Positions 1 through 42,457 of a DNA stretch of 42,457 nucleotides are shown in pieces; the first letter of the stretch is position 1, and each line of letters begins with the position of its first letter. The stretch is from Promicromonospora citrea (lineage in GTDB: Bacteria; Actinomycetota; Actinomycetes; Actinomycetales; Cellulomonadaceae): NCBI RefSeq assembly GCF_013004695.1, contig NZ_JABEMG010000028.1, forward strand, positions 1 to 42,457. The letters are read 5' to 3'. The position numbers were made by a program, and so were the translations under genes. A model generated the notes under the pieces. It was not told the DNA's origin and searched no databases. It was given only the letters and a program-made list of their open reading frames with translations.

Positions 1-542
1 GGCAGCCCGTTCGCCGGGGCCGCGTCACCCGGAGCCCTGCTCGCGTCCGGCGCCGACTCGTCCGCCGGCACGCCGGTCGCAGGCCGCCGGGTCGCAGGCG
101 GCCGGGCCGCCGACGATCCCGCCTGCGGGTACCGGGTGCCCGGTCGGGAGCCCGGTTCGGCTCCGGCGTCCCACACCCGCGCGATGCCGAGGCCGCGCAG
201 CGCGACGTCGGTGACGGTGACGCCGTCGGGCCCGATCCAGCACTCGGGCTGGAAGTGGTCGTCCGTCGCGGCGTCCCAGCGCCGCATGAACGGCGTGCCG
301 CTCGCGGTGATGACGACGGAGCCGTACGCCGCGGGCAGCGGCTCGGCCGGGACGTGCACGAGCGTGTAGGTACCCACGAGGTCGGACGCGCTCACCGAGG
401 CCACGCTGTACCAGTTGCCGTCGGTGTCGCGCTGCACCGCGTACCCGCTGGCGTCGAGCGCGACGGACAGGGGCGGCAGGTCGGCGTCCCGGAGATCCTG
501 ACTGGTCCGGTAGACGGTGCCCACCTGGGCTGCCTGGCTCAT
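1..542 (-). CDS. Hypothetical protein, C-terminus cut by window edge
   Basis: The reading frame starts at ATG 542, preceded by AGGAG about 8 nt upstream, and stays open to base 1, so at least 180 codons are present and the stop lies outside the window. The first ~125 residues look like a folded domain rich in Trp, Tyr and Val (WYSVASVS, TYTLVHVP, PFMRRWDA). The visible remainder is low-complexity and rich in Pro, Ala and Arg. No signal peptide or membrane segment is seen. I do not recognise a family and assign no function. The frame is chosen because it has a ribosome site and a sensible N-terminus; competing frames here are GC-rich shadows. Confidence 0.55.
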   Translation of the reverse strand, partial: MSQAAQVGTVYRTSQDLRDADLPPLSVALDASGYAVQRDTDGNWYSVASVSASDLVGTYTLVHVPAEPLPAAYGSVVITASGTPFMRRWDAATDDHFQPECWIGPDGVTVTDVALRGLGIARVWDAGAEPGSRPGTRYPQAGSSAARPPATRRPATGVPADESAPDASRAPGDAAPANGL

Positions 543-707
543 CGCGCGCTCTCCTCGTCGGGGTATGGGCTGTTATCACCCATCCAAGCGGAAACTCCGC
601 GATTCGGCTGGACCACGACACCCCGGGCACGGAAACGTGCGGTCGAGGTGCGCGACGGCGCGGGTGCCGCACACACGCACCTGCATGGCCAGGAGGAGGC
701 CCCGATC

Positions 708-769
708 CGCCGACCCAGCGATCGTGCCCAGATCTGGCCGAGGATCTGGGCACGATCGCTGGGTCGGCG
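708..769. terminator. Perfect 27-bp inverted repeat, probable terminator
   Basis: Arms 708-734 and 743-769 are exact reverse complements around an 8-nt loop, with GATC at the inner ends. The structure starts 27 nt past the stop of the enoyl-CoA hydratase-like gene (stop 798-796). There is no T-tract, which is common in high-GC actinobacterial terminators. Confidence 0.65.
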
Positions 770-795
770 AGAGTCAGCGACCCCCGCCTGCGCGG

Positions 796-1644
796 TCAGC
801 GCGCGTCGAGGAACTCCTCCAGCGCGCGCTCGTTCTCCGGCGTCTGCATGCCCTCGGCGAGCGCCGCCGTCAGCTTCTCCTCGATCTCCGGCGGCGACGG
901 GTACACGCCGGACAGCGCGGCGGCCTCGGTCTTCAGGTCCTCGTACAGCCGGTCGCCCGCCGTCGTGGGGTCGACGGCGGCCTTGGCCGCGCGGATCTGC
1001 GCAGGCAGGCGCGAGCCGATCCGGTGGGCGACCTCGTCGACGAACCGGTCGAGGTCGGCGGCCGGCACGGCCCGCGTGATCCAGCCGTAGAGCTCGGCGG
1101 TGCGAGTGTCGTACAGGTCGGCGGTGAGGATCGCCTCCAGGACACGCGAGCGCCCGACGGCGCGGGCGAGGAGCTGCGTGCCGCCGCCGCCCGGGATGAT
1201 GCCGAGGCGCCCCTCGATCTGGCCCATCCAGGTCTCGTCGGCCGCCGCGTACCGCAGGTCCGCGGCCTGGGCGAGCTCGCTGCCGCCGCCGCGCAGGTAG
1301 CCGCGGAGCTTGGCGATGGTGATCTGGGGCAGCACGCGGATGCTCGCGACGAGGTGCTGCAGCGGCAGCAGGCCCTCGAACCCCTCGTCGTCGGCGCTCA
1401 GCGCGAAGAACCCTTCCGGGTCCGCGCCGTAGCCGACGTCGACGTGCGCGGCGAAGAAGTCGGGCACGGAGCTCTCGAGCACGACGACCCGGACGGTGTC
1501 GTCGTGGGCGACCGTGCGGACGAACCGCTTGAGATCGGGGATGAGGGTGCTGTCGAGCAGGTTCAGCGGCGGGTGGTTCATCGTCACGGTGAGCACGCTC
1601 CCCGAGCGGGTCACGGTGAGTGCTTCGAAGGTGTCATCGGTCAT
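796..1644 (-). CDS. Enoyl-CoA hydratase/isomerase-like protein
   Basis: A 282-residue crotonase-fold protein expected to act on an acyl-CoA or related thioester in the cytoplasm. The N-terminal strand (LTVTMNHPPLNLLD) is typical of the family. The oxyanion-hole region reads KLRGYLRGGGSELA, and the glutamate-containing segment reads GQIEGRLGIIPGGGGTQ, so the usual catalytic Glu of the PEI..GIIPG motif is present. The C-terminus (PPEIEEKL to LEEFLDAR) is shared in style and length with the second paralogue at 11695-12543. The ATG at 1644 starts 58 nt after the ketosynthase stop, suggesting one operon from the promoter near 2940-2990. The true substrate cannot be deduced; a biosynthetic rather than beta-oxidation role is possible given the FabF-type neighbour. 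Confidence 0.85.
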   Translation of the reverse strand: MTDDTFEALTVTRSGSVLTVTMNHPPLNLLDSTLIPDLKRFVRTVAHDDTVRVVVLESSVPDFFAAHVDVGYGADPEGFFALSADDEGFEGLLPLQHLVASIRVLPQITIAKLRGYLRGGGSELAQAADLRYAAADETWMGQIEGRLGIIPGGGGTQLLARAVGRSRVLEAILTADLYDTRTAELYGWITRAVPAADLDRFVDEVAHRIGSRLPAQIRAAKAAVDPTTAGDRLYEDLKTEAAALSGVYPSPPEIEEKLTAALAEGMQTPENERALEEFLDAR

Positions 1645-1702
1645 GCCTCGACCGTAGAACCTACCGCTGACGTCAGAGACAAGTGTGGTGTGCGCCCCGC
1701 GC

Positions 1703-2928
1703 TCACGGTCGCGCGAGCACCAGGGCCACGTTCTGCCCGCCGAACCCGAAGGAGTTGCTGAGCACCGCGCGCTGCTCGCCGTCGCGGCGCCGGTCGGCCA
1801 CGTCCAGCCCGACCTCCGGGTCCACGCCCGCCTCGGCGAGGTTGCGCGTCGGCGGCACCACGCCCTGCTCGACGGCGAGGACGGCGGTGATCGCCTCGAG
1901 GCGGCAGCCCCGAAGAGGTGGCCGAGGCTCGCCTTGGGTGCCGTGACCGTCACCCGCCCGAAGACCTCGGCGATGGCGCGCGCCTCTCCGACGTCGCCGA
2001 CCGGCGTGCCCGTCGCGTGCACGTTCACGTGCGAGACGGCCGAGGCGGCGAGCCCGGCCTGGGCGAGGGCCTTGCGCATGGCGGCGACCTGGCCGGCGCC
2101 GTCGGGCGCGGGGGCGGTGACGTGGTACGCGTCCGAGGTGATCCCGGCGCCCGCGAGGACGGCGCGGACCCGGGCGCCGCGCGCGTGCGCGTGCTCGGCG
2201 CTCTCCAGCACCACGACACCGGCGCCCTCCCCGAGCACGAACCCGCTGCGGTCCGCCGCGAACGGCCGGGACGCCGACGCGGGGTCGCCCGCGTGGTGCG
2301 ACAGCGCACGGGCCTGGGCGAACCCGGCGACCGTGATCGGCGTGATCGCAGCGTCCGTCCCGCCCGCGACGACGACGTCGGCCTCCCCCGCGCGGATCAG
2401 CCGCGCCCCGAGGGCGAGGGCTACCGCGCCCGACGAGCACGCCGAGACCGGCGTGTAGGCCCCGCCGCGGGCGCCGAGCTCGATGCTCACGACCGCCGCA
2501 GCGGCGTTCGGCATGAGCATGGGCACGGTGCGCGGGGACACCCGGCGGAGCCCGTCGGCCTCCAGCACGTCGTCCTGCTGCAGCAGGGTCTGCACCCCAC
2601 CGATACCCGTGCCGACCGACACCACGAGCCGGTCGGGGTCGACGTCCGGCGCCCCGGCGTCGGCCCACGCCTCGTGCGCGGCGACGAGGGCGACCTGCTG
2701 CGCCCGGTCGAGCCGGCGGGCCTGGACGGGCGGGAGCGCTGCCGCCGGGTCGACAGCCAGGACGCCCGCCGTCACGGGCGGCAGGTCGGTGCCCGTGCCG
2801 CGCAGCACGTCGCCGCGGATCCCGGTCCGGCCGGCGAGCAGCGCCTCCCACGTGGAGGCGGCGTCGCCGCCCAGCGGTGTCGTGGCACCCACACCCGTGA
2901 CGACCACCTCGGTCCGTGCCTGCGCCAT
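1703..2928 (-). pseudogene. FabF-type 3-oxoacyl-ACP synthase, frameshifted
   Basis: The ATG at 2928 has GGAG 8 nt upstream. The frame encodes a KAS II type ketosynthase with the full catalytic set: Cys164 in SACSSGA, His304 in VHATGTPVGD, Lys332 and His337 in KASLGHLFGAA. Directly after GHLFGAA (about bases 1898-1907) homology jumps to another frame, which supplies LEAITAVLAVEQGVVPPTRN and the C-terminal SFGFGGQNVALVLARP ending at TGA 1705-1703. Compared with the usual GAAG-x-LEAI spacing, about 4 nt (or 1 nt plus a codon) are missing. The loss removes the C-terminal third, so the enzyme should be inactive unless this is a sequencing error. The wrong frame stays open into the next gene and could mislead an annotator into calling a fusion. 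Confidence 0.75.
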
Positions 2929-2944
2929 GTCGATCACTCCGTTC

Positions 2945-2987
2945 TTGTATGCCATACAAACTCTCGGAGCATTTGTATCACATACAA
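2945..2987. promoter_or_regulatory. Twin palindromic operators between ketosynthase and TetR
   Basis: Two palindromes lie 28 bp apart centre to centre: TTGTATG-C-CATACAA (2945-2959) and TTGTAT-CAC-ATACAA (2973-2987). The second overlaps TACAAT (2983-2988), a good -10 placed 7 nt before the TetR ATG at 2996. These are probable sites for the adjacent TetR protein, controlling both divergent units. Confidence 0.75.
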
Positions 2988-2995
2988 TTCCCACC

Positions 2996-3610
2996 ATGGA
3001 GACCGGCACCGACACCCCGGCCGTCGCGACCGTCGGGCGGCGCACCGCGACGGGACGTGGCGACGCCACGCGGACCCGCATCCTCGAGGCGACCGCGCGG
3101 CTGTGCACGGAGCGGGCCGGCGGAGAGCTGAGCGTCGCGCAGATCGCGGAGGCCGCAGGCGTCTTCCCGAACCAGGTCACCTACCACTTCGGGTCCAAGG
3201 ACTCGCTGCTCGTGCACGCGGCCTTCCTCGCCCTGCTGCACGACGCCGAGCGCCTCGAGAAGCTGGGCGCGCAGGCCCCGGACGCCGCGGCGTTCCGCCG
3301 CACGATCGCGCGCGTGGTGCTCGCCCTGCCGTCGCTGCCCGCCGTCGCGCGCGCTCTGGCCGCCGGGATCTCGCGACCCGATCTCGCACCGGTCGTCGAC
3401 CGGCACCTGCAGCTCCTGTTCCGGCAGTCGGAGCGCTACGTCGCGCGCCTCACGGCCGGGCGCGGCTGGGCCGCGGACCGTCCGCTCCCCGTGGAGGTCC
3501 GCACCTTCTGGAGCACGGCGCTCGGCGCGGTGCTGCTCGCCCGGGCGGGTGTCGGCGGCACGCCGGCCGACCTCGACCTGGCCGGGACACTGACCTTGCG
3601 CGAGGGCTGA
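2996..3610 (+). CDS. TetR-family transcriptional regulator
   Basis: A 204-residue TetR repressor. The N-terminal helix-turn-helix runs about residues 20-68 (TRTRILEATARLCTE to VTYHFGSKDSLLVHAAF); the remainder is the all-helical ligand-binding half. The ATG at 2996 sits 7 nt after TACAAT with no clear ribosome site, so the mRNA is probably leaderless. It is divergent from the ketosynthase and hydratase-like genes and shares with them a 67-bp spacer carrying two matching palindromes. By family logic it represses both itself and the acyl-chain operon until an acyl-CoA-like ligand binds. The ligand is inference. Confidence 0.85.
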   Translation: METGTDTPAVATVGRRTATGRGDATRTRILEATARLCTERAGGELSVAQIAEAAGVFPNQVTYHFGSKDSLLVHAAFLALLHDAERLEKLGAQAPDAAAFRRTIARVVLALPSLPAVARALAAGISRPDLAPVVDRHLQLLFRQSERYVARLTAGRGWAADRPLPVEVRTFWSTALGAVLLARAGVGGTPADLDLAGTLTLREG

Positions 3611-3635
3611 TCAGCCGGCCGCGCGCACATCGGCC

Positions 3636-4421
3636 TCAGGTCAGCCGACCGAGCCACTCCTGGAACATGGCGTGCTCCGCCTCGGTGAACGGCACCGCGG
3701 CCCCGGACGAGGACAGCGCCGCACCGAGCGCTACCGCGTGCCTCCGGTCGGCGGCGGACAGCACGCCGTCCGCCGCCTCGCCCGCAGCCTCGGCCTCGGC
3801 CGCGGTCTCGGCAGCCGGCACCGTGACCGCGGCGAGGACCGCTTCGCGGCACGCGTGCGACAGGGACGGGTCACGCCGCTCCGGCGGCGTGGCCATCAGC
3901 GTGAGCGTCACACCGCGGCCTGCCGAGTGGATCATCTGCGCCGCCGTCTCGACGTCGCGCGTGAGCCGGCCGGCCTCGGCGACGCGTCGCACGAGTCCGC
4001 GCAGGATCTCCGCCCCCTCGTCGGCCGCCGGGTTCGCCTGGTCGGGCGCGTACCGACCGTAGATCTGGGCGTACACGTAGGGGTGGCCGAGCCCGAAGCC
4101 CACGTGCAGGTCCCACCCGGCGCGCAGGTCGTCCACCGGGTCCGCGTGCCGCTCCCGGGTGGTCTTCGCCTCGAGGTAGTCCGCGACGCACCGCGCCGCC
4201 GCACTCACCATGAGGCCGTCCATGTCGCCGTACAGGCGGTAGATCGTCATGGCCTGCACGCCGGCGGCGGCGCTCACGGCGCGCGTCGTCACCGCGCCAG
4301 GACCCTGCTCGTCCAGGAGACGCAGGGCGGCGGTCTCGATCGCGGCACGCTGCGCCTCGCGACGATGCTCGCGCCCCGGGGCCTCGACGGTCCCCCCGGC
4401 TGCCTGCTGCGTTCGATCCAT
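3636..4421 (-). CDS. TetR-family transcriptional regulator
   Basis: A 261-residue TetR protein, somewhat long for the family because of an Ala/Glu-rich insert near residues 205-220. The helix-turn-helix is at about residues 22-70 (RAAIETAALRLLDEQ, TTRAVSAAAGVQAMTIYRLYGDMDGL). The ATG at 4421 follows TAGCAT by 7 nt, so the transcript is probably leaderless. It is divergent from the short-chain dehydrogenase at 4508, and the 86-bp spacer carries a dyad (4431-4452) overlapping its own -10. It most likely represses itself and the dehydrogenase. Its stop lies 25 bp from that of the preceding TetR gene, which converges on it. Confidence 0.85.
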   Translation of the reverse strand: MDRTQQAAGGTVEAPGREHRREAQRAAIETAALRLLDEQGPGAVTTRAVSAAAGVQAMTIYRLYGDMDGLMVSAAARCVADYLEAKTTRERHADPVDDLRAGWDLHVGFGLGHPYVYAQIYGRYAPDQANPAADEGAEILRGLVRRVAEAGRLTRDVETAAQMIHSAGRGVTLTLMATPPERRDPSLSHACREAVLAAVTVPAAETAAEAEAAGEAADGVLSAADRRHAVALGAALSSSGAAVPFTEAEHAMFQEWLGRLT

Positions 4422-4430
4422 GTGATCGAT

Positions 4431-4452
4431 GCTATCACTCTGACGTGATCGC
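4431..4452. promoter_or_regulatory. Dyad operator for TetR/SDR divergon
   Basis: GCTATCAC-N6-GTGATCGC, 7 of 8 positions paired, lies in the TetR/dehydrogenase spacer. It overlaps the TetR -10 (minus-strand TAGCAT, 4434-4429). Confidence 0.55.
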
Positions 4453-4507
4453 TATTGTGTTACCGTTGCACTCACCACTGCGTTATCGATGACAACAGGA
4501 GGATGTC

Positions 4508-5245
4508 ATGACCGACAACGAGACCCGGGTCGCGATCGTCACCGGCGGCTCCCGCGGGATCGGGGCCGAGGTCGCCCAGCGGCTCGCCGCTGACGGCACG
4601 GCCGTCGCGCTCGCCTACGCAGGCAACAAGGCAGCTGCCGACCAGGTGGTCGCCACGATCAGGGAACGCGGCGGGTCCGCCTTCGCGATGCAGGCCGACA
4701 TCGCCGACGAGGACCAGGTGAGCGCCCTCTTCGACGCCACCGCCGAGCGGTTCGGCGCGGTCGACGTCGTCGTGAACGCGGCCGGCGTCATGGAGCTGGC
4801 CCCGGTCGTCGACCTCGACCTCGCCGTCCTCGACCACATGCACCGCACGAACATCCGCGGCACGTTCGTGGTGAGCCGGATCGCCGCCCGGACCGTGCGG
4901 CCAGGCGGCGCGATCATCACGTTCTCCACCTCCGTGACGAAGCTCGCGCTGCCCGGCTACGCCGCGTACGCCGCCTCCAAGGGCGCCGTCGACGCGCTCA
5001 CCCTCGTCCTCGCCAAGGAGCTGCGCGGCCGCGACGTCACCGTCAACGCGGTCGCGCCGGGCCCCACGGCGACCGCGCTCTTCCTCGACGGCAAGGACGA
5101 GGAGACGATCGAGCGGATGTCGCGGATGAACCCCCTGGAGCGGCTCGGCACGCCCGGCGACATCGCCGAAGTCGTGTCGTTCCTCGCCGGCCCGGGCCGG
5201 TGGGTCAACGGGCAGGTGGTGTACGCCAACGGTGGGATGGCCTGA
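4508..5245 (+). CDS. Short-chain dehydrogenase/reductase (SDR)
   Basis: A 245-residue classical SDR, predicted to be an NAD(P)-dependent oxidoreductase. The cofactor motif TGGSRGIG is at residues 12-19 and NAAG near residue 90. The catalytic Ser lies in ITFSTSV and the Tyr/Lys pair in GYAAYAASKGAVDAL. The C-terminus (NGQVVYANGGMA) is complete for the family. The start is clear: AGGAGG ends 4 nt before ATG 4508. It resembles FabG-like reductases that act on aldehydes, ketones or quinones; the substrate is not deducible. Divergent TetR at 4421 is the likely repressor, so the gene is probably induced by a small hydrophobic compound. Confidence 0.9.
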   Translation: MTDNETRVAIVTGGSRGIGAEVAQRLAADGTAVALAYAGNKAAADQVVATIRERGGSAFAMQADIADEDQVSALFDATAERFGAVDVVVNAAGVMELAPVVDLDLAVLDHMHRTNIRGTFVVSRIAARTVRPGGAIITFSTSVTKLALPGYAAYAASKGAVDALTLVLAKELRGRDVTVNAVAPGPTATALFLDGKDEETIERMSRMNPLERLGTPGDIAEVVSFLAGPGRWVNGQVVYANGGMA

Positions 5246-5385
5246 GCCGGACCAGCTCTCGCGGCTCGGGTCAGTACTCGATGCGCCCCAGCCGGTTGTG
5301 GAACTCCCCCGTCGGCGGTCGGGACCGATCGTGGCGAGCGCGACCGTCGCGTCGGACCCCTCCGTCACGGTCCGGTGCCCTCGGC

Positions 5386-5733
5386 GACCGTGACGACGAG
5401 CACGCCGAGGAGTTCTCCGCCGACCTCGTCGCCGACCTCCGCGCCGCGAGGGGGCGCTACCCGACGGACCCTGCGCTCACGGAGCTGGTCGACCGGCGGC
5501 GCAGCGCGTCACCGGAGCTCGCCCGGCGATGGGCGCAGGCCCGGGTCGCCGCGCACCGCGCGAGCCGCAAGACCGCCACGACGACGTCGGCCGGGCCGAT
5601 CACCGTGGACTGCGACGTGCTGAGCGTGCCGGGGAGCGATCTTCGGATCGTGGTCTGCACGGCAGTCCCCGGCTCCGAGGACGCCGCCCGGCTCGGCCAG
5701 CTCCGGACGACCGCGCTGCGGGCGCTCGCCTGA
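5386..5733 (+). pseudogene. Remnant of an MmyB-type XRE regulator (C-terminal domain only)
   Basis: About 115 residues, ending at TGA 5733, match the C-terminal ligand-binding domain of MmyB-like regulators: VADLRAARGRYPTDPALTELVDRR, SPELARRWAQARV, ITVDCDVLSVPGSDLRIVVCTAVPGSEDAARL. The N-terminal HTH domain is missing and there is no convincing start; sequence before about 5386 in this frame is not family-like. The opposite strand just upstream encodes EFHNRLGRIEY followed by a stop (about 5277-5310), possibly the tail of another broken gene. The remnant abuts the distal att site of the island, so it may be debris from earlier insertion or deletion events. An intact relative lies inside the island at 10751. 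Confidence 0.6.
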
Positions 5734-5757
5734 CCGGCTGACCTTCCGAAAAGCACT

Positions 5758-5791
5758 CAGGCCCCGGGAATCCGAAGATTCCCGGGGCCTG
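5758..5791. terminator. 15-bp stem terminator beside attR (original tRNA terminator)
   Basis: Arms 5758-5772 and 5777-5791 pair perfectly around a CGAA loop. Read on the minus strand it directly follows the tRNA 3' fragment and is followed by CTTTTCGG, as expected of the tRNA gene's original terminator. Confidence 0.75.
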
Positions 5792-5796
5792 ATTTC

Positions 5797-5831
5797 GTAG
5801 CGGGGGCAGGATTTGAACCTGCGACCTCTGG
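5797..5831 (-). repeat. attR: 35-bp copy of the tRNA-fMet 3' part
   Basis: Identical over 35 bp to 26112-26146. On the minus strand it covers the 3' side of the anticodon stem, variable loop, T arm and acceptor strand. The 5' half of the tRNA is absent here, so it is not a gene but the target-site duplication left by integration. Confidence 0.85.
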
Positions 5832-6160
5832 AACTTGTTGTGCCCAAGTTGTCCCACTACGGAAAGGTCTGGAGTCGGCGGGATCTACCTTGGTTTTTCG
5901 GGGGATAACCCAACTGACAGGGACGATGCTAGCGCAACCTCAGGGAATGGGCCTGGGCGTGGCTGGATCCGTTTGGACTGAATCTGTTGCGTATTTGTTG
6001 CGGGGCTCGAATCACTGCGGACATCGCTTCTTGGGTGGTGGTCCGCAAACATCGACACCTCGGACGCATCTCGTGGCGGCAGTAGACGAACACGTCAGTA
6101 CACCGCGGAGTATCCTGTTTGCTCACATCGATCCGGACAGACACGGGAGCACGCAGGCAG
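5832..6160. other. Gene-free island end
   Basis: I see no convincing protein gene in these 329 bases. They hold TACGGAAAG (5858-5866), the 25-bp subterminal repeat (5986-6010), and the promoter region of the TetR gene at 6161. The latter includes TAGACGAAC (6083-6091), which matches a half-site of the palindrome at 6929-6952. Confidence 0.6.
5986..6010 (+). repeat. Subterminal direct repeat, possible integrase arm site (distal end)
   Basis: 21 of 25 positions match 26035-26059 in the same orientation; the core is GTTGCGT-N3-TGTTGCGG. It lies 155 bp inside the attR core. A role as integrase arm-type site is inferred from its presence at both ends. Confidence 0.55.
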
Positions 6161-6784
6161 ATGAGCACCACGACGCCAGAGCGGCCGCCTGCGGATGCTG
6201 ACGGAACCGCAAAGCGTTCCGTCCGGGATCGGATCCTCGACGCTGCATCCGAGCTGTTCTACGCGCGCGGGATCCACGCGACCAGCGCGGACAAGATCAT
6301 CGAGCTCTCCGGCGTCACGAAGGTGACGTTCTACCGGTACTTCCGGACCAAGGACGTCCTCGTGGTGGCCTACCTGGAACGCCAGGCAGCGTGGGAGCGC
6401 GGGGCACTCGACGGCCTTCGCCGGTCCTCCGGCGACGACGCCCAGGCGCTGCGGCGGTTCGCGGCGGCGATCGGCGCCGAGAGCTGCAAGCCGGGCTTTC
6501 GGGGGTGCGCGTTCATCAACGCGGCGGCCGAGTACCCCGATCCGGAAGGGCCAGTCCGAAAGGTGGTCGCGCAGCACCGCGGCTGGTACCGGGCGACGTT
6601 CGCCGGGATGCTCGGCCGGATCGGTGTGAACGACCCAGCGCGGGCCGCAGACGAGGTCATGATGCTGCGCGACGGCGCCATGGTGGCCGGCTCCCTCGAC
6701 GAGCCGTCCCGCGTGGGTGGCGCCCTGGAACGGGCGATCTTCGCAGTCATCGACGCCAGCCGGGCAACGCGCACCGCCGGCTGA
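6161..6784 (+). CDS. TetR-family transcriptional regulator
   Basis: A 207-residue TetR protein. The helix-turn-helix is at about residues 22-67 (RDRILDAASELFYARGIHATSADKIIE, KVTFYRYFRTKDVLV). The C-terminal half contains KPGFRGCAFINAAAEYPDP, a segment common in one TetR subgroup. I chose ATG 6161 (GGGAG upstream); an upstream TTG at 6119 would add 14 residues with no homology value. A TAGACGAAC half-site lies upstream at 6083-6091, and a full palindrome of the same type precedes the next gene, suggesting autoregulation and control of the hydrolase/Ohr pair downstream. Confidence 0.85.
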   Translation: MSTTTPERPPADADGTAKRSVRDRILDAASELFYARGIHATSADKIIELSGVTKVTFYRYFRTKDVLVVAYLERQAAWERGALDGLRRSSGDDAQALRRFAAAIGAESCKPGFRGCAFINAAAEYPDPEGPVRKVVAQHRGWYRATFAGMLGRIGVNDPARAADEVMMLRDGAMVAGSLDEPSRVGGALERAIFAVIDASRATRTAG

Positions 6785-6928
6785 GCGTCTCACCCCCCCC
6801 GCGCAGCAACCGCCCGCGGCAAGGGACCGGAGTCTGACACCACGACCGTGGCGCCAGGCTCCGGCCTTTTGCGCGCCCATCGACCTCCCGCCGCAGAGCA
6901 CCTTGTGCTGCTGTCACTTCGGACGTAC

Positions 6929-6952
6929 GGTAGACGTACTAGTTCGTCTACC
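6929..6952. promoter_or_regulatory. Palindromic operator upstream of the secreted hydrolase
   Basis: GGTAGACG-N8-CGTCTACC is a perfect 8-bp-arm dyad, 28 bp before the hydrolase ATG. The reverse strand reads TAGACGAAC, which is found again upstream of the TetR gene at 6083. It is a probable site for that TetR. Confidence 0.65.
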
Positions 6953-6980
6953 GACGGACGTTCGAACGAGAGGGACCCTC

Positions 6981-7817
6981 ATGAGGCTCGGCAATCCGCT
7001 CCGACGGCCGCTGCGCACCACCATCGGCGCCGCCCTGGGCGTAGCGCTGACACTCGGCGTCGGCGCAGGACTGGCACAGGCCGACAGCCGGCACCCCGGC
7101 CGCAGCAAGACCGAGAAGCCCACCGTCGTACTCGTGCATGGCGCGTTCGCGGACGCCAGTGGCTGGGGCGGTGTGGTCGGCGAGCTGCAGCACGACGGCT
7201 ATCCCGTGCTCGCCGTCGCCGACCCGCTGCGCGGCCTGGCATCCGACTCCGCATACGTCCGCAGCGTCGTCGACTCGGTCGACGGCGACGTGGTCCTGGT
7301 CGGCCACTCCTACGGCGGCGCGGTCATCACCAACGCCGCCACCGGCGCAGAGAACGTCGAAGCACTGGTGTACGTGGCGGCCTTCGCCCCGGACCTGGGC
7401 GAGACGATCAACAAGTTCAACGACCCCGCGCAGTACCCGGGCAGCGAGCTGACGCCGGACGCGCTGGTCTTCCGCCCCTACCCGGGCGGCGTCGACGTCA
7501 CCATCGATCCTGCTCGGTTCCAGCGGATCTTTGCCGCGGACCTGCCCTCGCGGCAGACCCGCCTCATGGCCGCGACTCAGCGCCCGGCTGCCGCGGCGTC
7601 CCTGGACGAGCAGTCCGGCGAGCCCGCGTGGAAGACGATCCCCAGCTGGTACCAGATCTCGGCCCGGGACAAGGCCATCTCCCCGGTGGCACAGCGATTC
7701 CTCGCCGAGCGCATGGGCGCACACACCACCACGGTCGACGCCTCGCACGTCGGGTACATCTCGCACCCGGCCAGGACGGCGAACCTCATCGAGTCCGCGG
7801 CCCGCGCGACCAGCTGA
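6981..7817 (+). CDS. Secreted alpha/beta hydrolase
   Basis: A 278-residue protein with a Sec-type signal peptide (basic N-terminus, hydrophobic residues about 14-31, likely cleavage after AQA near residue 34). It has an alpha/beta hydrolase fold: oxyanion HGAFADASGW near residues 53-62, nucleophile Ser110 in GHSYGG, and a C-terminal His in DASHVGYISHP. It resembles small esterase/EstC-like hydrolases acting outside the membrane on esters or similar compounds. GAGAGGG precedes ATG 6981. It lies between a TetR gene and ohr, and a TetR-type palindrome sits in its promoter. The substrate is unknown. Confidence 0.85.
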   Translation: MRLGNPLRRPLRTTIGAALGVALTLGVGAGLAQADSRHPGRSKTEKPTVVLVHGAFADASGWGGVVGELQHDGYPVLAVADPLRGLASDSAYVRSVVDSVDGDVVLVGHSYGGAVITNAATGAENVEALVYVAAFAPDLGETINKFNDPAQYPGSELTPDALVFRPYPGGVDVTIDPARFQRIFAADLPSRQTRLMAATQRPAAAASLDEQSGEPAWKTIPSWYQISARDKAISPVAQRFLAERMGAHTTTVDASHVGYISHPARTANLIESAARATS

Positions 7818-7883
7818 CCTGCCCACTTTCCCATGGCCGGCCGCGGACCAGCGGCCGGCCCCCCACAACGAAGGAGCATCACC

Positions 7884-8312
7884 ATGGCTGACAGCATCTA
7901 CACCGCAGTGGCAACCTCTACCGGTGACGGCCGCGCCGGAGGCCACGCGGCGACCGACGACGGCATCCTGGACCTGACCCTCGCCATCCCGACCGCCATG
8001 GGCGGGCCGGGCGGAGGGACCAACCCGGAGCAGCTCTTCGCCGCCGGCTGGGCGTCCTGCTTCCACAGCGCACTCAAGGGCGTCGCCGCCGCACAGAAGA
8101 TCACCTTCACCGACTCCGCGGTGGTAGCCGAGGTAGGTATCCACGCGGAAGAGGGTGGCACGTACGGCCTGAGCGCCGCGCTGCACGCCGAGCTCGCCGG
8201 AGTGGACCAGGCCACCGCCGACCAGCTGATCGAGGCAGCACACAAGGTCTGCCCGTACTCGAACGCCACCCGCGGCAACATCCCGGTCACGATCGATGCG
8301 ACGGTCGCCTGA
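7884..8312 (+). CDS. ohr: Organic hydroperoxide resistance protein (Ohr/OsmC family)
   Basis: A 142-residue thiol peroxidase of the Ohr type, which reduces organic hydroperoxides in the cytoplasm using its reactive Cys. The two redox cysteines are at residues 59 (AAGWASCFHSAL) and 123 (KVCPYSNATRGN). The Arg17 and Glu49 expected to shape the active site are present. AAGGAG ends 7 nt before ATG 7884. It follows the secreted hydrolase by 66 nt and may be cotranscribed with it. Ohr genes are usually controlled by MarR-type OhrR; no such gene is adjacent here, so the upstream TetR is the only local candidate regulator. A strong hairpin follows. Confidence 0.93.
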   Translation: MADSIYTAVATSTGDGRAGGHAATDDGILDLTLAIPTAMGGPGGGTNPEQLFAAGWASCFHSALKGVAAAQKITFTDSAVVAEVGIHAEEGGTYGLSAALHAELAGVDQATADQLIEAAHKVCPYSNATRGNIPVTIDATVA

Positions 8313-8333
8313 CCGCACGAGCCAGATCTTAAG

Positions 8334-8378
8334 CGACGAGGAGGGGCACCCGATGTGACCGGATGCCCCTCCTCGTCG
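8334..8378. terminator. Terminator between ohr and SnoaL-like gene
   Basis: 15-bp perfect arms 8334-8348 and 8364-8378 with a 15-nt loop, 21 nt after the ohr stop. The genes on both sides converge here, so it may work in both directions. Confidence 0.8.
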
Positions 8379-8423
8379 TTCGCGCCGTGCCCGAGCGGGA
8401 TAAGGGTCGGTGGAGCGCCACCC

Positions 8424-8771
8424 CTACCGGCGCAGGTCGGCCCGTACGTGCGCGATCTTGTGCTCGGCGGTCAGGGTGACGTCGAAGATTCCGCCGACGC
8501 GCCTCTCGGGGAAGTTGCCGGTGAACTCGACAGCGACGTGGAGATACCCGTCGCGTGGCTCGGTGCTGAGCAGTCGTGTCTGGGTGTCATAGCCGATGAA
8601 GTAGGACTGGAAGTACTCGTTGATCCCCGCATGCCCCTCGAATACCTCCCCGACCGAGGGATCGTCCAGTACGGCGTCATCGGTGAAGAACGCCAGGTAG
8701 GCGGCAGAGTCGTGCGTATTGGCCGCGGCAATCCACTCGGCGATCGTGGTGTCGGGCTCAGTTCCAGGCAT
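8424..8771 (-). CDS. SnoaL-like / NTF2-fold protein
   Basis: A 115-residue protein with the pattern of SnoaL-like polyketide-cyclase-fold proteins: IAEWIAAANTHDSAAYLAFFTDDAVLDDPSVGEVFEGHAGINEYFQ split over the N-terminal helix and pocket, then the strands AVEFTGNF and RVGGIFDVTL. Members are isomerases, cyclases, hydrolases or simple binding proteins, so no reaction is assigned. GGGAG precedes ATG 8771; longer in-frame starts lack a site and family sequence. It is divergent from the TetR gene at 9014. The shared 240-bp spacer carries a TetR-type dyad (8970-8986) and a motif (8890-8906) also found before the MmyB-type regulator at 10751. Confidence 0.8.
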   Translation of the reverse strand: MPGTEPDTTIAEWIAAANTHDSAAYLAFFTDDAVLDDPSVGEVFEGHAGINEYFQSYFIGYDTQTRLLSTEPRDGYLHVAVEFTGNFPERRVGGIFDVTLTAEHKIAHVRADLRR

Positions 8772-8889
8772 GTCGTGCTCCCTCGTTGTCGTGGTCTTCA
8801 CTGGAAGGCTGTGGAGGTCAGGCCGTCGATCGGCCGCCCCGCACGCCAACCCTGCGGCGGCGCGAGGCTGCGAGAAAGGGCGGGTGATC

Positions 8890-8906
8890 CAGGGAGGACT
8901 GCACCC
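8890..8906 (+). promoter_or_regulatory. Motif shared with the MmyB-type regulator promoter
   Basis: CAGGGAGGACTGCACCC matches 16 of 17 bases at 10698-10714. It lies about 120 bp upstream of the SnoaL-like ATG and 107 bp upstream of the divergent TetR ATG. It may be a second binding site for the regulator at 10751. Confidence 0.5.
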
Positions 8907-8969
8907 CCTCTCGATCAGCTGCTGGCCATGACACAGGCCCCGAACCTGTGGCACCATAATTTTGTACCG

Positions 8970-8986
8970 CTCGTTAAGAAAACGAG
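8970..8986. promoter_or_regulatory. Dyad operator upstream of TetR
   Basis: CTCGTT-AAGAA-AACGAG has perfect 6-bp arms and ends 27 bp before the TetR ATG at 9014. It is the probable autoregulatory site of that TetR. Confidence 0.5.
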
Positions 8987-9013
8987 GAAGCGGCATCCGA
9001 GCAGGAGGTGACC

Positions 9014-9646
9014 ATGGCCGGACCGGGCAGACCGCGTGCCTTCGACACGGACGAGGCGCTGGACGCCGCGGTGGAGGTGTTCTGGCGTCGAGGCTTCGCG
9101 GGCGCCAGCCTGACGGAGCTGGCCGCGGCGATGGGCGTCAACAAGCCAAGCGTCTACGGGGCGTTCGGCGACAAGGCGCAGCTGTTTCAGGCAGCGTTGC
9201 GCCGGTACGTCGAACGCAACATGGCATACGTCGCCGACGCCCTGGAACGGCACACGGCGCGGGAGTGCGCCCAGGCGTTCCTCGTCGGCAACGCACTCGC
9301 CGTGACCATGCCCGGGCGACCGGCCGGCTGCCTGTCGGTACAAGCCGTCGCCACGCCGGACGACTCGGGCGAGTACGCCGTGCTCGCGGAGAACCGCGCC
9401 ACGGTCCAGCGGATGTTCGCGGACCGGTTCCGGCGCGCGATCACCGACGGGGACCTGCCCGCCGGGGAAGACCCCGACGAGCTCGCCACCTTCCTGATCA
9501 CACTCAGCAGCGGCTTCGCGATCCGCGCCGCCGACGGGACCCCGCGAGAGGTTCTGCTGGCCATGGCGGAGCGGGCCATGGCCGCCTTTCCCGCGCCAGC
9601 CACCGACTCCCGATCAGCCACCTCGAAGGAGAACACCCATGTCTGA
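9014..9646 (+). CDS. TetR-family transcriptional regulator
   Basis: A 210-residue TetR protein opening with GRPRAFDTDEALDAAVEVFW and an HTH ending VNKPSVYGAFGDKAQLF (about residues 8-55). AGGAGGTG sits ideally before ATG 9014; a GTG at 9008 overlaps that ribosome site and is rejected. The C-terminal domain contains PGCLSV-like RPAGCLSVQAVATPDD. The stop overlaps the start of the next gene by 8 nt, so the TetR and the MazG-like protein are translationally coupled. A CTCGTT dyad lies just upstream. Confidence 0.88.
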   Translation: MAGPGRPRAFDTDEALDAAVEVFWRRGFAGASLTELAAAMGVNKPSVYGAFGDKAQLFQAALRRYVERNMAYVADALERHTARECAQAFLVGNALAVTMPGRPAGCLSVQAVATPDDSGEYAVLAENRATVQRMFADRFRRAITDGDLPAGEDPDELATFLITLSSGFAIRAADGTPREVLLAMAERAMAAFPAPATDSRSATSKENTHV

Positions 9647-10010
9647 GCCCGCACTGTCGCTCGCTGCCGCCCGTGAGCAGGCGCTCGCCGTCCGCTCTCT
9701 CTACGAGGTACTGGAGGAGCGGTTCAACGGCAAGACGTGGTCGTTGCACGAGCTGATGCTCGGCTTCTCCAACGACGTCGGCTACATCGGACGTCTCCTG
9801 CTCGCGAACGACGGCACCTGGGGCATCGAGGGTGACCCGCGCGCGGAGCTGGAGCACAAGCTCGCCGAGTCGATGTGGTGGACGTTCGTCCTGGCCGACA
9901 AGCTCGGCATCGACATCGACCAGGCTTACGCCCAGACCATGGACCGCATCCGCACCGGCCTGGAGTCCACCATCGCCCGCACCGACCCCGCCAGGCCGGA
10001 GCCGAGCTGA
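9639..10010 (+). CDS. MazG-like nucleotide pyrophosphohydrolase-fold protein
   Basis: A 123-residue all-helical protein. It resembles small actinobacterial MazG-like proteins: LYEVLEERFNGKTWSLHELMLGF, then NDVGYIGRLL, then ELEHKLAESMWWTFVLADKLGIDI. MazG enzymes hydrolyse NTPs or dNTPs to monophosphates with Mg held by EExxE and ExxD motifs. Here the first motif is degenerate, while the second is only partly kept (ESMWW..LAD), so catalysis is uncertain. AAGGAG lies before ATG 9639, and the start overlaps the TetR stop. Next comes the GyrI-like gene after 46 nt, forming a three-gene unit. Confidence 0.65.
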   Translation: MSEPALSLAAAREQALAVRSLYEVLEERFNGKTWSLHELMLGFSNDVGYIGRLLLANDGTWGIEGDPRAELEHKLAESMWWTFVLADKLGIDIDQAYAQTMDRIRTGLESTIARTDPARPEPS

Positions 10011-10056
10011 TGCACGACCTGGCCCTGACCCCGCACCGATCCGCGAAGGAACACCC

Positions 10057-10647
10057 ATGTTGAAGACACAGCCCACCGAGCACCTGCAGGCCGCCGACGA
10101 CCCCGAGCACGTTCGCACCCCCGCGGTGACCTATGTCGCCGTCCTGGGCGATGGAGCGCCGGGGACCGACGAGTTCTATCGCAAGAAGACCTTGGTGACC
10201 GACATCGCCGGCGAGCTGAACCAGGCCACCGGCTCCGCGCCGGTCGAGGAGATCCAGTACTGGTACCCCGAGGGGTCCCGGTCCGTCGAGATCGCCGACT
10301 TCTACAGCGTCAACCCGGTCCCGTCCCTGCTCTACCGGGTCCTGTCCCAGGTCCCGGCCGGCACCACCCAGCGGGACGTCGATGCTGCTCGCACCCGCGC
10401 GGCCAGCACCGCGGACACGGCGTCCGACGACGTCACCGTCTTCACCATCGCCGAGCAGGACGTCGTCCAGGTCATGCACCACGGCCCGTTCGCCGAGGAG
10501 TTCGCCACGCTCGGACGACTCGGCGACTTCGCGCAGCAGCGCGGTCTCCACCGCAGCGGGCCGCACCACGAGGTCCATCTGGACGCCTTCACGCGCAGCA
10601 CGCCGCAGGACACGTTGCGCACGATCCTGCGCGACCCGGTCGCATGA
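10057..10647 (+). CDS. GyrI-like small-molecule-binding domain protein
   Basis: A 196-residue stand-alone protein with a GyrI/SOUL-type fold signature: TPAVTYVAVLGDGAPGTDEFYRK at the start, VEEIQYWYPEG in the middle and VVQVMHHGPFAEEFATLGRL with HHEVHLDAFTRS near the end. Related domains bind cationic or aromatic small molecules, often as the ligand-binding half of AraC or MerR regulators; here no DNA-binding domain is attached. GAAGGA precedes ATG 10057. Cotranscription with the upstream TetR and MazG-like genes is likely. Confidence 0.7.
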   Translation: MLKTQPTEHLQAADDPEHVRTPAVTYVAVLGDGAPGTDEFYRKKTLVTDIAGELNQATGSAPVEEIQYWYPEGSRSVEIADFYSVNPVPSLLYRVLSQVPAGTTQRDVDAARTRAASTADTASDDVTVFTIAEQDVVQVMHHGPFAEEFATLGRLGDFAQQRGLHRSGPHHEVHLDAFTRSTPQDTLRTILRDPVA

Positions 10648-10695
10648 ACGAGCACGGCTGTGAACCTGTGCGTGCGGTGGCACTCCGGGTCGCGA

Positions 10696-10718
10696 GACAG
10701 GGAGGACCGCACCCTGTC
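10696..10718. promoter_or_regulatory. Dyad operator upstream of MmyB-type regulator
   Basis: GACAGGG-N9-CCCTGTC is a perfect 7-bp-arm dyad. It lies 19 bp upstream of TAGCGT (10738-10743), a -10 that is 7 nt before the ATG at 10751. The interior is shared with 8890-8906. Confidence 0.65.
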
Positions 10719-10750
10719 CGAGCCCGCCGAACGCGGTTAGCGTGAAAGGC

Positions 10751-11581
10751 ATGGCGACACCACCCGGCCCCCTCGGCGAATTCCTCCGCGCCCAGCGCTC
10801 CCGCCTCACGCCCGCCGACGTCGGCCTGCCCGACGTCGGCGCGCGGCGGGTCGACGGGCTGCGGCGCGAGGAGGTCGCCGTGCTGGCCGGCGTCAGCGCC
10901 GACTACTACGCCCGTCTCGAGCAGGGCCGCGAACGCACCCCGTCGGCGCAGGTCGTGGACGCCCTCTGCACTGCCCTGCGACTCAGCCCGGACGCCCGTG
11001 AGCACACCTTCCGCCTCGCGAAGCTCGCACCCGCCACCCAGCCCGAGCCCGGACCGGTCAGCCCTGAGCTGCTCCAGCTCATGGACGCCTTCCCGCACGC
11101 CGCCGCATACGTCGTCGACCCCGGTTTCCAGATCCTCGCCGCCAACACCACGGCCAAGGCGCTTCTCGGCCCCTCGCAGCTGGCAGTCGGGGCGTTCGAC
11201 TTCCTGTTCGTCGACCCCGCCGCGCGCACCTACTTCACCCACTGGGACCACGTCGCACGCGCTGCGGTCAGCGCCCTGCGCCTGGCCGCGGGCTTCGCCA
11301 ACCCGCACCCGGCCGTCCCTCCGCTCGTGTCCCGCATGCTCGCCGGGTCGCCAGAGTTCGCAGCCTTCTGGGCAGACCAGACCGTGGCCGGCCTCAGCCT
11401 GACCGAGAAGGTCATCAACCACCCCGACGTCGGCCGGATCACCCTGACCTACCAGACGCTCGACGTCCGCGAAGCACCCGGACAGCAGCTCACCGTCGCG
11501 ACCGCACCGGCAGGAAGCCCCAGCGCGGACGCCCTCGCCCTCCTCGGCACGCTCGAGGCCACCCGAACCACGCAGCCGTGA
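10751..11581 (+). CDS. XRE-family regulator with MmyB-like ligand-binding domain
   Basis: A 276-residue protein with an N-terminal XRE helix-turn-helix (about residues 5-80: LGEFLRAQRSRL, GLRREEVAVLAGVSADYYARLEQGR) and the MmyB-type PAS-like ligand domain (from about residue 105: LMDAFPHAAAYVVDPGFQILAANTTA). Such regulators commonly repress a nearby reductase and bind a fatty-acyl-like ligand. The ATG at 10751 follows TAGCGT by 7 nt, suggesting a leaderless transcript; the in-frame GTG 10742 overlaps the -10 and is rejected. It is followed by an enoyl-CoA hydratase-like gene 113 nt downstream. The GACAGGG dyad upstream is the likely autoregulatory site. Confidence 0.88.
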   Translation: MATPPGPLGEFLRAQRSRLTPADVGLPDVGARRVDGLRREEVAVLAGVSADYYARLEQGRERTPSAQVVDALCTALRLSPDAREHTFRLAKLAPATQPEPGPVSPELLQLMDAFPHAAAYVVDPGFQILAANTTAKALLGPSQLAVGAFDFLFVDPAARTYFTHWDHVARAAVSALRLAAGFANPHPAVPPLVSRMLAGSPEFAAFWADQTVAGLSLTEKVINHPDVGRITLTYQTLDVREAPGQQLTVATAPAGSPSADALALLGTLEATRTTQP

Positions 11582-11649
11582 GGACGGGGCGGGGCACGCC
11601 AAGGAGCAATCCCGCCCGGGAATACCAGCAAGCTCGCCGATGCTGCACA

Positions 11650-11682
11650 CCAAGTAATCGGAGACCCTCTCCGAATACTTGG
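11650..11682. promoter_or_regulatory. 33-bp palindrome abutting the ribosome site of the hydratase-like gene
   Basis: CCAAGTAATCGGAGA-CCC-TCTCCGAATACTTGG pairs 14 of 15 positions, and its last bases merge with the ribosome site GGAAAGG (from 11681). It could be a repressor operator, or an RNA hairpin that hides the ribosome site. It also follows the upstream regulator gene and might end its transcript. Confidence 0.6.
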
Positions 11683-11694
11683 AAAGGCTGCGGC

Positions 11695-12543
11695 ATGACG
11701 TTCCTCGAAGAGTTCAACCCCAAGCACCTCACCCTGACGGTCGAGTCGCCCACGTTCTGGCGCGTGACCTTCAACAACCCACCGATCAACGTCATCGGGC
11801 TGGAGATGATGAGGGACCTCAAGGCGCTGCTCACCGAGCTGGAGAACAACAAGACGGTCAACGTCGTGGTGTTCGACAGCGCCGACCCCGACTTCTACAT
11901 CGCCCACTACGACGTCACCGTCGACAACGAGCTCGCGGAGGCCCTGCCCAAGGCCACCGACTACACCGCCTGGGTCGACATCACCGTCCGCATGAGCAAG
12001 CTCGACGCCGTGACGGTCGCCGCCATCCGGGGCATCACCCGCGGCGCGGGCAGCGAGCTGGTGCTGGCCATGGACATGCGCTTCGCCAGCCTGGAGAAGA
12101 CCAAGCTCGCCCAGGTCGAGATCGCGCTCAACGCCGTCACCGGCGGCGGCGCCAGCGGACGACTGCCCTCCCTGGTCGGCCGCGGGCGCACGATGGAGAT
12201 CCTGCTCGGCGCCGAGGACTTCGACGGAGCCCTCGCGGAGAAGTACGGCTACGTCAACCGCGCGCTCCCGGACGCAGAACTGGACGAGTTCGTGTCCCGC
12301 TTCGCCCGGCGCGTGTCCGGGTGGGACCACCAGGCGATCGTGGAGGTCAAGGAGTTCATCAACAAGTACACGCGCCTGCCGGACGGGGAGTACCCGCTGC
12401 ACTCCGACGCCTACTGGGCGGCAGTCTCCAACCCCGAGGTCGGCGCCACTGTCGAGCGGCTGCTCGAGAAGGGCATGCAGGAGCGAGGGCCTCTGGAGTA
12501 CGACCTGGCCACGAAGATCGGCGCGATCGCGCAGCAGCGCTGA
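11695..12543 (+). CDS. Enoyl-CoA hydratase/isomerase-like protein (second paralogue)
   Basis: A 282-residue crotonase-family protein of the same length and layout as the one at 796-1644. The N-terminal strand reads RVTFNNPPINVIGLEMM, the oxyanion segment AAIRGITRGAGSELVLAMDMRFA, and the catalytic segment QVEIALNAVTGGGASGRLPSLVGR. The Glu is kept, but the usual GIIPG is replaced by NAVTGG. The C-terminus (EVGATVERLLEKGMQERG) aligns in type with its paralogue. GGAAAGG precedes ATG 11695, directly after a 33-bp palindrome. It converges on the TetR gene at 12603-13172. The substrate is unknown. Confidence 0.83.
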   Translation: MTFLEEFNPKHLTLTVESPTFWRVTFNNPPINVIGLEMMRDLKALLTELENNKTVNVVVFDSADPDFYIAHYDVTVDNELAEALPKATDYTAWVDITVRMSKLDAVTVAAIRGITRGAGSELVLAMDMRFASLEKTKLAQVEIALNAVTGGGASGRLPSLVGRGRTMEILLGAEDFDGALAEKYGYVNRALPDAELDEFVSRFARRVSGWDHQAIVEVKEFINKYTRLPDGEYPLHSDAYWAAVSNPEVGATVERLLEKGMQERGPLEYDLATKIGAIAQQR

Positions 12544-12602
12544 CCGCAGGAGGGACGCACGGGCTGGCACCACCAGGTGCTTTCCCGTGCGCCCTCCGTG
12601 GT

Positions 12603-13172
12603 TCAGTCAGAGCGCGCGGTCAACCCGTCCAGGATCACCCGGAGCATGTCGCGCACCTGTTCGGGCGGCAGCGTCGCCTGCTCCGCGACCATCGCCACGC
12701 CGGTGACGAGCCGGGCCACAGTTCCTGAATCCACGGCGTGGTCGATCAGTCCGGCCTCGCGGGCACGCTCGAACACGAGAGTGTTGGCCACAAGGCTCGC
12801 GCGATGCGCATGACGCAGCGGGGAGGCCTCGTCGTCCATGCTCGCGGCCATGCTCGCGGCCAGTCCGCGGTATCCGCTCGCGATTCCGGCAAGGCGTCCG
12901 AGCCAGTCCACGAGATCGTCGCGAGTCCGCACAGGAGCTGACTGGGCGGCTTCCTCCACTCGTTTCACCCATGTCGCCAGCACCTCCGCGAGCAGGGCTT
13001 CTCGCGAGGGAAAGTGGCGGTAGAGCGTGCCAGGACCTACTCCGGCACGCTTGGCGATCTCGTTCAGCGACGCCATGGTGCCCTGCTGCTCGATGACGTC
13101 GGTCGCCACCGCCAGGATGCGGAGCCGGTTCTCACGCGCATCCGCGCGCAGCTCGCGCGGCTCGGTGCTCAT
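12603..13172 (-). CDS. TetR-family transcriptional regulator
   Basis: A 189-residue TetR protein. The helix-turn-helix spans about residues 15-62 (RLRILAVATDVIEQQGTMASLNEIAKRAG split, then GTLYRHFPSREALLAEVL). It resembles the subgroup with YxxLxxSM-type C-termini that often controls reductases. ATG 13172 is preceded by AGGA about 8 nt upstream. It converges with the hydratase-like gene and is the closest candidate regulator for it. Its own promoter carries GTTCC-TC-GGAAC. Confidence 0.83.
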   Translation of the reverse strand: MSTEPRELRADARENRLRILAVATDVIEQQGTMASLNEIAKRAGVGPGTLYRHFPSREALLAEVLATWVKRVEEAAQSAPVRTRDDLVDWLGRLAGIASGYRGLAASMAASMDDEASPLRHAHRASLVANTLVFERAREAGLIDHAVDSGTVARLVTGVAMVAEQATLPPEQVRDMLRVILDGLTARSD

Positions 13173-13191
13173 TGCTCGTCCTACCTCTTCG

Positions 13192-13203
13192 GTTCCTCGG
13201 AAC
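13192..13203. promoter_or_regulatory. Short palindrome upstream of TetR
   Basis: GTTCC-TC-GGAAC is perfect and lies 20 bp upstream of the TetR ATG at 13172. A possible autoregulatory site; short enough to arise by chance. Confidence 0.35.
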
Positions 13204-13206
13204 AGC

Positions 13207-13413
13207 CTACTGGCGCACCCCACCGAAGCCGCTGCTCCCACCGAGGTAGTCGGCGATCTCGTCGCCCGCCGCCCTCGCGCGACCGCGTCCAGCACGCCTG
13301 GCGCAGCCCCCGCGGCGCAGGCCACCGCCCGGCAACCGGGCGGACGAGGCCGATTCGACCTTCGCGCTGACGATGGTGGCCGTGGGGGCCCGGGCGGACA
13401 GCGCCCCGGTCAC
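13207..13413 (-). CDS. Small ORF after ecfT, doubtful
   Basis: A 68-codon frame whose GTG overlaps the ecfT stop in a GTGA arrangement, as expected for a coupled last gene of the operon. The product is Arg/Gly/Ala-rich and ends DEIADYLGGSSGFGGVRQ. I recognise no family. It could be a decayed gene end or a chance GC-rich frame. Confidence 0.25.
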   Translation of the reverse strand: MTGALSARAPTATIVSAKVESASSARLPGGGLRRGGCARRAGRGRARAAGDEIADYLGGSSGFGGVRQ

Positions 13414-14006
13414 CTCACCCCTCGCGCCGTCAGCGCATCACCGAGCGCATCCGCGTGCTTGAGGGCGACGACCAGGTACGGGATCACGAAGAGTCGCAGG
13501 CTCCGTCCGCCGCCCCGGACCCGCTGCGCCTCGCGGACCTCGCGCTCGAGCCTCGCGAGCACCGGCAGGGTGCTCAGGGTCACGGCGATCGTGAGGGCGG
13601 CGCGTTGCGGGTCGAGCCGCAGCCACGCCAGCGGCCGCAACGCCCGCTCCAGCATGTCCAGCAGCTCACCGACCGGTGTGGTCAGCGGGAGCAGTCCGCT
13701 GACCACCACGGCCGCGCACACCCTCAGCGTGTTCGCCGTCCCGCCCTCCAGTCCGGTGAACACGAGCTGTCCGGCGAGCGTGATCACGAGGATCCACCGG
13801 ATGGTGACGACCTGCGCCAGCAGACTGCGCATCCCCGCCCCCCGGACCGTGTAGCAGCCCGTGCAGACCGCCACGCTGACCACCGCACCCCACCAGCTCG
13901 ACGGGAGCACGCTCACCCCGAGCACGACCAGCATGAGCACCGCGGTCTTGGGCCCCACCGGCAACCGGTGCCAGGGGCCGTCGCCCGGGCGGTACAGGGT
14001 CAGCAT
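13410..14006 (-). CDS. bioN: EcfT-type transmembrane protein of biotin ECF transporter (BioN)
   Basis: A 198-residue membrane protein with about four to five hydrophobic segments (PKTAVLMLVVLGVSVLP; WWGAVVSVAVCTGCY; VVTIRWILVITLAGQLV; VCAAVVVSGLLPL) and the coupling region LARLEREVREAQRVRGG, equivalent to the conserved A-R-G helix motifs that contact the ATPase. The ~200-residue length fits the short BioN class rather than the longer group-II EcfT. ATG 14006 overlaps the EcfA stop by 7 nt. Together with EcfA and BioY it should form a dedicated biotin importer. Confidence 0.85.
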   Translation of the reverse strand: MLTLYRPGDGPWHRLPVGPKTAVLMLVVLGVSVLPSSWWGAVVSVAVCTGCYTVRGAGMRSLLAQVVTIRWILVITLAGQLVFTGLEGGTANTLRVCAAVVVSGLLPLTTPVGELLDMLERALRPLAWLRLDPQRAALTIAVTLSTLPVLARLEREVREAQRVRGGGRSLRLFVIPYLVVALKHADALGDALTARGVR

Positions 14007-14686
14007 CCGAGCGCGGCCTCGTACCGGGCGACGATCGCAGCGGGGGCCCCGGCGGCGGCGATCGTCCCGTCCTGCACCAGGACCGCCGTCTCGCAGCGCT
14101 GGGCCAGGGCGAGGTCGTGGGTCACCAGGAGCAGCCGGTGCCGTCCGTCCGCGAAGAGGTGGTCCGCGACCCGGCGGGCGTTGCGTGCGTCCAGGTAGGC
14201 GGTCGGCTCGTCGGCGATCACCAGGTCGGGTCGCCGCACAAAGGCTCCGCATAGCGCGAGCAGCTGCTTCTGCCCGCCGGACAGGTCGTGGGAGGCCCGG
14301 TCGGCGACGTCGGTCAGACCGAACTCGCGGAGGGCCTCGGCGACCCGTCGGGCCTTCTGGTCCCGCGGGAGCTTGTCCGCACGCAGCGAGAACGCGACGT
14401 CCTCCGCCACTGTCGGCATGACGATCTGGGTGTCCGGGTTGCTGAACACGAGGGCGACGCGACGGCGGAGCCGGGCCGCGTCCCGCGCCGGGTCGAGGCC
14501 CAGGACGCGGACGGTGCCGCTCGCGGCGTGGATGAGCCCGCCGGCCAGCCGCGCGAGCGTGGACTTGCCCGAACCGTTCTCCCCGACGACAGCGATGGTG
14601 CGCTCGTCCAACGAGCACGTGACGTCGCGCAGGACGTCGCCGTCTCCCAGCCGCACGTTGACGGAGTCCAGCTCGAGGTAGCTCAC
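14000..14686 (-). CDS. bioM: Energy-coupling factor ATPase (BioM/EcfA)
   Basis: A 228-residue ABC ATPase that powers biotin uptake. Walker A is GENGSGKST, the Q-loop region FSNPDTQIVMPTVAEDVAF is typical of ECF ATPases (PDxQ), the signature is LSGGQKQLLAL, Walker B LVIADEPTAYLD, and the switch His is in LLLVTHDLAL. The start is GTG 14686, overlapping the thiolase stop as GTGA; this gives the normal N-terminus SYLELDSVNVRLG. It is translationally coupled on both sides. Confidence 0.92.
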   Translation of the reverse strand: MSYLELDSVNVRLGDGDVLRDVTCSLDERTIAVVGENGSGKSTLARLAGGLIHAASGTVRVLGLDPARDAARLRRRVALVFSNPDTQIVMPTVAEDVAFSLRADKLPRDQKARRVAEALREFGLTDVADRASHDLSGGQKQLLALCGAFVRRPDLVIADEPTAYLDARNARRVADHLFADGRHRLLLVTHDLALAQRCETAVLVQDGTIAAAGAPAAIVARYEAALGC

Positions 14687-15810
14687 CGCAGCACCTCGAC
14701 CACTGCCGCGACACCCATCCCGCCGCCGACCGAGGCCGCGACCATCCCGAGGGTTCCGGCGGGCGCCCCGGAGCGGACCAGGCGGCTGAACAGCCGCACC
14801 AGGCTGACCGCGCCGCTGGCACCCCACGGATGGCCCAGGGCGAGGGCCCCGCCGTCGACGCAGACCCGTGGGTCGTCATCGTCGACGCCGATGCGGCCGA
14901 GCACCGCCAGCGACTGCGCCGCGAACGCCTCGACGATCTCGACGGCCGCGACGTCACCGATAGTGACCTCCGCGGCCGCGAGCGCCGCGAGCACGGCCGG
15001 TGCCGCGCCGATCCCGGGCAGGGCCGGGTCGCAGCCGACGGTGGCGTGCCCAAGGACCACGAGGCCCGGGGCCCCCGCGCGCAGCCTATGCGGCACGACG
15101 GAGACCGTCGCGGCGCCGTCGCTGATCCGGGTCGAGGTCCCCGCGGTGACGGTGCCGCCCGGGATCAGGGGGTTCAGGCGGGCCAGCAGGGACTCGGTCA
15201 CACCGGTCGAGTCGTCGGAGCGCACGTCCCCGAGTGGGACGAGCTCGGCGTCGAACCGTCCGGCGTCGCGGGCGGCGCGCGCCCGCCCGTGGCTGCGCGC
15301 CGCGTACGCGTCCTGCCGTTCCCGGGTGATCGCGTCGGCCTGGGCGAGGTCCTCGGCCGCGCGGACCATGTCCGGGTCGGGCCAGCCGGACGGCGCGAAC
15401 GGCGCCCGGTCGTAGGGCACGCCGTCGACGGACCTGGTCGGGGCCGTGGACGCGCTCTCGACGCCGCCCGCGATGCGCGGGCGGTCGTCCCCGGCTCGGA
15501 TCGCGGAGACCGCGTCGAGGACGGCGGCGAGGCCGCTGCCGCACTGTCGGTCCACGGTCACGCCCGGCACGCCGACGCCGAGCCCGGCGGCGAGCGCGGA
15601 GACACGGCCGAGGTTGCCTCCGGGGCCCATGCAGTTGCCGAGCACGACGTCGGCGACCGTCAGCGTCGACCCGGTGGCCGCCTCCGCGTCGGCGAGGGTG
15701 GCCCGGATGACAGGCGCGGCCAGCTGTTCGGGTCTGAGCTCGGCGAGGGCACGGCTGCGGGTGCCGATCGGCGTGCGGCGTGCGGCGACGATGACGGGCT
15801 CGTCAGGCAA
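14683..15810 (-). CDS. Thiolase-family acetyl-CoA acetyltransferase in biotin operon
   Basis: A 375-residue thiolase, similar in context to YhfS of the Bacillus subtilis biotin regulon (yhfU/bioY-yhfT-yhfS). The nucleophile Cys90 is in VDRQCGSGLAA and His327 in GHPWGASGA. The second catalytic Cys of the usual C-x-GGG motif is Ser360 here (ASVGGGMG), so condensation chemistry may be altered. The start is TTG 15810 with GAGGTGG six nt upstream, overlapping the ligase stop by 8 nt; no other start keeps the conserved EPVIVAARRTPIG strand. Its role may be to make or salvage a biotin-precursor acyl chain; this is inference from context. Confidence 0.85.
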   Translation of the reverse strand: MPDEPVIVAARRTPIGTRSRALAELRPEQLAAPVIRATLADAEAATGSTLTVADVVLGNCMGPGGNLGRVSALAAGLGVGVPGVTVDRQCGSGLAAVLDAVSAIRAGDDRPRIAGGVESASTAPTRSVDGVPYDRAPFAPSGWPDPDMVRAAEDLAQADAITRERQDAYAARSHGRARAARDAGRFDAELVPLGDVRSDDSTGVTESLLARLNPLIPGGTVTAGTSTRISDGAATVSVVPHRLRAGAPGLVVLGHATVGCDPALPGIGAAPAVLAALAAAEVTIGDVAAVEIVEAFAAQSLAVLGRIGVDDDDPRVCVDGGALALGHPWGASGAVSLVRLFSRLVRSGAPAGTLGMVAASVGGGMGVAAVVEVLR

Positions 15811-16921
15811 GTCGTACCACCTCGCCAGTGGCGACCAGGCGCCGGACCTCCGCTCGTGCGGGCTTTCCGGATGCGGTGCGGGGCAGCTGGCCGGTGAACC
15901 ACACGCGGGGCCGGTGTGCGGGGGTGAACCGGGTCGCGGCCATCGAGCGCAGGCTGCCCGCCGTGGGCGGCGGGGTGTGGGCGTCCACCTCGACCATGGC
16001 GGCGACCAGGGCCCCGACGCGGCGTCTGGGAATCCCGAAGACGACGGCGTCGGCGACTCCCGGGAGCGTCCGGAGGCCCGCCTCGACCTCGTCGGGGACG
16101 ACAGTGGCCGAGGCGGTGAGGATGGCCTCGTCCCCGCGGCCGCGCAGGGTCAGCACCCCGCCGTCGACGGTCGCGAGGTCACCGACCGTCGCCCATCCCC
16201 CGCCGGTACGCAACGGGCCGGACCGACCGAGGTAGCCGAGGGCGGTGTACGGCGAGCGAACCCACAGCTCGCCGTCCCGCACGGCGGTCTCCACCCCGGG
16301 AAAGGCCCGCAGGCCGCTCCCCTCGTCGAGCGCGACGAACGACAGCTCCGCCGCCCCGTAGTAGGAGACGACGCGGATACCAAGAGACTCCGCGTCCGCG
16401 CGCAGCCCCGCGTCGAGGCGCGAGCCACCGACGAGGGCGGTCCGCAGCCGCGGAAGGGCTCGGGCCTCGAGCATCGTCCGCAGCGCCTGTGGTGTGCCGT
16501 GGAAGAGGGTTGCTTCGGTGGCTTCCCGGCCGCCGGGAAAGACGGGCCGCGGTCCCCCGCTGAGCGCGTGGGCGAGGGAGAACAGCGTCAGCGAGGACGA
16601 CGGCGGGGCCGGCAGCATGATCAGCTCGTCCACGGCCGTCCCGTCGGTCAGCAGCTTCGAGACCACGGCGAAGGACCGTTCCCACGACGCGTCGGTGCGC
16701 AGCACGATCCGCGGTGCCCCGCTCGTCCCTGAGGTCAGGGCCGCCCAGGCCGCGCCGTCCGGGACCGGACCGGCGTCGGCGAGGTCGCGTACCGCGGACC
16801 ACTGCGCCGCAGGCCAGCGGTCGTCGCCGACGAGCGGGACGTCCCTGCGGCCACGCACGGCTTGGATGCGGTCGACGAGCTCGTCGGGCGAACCCCGCAG
16901 CACCACGATGCGCGGGGTCAT
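15803..16921 (-). CDS. AMP-forming acyl-CoA ligase-like protein in biotin operon
   Basis: A 372-residue member of the adenylate-forming family, placed as YhfT is in Bacillus biotin loci. The phosphate-binding loop is LTSGTSGAPRIVLRT, the adenine motif SYYGAAELSFV, the hinge region ATVGDLATVDGG..GRGDEAIL, and the C-terminal catalytic Lys is in LPRTASGKPAR. It is shorter than most ligases (about 500 residues), lacking much of the N-terminal subdomain. ATG 16921 overlaps the bioY stop as ATGA. It likely activates a carboxylic acid, possibly a pimelate- or biotin-related acyl group, for the adjoining thiolase. Confidence 0.83.
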   Translation of the reverse strand: MTPRIVVLRGSPDELVDRIQAVRGRRDVPLVGDDRWPAAQWSAVRDLADAGPVPDGAAWAALTSGTSGAPRIVLRTDASWERSFAVVSKLLTDGTAVDELIMLPAPPSSSLTLFSLAHALSGGPRPVFPGGREATEATLFHGTPQALRTMLEARALPRLRTALVGGSRLDAGLRADAESLGIRVVSYYGAAELSFVALDEGSGLRAFPGVETAVRDGELWVRSPYTALGYLGRSGPLRTGGGWATVGDLATVDGGVLTLRGRGDEAILTASATVVPDEVEAGLRTLPGVADAVVFGIPRRRVGALVAAMVEVDAHTPPPTAGSLRSMAATRFTPAHRPRVWFTGQLPRTASGKPARAEVRRLVATGEVVRLA

Positions 16922-17544
16922 CGCGTCGTCTCCGTAGCCGGACTGTCCCGCCATCGGGACGGGAGCCACGTGCGCCGGAACGCACGGGGGTAGGCGCGCA
17001 GGAGGGACGCGACGGTGAGGGTGGAGAGCGTCGCCTTCACAAGGTCTCCGGGGAGGAACACGAGGCTGGTGAGGGCCGTCTCCTCCAGGGAAAGGCGCGT
17101 GATCAGGCTCTGCACGGGGATGCCGAACGAGTAGACGACGATGATCCCGCCGACGACCGTGCCGATCGCCGTTCTCCAGATGCTCGGCTTCCGGGCCGAG
17201 GAGTGCACGATCAGGCCCGTCACGAACGCCCCGGCGACCCACCCGGCCAGGTATCCGGCGGAGGGCGCGACGAACGCGCTGATTCCGCCGCGCCCTCCGG
17301 CGAGCAGCGGCAGCCCGACGGCGACGAGCGCGAGCAGCACGACGACGGCCAGTGCGCTCAACCGAGGTCCGAGGACCGCTCCGGCGAGCATGACGCCCAG
17401 CGTCTGCGCGGTGATCGGTACCGCGCCGAGAACGCTGAAGCTACCCGGTAGACCGAGCGCCGCGATCAGCGCGACGAAGACAGCCACGCGCGCCATGTCC
17501 GTCGCGTCGAATGCTCGACGCCGCACACCGTGTTCGAGGAACAC
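16918..17544 (-). CDS. bioY: Biotin transporter substrate-binding subunit BioY
   Basis: A 208-residue S-component of an ECF transporter with about six membrane segments (ARVAVFVALIAALGLPGSF; LGVMLAGAVLG; LSALAVVVLLALVAVGLPL; YLAGWVAGAFVTGL; AIGTVVGGIIVVYSFGIP; FLPGDLVKATLSTLTVASLL). The BioY hallmarks GAVPITAQTLGVMLAG, GGRGGISAF..PSAGYLAGW and FLPGDLVK are all present. The start chosen is GTG 17544, with GGAGGT six nt upstream; longer in-frame starts at 17574 run through the operator. First gene of the five-gene biotin operon, under two BioQ-type operators. Confidence 0.95.
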   Translation of the reverse strand: MFLEHGVRRRAFDATDMARVAVFVALIAALGLPGSFSVLGAVPITAQTLGVMLAGAVLGPRLSALAVVVLLALVAVGLPLLAGGRGGISAFVAPSAGYLAGWVAGAFVTGLIVHSSARKPSIWRTAIGTVVGGIIVVYSFGIPVQSLITRLSLEETALTSLVFLPGDLVKATLSTLTVASLLRAYPRAFRRTWLPSRWRDSPATETTR

Positions 17545-17560
17545 CTGCTCACCTCCGACC

Positions 17561-17590
17561 TGAACACCGTTCACCTGAACGCTGTTCAGG
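17561..17590. promoter_or_regulatory. Two BioQ-type operators
   Basis: TGAAC-ACC-GTTCA (17561-17573) and CCTGAAC-GCT-GTTCAGG (17574-17590) abut in the bioY/bioQ spacer. Both fit TGAAC-N3-GTTCA, close to the TGAAC-N3-GTTAC motif reported for BioQ of Corynebacterium. The second ends 4 bp before the bioQ -10 TATAGT (17595-17600). Confidence 0.88.
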
Positions 17591-17606
17591 TTACTATAGT
17601 GGCAGC

Positions 17607-18254
17607 ATGCCAGCTTCGGGGACCTCGCTACGACGAAGTCGCGACGACGTTGCCGACATGGCCCTGCACCTCCTGGACGAGCAGGGCCTGCCCTATCTGA
17701 CGATGCGGCACCTGGCGACCGCCCTCGGCCTCCAGCCGAGCGCCTTGTACTGGCACTTCCCGAACAAGCAGGCCCTTCTGGCAGCGGTCAGCGAGCGGAT
17801 CCTCGCGCCGATGGGGGAGGTATCGATCGGCAACATGTCCATGCACGAGGCGGTGCTCACGCTGGGCGCGCGGATGCGTGAGTGCCTGCTCGCCCACCGG
17901 GACGCGTCCGAGCTGGTGTCGAGCTCGCTCGCCCTCGGGCTGGTCGGCTCACCCGTGCGGACCAAGCTCCTGGATGTCTCTCGCCTGCACGGCGTGCCCA
18001 ACGCTCTGGCCGAGGTGGCAGCGGAGGCGGTCATGCACTTCGTCATGGGCTTCACGTTCCACGAGCAGCAACGCCTGGCCGCGAGCCAGCTCGGGCTGCT
18101 GGAGGTCCCACCCGCCTCGACGGTGGAGGATACGGGGGCCGACTCCCTCGATGACGACACCTTCGCCGAGGCTCTGGCGATGATCGCGCACGGCACCGAG
18201 GTCTCGATCGCCCAGTATCGGAGCCGGCAGCAACAGGGCTCCTCGCCCTTCTGA
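17607..18254 (+). CDS. bioQ: BioQ-type TetR repressor of biotin genes
   Basis: A 215-residue TetR protein with a helix-turn-helix at about residues 12-58 (DDVADMALHLLDEQGLPYLTMRHLATALG split, then PSALYWHFPNKQALLAAV) and a TetR_C-like second half ending HGTEVSIAQYRSRQQQ. It is divergent from bioY, and TGAAC-N3-GTTCA operators fill the spacer; both points identify it as BioQ, the actinobacterial biotin repressor. ATG 17607 follows TATAGT by exactly 6 nt, so the transcript is probably leaderless and self-repressed. Confidence 0.85.
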   Translation: MPASGTSLRRSRDDVADMALHLLDEQGLPYLTMRHLATALGLQPSALYWHFPNKQALLAAVSERILAPMGEVSIGNMSMHEAVLTLGARMRECLLAHRDASELVSSSLALGLVGSPVRTKLLDVSRLHGVPNALAEVAAEAVMHFVMGFTFHEQQRLAASQLGLLEVPPASTVEDTGADSLDDDTFAEALAMIAHGTEVSIAQYRSRQQQGSSPF

Positions 18255-18417
18255 TCCACTGCCCAACGGCGTGTCGGCACCGAACTGCTCCGTCGTCGTA
18301 CCGATGTCCGCTGCGTCACACAACCGGTCCAGCTTTCCGGACCACACCTGTCCGGGTAGGTCCATAGCGTGCGGATGGACCGGGAGGGGCCCGGTCCTGA
18401 GAGGGGAATCGGCAACT

Positions 18418-19398
18418 ATGAGCGGACGACGACTGCTGATCTACGGTGCAACCGGGTACACCGGTCGCCTGGTCGCGGAGCGGGCGGTGGAGGTCGGCCT
18501 GGACGTGACCGTGGCCGGACGGGACGCCGGAAAGGTCGGCGACCTGGCGGGCTCCCTGGGCGTCGCGTCCCGCGTGTTCGACGTCGATGACATCGACGGG
18601 GTGCGCAGCGCGCTGCGGGACGTCGACTGTGTGCTCAACGTCGCTGGCCCGTTCCGGCACACGGCCCGGCAGCTGATGGACGCGGCCGTCGAGGCCGGTG
18701 TGCACTATCTCGACACGACAGCGGAGTTCGAGATCTTCGCGCTGGCGGAGTCGAAGGACGCTGCGGCGTCTCGTGCCGGGGTCATGGTCATGTCCGGGAC
18801 AGGGTGGGACGTGGTGCCGAGCGACAGCCTCGCCCTGCACACCGCCCGCCGGGTGGCCGATGCCGAGAAGCTCACGATCGCGCTGCGCGTGACCGGCGGC
18901 TTTTCCCGCGGCTCGTTGGCCAGCTCTGCGGGTATCGAGGACCTGGGCACCCTGGTGCGCCGGTCCGGAGAGCTGACTCGGCTCGACCAAGCCGGAACGC
19001 GGTCGTTCGACTTCGGCAACGGCCCGGAGGACTGCATACCCGCCCCGATGGGCGACCTGATCACCGGACTGAAGTCGACCGGCATCGGGAACATCGAGGT
19101 GTTCCTGGGTACGGACGCGGGCTTCCCTGACGTCGACCCCGCTGACGCGGGCCCCACCGCGCAGGAACGCGCCCAGGGGCGCTACCTGGCCATCGCCGAG
19201 GTGACCGGCCGTGACGGTGCGGTGGCACGATCGCTGATCGACACCCCCACCGGTTACACGTTCACCCAGCTGAGCTCGGTGGAGATCGCACGCCGGGTAC
19301 TCGACGGGCAGTTCACCGCCGGGTTCCAGAGCCCCGCCTCGGCCTACGGCCCTGAGCTGGCCACCAGCATCGCGGACACCATCATCGTCGACCTCTGA
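18418..19398 (+). CDS. Saccharopine dehydrogenase-like NAD(P)-binding protein
   Basis: A 326-residue protein with an N-terminal Rossmann motif IYGATGYTGRLVAERA, a second motif VLNVAGPFRHTARQLMDAAVEAGVHYLD (read in pieces), and a C-terminal domain. It belongs to the saccharopine dehydrogenase/trans-acting enoyl reductase group, whose members often reduce lipids or unsaturated compounds rather than make lysine. AGAGGGG lies about 10 nt before ATG 18418. A GGTCC-N8-GGACC dyad (18326-18343) lies in the promoter region. The gene converges on the WYL regulator at 19419. Confidence 0.82.
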   Translation: MSGRRLLIYGATGYTGRLVAERAVEVGLDVTVAGRDAGKVGDLAGSLGVASRVFDVDDIDGVRSALRDVDCVLNVAGPFRHTARQLMDAAVEAGVHYLDTTAEFEIFALAESKDAAASRAGVMVMSGTGWDVVPSDSLALHTARRVADAEKLTIALRVTGGFSRGSLASSAGIEDLGTLVRRSGELTRLDQAGTRSFDFGNGPEDCIPAPMGDLITGLKSTGIGNIEVFLGTDAGFPDVDPADAGPTAQERAQGRYLAIAEVTGRDGAVARSLIDTPTGYTFTQLSSVEIARRVLDGQFTAGFQSPASAYGPELATSIADTIIVDL

Positions 19399-19418
19399 CA
19401 GCAGCGCGGACGGCGGCG

Positions 19419-20399
19419 CTACGGCCGGGGCGACGAGCCTGTCGCCCCGGCCGAGCCGTTGCTCTCGACGAGCGCTATGGCCCGTCGTCGCACCGCCTCC
19501 CGCACCGAGTCCGGGGACAGGACCGTCAGCGGAACTCCCAGGCGCATCAGGTACTCCCCGAGGGACTCCGCGTCCGTGCCGCCGATCCGCACGATCGTGG
19601 CGTGCGGCCCGTCCGGCTCATGAGTACCGGCGGTGGGCGGCACGGCGCGCATCGCGTCGTCGAGAGAGAGCGGCAGGCGCACGACGGCGTAGAGCGGGTA
19701 GTCGCTGACGAGCATCTCGGCGACGAGCCGTGCGGCGTCGGGCGGGTCCGGCACGTGCACCAGCCGGCCGGTGGGGTGGACGTCGATGACCCGGTCGGCG
19801 CGGAAGGTCCGCCAGGCTCCCTTGGCGACGTCCAGCGCCACGAGGTACCAGCGGTTCCCGGTGAAGACCAGGCGATACGGATCGACGTCACGCACCGTGT
19901 CGGTCCCCTGCATGCTCCGGTAGGACAGCGTGATCCGTTCGCCGCGCCGGCAGACCTGCGCCAACCCCGCAAGCATCCCGGGCGAGAGCGGCTGCCCGCA
20001 GACCCTTGTGGTGTGCTCGAAGACGCCGTCCATCGCACCGAGCCGGGACGCCACCCGCGCCGGTAGGAGCTGGCGGAGCTTCAGCAGCGCCGACAGTACC
20101 GCCTGGTCGTCACCGAGCACCCTGGTCTGCGCGGCCTCGCGCAGCGCGACACTGACGGCCAGCGCCTCCTCGTCGTCGAGCACGAGGGGCAGGTGGCTGC
20201 GACTTTCCCTGAGCCGGTAACCACCCCAGTGGCCGGGATCCGACTCGACGTCGTAACCGAGGTCGCGCAGCCGGGCGACATCACGTCGCACCGTCCGCTC
20301 CGTGACGTCCATACGCTGCGCGAGCTCGCCGGCCGTCCAGCTCGTCCGCGACCACAGCAGGGACAGCAGCTGCAGCAGCCGCGAGGAGGTGCTGATCAC
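19419..20399 (-). CDS. WYL-domain transcriptional regulator
   Basis: A 326-residue regulator with an N-terminal winged HTH (about residues 5-60: LLQLLSLLWSRTSWTAGELAQRMDVTERTVRRDVARLR in pieces) and a WYL domain (about residues 150-215: ITLSYRSMQGTD, YRLVFTGNRWYLVALDVAKGAWRTFRADRV). A C-terminal WCX-like region follows. The start is GTG 20399, 2 nt after the hydrolase stop and with no clear ribosome site, so translation is probably coupled. As third gene of the MFS-hydrolase-WYL operon it may regulate this operon or the saccharopine-like gene. The ligand is unknown. Confidence 0.87.
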   Translation of the reverse strand: MISTSSRLLQLLSLLWSRTSWTAGELAQRMDVTERTVRRDVARLRDLGYDVESDPGHWGGYRLRESRSHLPLVLDDEEALAVSVALREAAQTRVLGDDQAVLSALLKLRQLLPARVASRLGAMDGVFEHTTRVCGQPLSPGMLAGLAQVCRRGERITLSYRSMQGTDTVRDVDPYRLVFTGNRWYLVALDVAKGAWRTFRADRVIDVHPTGRLVHVPDPPDAARLVAEMLVSDYPLYAVVRLPLSLDDAMRAVPPTAGTHEPDGPHATIVRIGGTDAESLGEYLMRLGVPLTVLSPDSVREAVRRRAIALVESNGSAGATGSSPRP

Positions 20400-20401
20400 A
20401 G

Positions 20402-21319
20402 TCAGTAGCCGAAGTGTTCCTTGATCGCGGTCAGGACTGCCTCAGGTGCCTCGTGCAACATCCAGTGGCCGGTGTCCAACGCCGCACCCGTGGCCTGCGG
20501 CGCGGCGTCCCGGACGGCCTGCAGAAAGCTATCGAGCAGCGGCGCCTGAGCCAGGACGTGCACCGGGATCGCTAGCGGCAGCGCCATGGCCAGCCGGTTG
20601 TCGACCTCGTCCTGCGGCCACGCCTGGTAGTACCGGGACCCGTTGTGCAGCGCAGCAGGCCGGGCATACGCCCGCACGTACTCTTCGAGGACCCCGGGCG
20701 TCATCGGCAGCTCACCGCCACCCGCCTGGACCCGGTAGAAGTAGTCGAGGTAGAGGCGCTCGCGCCCGGCGACGAGGTCCTCGAACAGGGGCTCCTGCTC
20801 GTGGAACGCGAAGTGGAAGGACAGCGGGCGCACCTGGTCGTACCGCAGCGACCCACCAACGATCGGGAAGTCCATCATCAGCCAGCCCGTGAACTGGTCG
20901 CGCCACTGGGTGACCAGGGCGAACGCGATACCGCTCCCGGCGTCGTGCGATACGAGCTGGACGCCGCTGGTGAAGCCCAGCAGGTCCAGGAGCCGGTGGA
21001 CGTAGCCGGCGAGGGTGACCTTGTCGTGCGACGGGAGGGAACCGGTGCTGTCGCCGAGGCCGGGGAGGTCGATCGCGATCACGGTGTGGCCCGGTAGGAG
21101 GTCGGTCATGATCGGCAGCCAGCCGTACCAGGTCTCGGTGAAACCGTGCAGCAGCACGATCGGGGTAGGCCCGTCGCCCCCGACGACATAGTGCATCTGC
21201 AGGTCGTCGATGGTGGTGAAGCCGTGCCGGAACGTGTCCTGGAAGGCTGGGTCGTCGCGGGTCGCGGTGTCGTAGCCGGTGCTCAGCGGGGCTTCGGTGG
21301 TGAGGTCGGAGAGAGTCAT
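20402..21319 (-). CDS. Epoxide hydrolase / dehalogenase-like alpha/beta hydrolase
   Basis: A 305-residue cytoplasmic alpha/beta hydrolase. The nucleophile position is Asp126 in LVSHDAGSG, not Ser, which places it with epoxide hydrolases and haloalkane or fluoroacetate dehalogenases. The oxyanion segment is HGFTETWYGW at residues 59-68, and the catalytic His285 is in DTGHWMLHEAP. The cap region contains FHFAFHEQEPLFED, common in these enzymes. ATG 21319 overlaps the MFS stop as ATGA. Pairing with an efflux pump suggests breakdown or export of a reactive xenobiotic; this is inference. Confidence 0.85.
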   Translation of the reverse strand: MTLSDLTTEAPLSTGYDTATRDDPAFQDTFRHGFTTIDDLQMHYVVGGDGPTPIVLLHGFTETWYGWLPIMTDLLPGHTVIAIDLPGLGDSTGSLPSHDKVTLAGYVHRLLDLLGFTSGVQLVSHDAGSGIAFALVTQWRDQFTGWLMMDFPIVGGSLRYDQVRPLSFHFAFHEQEPLFEDLVAGRERLYLDYFYRVQAGGGELPMTPGVLEEYVRAYARPAALHNGSRYYQAWPQDEVDNRLAMALPLAIPVHVLAQAPLLDSFLQAVRDAAPQATGAALDTGHWMLHEAPEAVLTAIKEHFGY

Positions 21320-22770
21320 GACCGGGTCCTTTCACGGGGGACGGTGATGTTGAGGGAGACGAGCACGGTGGCGACCATGAGGCCGGCGCACACCAGGAGG
21401 GCCACGGACAGGCCGTCCATGAGCGAGCCGCTGGCGACCGTCACGCTGGCGGCGACGGTGTTCAGTACGGCGATGACCACCGCACCGCTGACCTGCTGGG
21501 CAGCGTTCACCGTTCCGCCCGCTGCCCCGGAGTGCTCGTCCGGCACGCCGGTCAGCGCTGTGGCGCTCAGCGCGGGCCAGGACAAGCCGACTGCGGCGCC
21601 GACCAGTGCCATCGCGGGCAACAGGACGGCGAGCCCGGTGGCGCTGCTCGACGAGGAGAGCATCAGGAACCCGGCTACCCCGGACGCCGCGCCGGTCGCG
21701 ATCACGACGCGTGGCCCGAACCTGAGCATGAGTCGCCCACCTACCGTGGCGAAGACAAGAACGGCGAGGGTCGTGGGCAGAAAGGCCAGCCCGGACTCGA
21801 GCGCGTTGTATCCGCGCACCTGCTGCAGGTAGTAGATGATCAGCACGTTGCTGGCAAAGATGGCGCCGGCCAGGAGCGCGGTCGCTCCGAACGCGCTGCC
21901 GCGGACGCGGTCGGTGAGCACGGACAGCGGGAGCAGCGGGGCCTTGGTCCGGTGCTCGATGCCGACGAAGGCCACCAGCAGGAGCAGCCCTCCCACGATC
22001 GGCGCCAAGGCCTGGATCGACGCCCAGCCGTACGCCTCTGCGAGGGTGGCGCCGTACACGATCGCCGCGACGCCGAGGGTCGACGTCACCGTCCCGGGCA
22101 GGTCGAGCCGGCCGCGGACTGCGGCCTTCGACTCCCGGACCACGAGCAGCGCTGCGACGGCGATGGCGATCGCCAGAGGAGCGTTGACCAGCAGGGTCCA
22201 GCGCCAGGAGGTGTACTCGGTCAGGACGCCGCCCAGGATCAGTCCGAGCGACGCGCCCAGTCCACCTACACCGCCCCACACCGCGAACGCCTTGGCTCGC
22301 TGGGCCGGCTCGGTGAAGTTCGTGGTGATCAGCGAGAGGACCACCGGTGCGAGGACGGCACCGAACGCGCCCTGCAGTGCACGCGCGGCATAGAGCAGGC
22401 CCGCGCTACCGGCGATGCCGCCGAGCAGAGACGCTATGCCGAACCCGACCAGCGACCACACCAGCGCGCGCTTGCGCCCCAGATAGTCACCGACCCGGCC
22501 GCCGAGCAGCAGCAGGCCGCCGAACGTGATGGCGTAGGCGGTCACGACCCAGTGCCGGTCGGCGTCAGAGATTCCGAGGTCCGCCTGCGCCGACGGCAGC
22601 GCGACCGTGACGATGGTCGTGTCGAGCTGGATGGTGAGCTGGGTGATCGCGAGGACGGCGAGCAAGAGGCCCGGTCGTACCGGGAGCTTGGCACCCCGGG
22701 GCGCCCGGCCCAAGGACGTGCCACGGGGTCGGCCGGCCGTCGGACCGGCGGAGGCGGAAGTGGTTGACAT
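21316..22770 (-). CDS. MFS transporter, DHA2 (EmrB/QacA-like) drug efflux type
   Basis: A 484-residue polytopic membrane protein with about 14 hydrophobic segments, typical of the DHA2 proton antiporters. Motifs include LDTTIVTVALPSAQADLG in TM1, the A-like motif GRVGDYLGRKRALV, and motif C GLGASLGLILGG with PLAIAIAVAALLV downstream. The ATG at 22770 is close to a GGAG (GGAGCC then ATG), tighter than usual; longer forms are GC-rich leader sequence. It is the first gene of an operon with the epoxide-hydrolase-like and WYL genes, and is divergent from the LuxR regulator. A dyad (22804-22848) separates them. Confidence 0.9.
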   Translation of the reverse strand: MSTTSASAGPTAGRPRGTSLGRAPRGAKLPVRPGLLLAVLAITQLTIQLDTTIVTVALPSAQADLGISDADRHWVVTAYAITFGGLLLLGGRVGDYLGRKRALVWSLVGFGIASLLGGIAGSAGLLYAARALQGAFGAVLAPVVLSLITTNFTEPAQRAKAFAVWGGVGGLGASLGLILGGVLTEYTSWRWTLLVNAPLAIAIAVAALLVVRESKAAVRGRLDLPGTVTSTLGVAAIVYGATLAEAYGWASIQALAPIVGGLLLLVAFVGIEHRTKAPLLPLSVLTDRVRGSAFGATALLAGAIFASNVLIIYYLQQVRGYNALESGLAFLPTTLAVLVFATVGGRLMLRFGPRVVIATGAASGVAGFLMLSSSSSATGLAVLLPAMALVGAAVGLSWPALSATALTGVPDEHSGAAGGTVNAAQQVSGAVVIAVLNTVAASVTVASGSLMDGLSVALLVCAGLMVATVLVSLNITVPRERTRS

Positions 22771-22803
22771 GGCTCCAGCCTGTGCGGACCGGTGTCGCGA
22801 GCC

Positions 22804-22848
22804 CATCCCCCACCTGGGGGTGACGAACACCCCCGCACCTGGGGGATG
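22804..22848. promoter_or_regulatory. Compound dyad between MFS and LuxR genes
   Basis: Two G/C-run units, CCCCCACCTGGGGG (22807-22820) and CCCCCGCACCTGGGGG (22830-22845), each dyadic, also sit within a larger inverted repeat bounded by CATCCCCCA and TGGGGGATG. They precede the LuxR -10 TACTGT (22870-22875) and the MFS start, so this is the likely operator of the LuxR-type regulator. Confidence 0.6.
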
Positions 22849-22881
22849 TCGCAACCCACCCGGGCCTCGTACTGTGCAGAG

Positions 22882-23994
22882 GTGGTCACCTCTCAGATCT
22901 CCCTGCATGACCATCGTGTCGTTGCACTACGCGAGACCGTCGCCGAGCTGGCGGCTCGTCCACCTGCGGCACGGGAGTTCCTGGACGAGGTCGAACGCCG
23001 CCTGCGGAAGGTGGTCCAGTTCGACGGCGGCGACTGGTGGACGTCCGACCCGGAGACCCTGCTCCCGATGGAGCTACGGCCGTTCGAGTACCCAGCGCTC
23101 CAGTACGAGGTAGCCGCCAACGACGTCAACCGCCTCGACGAGCTCGACCGGCAGAGCCGCAACGTCTCCACCCTTGGGCTGGCCCTCCCAGGCCAGCACG
23201 CCCGCTCCGCCCAGTTCGACGGTCACTACCGGGTAGCTGGTGGCGGCGACCAGATGCGGGTGCTCGCACGCAACGGTGGAAGGACCTGGGGCGCCGCGTG
23301 CCTGTACCGCGGCGAGGACCTACCTGACTTCACGCGAGACGAAGTCGCAGTCATCTCGGCCATCTCGCGCGACGTCGGCCTGGCCCTGCGCACGGACCTG
23401 CTGCGGACCGTGGTGCGCAACAGCGGCGAGTGGTCTGCCGCGTCCGTCGATGAACGGTCGGGGACCGTCGTCGCCGACCGCGACGACCGGGTGCTCGGTT
23501 TCACGCCCGACGGTGGGCACTGGCTCGAACGCCTCGGCGTGCACACGTCGGACGAAGAACTTCCCGCGTCACTGCGCTGGATCACGCTCCAGGCGCGCGC
23601 CCAGGACCGTCAGCCGGCCTCGGGGCCTGCCGGGGGCCGCACGCTGCGGCCGGCACGTTCCCGCATCCGAGTCGCGAGCGGCGAGCTGGTGACGGTACGC
23701 GCCGAGGTGCTGCGCGGCTCGGTCGACGGCGCCGTCGTCCTCGGGCTCGAGCCGGCGACCGGCGCCTCCATGTGGCCGCTGCTGGTCGCGCTCTACGGCC
23801 TGACAGAACGCGAGACCCAGCTCACGTCGATGCTTGTCGAAGGTCGTTCCATCAAGGAGATCGCCACGGGGCTCCACCTCTCGATCCACACGGTCCGTGA
23901 CCACGTCAAGGCCGTGTACGCCAAGGTCGGCATCAGCTCCCGTCCAGAACTGACAGCCCGGCTCGGCGGCGGGCCGGGCGTCGCGCCCTCCTGA
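22882..23994 (+). CDS. LuxR-family (GerE-type HTH) regulator
   Basis: About 370 residues. The C-terminal LuxR helix-turn-helix is clear near residues 300-355 (LTERETQLTSMLVEGRSIKEI, LHLSIHTVRDHVKAVYAKVG). The N-terminal ~200 residues look GAF-like (FDGGDWWTSDPETLLPMELRPF, FTRDEVAVISAISRDVGLALR), so it probably senses a small ligand. I chose GTG 22882 because TACTGT lies exactly 6 nt upstream, suggesting a leaderless mRNA; an ATG at 22846 lies inside the dyad. It is divergent from the MFS operon and upstream of a reductase gene, and is the likely local activator. Confidence 0.82.
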   Translation: MVTSQISLHDHRVVALRETVAELAARPPAAREFLDEVERRLRKVVQFDGGDWWTSDPETLLPMELRPFEYPALQYEVAANDVNRLDELDRQSRNVSTLGLALPGQHARSAQFDGHYRVAGGGDQMRVLARNGGRTWGAACLYRGEDLPDFTRDEVAVISAISRDVGLALRTDLLRTVVRNSGEWSAASVDERSGTVVADRDDRVLGFTPDGGHWLERLGVHTSDEELPASLRWITLQARAQDRQPASGPAGGRTLRPARSRIRVASGELVTVRAEVLRGSVDGAVVLGLEPATGASMWPLLVALYGLTERETQLTSMLVEGRSIKEIATGLHLSIHTVRDHVKAVYAKVGISSRPELTARLGGGPGVAPS

Positions 23995-24068
23995 TCGCAG
24001 CCAGGGTGCGGCACTCCTAGGCAGCCCCGCCCTTCTCCGGTCGCCGCCGCGGGCGAAGACTCAGTGTC

Positions 24069-24812
24069 ATGAACATCGCGATCATCACCGGCGGCAGCCG
24101 CGGTATCGGCGCCGCCACAGCACTGGCCTGCGCCCGACGCGGCCTCGGCGTCATCATCACCTACAACAGCAACCCGGACGCGGCCGCGGACGTCGTCGGC
24201 AAGATCAAGGCCGACGGCGGTACGGCGGTAGCGCTGGCGCTCGACGTGACCGACACCACCACGTTCGCGGCCTTCGCCACGACGGTCCGCAGCACCCTGC
24301 AGGAGACCTGGGGCCGGACCGACTTCGACCACCTGGTCAACAACGCCGGCTACGGCCTCTACAACCCCATCGCCACGGTCACCGAGGAACAGTTCGACGG
24401 CCTGTTCCGCGTGCACCTCAAAGGCCCGTTCTTCCTCACCCAGACCCTGCTGCCCCTGATCGCCGACGGCGGCCAGATCGTGAACCTCGTCAGCGCGACA
24501 AGCCGCGTCGCGACCACCGGCGTCGCACCGTACGCCAGCTTCAAGGGCGGCCTCGAGGTCCTGACTCGCTACATGGCCAAGGAATTCGGCGACCGCCGCA
24601 TCCGGGCGAACTCGATCGCGCCCGGCGCCATCCGCACCGAGATTGGCGGCGGCCTGAACGAGGAATTCGAGGCGCAGCTGGCCGGCGCTACGGCACTGGG
24701 CCGGGTCGGCGAGCCCGACGAGGTCGGTGGTGTCATCGCGAGCCTGCTCTCCGACGACAACCGCTGGGTCAACGCCCAGTCGATCGAAGTCTCCGGAGGG
24801 TTCTACATCTGA
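24069..24812 (+). CDS. Short-chain dehydrogenase/reductase (SDR)
   Basis: A 247-residue classical SDR: TGGSRGIG at residues 7-14, NNAGYG near residue 91, catalytic Ser in VNLVSATSRV and Tyr/Lys in APYASFKGGLEVL. The C-terminal VNAQSIEVSGGFYI is typical. It is shared in type with the SDR at 4508 but not a close copy. No strong ribosome site is seen before ATG 24069. It follows the LuxR gene by 74 nt and may share its promoter. It is the last gene before the integrase, and a bidirectional-looking terminator follows. Confidence 0.88.
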   Translation: MNIAIITGGSRGIGAATALACARRGLGVIITYNSNPDAAADVVGKIKADGGTAVALALDVTDTTTFAAFATTVRSTLQETWGRTDFDHLVNNAGYGLYNPIATVTEEQFDGLFRVHLKGPFFLTQTLLPLIADGGQIVNLVSATSRVATTGVAPYASFKGGLEVLTRYMAKEFGDRRIRANSIAPGAIRTEIGGGLNEEFEAQLAGATALGRVGEPDEVGGVIASLLSDDNRWVNAQSIEVSGGFYI

Positions 24813-24912
24813 TGCTCGACGTTTGCCTCTTGCCGGTCAGCGCGCTCGGCCACTCGATCACATTCACAGCGCGGTAAGAGTCGGCCTAGGTCGCACGGCG
24901 GTTCCACCACAA

Positions 24913-24952
24913 CCCCTCCAGGCAGTAGCGCGACAGGCACTGCCTGGAGGGG
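24913..24952. terminator. Terminator between SDR and integrase genes
   Basis: Perfect 14-bp arms 24913-24926 and 24939-24952 around a 12-nt loop lie between the converging SDR and integrase genes. The rest of 24813-24994 holds no gene I can support. Confidence 0.8.
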
Positions 24953-24994
24953 GGTGACCTAGCTCAGGCGCATCTTGATCCGCCCTCCAGGAAC

Positions 24995-25984
24995 TCAGAG
25001 TCCCAGCGACCGGCTCGACGTGTTTGCCATCGCGTCCAGCGGGCGGATGTAGTGCCGGACGAGCGTGGAGATCTCCTTGTGGCGGGTCTGGGCGGCGATC
25101 CTGTCCAGGGGTACACCGGCGAGGGCGGCGGCCGTGGCGTGCCCCGCACGTAACGAGTGCCCCGAGACCCGTTCGCTCTCGATCCCCGCAGCTGCGGCCC
25201 GAGTGCGGATGATGCATCTGACAGTGTGGCCGCTGATGCGTTCGATGGTCGGGCGGCCGTTCGAGCGGATCCTGGTGAACACGTTCCCCGGCGTGGTCCC
25301 GCGCACGGCGGTCCAGTAGCGCAGCGCTGCCACCGGATCGGTCACGGCGTGCGCGCCGATGGCTACCGCGACCACCTGCCCCTTCGCATCGGGGTCGCAC
25401 TTGGACCGCCGGATGTTCAGCAGGACGCCGTCTCGCACGAACAAGACGTCGTCGAGCGCCAGCTCCGCCAGTTCCGACCGGCGCAGGGCTGAAGCGAAGC
25501 CGAGCAGGAGCAGAGCGCGGTCCCGCGCCCCCGCTGCGGTGCTCCTGTCGATCTGATCGACCATGTTCCGGATGTCCTCGGTCACCAACGCACGTGCCTG
25601 CCGACGGGGCGCGACGCCGAGGATGCGTCGCAGGCCTCGTCGCACCCTCGCGACGGTCGGGTCTGCGATCGGGTCCGGGGCGCCGGCCCGCTGGTGCTCG
25701 TACCTGATCGCGGCACAGCACGCCGTGATCGTGGCGTTGGCCAGACCGAGGTCTGCCCGCTCGGCCAGGTAGGCACACACCGTTGCCGGATCGGCAGGCA
25801 ACGACGCCAGCCCACGGTCGGCACACCATCGGGTGAAGAGACGCCAGGCCGAGGCGTACGAGGCCAGGGTCGATGGGGCGCGCTCAGCGGAAATCGCTGC
25901 CGCCACACGGGCGGCATCCACGGTCGTCAGGCCGGAGAAGTCGCTGCCAGCGTGGATCGGGGCGGGTTCGAGAAGAGTCGTCAT
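24995..25984 (-). CDS. Tyrosine recombinase (island integrase)
   Basis: A 329-residue phage-type integrase. An N-terminal SAM-like core-binding domain (STLASYASAWRLFTRWCADRG) precedes the catalytic domain with all key residues: Arg168 (ALRRSEL), Lys195 (RRSKCDP), His276 and Arg279 (SGHSLRAGHAT), His302 (TRHKEIST) and Tyr312 (RHYIRPL). It should cut and join the att core in the tRNA gene. I chose ATG 25984; a TTG at 26059 would add 25 residues across the arm-type repeat and is less likely. Its 5' end lies 128 bp from the att core in the intact tRNA. Confidence 0.93.
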   Translation of the reverse strand: MTTLLEPAPIHAGSDFSGLTTVDAARVAAAISAERAPSTLASYASAWRLFTRWCADRGLASLPADPATVCAYLAERADLGLANATITACCAAIRYEHQRAGAPDPIADPTVARVRRGLRRILGVAPRRQARALVTEDIRNMVDQIDRSTAAGARDRALLLLGFASALRRSELAELALDDVLFVRDGVLLNIRRSKCDPDAKGQVVAVAIGAHAVTDPVAALRYWTAVRGTTPGNVFTRIRSNGRPTIERISGHTVRCIIRTRAAAAGIESERVSGHSLRAGHATAAALAGVPLDRIAAQTRHKEISTLVRHYIRPLDAMANTSSRSLGL

Positions 25985-26034
25985 GCCCGAAGTACTACGG
26001 GACGGACACTGCGCCCGCGCGCTACTTACGGAAA

Positions 26035-26059
26035 GTTGCGTTTCTGTTGCGGTGCTCAA
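26035..26059 (+). repeat. Subterminal direct repeat, possible integrase arm site (integrase end)
   Basis: Counterpart of 5986-6010 (21 of 25 identical), in the integrase promoter region 53 bp from the attL core. Binding here could also let the integrase repress itself. Confidence 0.55.
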
Positions 26060-26074
26060 GTTCTACAAACCTTT

Positions 26075-26106
26075 CAGGCCCGGAGATCCGCAGATCTCCG
26101 GGCCTG
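26075..26106. terminator. 14-bp stem terminator supplied by the element
   Basis: Arms 26075-26088 and 26093-26106 pair perfectly around CGCA, directly after the tRNA 3' end on the minus strand. It is a functional twin, not a copy, of the hairpin at 5758-5791. Confidence 0.75.
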
Positions 26107-26111
26107 ACTTT

Positions 26112-26146
26112 GTAGCGGGGGCAGGATTTGAACCTGCGACCTCTGG
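26112..26146 (-). repeat. attL: 35-bp att core within tRNA-fMet
   Basis: Perfect match to 5797-5831; it forms the 3' part of the intact tRNA gene. Crossover must have occurred inside this segment, keeping the tRNA sequence unchanged. Confidence 0.85.
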
Positions 26147-26186
26147 GTTATGAGCCCAGCGAGCTACCGAGCTGCTCCACCCCGCG
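26113..26186 (-). tRNA. Initiator tRNA-fMet (CAT)
   Basis: A 74-nt cloverleaf without encoded CCA. The 5' strand CGCGGGG pairs with CCCCGC, leaving position 1 (C) unpaired with position 72, an initiator hallmark. The anticodon stem CTGGG/CCCAG has three G-C pairs next to loop CTCATAA, the second hallmark. The T arm is GCAGG-TTCAAAT-CCTGC. Bases 26112-26146 double as the att core, so the 3' part was probably supplied by the element. Confidence 0.96.
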
Positions 26187-26296
26187 TCGGTGATCCCTAC
26201 TCTACGCACCGTTCCGGTCAGGACGCAAACCGGATCGGCCGGTCGAGACGCAGGTCACAGGGCGTCGAACCGATCCGGCCGTGGAACGATCGCCCC

Positions 26297-27118
26297 ATGA
26301 CGACGGAGCTGAGCGACACGACCCTGACCGCCGACCGCATCGTCCACCTCACCGACCAACTCGCCGCACTCCCCCACCTGCGACCCGGCCCGCGCACGAA
26401 CGCGCTCTTCGGCGACCTGGTGCACACCGTGCTCGCCGCACCCGAGGGACAGGCCCGCGCCGTGCTCGACCATCCCGACGTCAGCAGCCGGCAGGACACC
26501 GTGCGCGAGCTGTCCGCCCGCGGCGAGACCGCCCTGGAGCACGACTGGGCCGCGCGCATCACCGCCGCGCCGGACCCCCGCGCCGAGCTCGCCGCCTTCC
26601 CCTACCTCGACAACTACCGGCGCCTGACCGCCCTCGAGGTCCGCCTGCTGCGGGAGTGGGCCGGCGCGGCCCCCGCCGCCGTGGCGGTGGTCGGCTGCGG
26701 CCCGCTCCCGCTCAGCACCCTCGGGTACGCCGACGCCCTCGGCGGCCCGGTCGTCGGCCTGGACCGGGACGGCGCGGCCGTGCGTCTGGCCCGCGAGGTC
26801 GCCGCGCGGACGGGCGCGACCGGCGTCCGGTTCGAGCAGGCCGACGCCGCGGACGCCGACCTGCGCGGGTACGACGTCGTGGTGCTCGCCGCGCTCGTGG
26901 GCGAGACCCCGACGGCCAAGACCGCGATCCTCGAGCGCGTGGCGCAGGCCGTGCGCCCCGGCACGCTGCTCCTCGCGCGCAGCGCGCGCGGCCTGCGCAC
27001 CCTCCTGTACCCGCCGGTGGACCTTGCGGCGACGCCGGGCTTCGACGTGCTCGAGGTCGTGCACCCCACCGACGACGTCATCAACTCCGTGGTCGTGGCC
27101 CGCCGTCGTCCGGTGTGA
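26297..27118 (+). CDS. Nicotianamine synthase-like protein
   Basis: A 273-residue protein with the signature of the nicotianamine synthase family: FPYLDNYRRLTALEVRLL (residues 101-118), then the SAM-site motif VVGCGPLPLSTLGYA (131-145), then GLDRDGAAVRLAREVA and GYDVVVLAALVG. Family enzymes transfer aminobutyrate from SAM to an acceptor amino acid or itself, building metal-chelating metallophores. No opine dehydrogenase or metallophore exporter lies nearby. ATG 26297 keeps the family N-terminus, but no ribosome site is clear. A perfect 20-bp stem terminator follows. Gene product and metal are unknown. Confidence 0.78.
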   Translation: MTTELSDTTLTADRIVHLTDQLAALPHLRPGPRTNALFGDLVHTVLAAPEGQARAVLDHPDVSSRQDTVRELSARGETALEHDWAARITAAPDPRAELAAFPYLDNYRRLTALEVRLLREWAGAAPAAVAVVGCGPLPLSTLGYADALGGPVVGLDRDGAAVRLAREVAARTGATGVRFEQADAADADLRGYDVVVLAALVGETPTAKTAILERVAQAVRPGTLLLARSARGLRTLLYPPVDLAATPGFDVLEVVHPTDDVINSVVVARRRPV

Positions 27119-27130
27119 CGGTCCCGAACA

Positions 27131-27173
27131 GCGGACGGCCCGCAGGTCACCTGGTGACCTGCGGGCCGTCCGC
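27131..27173. terminator. Strong terminator between converging genes
   Basis: Perfect 20-bp arms 27131-27150 and 27154-27173 with a 3-nt loop, between the nicotianamine-synthase-like gene and the UPF0182 gene, serving both directions. Confidence 0.88.
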
Positions 27174-27187
27174 GTGCGGGACCGGGA

Positions 27188-30100
27188 TCAGCCCTGCTGG
27201 GCCTCCTCCGCCGCGATGGCGTCCTCGAGCGCCTGCTGCAGACGCTCCTGCGCCTCGCCGTAGGCCGCCCAGTCGCCCGCACGCTGCGCGGCGTTGGCGT
27301 CCTCCATGGCGTCGGCCGCCTCGCGCAGCGCGGCCTCGACGTCGCCGGACGGCGCGCCGCCCGCGCCACCACCGGGCTCCGACGACGGCTCGGTCGACGG
27401 CTCCGTGGACGGCTCGGTCGACGGCACGGTCGGGTCGGCCCCGCCCTCGGCGTCGTCCGGCGGCGCGACCGGCGCCTCGTCCTCCGCCGTACCGGCGTCG
27501 CCGGCCTCCGCACCGGAGTCGCCGCCGAACACCTGGTCCAGCGCCTCGTCGAGCGTGTCGGCGAAGCCGATGTCGTCACCGAAGGCGACCAGCACCTTGC
27601 GCAGCAGCGGGAACTGCGTGCCACCGGTCGACTGGATGTAGACCGGCTGGACGTACAGCAGGCCGCCACCCACCGGCAGCGTCAGCTGGTTGCCGCGCCG
27701 CACCGTCGACGCACCGATCTGCAGGATGTTGAGCTGCTCGGAGATCGTCGGGTTCGAGTCGAAGTTGTTCTGCACCTGGCCGGGGCCCGGCACCGTCGTG
27801 TCGCGGGGAAGCTCCAGCAGCCGTAGCTTGCCGTAGTCCTCCGCCTTGACACCGTCCTGGTTCCCGGCGTCGGCGTCCACGGCGAGGAAGCCGGTGAGCA
27901 CCTCGCGGTCGGTGTTACCGCCCGGGATGAACGTCGAGGTGAGCGAGAACGTCGACTCCTCCTGGCCAGGCATCTGCAGCGTCAGGTAGTACGGCGGCTG
28001 CAGCGCCGCGGGCGTCGAGTCCGACGTCGGGTCGGCCGGGTTGTTCCAGAAGTCCTGGCCCGAGAAGAACTCCGCCGAGTTGGTCACGTGGTACTGGGTG
28101 AGCAGCGTGCGCTGCACCTTGAACAGGTCCTCGGGGTAGCGCAGGTGGCTCATGAGGTCGCCGGAGATCTCCTCCATCGGCTTGACGGCCGAGGGGAAGA
28201 TGTTCGTCCACGCCTGGAGGATCGGGTCCTCGGGGTCCCACGCGTACAGGTCGACCGAGCCGTCGTACGCGTCCACGGTCGCCTTGACCGAGTTGCGGAT
28301 GTAGTTGACCTCCTCCGGCAGGATGACGGCGCCGCCCTGCTGCTGGGTGAGGGTGTCCGCCACGGCCTCGTCGAGCGGCGTGGACGTCGAGTACGGCACG
28401 GCGTCGCTCGTCGTGTACGCGTCGACGATCCACTTCACGCGCCCGTCGACCACGGCCGGGTAGACCCGGTTGTCGAGGGTGAGCCACGGCGCGACCTTGC
28501 TGACACGCTGCTGCGGGTCGCGGTCGTAGAGGATCTGCGACTCGCTGGTGACGCGGTCGGAGAACAGGATCTGCTCCTCACCGAACTTCAGCGCGAAGAG
28601 CAGCTTGCTGCCGAACGACCCGATGTGCGGCCCCGCGTCGCCCGTGAAGGTGGTGTTGACCTGACCGCCGTCGTCCGCGTCGTCGGCCTGGTAGTCGAGC
28701 TCCCACGGCTCGGTGCCCTCGGGCGCGCCCACGATCGAGTACGTCTGGGTGCTCGGGCTGAAGTAGATGCGCGGCTCGTACCCGTCCTCGAGGTCGCTGA
28801 TCGCGCCCTGCGACGGGATGCCGCCCTCGAAGAACGCCGGACGCCCGTCCGGCCCCGGCTGGTTGCCGAACGCGGCGACGACGCCGTAACCGTGCGTGAA
28901 CACGGTGTGGTCGTTGACCCAGTTCCGCTGGTCCTGGCCCAGGCCGTCGAGGTTGAGCTCGCGCACCGCGATCACGGTGTCACGCTTCTCGCCGTCGATC
29001 TCGTACTTGTCGACCGACAGGGAGTCGTTGAAGTTGTAGTACTGCTTGTTCTGCTGGAGCTGGCGGAACGACGGCGACACGATCTGCGGGTCCAGCAGGC
29101 GGATCGAGGCGGCGGTCGCCGCGTCCTCGCGCAGCGCGCCCTCCTCGGCCTGGGTCGTCGCGTCGTACTGCTCCTTCTCGACGTCCTCGATGCCGAAGGC
29201 CGAGAGCGTCGAGTCGATGTTGCGCTGGATGTACTCGGCCTCGAGCTCCTGCGCGTTCGGGTTCACCTGGAACCGCTGCACGACGGCGGGGTAGATCCCG
29301 CCGATGGCGATGGCCGAGACGACCATGAGCCCGACGCCGATCGCGGGCAGGCGCCAGTCGCCGCGGAACGCCGTGACGACGAACAGCAGGGCCACGAAGA
29401 TCGCGACCACCGTGAGGATGCCCTTGGCGGGGATCACGGCGTGCACGTCGGAGTAGGAGGCACCGTCGAACCGGTCGCCGGCGTTGGTCAGGATGGAGTA
29501 CCGGTCGAGCCAGTAGTTCGCGCCCACCAGGAGCAGCAGCACCGCGCCGAGCACGGCGAGGTGCACGCGCGCCGCCGTCGTGGTGCGGGGGCCGGCCGCG
29601 GCCGGCCCGACCCGCAGGCCGCCGTACAGGTAGTGCGTGATGACGCCGGCGATGGCCGCGATGACCACGACGGAGATGAGGAACCCGACCCCGAACCGCA
29701 GCGCGGGCAGGTGGAAGACGAAGAAGCCGAGGTCGATGCCGAACTCCGGGTCGGCCTCGCCGAACGGCTCGCTGTTGAACGCCAGGAGCACCGTGCGCCA
29801 CTGGGCCGACGCCGCGACACCGGCGAAGAAGCCCACGAGCACCGGGCCCGCGATCATCACGACGCGGCGCAGCGGCTCGACGGCCTCGCGGTACTGGTCG
29901 AGCGTCGCCTGCTCCGGCGTGCTCGGGGCGTAGATCGGGCGCGAACGGTACGCCGCGGTGAACGACCAGAACACCGCCCCGCCCATGATCAGGAAGCCGG
30001 CGGCGAACAGGGCCGCCCGCATGCCCCACTCGGTCCAGATGACCCGGGAGAAGCCGATCTGGTCGAACCACATCACCTCGGTCCAGAACTGGGCGAGGAG

Positions 30101-30214
30101 GAGCAGGGCTGCGATCACGACCGCGACCGCTACGACCGCCATCCCCAGCGGACTGCGTCGTCGGGCTCGGGGGGCGCCGCCCGAGGGGCGGCGAGGTGCT
30201 GCGGCGAAGGACAC
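27188..30214 (-). CDS. UPF0182 family membrane protein
   Basis: A 1008-residue actinobacterial membrane protein (Rv3193c family). About seven membrane segments fill the first ~330 residues (AVVAVAVVIAALLLLAQFW at 28-46 is the first), followed by a large extracytoplasmic region and an acidic Pro/Ser tail with STEP repeats (DNA about 27381-27431). The C-terminal ~60 residues are Ala/Glu-rich and helical. Function is unknown. The start is GTG 30214 with GAGGT upstream. The promoter region carries GGGAACC-N16-CGTT (30287-30261), a strong ECF-type promoter, suggesting envelope-stress control. Confidence 0.93.
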   Translation of the reverse strand: MSFAAAPRRPSGGAPRARRRSPLGMAVVAVAVVIAALLLLAQFWTEVMWFDQIGFSRVIWTEWGMRAALFAAGFLIMGGAVFWSFTAAYRSRPIYAPSTPEQATLDQYREAVEPLRRVVMIAGPVLVGFFAGVAASAQWRTVLLAFNSEPFGEADPEFGIDLGFFVFHLPALRFGVGFLISVVVIAAIAGVITHYLYGGLRVGPAAAGPRTTTAARVHLAVLGAVLLLLVGANYWLDRYSILTNAGDRFDGASYSDVHAVIPAKGILTVVAIFVALLFVVTAFRGDWRLPAIGVGLMVVSAIAIGGIYPAVVQRFQVNPNAQELEAEYIQRNIDSTLSAFGIEDVEKEQYDATTQAEEGALREDAATAASIRLLDPQIVSPSFRQLQQNKQYYNFNDSLSVDKYEIDGEKRDTVIAVRELNLDGLGQDQRNWVNDHTVFTHGYGVVAAFGNQPGPDGRPAFFEGGIPSQGAISDLEDGYEPRIYFSPSTQTYSIVGAPEGTEPWELDYQADDADDGGQVNTTFTGDAGPHIGSFGSKLLFALKFGEEQILFSDRVTSESQILYDRDPQQRVSKVAPWLTLDNRVYPAVVDGRVKWIVDAYTTSDAVPYSTSTPLDEAVADTLTQQQGGAVILPEEVNYIRNSVKATVDAYDGSVDLYAWDPEDPILQAWTNIFPSAVKPMEEISGDLMSHLRYPEDLFKVQRTLLTQYHVTNSAEFFSGQDFWNNPADPTSDSTPAALQPPYYLTLQMPGQEESTFSLTSTFIPGGNTDREVLTGFLAVDADAGNQDGVKAEDYGKLRLLELPRDTTVPGPGQVQNNFDSNPTISEQLNILQIGASTVRRGNQLTLPVGGGLLYVQPVYIQSTGGTQFPLLRKVLVAFGDDIGFADTLDEALDQVFGGDSGAEAGDAGTAEDEAPVAPPDDAEGGADPTVPSTEPSTEPSTEPSSEPGGGAGGAPSGDVEAALREAADAMEDANAAQRAGDWAAYGEAQERLQQALEDAIAAEEAQQG

Positions 30215-30260
30215 TTCTGCGTTACCTCACGTCATCAATGGTTGGGCCGTACCCCGGTGG

Positions 30261-30287
30261 AACGGCCGGACGGTGCTCTTGGTTCCC
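30261..30287 (-). promoter_or_regulatory. ECF-sigma-type promoter for the UPF0182 gene
   Basis: On the minus strand, GGGAACC (30287-30281), 16 nt, then CGTT (30264-30261) match the SigE/SigH-type consensus of actinobacteria. A second GGGAACC lies at 30299-30293 without a -10 at the right distance. A palindrome CACATCC-GGATGTG (30299-30312) lies immediately upstream. Confidence 0.65.
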
Positions 30288-30352
30288 GACAAGGTTCCCA
30301 CATCCGGATGTGCAACACACGGTCATCAACAGGTCGGTCGGGGGCAGCCCGG

Positions 30353-31462
30353 TCAGGGGCACGTCGGCAGGCCCGCGCCCTCGTCACGGCCGATCTGCTC
30401 CATGGCGTGGCGGGCCTCGGCCAGCGTGGCCACCCGGACCACGTGCAGCCCGTCGGGCACGTTGCCGATGACCTGCTCGCAGTTCGCCTCGGGCGCGAGG
30501 AACCACGTGGCGCCGTCGCGCGCCGCGCCGTACAGCTTCTGCTCGATACCGCCGATGGGGCCGACGGTGCCCTCGGGGCTCATCGTGCCGGTCCCCGCGA
30601 TGACCTTGCCGTTGGCCTCGTCGTCGTCGGTGAGCTTGTCGATGATGCCGAGCGCGAACATCGTCCCCGCGCTCGGGCCGCCGATGTTCTCGATCTCGAT
30701 CGAGACGTCGACGGGGAACTCGTAGCGCGGGTCGATGAAGACGCCGAGCACCGCCCGCTCGCCGTTGCCGGTGGTCCGGATGTCGACGTCGAGCTCGCGG
30801 TCGCCACGCCGGACGCCGAGGGTCACGGTGTCGCCCGGCTCCGTCTTCGCGAGGCCGTCGATGAGGTCCGCGTAGGTGCCGACCTCCTCGCCCTGGAATG
30901 CCGTGATGACGTCGCCCTCCTCGAGCTTCCCGTCCGCGCCGGAGCCGTCCTCGGTGCCGGCGACGTCGAGCACGGCGGGCACCTTGTAACCCAGCTCGGT
31001 GAGGGCCGCGGCCGTCGCGGACTCCTGCGACGAGACCATCTCGGCCTGGCTGACCTCCTGCTGCTGCTCCTGCGTCGTGGCCTCGGGGAAGATCGCCTCG
31101 ACCGGCAGCACGGAGCGCCGCGGGTCGAGCCAGCCCTGGATCACCTGGCCCGCCGTCATCGGGTAGCCCGGGCCGCCCAGCACGGAGACGGTCGTCAGGC
31201 GCAGCTCGCCCGTCGACTCGTACGTGCGCGCGCCCTCGATCTGGATGAGGCCCTGCGCGAGCGTGTCCTCCGTCGGTCCGGGCGAGCGCATCGCGTACGG
31301 GGTCGGCAGCACCAGCGCCACGGCGGCCAGCACGGCCGTGGCCAGCATGGACACCCCGAGCGTCACGGTACGGCGCGTGACGGGCGCGACCGGGGGCGCC
31401 GGGTCCTCGAGGGGAGCCGGCTCGGGCGGCGGGGCGGGCTGGCGGTCACGCATCTCGGTCAC
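30353..31462 (-). CDS. PDZ domain protein with Lon-like (S16) protease domain
   Basis: A 369-residue membrane-anchored protease (Rv3194c-like). One membrane segment near residues 35-52 (LGVSMLATAVLAAVALVLP) is followed by a PDZ domain (LEEGDVITAFQGEEVGTYADLIDGL) and an S16 Lon-type domain. The catalytic Ser is in IGGPSAGTMFALGIID and the Lys in VGPIGGIEQKLYGA. It should face the outside and trim exported or membrane proteins. GTG 31462 or ATG 31453 are both possible starts; the choice does not change domains. It lies 138 nt upstream of the UPF0182 gene, which has its own promoter. The gene is divergent from a YgjP-like metallopeptidase gene. Confidence 0.9.
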   Translation of the reverse strand: MTEMRDRQPAPPPEPAPLEDPAPPVAPVTRRTVTLGVSMLATAVLAAVALVLPTPYAMRSPGPTEDTLAQGLIQIEGARTYESTGELRLTTVSVLGGPGYPMTAGQVIQGWLDPRRSVLPVEAIFPEATTQEQQQEVSQAEMVSSQESATAAALTELGYKVPAVLDVAGTEDGSGADGKLEEGDVITAFQGEEVGTYADLIDGLAKTEPGDTVTLGVRRGDRELDVDIRTTGNGERAVLGVFIDPRYEFPVDVSIEIENIGGPSAGTMFALGIIDKLTDDDEANGKVIAGTGTMSPEGTVGPIGGIEQKLYGAARDGATWFLAPEANCEQVIGNVPDGLHVVRVATLAEARHAMEQIGRDEGAGLPTCP

Positions 31463-31614
31463 CGGCCCATCATTCCGCACGTGGCTGGGGGTTCCATGTA
31501 TCCGCAGGCGGGCCCGGTGCGCATGAGGCAACCACTACGCCGTCGGGCAAAGAATTTCCACTTGAACGGTGTGTTCTATCCCACGTGACGCCGATAACAC
31601 GCTACGGTCGTCCT

Positions 31615-32154
31615 GTGGCCCACGACGCCCTGACGTCCGTGGAGGTGCGCCGGAGCCGTCGTCGCACCGCCACGGTGAGCGCCTATCGCGACGGTGGACG
31701 AACCATCGTCGCCATTCCTGCGCGCTTCTCTCGGGCACAGGAACGGGAGTGGGTGGCCAAGATGGTGGCTCGGCTCGAGGACAAGGAACGCCGCCGCCGC
31801 CCGTCCGACCAGGAGCTCATGGAGCGCGCCGCCGAGCTGTCGGCCAAGTACCTCGAGGGCCGGGCGCAGCCCTCCAGCGTGCGGTGGTCGTCGAACCAGG
31901 GTCGGCGCTGGGGGTCGTGCACGCTGCTGGACGGATCGATCCGCATCTCGACGCGAGTGCAGGGCATGCCGTCCTGGGTGCTCGACTACGTGCTGCTGCA
32001 CGAGCTGGCGCACCTGCTGCACGCGGGCCACGGACCGGACTTCTGGAAGATCCTCGAGGTGTACCCGCGGACCGACCGGGCGCGTGGGTTCCTCGAGGGC
32101 GCCTCGCACGCGCAGGACGAACCGGGTCAGCGCACCACGGACGACGACGACTGA
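31615..32154 (+). CDS. YgjP-like zinc metallopeptidase (DUF45/M48-type)
   Basis: A 179-residue protein with the YgjP layout: N-terminal RRSRRRTATVSAYRDGGRTIVAIP, a middle helix region, RWGSCTLLDGSIRIS, and the zinc site VLLHELAHLLHAGHGPDFW, in which HELAH and a third His (HGPDFW) bind zinc. Substrates are unknown. I chose GTG 31615 because TACGGT (31603-31608) lies 6 nt upstream, implying a leaderless mRNA; a GTG at 31585 lies upstream of that -10. The C-terminus is acidic (TTDDDD). It converges on the DUF2342 gene. Confidence 0.87.
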   Translation: MAHDALTSVEVRRSRRRTATVSAYRDGGRTIVAIPARFSRAQEREWVAKMVARLEDKERRRRPSDQELMERAAELSAKYLEGRAQPSSVRWSSNQGRRWGSCTLLDGSIRISTRVQGMPSWVLDYVLLHELAHLLHAGHGPDFWKILEVYPRTDRARGFLEGASHAQDEPGQRTTDDDD

Positions 32155-32268
32155 GACCGCGCGACTCCACCGAGGTCCGCCTCGATCAGGCGATCAGGCA
32201 CGCCTCCGTGCCCGACCACGTGCCGAACCGCCTGCTCGCGAGGAGGAGTGAGCGTCAGAGGCCCGGGG

Positions 32269-33801
32269 TCACCGGGGGCCGCGGTCCTCGTCCGTGGGGT
32301 CGTCGGCCTCCGGCCGGTCGGCGTCCGACTGGTCCGTGCCCGGCTGGTCCGTGCCCGGCTGGTCCGTGCCCGGCTGGTCCGTGCCCGACTGGTCCGTCGG
32401 CGGCTCGGCGTCCTCCGCGCTGCCGAAGATCTCCTTGAGCGCGGCGTCGACGTCGGCGTGCTCCGCCTCCGCCGCCTCGCGGCGCACGAGGTAGCCCGAC
32501 GGGTCGTCCAGGTCGAGGGTGCCGGGCAGCAGGTCGGGGTGGTCCCAGATCGCGTCCCGCCCCGCCTGTCCCTGCGCGCGGGACACGATCGCGAACAGCG
32601 TCGCCGCGTCACGCGACCGGCGCGGGCGCAGCTCGAGGCCGACGAGCGTCGAGAACGTCTGCTCGGCCGGGCCGCCCGCGGCCCTGCGGCGGCGGATCAT
32701 CTCGCGCAGCGGGATCGCGTGCGGCAGGTGCGGCAGGGTGGCGACGGCGGTCACCTCGTCGACCCAGCCCTCGACGAGCGCGAGGGTGGTCTCGAGGTTG
32801 AGCAGCACGGCCTTCTGCTCGTCGGTGTTCTGCAGCCCGAACACGCCGCCCGAGAGCGCGCTGCGCAGCGCGTCGGAGTCGGAGAGGTCGATGTCGCGCA
32901 CCTGCGCCTCGAGGGCGTCGAGGTCGATGGTGATGCCGCGGGCGTAGCGCTCGACGATGGAGAGCAGGTGCGAGCGCAGCCACGGGACGTGGGTGAACAG
33001 CCGCGCGTGCGCGGCCTCGCGGACCGCCAGGAACTGCCGGACCTCCTCGATCGGGGCGTCGAGCCCGTCGGCGAACCTCGCGACGTTCGTGGGCAGCAGG
33101 ACCGTGTCGGGGCTGTCGAGCAGCGGCAGGCCGACGTCGGTGGCGCCGAACACCTCGCGCGAGAGCGTGCCGGCCGCCTGCCCGACCTGCATGCCGAACA
33201 CCGCTGAGCCGAGGCGCCGCATCATCTGGGTCGGGTCGAGGATGCCACCGAGCCCGTGCAGCACGCCCGCGGGCATGCCGGGCACGGCCTCGCCGTCGTC
33301 GACACCCTCGGGGAGCTGGTCGCGCAGGACCGTGGCGAGGGCCTCGGACACGGAGGTCGCGACGGGCGCGGCGAGCTCGTTCCACACGGGCAGCGTGGCC
33401 TCGACCCACTCGGACCGGTTCCACGCGCGGCGCGTGCCGCCGGCGGGCGGGAGGTCGGTGACGGCGTCGAGCCACAGCTCTGCCACCGCGAGCGCGTCGG
33501 TCGCGTCCTTGGCCTGCCGGCCGGTCAGCGACGGGTCGCCCTCGCTCACGGCGACCTGACGCGCGACGTCGTGCGCGACGTCCGCGTTCACCGGGCCCGC
33601 ACCCTCGGCCGAGAGCATCTTCTGCACCTGGGCGAGGGCGTACTGCATCATCATCGGGTCCGGCGGACCGCCGAGGGCGGTCGGGTCGATGCCGCGTGCG
33701 CGCATCTCCGCCATGACGTCGTCCGCGCCGTCGCCGAGCATGGAGCGCAGCATGTCCTCCCACGACTGGGGGGTATCGCCGGGCTGGTGCTGGTCGCTCA
33801 T
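32269..33801 (-). CDS. Zinc-dependent metalloprotease-like protein (DUF2342)
   Basis: A 510-residue protein of the actinobacterial DUF2342 family (Rv3195-like), annotated as a zincin-type metalloprotease on structural grounds. The REAAHARLFTHVPWL helix (about residues 275-289) is the candidate metal-binding segment; a standard HExxH is not visible. The C-terminal tail is a variable TDQPG repeat, encoded by near-identical 15-nt units at about 32327-32398. ATG 33801 starts SDQHQPGDTPQSWEDMLRSM, the expected N-terminus. It is divergent from the ThiF-like gene, with a 177-bp promoter spacer. Confidence 0.88.
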   Translation of the reverse strand: MSDQHQPGDTPQSWEDMLRSMLGDGADDVMAEMRARGIDPTALGGPPDPMMMQYALAQVQKMLSAEGAGPVNADVAHDVARQVAVSEGDPSLTGRQAKDATDALAVAELWLDAVTDLPPAGGTRRAWNRSEWVEATLPVWNELAAPVATSVSEALATVLRDQLPEGVDDGEAVPGMPAGVLHGLGGILDPTQMMRRLGSAVFGMQVGQAAGTLSREVFGATDVGLPLLDSPDTVLLPTNVARFADGLDAPIEEVRQFLAVREAAHARLFTHVPWLRSHLLSIVERYARGITIDLDALEAQVRDIDLSDSDALRSALSGGVFGLQNTDEQKAVLLNLETTLALVEGWVDEVTAVATLPHLPHAIPLREMIRRRRAAGGPAEQTFSTLVGLELRPRRSRDAATLFAIVSRAQGQAGRDAIWDHPDLLPGTLDLDDPSGYLVRREAAEAEHADVDAALKEIFGSAEDAEPPTDQSGTDQPGTDQPGTDQPGTDQSDADRPEADDPTDEDRGPR

Positions 33802-33978
33802 AGGGTCACCGTAACCGGCCGGGCAAGGGGCGCGCCGGGCTTTCGGCTCTGGGCGCACTCGGGAACTCCGGGGCCGGGTGGTGCATTGCACTCTCTTCGG
33901 GAGAGTCCGGCGTCCGGCACCTCTGGCCCTGTGGACGACGGCGGGGCGCGGCTCCCGGCGTCGGGCATCGTTGAGGAC

Positions 33979-35016
33979 GTGCGACGTCCTTCCCCGCTCC
34001 GGCTCCGGCCCGGCACGCCGGTGCTCAGCCGGGGTGGCGGCGAGGTGCAGTGCGGGTCCGACCCGCGGTGGTCGTTCGTGCTGTCCGGGCTGACGCCGGA
34101 CGAGGAGCGGTGGCTCGGCGAGGTGGCCGAGCGGCGGCACGTGACCCTCGAGCAGGCGGCGGCGCGGTGCGGCGTGCCGGCAGAGCGGCGGGACGAGATC
34201 ATGACGGCGCTCGTGCGCGCGGGCGTGCTCGTCCCGGTGCCCGGCACGGTGGGTGCCGTGACCGCGGCGGCGGACGGCGCTGCCGACGCGACGGTGCTGG
34301 GCATGCTCCGCCCCGACGGCGCAGGCCTCGTCACCCTCGCGGACCGCGCGCGGCGGACGGTGGGGATCTCGGGTCTCGGGCGGGTGGGCACCGGCGTCGC
34401 ACAGCACCTCGGGACCGCGGGGGTCGGGAGCCTGGTGCTGGACGACCCGCAGCCGGTGCAGGTCACGGACGTCGGGCTGGGCGGGCTGCGTCCGGCGGAC
34501 GTGGGCAGGGCACGCCACGACGCGGTGCGCGCGCTGCTGGCGGAGCGGTCGCCGCGGGCCGCTGTCCGGACCGACGAGGTGCCCGACCTCGGCGGGCTCG
34601 ACGTCGTCGTGGTGGTGGAGCCGCACGCCGCGCACCCGGCGCGGTACCAGCGGCTGCTCGGCCTCGGGGTGCCGCACCTGCCCGTGGTGGTGCGCGAGGC
34701 CGACATGGTGGTGGGCCCCCTCGTGCTGCCCGGGCGGTCGGCGTGCGTGAGGTGCGTGGACCTCGCGCGCGCGGACGTGGACGCCCGGTGGCCCGCGCTG
34801 GCCGCGCAGCTGCGCACGACGGCGGAGCCGGCGCACGAGGCGACGCTCGCCGCCGTGGCAGCAGCGACGGCCGCGGCCCAGGTGCTCGCCCTGCTGGACG
34901 GGCACCGGCCCGCGGCCGTCGGTGCGTGCCTGGAGATCTCTCTCCCGGCGGGGCTGCCCCGTGTCCACCCGACGGGTCCGCACCCGCGGTGCGGGTGCGT
35001 CTACCTGCCGGCCTAG
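33979..35016 (+). CDS. ThiF/E1-like adenylyltransferase-fold protein
   Basis: A 345-residue protein with a winged-helix-like N-terminus and a Rossmann segment (RTVGISGLGRVGTGVAQHLGTAG, about residues 118-140) like ThiF/MoeB/E1 enzymes. Zn-type cysteines occur in SACVRCVDLARAD and near the end in HPRCGCVYLP. It matches the ThiF-like gene found at this position in actinobacteria (Rv3196 region). It may activate a peptide or sulfur carrier, but the ATP-binding Arg and Asp motifs are only partly visible. GTG 33979 follows CATCGT by 7 nt, a possible leaderless start. The N-terminus remains uncertain. Confidence 0.75.
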   Translation: MRRPSPLRLRPGTPVLSRGGGEVQCGSDPRWSFVLSGLTPDEERWLGEVAERRHVTLEQAAARCGVPAERRDEIMTALVRAGVLVPVPGTVGAVTAAADGAADATVLGMLRPDGAGLVTLADRARRTVGISGLGRVGTGVAQHLGTAGVGSLVLDDPQPVQVTDVGLGGLRPADVGRARHDAVRALLAERSPRAAVRTDEVPDLGGLDVVVVVEPHAAHPARYQRLLGLGVPHLPVVVREADMVVGPLVLPGRSACVRCVDLARADVDARWPALAAQLRTTAEPAHEATLAAVAAATAAAQVLALLDGHRPAAVGACLEISLPAGLPRVHPTGPHPRCGCVYLPA

Positions 35017-35019
35017 GAC

Positions 35020-35039
35020 GCCCGCCGTGGACGGCGGGC
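35020..35039. terminator. Small hairpin between ThiF-like gene and whiB7
   Basis: GCCCGCCG-TGGA-CGGCGGGC, a perfect 8-bp stem, lies in the 42-bp gap between two converging genes. Confidence 0.55.
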
Positions 35040-35058
35040 ACCCCGGGCCGGTCAGGCG

Positions 35059-35424
35059 TCAGGCCGCGGCGACGTTCTCCGACTTGCGCGGCCGGCCACG
35101 GCCCCGCTTGCGGGCCACCACGACACCGTCGACGAACACCTCGCCGCCCCAGACGCCCCAGGGCTCGTGGCGCTCGAGGGCGCCGGCGAGGCAGCCCTCG
35201 ATGAGGGGGCAGGTGCGGCAGAGCGCCTTGGCCTGCTCGACCTGCGCGCTGTGCTCGGCGAACCACAGCTCCGGGTCGTTGGTACGGCACGGCAGCAGCG
35301 TGTCCATGAGTCGGTTGAACTCCGCCGAGTCCGAACCGGTCCCGCTCGTGGCGGGCAGTTGAGGCGGGTCCCAGGGCCCCGAGCCGCCCTGGGGAAGAGT
35401 GTCGAGGAGCGCAGTGAGGCGCAC
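35059..35424 (-). CDS. whiB7: WhiB7-type iron-sulfur transcription factor
   Basis: A 121-residue WhiB protein. The 4Fe-4S cysteines are Cys46, 69, 72 and 78 (CRTCPLIEGC), followed by the sigma-binding EPWGVWGGE (87-95) and a C-terminal AT-hook RGRGRPRK (107-114); the AT-hook marks WhiB7. The protein acts with SigA at promoters bearing an A/T-rich box beside the -35 and induces intrinsic antibiotic resistance in relatives. GTG 35424 has GGAG 6 nt upstream. It lies downstream of uvrD2 as in mycobacteria. The ~410-nt leader holds an upstream ORF and an intrinsic terminator. Confidence 0.95.
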   Translation of the reverse strand: MRLTALLDTLPQGGSGPWDPPQLPATSGTGSDSAEFNRLMDTLLPCRTNDPELWFAEHSAQVEQAKALCRTCPLIEGCLAGALERHEPWGVWGGEVFVDGVVVARKRGRGRPRKSENVAAA

Positions 35425-35535
35425 GGTTGTCTCCTGTGTCCTGTGGTGATGAACGTCGTCGATGAACGTCGGGTGGAACAGGACCCCGGGCTACGGCTTC
35501 GGCCTGGGCCGGCCACGACGGGCCGGGTCTCCGGG

Positions 35536-35575
35536 CAAAAAATGAGGCCGCGGGTCCTGGTGGACTCCGCGGCCT
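35536..35575 (-). terminator. Intrinsic terminator in whiB7 leader (attenuator)
   Basis: On the minus strand CCTGG..: stem AGGCCGCGG/CCGCGGCCT with extra pairs and a TGGT-type loop, then TTTTTT (A-run 35537-35542 on plus). It lies about 112 nt before the whiB7 start and 13 nt after the uORF stop, a position suited to translation-dependent attenuation. Confidence 0.85.
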
Positions 35576-35588
35576 GGAACTCTTCGGT

Positions 35589-35837
35589 CTACTGGACCGG
35601 AGAATCCCCTGGACACACGGAGTCGAGTGCTGCGAGAGCGGACGGCTTGACGCCTCCGCGGTGAGTGCGCACGCGGAAGGACAGAGCTGTGCCGTTAGCC
35701 GGCGCGGGCTCGCAGCCGAGCACACGACCGCTCAGGTACAGATCTGCCTGCGGAATCTGGTTCATCTCCAACACACCCACCTCCTCACTCGAATCCGGGC
35801 CGGATCTCTCGATCCCGCCCACTGCTGTCAGGGACAT
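35589..35837 (-). CDS. Leader ORF (uORF) of whiB7
   Basis: An 82-codon frame, ATG 35837 to TAG 35591-35589, opening with MSLTAVGGIERSGPD. The ATG is 6 nt after CATAGT (35849-35844), so it would be at the 5' end of the message. A second possible start is GTG 35774 after GAGGAGG. Its stop is 13 nt from the terminator stem, so ribosome position could decide whether the terminator forms. Upstream ORFs are established for mycobacterial whiB7 leaders; this peptide itself I do not recognise. The product is unlikely to matter as a protein. Confidence 0.6.
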   Translation of the reverse strand: MSLTAVGGIERSGPDSSEEVGVLEMNQIPQADLYLSGRVLGCEPAPANGTALSFRVRTHRGGVKPSALAALDSVCPGDSPVQ

Positions 35838-35843
35838 CTGAAC

Positions 35844-35880
35844 ACTATGCCGGGCCGCTGCGGGGGGCCAACTCTTTTTC
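35844..35880 (-). promoter_or_regulatory. WhiB7-type promoter of whiB7
   Basis: On the minus strand: GAAAAAGAG (35880-35872) directly upstream of -35 TTGGCC (35871-35866), a 16-nt spacer and -10 CATAGT (35849-35844). The A-rich box next to a weak -35 is the known WhiB7 target layout, so the gene probably activates itself. Confidence 0.7.
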
Positions 35881-35934
35881 CGAACTTTCTCGAGAAGTTT
35901 TTCGTGGACCGCCTCCGGGCCCGCGAAACCTCTC

Positions 35935-37998
35935 TCAGAGGCCTCTCGCAGCCGCCACGATCGCGAGGATCGTGGCGCCGTACCGGTCGATCTTCGCCGG
36001 GCCGATGCCGTTCACGCGAGCGAGTTCGGCCGTGCCCGAAGGACGCGTCTCGGCGATGGCCGCGAGCGTCGAGTCGGTGAGCACCGTGTAGGCAGGCTTG
36101 TCGGTCTCCCGGGCCACCTCGAGCCGCCAGTCGCGCAGCGCCTCGTACAGCGCGACGTCGCGCTCGTCCGTCAGCTCGACGTGCCCCGGGCTGCGGGACG
36201 CCGTGCGGGTCCGCGGCGCGCGCCGGTCCTCCGGCCACAGGCCGTCGAGGAACCGGGTGCGCTTGCGCGTCGCCCGGCCGCCGGGGTTCCGGCTGCGCGC
36301 GTAGGACAGCTCGAGGTGCACCCGGGCACGCGTGATGCCGACGTACAGCAGCCGGCGCTCCTCGTGCACCGCCGCGTCGGTCTCGGCGAGCGAGATCGGC
36401 ATGAGGCCCTCGCTCATGCCGGCGAGGAAGACGGCGTCCCACTCCAGCCCCTTCGCCGCGTGGAGCGACGCGAGCGTGACGCCCTCGACCGTCGGCGCGT
36501 GCTGCGCCGCGGCGCGCTCGTCCAGCTCGGCCACGAGACCCGCGACCGTCGCGGGGGCGTCCGGCGGCGCCGACGCCGCCAGGTCGTCCGCGAGCGTGAC
36601 GAGCGCCTGCATCGCGTCCCAGCGCTCGCGCGCCGCGCCACGGGCCGCGGGCGCCTGGTCGGCCCACCCCGCCGCGGCGAGGATGTCCCGCACCTGGTCC
36701 GGCATGGCGAGCTGCGGGTCAGCGGACCGGGCAGCGCCGCGCAGCAGCACCAACGCGTCCCGGACCTCCTTGCGCTGGAAGAACCGCTCGCCACCGCGCA
36801 CCTGGTACCCGACGCCGGCGTCGGCGAACGCGGCCTCGAACGCCTCCGACTGCGCGTTGGTGCGGTACAGCACCGCGATCTCGCTGGGGCGCACCGTGCC
36901 CGACGTGATGAGCCGCGCGGCCCGGGTGGCGACGCCCTTCGCCTCCGCCTCGTCGTCGTCGTAGGCCTGGAACGCGACCGGCGGGCCCGGCTCGCGCTGG
37001 GCGACCAGCTCGAGCGCCTGGTGCGCCCCGCCGTCGCGCCCCGCCCGCCGCAGCACCGAGTTCCCCAGGTGCACCACCTGGGGCGTGGACCGGTAGTCGC
37101 GCACCAGGCGGATCTCCTGCGCGTCGGGGTACGTGCGCCGGAACTCCAGGAGGTGGCGGGGCGTCGCGCCCGTGAACGAGTAGATGGTCTGCGACGGGTC
37201 GCCCACCACGCACAGCTCCTTGCGCCCGCCGAGCCACTGGTCGAGCAGGAACTGCTGGAGCGGCGACACGTCCTGGTACTCGTCCACCACGAAGTGCCGG
37301 TACTGCGACCGCACCTCGTCGGCCACCGCCGGGTGGCTGTTCAGCATGTCCGCCAGCATGAGGAGCACGTCCTCGAAGTCGATGACCCCGCGCTCCGTCT
37401 TGACGTCCTCGTACGCGGCGATGAGCCGGGACACCTCCTGCGTGTCGTAGCCCGACGGCGCCGGGCGGCCGGTCAGCGCCGTCGCCTTCTCGTAGTCGTC
37501 GGCCGTGACCAGCGACACCTTGGCCCACTCGACCTCGCTGCTCAGGTCGCGGACGGCCACACGGTCGACCGACAGGCCCAGCCGCCGGGCCGCCTCCGCC
37601 ACGAGCTGCGCCTTGTGCTCCTGCAGGCGCGGGGGCGCGCCGCCCACGACACGCGGCCAGAAGTAGCTGAGCTGGCGCAGGGCCGCCGCGTGGAACGTCC
37701 GCGCCTGCACGCCCTGCACGCCGAGCTGACGCAGCCGCGTCCGCATCTCGCCGGCCGCGCGGGCGGTGAACGTCACGGCCAGCAGGCCGGTCGGCTTGTA
37801 CGCCCCGACACGGACGCCGTACGCGATCCGGTGGGTGATGGCACGCGTCTTGCCCGTCCCCGCACCCGCGAGCACGACGACCGGCCCCGTGAGCGCGAGC
37901 GCCACCTCGCGCTGCTCGGGGTCGAGCGCGGACAGGATCGCGTCAGGGGTCCTCGGTCCCGGGGCGTCCGGACCGGCGGAGTTGGTCTGGGTGAGCAT
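35935..37998 (-). CDS. uvrD2: DNA helicase UvrD2
   Basis: A 687-residue superfamily-1 helicase that unwinds DNA 3' to 5' in repair. Walker A is GAGTGKT near residue 45, Walker B/DEYQD is in HFVVDEYQDVSPLQQF, motif III GDPSQTIYSFTGA, motif IV region VRDYRSTPQVV, and motif VI LLYVGITRARVHL. The C-terminal HRDC domain (ELTDERDVALYEALRDWR to PSGTAELARVNGIG) identifies the actinobacterial UvrD2. ATG 37998 begins MLTQTNSAGPDAP; longer starts lack family sequence. It is divergent from mrx1 with a 58-bp spacer, and upstream of whiB7, which has a separate promoter. Confidence 0.95.
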   Translation of the reverse strand: MLTQTNSAGPDAPGPRTPDAILSALDPEQREVALALTGPVVVLAGAGTGKTRAITHRIAYGVRVGAYKPTGLLAVTFTARAAGEMRTRLRQLGVQGVQARTFHAAALRQLSYFWPRVVGGAPPRLQEHKAQLVAEAARRLGLSVDRVAVRDLSSEVEWAKVSLVTADDYEKATALTGRPAPSGYDTQEVSRLIAAYEDVKTERGVIDFEDVLLMLADMLNSHPAVADEVRSQYRHFVVDEYQDVSPLQQFLLDQWLGGRKELCVVGDPSQTIYSFTGATPRHLLEFRRTYPDAQEIRLVRDYRSTPQVVHLGNSVLRRAGRDGGAHQALELVAQREPGPPVAFQAYDDDEAEAKGVATRAARLITSGTVRPSEIAVLYRTNAQSEAFEAAFADAGVGYQVRGGERFFQRKEVRDALVLLRGAARSADPQLAMPDQVRDILAAAGWADQAPAARGAARERWDAMQALVTLADDLAASAPPDAPATVAGLVAELDERAAAQHAPTVEGVTLASLHAAKGLEWDAVFLAGMSEGLMPISLAETDAAVHEERRLLYVGITRARVHLELSYARSRNPGGRATRKRTRFLDGLWPEDRRAPRTRTASRSPGHVELTDERDVALYEALRDWRLEVARETDKPAYTVLTDSTLAAIAETRPSGTAELARVNGIGPAKIDRYGATILAIVAAARGL

Positions 37999-38056
37999 CG
38001 TCTGCGATTCTCGCAGCAACCACTGACACGATCCGACCCGACCCGAAGGAGGAGCG

Positions 38057-38326
38057 ATGTCCGAGGCGACCTCGCCCGTACCCGCCGCAGGCACCGTGCT
38101 GATGTACTCCACCACCTGGTGCGGGTACTGCCGCAGGCTGCGCACCCAGCTCGACTCGGAGGGCATCGGGTACTCGGTCGTGGACATCGAGGAGCACCCC
38201 GAGGCCGCCGCGTTCGTCGAGCAGGTCAACGGCGGCAACCAGACGGTGCCCACCGTCGTCTACCCGGACGGCTCCGCCGCCACCAACCCGTCGCTCGCGG
38301 ACGTGAAGAAGGCGCTCGCGGCCTGA
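38057..38326 (+). CDS. mrx1: Mycoredoxin (glutaredoxin-like)
   Basis: An 89-residue glutaredoxin-fold protein with the active site WCGYC (Cys22, Cys25) and the cis-Pro loop TVPTVV. Mycoredoxins reduce mycothiol-mixed disulfides in actinobacteria. AGGAGG lies 6 nt before ATG 38057. It is divergent from uvrD2, matching the Rv3198c/Rv3198A pair, and its mRNA should end at the hairpin 38320-38354. Confidence 0.93.
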   Translation: MSEATSPVPAAGTVLMYSTTWCGYCRRLRTQLDSEGIGYSVVDIEEHPEAAAFVEQVNGGNQTVPTVVYPDGSAATNPSLADVKKALAA

Positions 38327-38354
38327 GCCCGCCCGGACCCGGCCCGCTCAGGCC
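38320..38354. terminator. Possible terminator between mrx1 and phosphotransferase
   Basis: GGCCTGAGC (38320-38328) pairs with GCTCAGGCC (38346-38354); a second copy of the right arm is at 38356-38364. It overlaps both gene ends, so it is only moderately convincing. Confidence 0.5.
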
Positions 38355-38357
38355 CGC

Positions 38358-39275
38358 TCAGGCCTGGTCGGCCGTCGCCTCGTCCAGGTCCTGGAGCATC
38401 GACGTCGCGTCCTCGACCACCTCGGGCAGGCGGTGGCGCACTCCGTGGAGGAGCCACCGGGCCAGCGCCAGCTCGCCCACGAGCATCGCGCGCTCGGCCA
38501 GCCGCGGGTCGCTCAGCTCCGTGCGGCGCAGCTGGTAGGCCTCCATGATCGAGTCCACCGCCTCCAGCGGCGCCGCCGCGAGCAGCCACGCGAGGTCGTC
38601 CGCCGGGTCGGCCACCCGCGCCTCCGACCACCCCGAGACCGCGACCACCCGCTGCCGGTCCACGAGGAGCTGGTCGGGCGCCAGGTCGCCGTGCACCACG
38701 ACGGGCCGGAACCGCCACAGCGACACGTCCTCGAGCGCCGTCTCCCACCGCCGCAGCAGCGTCGGAGGCACGCGCCCCGTCCGCGCCGCCTCGTCCACCT
38801 CGGTGAGGCGGCGCTCGCGGTACTCGGACGCGGTGTAGCTCGGTAGCCCGCAGGTCTCGACCACCGACGTCGGCAGCTCGTGGACGGCCGCGATCGCACG
38901 GCCCAGGTCGGCAGCGAGGCCCGGTCCCGGCTCGAGCGCCTCGACGTCGAGCGTGGTCCCGATGATCCGCCGGTGCACGACGGCGCGGCCGCCCTCCGGG
39001 AGCAGCGCGTGGCCGGCGACCTGCGGCACGACGAACGGCAGCACGCCCGTGTCGATGTAGAGCCGCAGGGCGTCGAGGAGCTCGATCTCCGCCTCGAGGG
39101 CAGCACCGGCCACCGTGGTCCGCGGGGCGCGCACCACCCACTCCTGTCCGTCCTGACCGGTCACGACGGCGACGTCGTAGTCGCCCGCGAGCTCGCCGAC
39201 GCGGACCGACTGGGCGTCGAGGCCGGGTACGGCGGCGGTGGAGAGGGCGGCGAGAGCGAGGGGCGTGCGGGACAC
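38358..39275 (-). CDS. APH-family phosphotransferase
   Basis: A 305-residue kinase-like protein of the aminoglycoside/macrolide phosphotransferase fold. The catalytic loop reads VVHGDLAPDQLLVD: the Asp is kept, but the metal-binding Asn is Gln. The following ADPADDLAWLL corresponds to the DPxxD metal motif. Substrate is unknown; such genes beside nudC and uvrD2 are common in actinobacteria and need not confer resistance. The start is GTG 39275, exactly 6 nt after TACGGT (39287-39282), which points to a leaderless mRNA; upstream in-frame codons are rejected. Confidence 0.82.
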   Translation of the reverse strand: MSRTPLALAALSTAAVPGLDAQSVRVGELAGDYDVAVVTGQDGQEWVVRAPRTTVAGAALEAEIELLDALRLYIDTGVLPFVVPQVAGHALLPEGGRAVVHRRIIGTTLDVEALEPGPGLAADLGRAIAAVHELPTSVVETCGLPSYTASEYRERRLTEVDEAARTGRVPPTLLRRWETALEDVSLWRFRPVVVHGDLAPDQLLVDRQRVVAVSGWSEARVADPADDLAWLLAAAPLEAVDSIMEAYQLRRTELSDPRLAERAMLVGELALARWLLHGVRHRLPEVVEDATSMLQDLDEATADQA

Positions 39276-39382
39276 GTGCACACCGTATTGCAGCACCGGC
39301 GGTGCCACGGACCAGGACCGGGGCGTGTCCGTACTGCGCCCCTACCTGGTGCCGCGGCACCGCCGTGCTGGTCCCCGGCCGG

Positions 39383-40300
39383 CTACGCGCGGTCCGCCCG
39401 CCGCGGGGCCGCGTGGGCGAGAGCGTGGGACAGGCCGATGGTGAGGAACAGGCCGCCGGCCCACCAGACGGCGAGGACCAGCATGCCCAGGTCGAGCGTG
39501 GCCCAGACGAGCACGCCCACCCCGACGGCTGCCACGACGGCGCCCGTCCAGCTCCGGCCCACGGTGATGAGCAGGCCGAGCCCGAGCAGGGCGGCGATGT
39601 AGGCCACGGCGTCCGCCTCCAGGCCCCAGCTCCCCGCGATCGCGCCCGTCACCATCAGGGCTCCGGGCAGCATGAGCAGCGCACCACCGGTGATGCGCCA
39701 GGCGGGCGCGGGCCGGCCGTGCCGCGCGGCGACCGGTACGACCAGCGCCGCCCAGGCGAGCATCGCCGTCGGCACGAAGGTCATCTGCGCCGCGAGCGCC
39801 AGGACGGTGAGCACGGCGACCACCGCGACGGCGGTGCCCGTGCGCGCACGGGCGGGCACGACCAGGGGCAGCGCGGTGACCAGCGCCGGGACGAGGCTCC
39901 ACAGCACGACGGCGAAGCCGTCCCCCCGGTACGGGACGAGGAGCCCGAAGGTCATGCCCTCGGGCCACAGGAACGTCTCGAACATCGCGGTGAACACGGC
40001 CATGCCGACCGCCGTCCACTGCAGCACGCGCCGGATCCGGTCGAGCCGCCCGGCGTCGTGGCCGAGCTCCGCCTGCACGCGGCGCGTGAACGTCGCGGGG
40101 TCGCCGAGGCCCTCGACGGCCTGCTCCGGGGTGCGGCCCGCCTCGGCGGCGTCGGCGAAGTGCGCCCGCACGTCGTCGAGGACGGCCGCGCGCTGCTCGG
40201 GCGTGAGCGCCCGCAGCCGCTTGGTGACGGCGCGCAGGTAGGACTGCTCGGTGTCCGTGGCCATCGTGGTCTGCTCCGTGGTCGTGGTGCTCGGTGTCAT
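39383..40300 (-). CDS. HAAS/DUF1700-type membrane protein
   Basis: A 305-residue protein. An N-terminal HAAS-like helical domain (about residues 19-82: YLRAVTKRLRALTPEQRAAVLDDV, AVEGLGDPATFTRRVQAELG) is followed by about seven hydrophobic segments (WSLVPALVTALPLVVP; AVVAVLTVLALAAQMTF; and others). HAAS proteins pair with PadR regulators and act as membrane partners of unknown function. ATG 40300 overlaps the PadR stop as ATGA, so translation is coupled. Expression should follow PadR control at the 27-bp operator. Confidence 0.82.
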   Translation of the reverse strand: MTPSTTTTEQTTMATDTEQSYLRAVTKRLRALTPEQRAAVLDDVRAHFADAAEAGRTPEQAVEGLGDPATFTRRVQAELGHDAGRLDRIRRVLQWTAVGMAVFTAMFETFLWPEGMTFGLLVPYRGDGFAVVLWSLVPALVTALPLVVPARARTGTAVAVVAVLTVLALAAQMTFVPTAMLAWAALVVPVAARHGRPAPAWRITGGALLMLPGALMVTGAIAGSWGLEADAVAYIAALLGLGLLITVGRSWTGAVVAAVGVGVLVWATLDLGMLVLAVWWAGGLFLTIGLSHALAHAAPRRADRA

Positions 40301-40629
40301 CGTGGTCCCTCCAGCAGCGCGTCGACCTGGGCGGCGAGCGACGTCCACACGCGGGTGAACGTGGCCAGCTGTTCGGTGCCGTGCTCCGTGATGGCGTAGT
40401 AGCGACGGGGGCGGCCGGAGTCCGACGTCTCGCGACGGGGCTCGACGAGGCCGTTCTCCCGCATGCGGGCGAGCAGCGGGTAGAGGCTGCCCTCGCTCGC
40501 GATGAGCTCGCGCGCGGTCAGGGCGTCGGCCAGCTCGAGGCCGTACTTCTCGCCCTGGGAGAGCAGCGCGAGCACGCAGTACTCGAGCACTCCCTTGCGG
40601 AGATTGGTGGAGATGCGCTCTTCGCTCAT
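40297..40629 (-). CDS. PadR-family transcriptional regulator
   Basis: A 110-residue PadR repressor: winged helix-turn-helix LRKGVLEYCVLALLSQGEKYGLELADAL with the wing EGSLYPLLARMRENGLVEPRR and the typical SDSGRPRRYYAITEHG. The ATG at 40629 is 6 nt after TACCGT, so the mRNA is probably leaderless. It forms an operon with the HAAS membrane protein. The palindrome at 40644-40670 overlaps the expected -35 region and also lies in the nudC upstream region. Confidence 0.92.
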   Translation of the reverse strand: MSEERISTNLRKGVLEYCVLALLSQGEKYGLELADALTARELIASEGSLYPLLARMRENGLVEPRRETSDSGRPRRYYAITEHGTEQLATFTRVWTSLAAQVDALLEGPR

Positions 40630-40643
40630 GGCAGGACGGTAAC

Positions 40644-40670
40644 CTTGTATAGCAAGACTTGCAATACAAG
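40644..40670. promoter_or_regulatory. 27-bp PadR operator
   Basis: CTTGTATAGCAAG-A-CTTGCAATACAAG pairs at 12 of 13 positions. A smaller dyad CTTGT-GAG-ACAAG (40672-40684) follows. The sites lie between the divergent PadR and nudC promoters, about 49 bp from the nudC -10. Confidence 0.8.
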
Positions 40671-40730
40671 TCTTGTGAGACAAGGCTTCCGGCGGCGACG
40701 GGTCCGGCGTGCGGCGGCTACCGTCGAGCG

Positions 40731-41624
40731 GTGCACCCTCTCGACCTCCCGTTCGTCCGGTCGGCCCACGACCGCGCCGCCCACCGGCGCACGGACCCCC
40801 GCCTCGTGGACGACCTGCTCAAGGACCCGGCCACCCGCCTCCTCCTGCTCGACGGCGACACGGTCGCCACGGCCGGCTCCCGGGTGGCGCTCCTCGCGCC
40901 CGACGACGTCGCGCACCTCGCCGTCCGTACCCGCCTCTTCCTCGGGGAGGCCGACGGCGTGGCGTACCTCGCCGCGGTGCTGGACGGCTCGGGCTCCGCC
41001 GCCGGTCCCGACCTCGGCTGGACCGGCCTGCGCACGCTCGACGTGCCCGACCTGGACCAGGGCCTGGCGGTCGAGGCCATCGCGCTCGCCCAGTGGCACG
41101 CCTCCCACACCCACTGCCCGCGCTGCGGCACGCCGACCGAGGTGGCACAGGCCGGCTGGGTGCGGGTCTGCCCGGCCGACGGCACGCACCACTTCCCGCG
41201 CACCGACCCCGCCGTGATCATGGCGATCACCGACGCGGACGACCGCCTGCTGCTGGCCCGCGGCCCGCAGTGGGCCACGGACCGGCGGTCGGTGCTGGCG
41301 GGCTTCGTCGAGCCGGGCGAGAGCCACGAGCAGGCGGTGGTGCGCGAGACCGCGGAGGAGGTCGGCGTGGTCGTGGACCCGGCGACCGTGGAGTACCGCG
41401 GCAGCCAGCCGTGGCCGCTGCCCGCGTCCCTCATGGTCGGCTTCCGCGCCCGCGCGACGACCACGTCCCTCGTCCGGCAGGAGGACGAGATCGCCGAGGC
41501 GGACTGGTTCACGCGGGCCGAGCTCGGCGCCGCGATCGCGGAGGGCAGGCTGAGCCCGCCCGGCCGCGCCTCGATCGCCCGCGCCCTCATCGAGGAGTGG
41601 CTGGGCGGCCCGGCGGGCGCGTGA
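40731..41624 (+). CDS. nudC: NAD(+) diphosphatase NudC
   Basis: A 297-residue Nudix hydrolase that cleaves NAD(H) to NMN(H) and AMP and can remove NAD caps from RNA. The zinc region has Cys129, Cys132 and Cys147, but the fourth position is Asp150-Gly (CPADG). The Nudix box spans residues 191-213 (GFVEPGESHEQAVVRETAEEVGV), and the downstream SQPWPLPASLMVGF is diagnostic for NudC. GTG 40731 is 6 nt after TACCGT (40719-40724), a probable leaderless start. It converges on the helicase gene. Confidence 0.93.
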   Translation: MHPLDLPFVRSAHDRAAHRRTDPRLVDDLLKDPATRLLLLDGDTVATAGSRVALLAPDDVAHLAVRTRLFLGEADGVAYLAAVLDGSGSAAGPDLGWTGLRTLDVPDLDQGLAVEAIALAQWHASHTHCPRCGTPTEVAQAGWVRVCPADGTHHFPRTDPAVIMAITDADDRLLLARGPQWATDRRSVLAGFVEPGESHEQAVVRETAEEVGVVVDPATVEYRGSQPWPLPASLMVGFRARATTTSLVRQEDEIAEADWFTRAELGAAIAEGRLSPPGRASIARALIEEWLGGPAGA

Positions 41625-41649
41625 TCGCGCGCCGTCGCCCCGCCGCGCG

Positions 41650-42457
41650 TCACTCGCCGCGGATGAGAGCCTCCAGCTCGGGCTCGTCCAGCAGCCGCTC
41701 GGGGCGCACCGTGGCGTCCGAGCCGACGTAGTAGAAGGCGGCGCTCACCCGGTCGAGCGGCAGGCCCGTCCAGCGCGACCACGCGAGCCGGTACACGGCG
41801 AGCTGCACCTCACGGGCGGCGCGGGCCGCGGCGTCGAGGGGTTCCCGCCCGGTCTTCCAGTCGACGACGACCACGGCGTCGTGCCCACGCTCCGGGTCGC
41901 GGAAGACGGCGTCCATGCGGCAGCGCAGCATGACGCCCGCCACCGGCGTCTCGACGTCGACCTCGACCGCGACCGGTGTGCGCGCCGCCCACTCCGAGCC
42001 GAGGAACGTGTCGCGGAGCTTGTCGAGGTCCGTGTCCTCGGGCAGCTCGTCGTCCTCGGCGCTGGGCAGGTCGTCGACGTCGAGCAGCGTGGCCGACGTG
42101 AAGAACTGCTCCACCCACTCGTGGAACCGGGTGCCCCTGCGTGCGTGCACGGTGGGCTGCACCGGCACGGGCCTGCGGAGCTGGAGCGCGAACGCGTCCC
42201 GGTCGGCGGCGAGGCGGACCAGGCCCGACGCCGACACGTGCGCGGGGAAGGCGACCTCCCGGTCGGCGTGGCGGTCGCGCTCGACGAGCAGCATGCGGGC
42301 GAGGTCCACGAGGTCGTGCCCCGCCGCGTCCGTCAGGCTCCCCCGCGGCGCCGTGAGCGCGTCGGCGGGCAGGCCGGCCGCGGCGAGGCGCACCAGCCGG
42401 AGCTCGGCCGCCTCGTCCACGCGCGCGGCGGTGGCGCGCAGGACCTCGCGGGCCGTC
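41650..42457 (-). CDS. UvrD/AddA-type helicase-nuclease, C-terminal part
   Basis: The reading frame ends at 41650 and stays open to the window edge, so at least 269 C-terminal residues of a larger protein are present (start outside). They form a RecB-type PD-(D/E)XK nuclease domain: GTRFHEWVEQFF, the Asp in RCRMDAVF, the DWKTG motif in VVVDWKTGREP, and QLAVYRLAW. This matches the C-terminus of actinobacterial AddA-like ATP-dependent helicases (Rv3201c region), which process broken DNA ends. The helicase domain lies beyond this window. Confidence 0.85.
   Translation of the reverse strand, partial: TAREVLRATAARVDEAAELRLVRLAAAGLPADALTAPRGSLTDAAGHDLVDLARMLLVERDRHADREVAFPAHVSASGLVRLAADRDAFALQLRRPVPVQPTVHARRGTRFHEWVEQFFTSATLLDVDDLPSAEDDELPEDTDLDKLRDTFLGSEWAARTPVAVEVDVETPVAGVMLRCRMDAVFRDPERGHDAVVVVDWKTGREPLDAAARAAREVQLAVYRLAWSRWTGLPLDRVSAAFYYVGSDATVRPERLLDEPELEALIRGE

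Follow-up and report, generated by a model that had tools for sequence, protein, structure and literature searches.

A 20.3-kb segment of the Promicromonospora citrea genome is very probably a genomic island that entered by tyrosine integrase-mediated recombination between an attP site and an initiator tRNA gene, and whose cargo was later exchanged. The host is a soil actinobacterium, and the window analyzed here is the whole stretch of 42,457 nucleotides from contig NZ_JABEMG010000028.1. What can be read from the sequence itself is a terminal repeat, paired motifs at the ends, an integrase, relatives at the same site, and a lower divergence of the genes shared with them. It belongs to the T-arm (J) type of Islander tDNA islands, a familiar kind of element.

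Limits and General Features of the Island

The two ends carry an identical copy (35 of 35 bp) of the 3' part of the initiator tRNA, as the original prediction had it, and the predicted limits, 5797 to 26146, proved correct to the base. When the window was shuffled 20 times (mononucleotide shuffles), the longest exact repeats spanned only 16–19 bp, which rules out a coincidental repeat; the remaining exact 35-bp repeats, among the matches listed, fall within a 15-bp tandem array near 32330, as overlapping units of it. Similarity between the two copies runs on past the tRNA end into a hairpin (92% over 52 nt). The GC content of the island is 70.3%, and that of its flanks is 74.1% and 73.5%.

The first 62 nt past the tRNA end fold at −33.5 kcal/mol on the tRNA side (z −6.7, mononucleotide shuffles) and at −36.3 kcal/mol at the far end (z −4.9). 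The set of tRNA tails used for folding has 24 rows, in which G009b and G012b are counted twice, leaving 22 distinct. The label of rho-independent terminator was rejected for hairpins of this island's type, which have no U-run. A 23-bp motif, GTTGCGTNTNTGTTGCGGNGCTC, has exactly two matches in the window, one inside each end (0.00 expected, for a motif derived from the same two ends in which it was counted). These copies are putative arm sites of the integrase; a search for the motif in six stretches from other genera detected none, even at a tolerance of up to four mismatches.

Table 1. Features of the island and its ends (positions in the window)
Feature	Position	Strand	Basis or remark
Displaced hairpin past far att copy	5757..5792	-	Folding
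Displaced att repeat, far end of island	5797..5831	-	Identical 35 bp; original tRNA 3' end
Arm-like motif, far-end copy	5986..6008	+	Motif also at far ends in relatives
TetR regulator	6119..6784	+	Pfam
Alpha/beta hydrolase	6717..7817	+	Pfam
OsmC-like protein	7833..8312	+	Pfam
SnoaL-like protein	8424..8996	-	Pfam
TetR regulator	9008..9646	+	Pfam
GyrI-like small-molecule-binding protein	9832..10647	+	25.7 bits, cut-off 26
HTH-MLTR (MmyB-like) regulator	10742..11581	+	Pfam
Enoyl-CoA hydratase/isomerase	11578..12543	+	Pfam
TetR regulator	12603..13325	-	Part conserved in relatives stops about 13218
Cassette, five-gene operon	13219..18284		5.07 kb; absent from islands of G002 and G007
Cassette CbiQ-type T component	about 13410..14000	-	Pfam
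Cassette ECF ATPase	14000..14827	-	Pfam
Cassette thiolase	14683..15810	-	Pfam
Cassette acyl-CoA ligase	15803..17242	-	Pfam
Cassette TetR regulator	17511..18254	+	Pfam
Saccharopine-dehydrogenase-like NAD(P)-binding protein	18271..19398	+	Pfam
HTH-WYL regulator	19419..20399	-	Pfam
Alpha/beta hydrolase	20402..21319	-	Pfam
MFS transporter	21316..22914	-	Closest to efflux models, under their cut-offs
LuxR-type (GerE) regulator	22792..23994	+	Pfam
SDR oxidoreductase	24069..24812	+	Pfam; 94–96% in G002, G007, G008
Tyrosine integrase	24995..26059	-	Pfam; 354 aa if TTG start, start codon uncertain
Arm-like motif, tRNA-side copy	26035..26057	+	23 bp, exact
Island-borne hairpin, between tRNA and int	26074..26107	-	Directly after tRNA 3' end; terminator-like, no U-run
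Att repeat, tRNA-side end	26112..26146	-	35 bp, anticodon-stem 3' side to tRNA 3' end
Initiator tRNA (CAT)	26112..26186	-	ARAGORN, Rfam (26113–26186); 5' part probably chromosomal, 3' part probably island-derived

Target Gene and Integrase

ARAGORN finds a single tRNA, with a CAT anticodon, and Rfam the same gene. Its anticodon stem contains three G:C pairs and C1-U72 is unpaired, features that we take to mark an initiator tRNA; the stem sequence rules out an elongator tRNA-Met. In this draft assembly the gene is the sole match of at least 97% over nearly its full length. The identification of the initiator tRNA as target therefore stands as predicted. The further claim that this is notable because the gene is essential is weak: the gene is rebuilt on insertion, so that its use is not exceptional, and tRNA-Met genes are used by other actinobacterial mobile elements (PMC10865867, PMC3218068; the portions of these papers drawn on do not state whether initiator or elongator).

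The integrase adjoins the tRNA and is apparently intact, in agreement with the complete gene foreseen at one end. It matches PF00589 (6.2e-16) and a SAM-like N-terminal domain, and its R.SEL (at 193), HSLR (at 301), and HY (at 336) are presumably the catalytic motifs. A XerC/D housekeeping recombinase is ruled out, XerC/XerD and integron-type models scoring far under their cut-offs. A viral origin was also rejected: viral contigs gave three pattern stretches and no relative, and homologues of the integrase occur in only two of 50,697 phage records (E ≤ 1e-5), both from cyanobacterial phages at less than 42% identity. Homologues occur in 312 of 72,556 plasmid records (E ≤ 1e-5), all below 60% identity, and a plasmid origin was likewise set aside.

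In another genus (G048), a 54%-identical integrase lies beside tRNA-fMet, with an identical 35-bp fragment 3.7 kb away and no convincing arm-like repeat pair of its own. Other members of the clade have the integrase near tRNA-Pro, with a nearly identical T arm (G360 and G487), or near tRNA-Ala, with a different one (G168).

Cargo Genes

The Pfam scan covered 21 island ORFs chosen mainly by codon-position GC, leaving out 17141–17563 and other mechanical ORFs. The families recognized bear out a metabolic and regulatory cargo. No relaxase, FtsK/Tra, Rep, or phage-structural family was found among these ORFs, so that the description of the island as being without transfer genes holds for them, and no excisionase was recognized in the island. 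PADLOC, run on 20 ORFs, matched only four regulators (MLTR, TetR, WYL, and LuxR; the best match was to a WYL model, at 2e-44), which rules out an anti-phage island.

Each of seven stretches from relatives has the five cassette genes together, at loci other than this one; longer stretches were searched with the CbiQ domain part, the matches of the long CbiQ ORF having lain outside that domain. Between the window genome and G002, identity is 97.7% over 7,433 bp (genes i01–i09) and 89%–94% elsewhere, the change coming at the cassette, and mean divergence in the two blocks is 0.047 vs. 0.192 (p = 0.001). Judged by its sequence, the island is a mosaic.

Comparison with Related Genomes

We compared the island with 13 genomes that appear to be congeneric (Promicromonospora). 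Two of them, G002 and G007, have an island at the same tRNA that shares most of the cargo genes and their order, with a tRNA fragment at the far end; cargo in this order without the repeat, which the original prediction named as evidence against an island, was not what these genomes showed. The far-end block is also present in G002, G003, G007, and one contig of G011, and in G003 similar ends surround other cargo. This suggests that the initiator tRNA gene is a much-used insertion site, at which different cargoes can be bounded by similar ends.

Shared island genes are 1.9–3.4 times less different at four-fold sites than chromosomal genes, the baseline being five upstream chromosomal genes on one side only. 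The values for island and chromosome are 0.109 (14 genes) vs. 0.373 between the window genome and G002 (rank test, p = 0.0014), 0.195 (12 genes) vs. 0.363 between the window genome and G007 (p = 0.0098), and 0.181 (11 genes) vs. 0.335 between G002 and G007. These comparisons omit matches with a best identity below 60%, the partial OsmC gene of G007, and the LuxR gene, whose ORF was called in a different frame in G002 and G007 (tblastn identity there is 92%–93%); genes i10–i13 have no same-site partner. The lower divergence implies that movement of the island postdates the split of the lineages. An exception is the TetR gene at 9008–9646, as different between the window genome and G007 (0.457) as chromosomal genes are. 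In G008 only the SDR gene is close (0.152), and the MLTR match is chromosome-like (0.570).

Five of the 13 genomes (G005, G006, G008, G010, and G012) have the tRNA with a putative ancestral tail and no tRNA fragment downstream on that contig (E ≤ 0.001). Downstream of the tRNA, none of them matches the left flank of the window except G006 (729 bp at 74%), so a strict empty allele of the island is not demonstrated. The original prediction had taken the lack of any strain with an empty site as a counterargument; fragment-free tRNA genes do occur, and the strict allele was not among them. The far fragment of G002, with about 90 bp beyond it, resembles the unoccupied tRNA 3' end and tail of G005 (95.2%) and G012 (93.6%) over 125 bp. 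Two candidate empty sites were rejected: the tRNA end and tail of G009 match the far end of the window island over only 92 bp (89%), and G010, considered as an empty site for the G003 island, has backbone in common with G003, but each has 3.4–3.6 kb of its own sequence before it.

Origin and Movement of the Island

We propose that a circular form of the island carried an attP comprising the 3' half of an initiator tRNA and a hairpin of its own, with arm-like sites on either side, and that the integrase recombined this attP with the corresponding half of the chromosomal gene. Crossover would most likely fall at the T arm, where a 7-nt loop lies between GCAGG and CCTGC within the identical block. 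At one end, insertion would produce the rebuilt tRNA, followed by the island hairpin and then int; at the other, it would leave behind the original 3' end of the tRNA and the hairpin that had followed it. Because no transfer gene was found among the ORFs scanned, passage between cells would have depended on a helper (transduction or hitch-hiking), and the cargo would then change as islands at this site recombine with one another and pick up chromosomal operons.

The cargo is chromosomal in style and its GC lies only 3–4 points under that of the flanks, as might be expected of a vertically inherited region in which the tRNA fragment is a coincidence; this reading is scarcely credible, being contradicted by the 35-bp identity, the paired motifs, the same-site variants, the lower divergence, and the patchy presence of the island. 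Descent from an actinomycete integrative and conjugative element (AICE) through loss of rep and tra is improbable. Such elements commonly combine tRNA 3' ends with tyrosine integrases, and the consulted part of PMC3218068 describes remnant or mobilizable forms without tra or rep, but no rep, tra, or xis family appears in the 21 island ORFs, and no rep or tra family in the fMet islands of G003 (22 of 26 called ORFs) or G004 (six of ten). The latter two islands have one HTH_17 gene each that could be an excisionase.

A possible, though unlikely, alternative is that the integrase served only the first insertion and the island now spreads by homologous recombination between chromosomes sharing the hotspot and its ends. 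G002 has no integrase, the G007 copy appears to carry a frameshift near codon 56, and only a fragment is left in G001, so that spread may not need the enzyme; G002 and G007 nonetheless carry the same cargo, and the mosaic divergence that breaks at the cassette is what such recombination could produce. Against it, the upstream flank genes bear no sign of co-transfer (pooled divergence of 0.36–0.37 from G002 and G007), and the window genome has an apparently intact integrase with both arm-like motifs. Returning to integrase-mediated insertion, we tentatively extend it to the genus: the mostly single-copy initiator tRNA gene might be a dedicated landing site for helper-mobilized, integrase-only shuttles of actinobacteria that keep their ends (the tRNA 3' half, a hairpin of their own, and paired arm motifs) and swap whole metabolic cargoes, some copies without an integrase using that of another copy.

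Relation to Known Elements and Significance

The island combines an intact tDNA, a displaced 3' fragment in the same orientation, a tyrosine integrase of neither Xer nor integron type between them, and a length inside the 2–200 kb of the Islander definition. To go by the sections of PMC4383910 used here, class J accounts for 1,836 of 3,919 Islander islands, and the pipeline places CAT tRNAs in an initiator class; the layout is the same, with no structural difference, the gene here being that for the initiator tRNA. The 21 ORFs scanned include neither the FtsK/TraB-type and Rep genes of AICEs, nor the relaxase of integrative mobilizable elements, nor the structural or packaging genes of prophages, and the 20 ORFs given to PADLOC include no anti-phage cargo like that of I55-like defence islands.

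The resemblances below are limited to the passages of each source that were consulted. AICEs share a tyrosine integrase at an actinobacterial tRNA 3' end, one of them in tRNA-Met, but have the Rep, Tra, and Xis not found in our 21 ORFs (PMC3218068). I55 shares a tyrosine integrase, direct repeats, the lack of recognized transfer genes, and horizontal spread; it differs in its tmRNA target and putative phage-defence cargo, and I55 integrase-only islands are moved by a jumbo phage, whereas the window island has no phage link so far (PMC12595487). Tycheposons, from other phyla, resemble it in design, with a tRNA (also tRNA-Met) at the border, a tyrosine recombinase, and metabolic cargo (PMC10872708). 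In ICEKp1 and similar ICEs, int likewise follows directly after the tRNA on the same strand, stem-loops precede int, and the terminator is displaced to the far end; ICEKp1 is conjugative, however, and its transcription was measured, whereas the window island is known by layout alone (PMC13023037).

That a usually single-copy initiator tRNA gene is used again and again shows how safely its 3' end can be rebuilt. This well-delimited island, whose integrase appears intact, whose att core is defined, and whose relatives are known, could provide a tool for integration in a genus that has been little studied. It also puts the movement of islands without transfer genes within direct experimental reach.

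The Island and Its Gene Content

The window is the whole of contig C201 in a draft assembly of 290 contigs and 4.96 Mb. ARAGORN and Rfam identify a single tRNA gene in it, that of the initiator tRNA, the final 35 bp of which are found again downstream as an exact direct repeat; in 20 shuffled windows the longest exact repeat was 16–19 bp. A tyrosine integrase gene (Pfam), whose start codon is uncertain, lies directly past the tRNA on the same strand, and the 21 island ORFs encode, by Pfam, enzymes, transporters, regulators, small-molecule-binding or SnoaL/OsmC-like proteins, and the integrase, with nothing else. The original prediction of an island in the initiator tRNA gene, with an adjoining integrase and metabolic and regulatory cargo, is thereby borne out. 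In titles and the beginnings of abstracts, we found no description of this island or of islands in the Promicromonospora initiator tRNA; an Arthrobacter phage (PMC10865867) and an AICE (PMC3218068) are reported to target tRNA-Met, the passages concerned not specifying whether it is the initiator.

Coordinates of features in and around the island
Feature	Position	Strand	Remarks
Inverted repeat	708–769		perfect, 27 nt, 8-nt loop; likely terminator
Fusion ORF	796–3180	−	794 aa; ketoacyl synthase and enoyl-CoA hydratase domains in one ORF; G011 stretch matches hydratase part only (86%)
MmyB-like regulator ORF	5200–5733	+	later part of ligand-binding domain only, without HTH
Far repeat	5797–5831		35 bp
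Far copy of GTTGCGTNTNTGTTGCGGNGCTC	5986–6008
Cassette	13219–18284		acyl-CoA ligase, thiolase, ECF ATPase, CbiQ-type operon with divergent TetR
tRNA-side copy of GTTGCGTNTNTGTTGCGGNGCTC	26035–26057
Initiator tRNA	26112–26186	−
Tandem repeat	32310–32399		15-bp units within 904-aa minus-strand ORF

The cassette ligase has matches (E ≤ 1e-80) in nine of 101 family genomes, including G000, the genome holding the window. Seven stretches were compared around eight of the other ligase-match places (five from this genus and two from other genera, with G001 left out); in all seven, TetR, ligase, thiolase, ECF ATPase, and CbiQ domain occur together in the same order, at 55–85% identity. The cassette is kept as a unit at other loci in relatives. 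Its GC content is 73.3%, against 70.3% for the island. It looks like a captured chromosomal operon.

Relatives at the Initiator tRNA Site

All 13 genomes of the genus, G000 included, contain the initiator tRNA; copies matching at 97% or more over nearly the full length are single in 11 and double in G009 and G012, where a second initiator-type gene (97%), found only in these two of 13, lies on contig C1 of each. Upstream gene order is kept in the 12 other genomes as far as the stretches extend, that of G011 covering just the three genes nearest the tRNA. A tRNA fragment lies downstream on the same contig in five of 13, at 20.3 kb (G000), 15.0 kb (G002), 22.4 kb (G003), 6.7 kb (G004), and 19.7 kb (G007). 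Fragments in G011, and a weaker one in G005, are on a different contig. On G011 contig C1 (stretch L050), two tRNA-fMet fragments with differing tails stand 1.6 kb apart, which suggests stacked insertions.

Most of the G000 cargo, with its order kept, is found in G002 and G007. Both islands lack i10–i13 (the cassette region); the G002 island also lacks the integrase, and that of G007 lacks i01 and i02 and has a partial i03, with other genes in their place. In G008 the SDR gene is kept (96%) near the tRNA, alongside an MLTR-gene relative at 65%. G003 resembles G000 over 77 bp past the tRNA (97.4%) and over 269 bp at the far side, including fragment and tail (83.6%), and has none of its cargo genes save a 46%-identical TetR. 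Because an HTH_17 gene adjoins the tRNA in G003, G004, and G011, and a different 394-aa integrase adjoins it in G011, the site seems to serve two or more recombination modules. In the list of matches obtained, PF00589 occurs in the tRNA-adjoining stretch of G000, G007, and G011 only.

In five genomes (G005, G006, G008, G010, and G012) the tRNA is followed by a double-hairpin tail. This tail is taken to be the ancestral one, since it is also found at the end of the G002 and G004 islands and behind the second tRNA copies of G009 and G012. The G002 far fragment and tail match the tRNA end and tail of G005 at 95.2% and of G012 at 93.6% over 125 bp (about 35 bp of it tRNA); this match to unoccupied tRNA tails is a sequence signature of insertion. 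No strict empty allele of the window's island was found among the genomes compared, since its far tail is of another kind and its left flank matches them in pieces only (G011 contig C1, G006, and 92 bp of G009). The G000 site may have been occupied earlier, before the present island. The MmyB-like ORF stops some 63 bp short of the far att copy and may be left over from a previous insertion.

Island Ends and Hairpins

An alignment of far ends shows a block of about 200 bp preceding the far repeat that is conserved in G000, G002, G003, G007, and one G011 fragment, with no conservation in G004 or the second G011 fragment. The motif GTTGCGTNTNTGTTGCGGNGCTC, derived from this block and the tRNA-side end, has exactly two matches in the window (≤2 mismatches), against 0.00 expected from 100 shuffles, a value that flatters the motif because it was picked after both ends were seen. 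G000, G003, and G007 have its tRNA-side copy at an equal distance. The far copy (≤1 mismatch) occurs in G000, G002, G003, and G007 and on one contig each of G011 and G005, and the motif is absent from six other-genus stretches with up to four mismatches allowed. We infer that these copies are candidate integrase arm sites. On G005 contig C6 (L054, about 9800–10010) there is an orphan far end, with the arm motif and a 93% tRNA fragment, apart from the tRNA-bearing contig. Since the T stem-loop (GCAGG, 7-nt loop, CCTGC) falls inside the identical 35-bp block, crossover there is likely, as at the T-stem-loop sites of Islander class J (PMC4383910).

In each of the 24 tails (22 distinct), a strong hairpin begins no more than about 6 nt past the tRNA. 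For the first 62 nt, folding energies run from −33 to −46 kcal/mol and z scores, relative to mononucleotide shuffles, from −4.5 to −10.3; the island therefore carries its own hairpin, with the older one displaced to the far end. Hairpins of the island's type have no U-run, so termination is uncertain. A similar layout, with the tRNA terminator displaced and stem-loops before int, is described for ICEKp1, in which the displacement was measured (PMC13023037).

Divergence and Mosaic History

Evidence for movement comes from four-fold sites, at which island genes differ less than upstream chromosomal genes: the respective values were 0.109 (14 genes) and 0.373 for G000–G002, 0.195 (12 genes) and 0.363 for G000–G007, and 0.181 (11 genes) and 0.335 for G002–G007, the chromosomal baseline being five genes on one side of the island only. 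Rank tests gave p = 0.0014 for G000–G002 and 0.0098 for G000–G007. Counting against movement, the divergence of one TetR gene reaches the chromosomal level in both pairs with G007 (0.457 and 0.447), and the two G008 genes, pooled, are barely closer than the chromosome (0.348 versus 0.391; singly, SDR 0.152 and the MLTR relative 0.570). Identity to G002 is 97.7% over 5791–13218 and 89–94% over the remainder, an unevenness that makes the island a mosaic; the break in identity falls at the cassette.

The Integrase Family and Island Movement

Integrase homologues occur in 17 of 200 family genomes (E ≤ 1e-30) and in five of 396 order genomes (E ≤ 1e-70), G000 included in both. Only G000 has a complete copy in this genus; that of G007 has an apparent frameshift near codon 56, which may instead be a sequencing error, and that of G001 is a fragment. 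In G048, from another genus, a 54%-identical integrase adjoins tRNA-fMet with an identical 35-bp fragment 3.7 kb off, and this locus is a minimal island. In G173 the fragment and a partial homologue are about 4.4 kb apart. Other homologues lie near tRNA-Ala or tRNA-Pro, and a 1.5-kb ARAGORN search around 18 integrase loci gave no tRNA at 13 of them.

The island is well preserved and of an ordinary kind, and the hotspot in which it sits is instructive. Its movement between cells may have involved helper-dependent transfer or homologous exchange, both of which are candidates.
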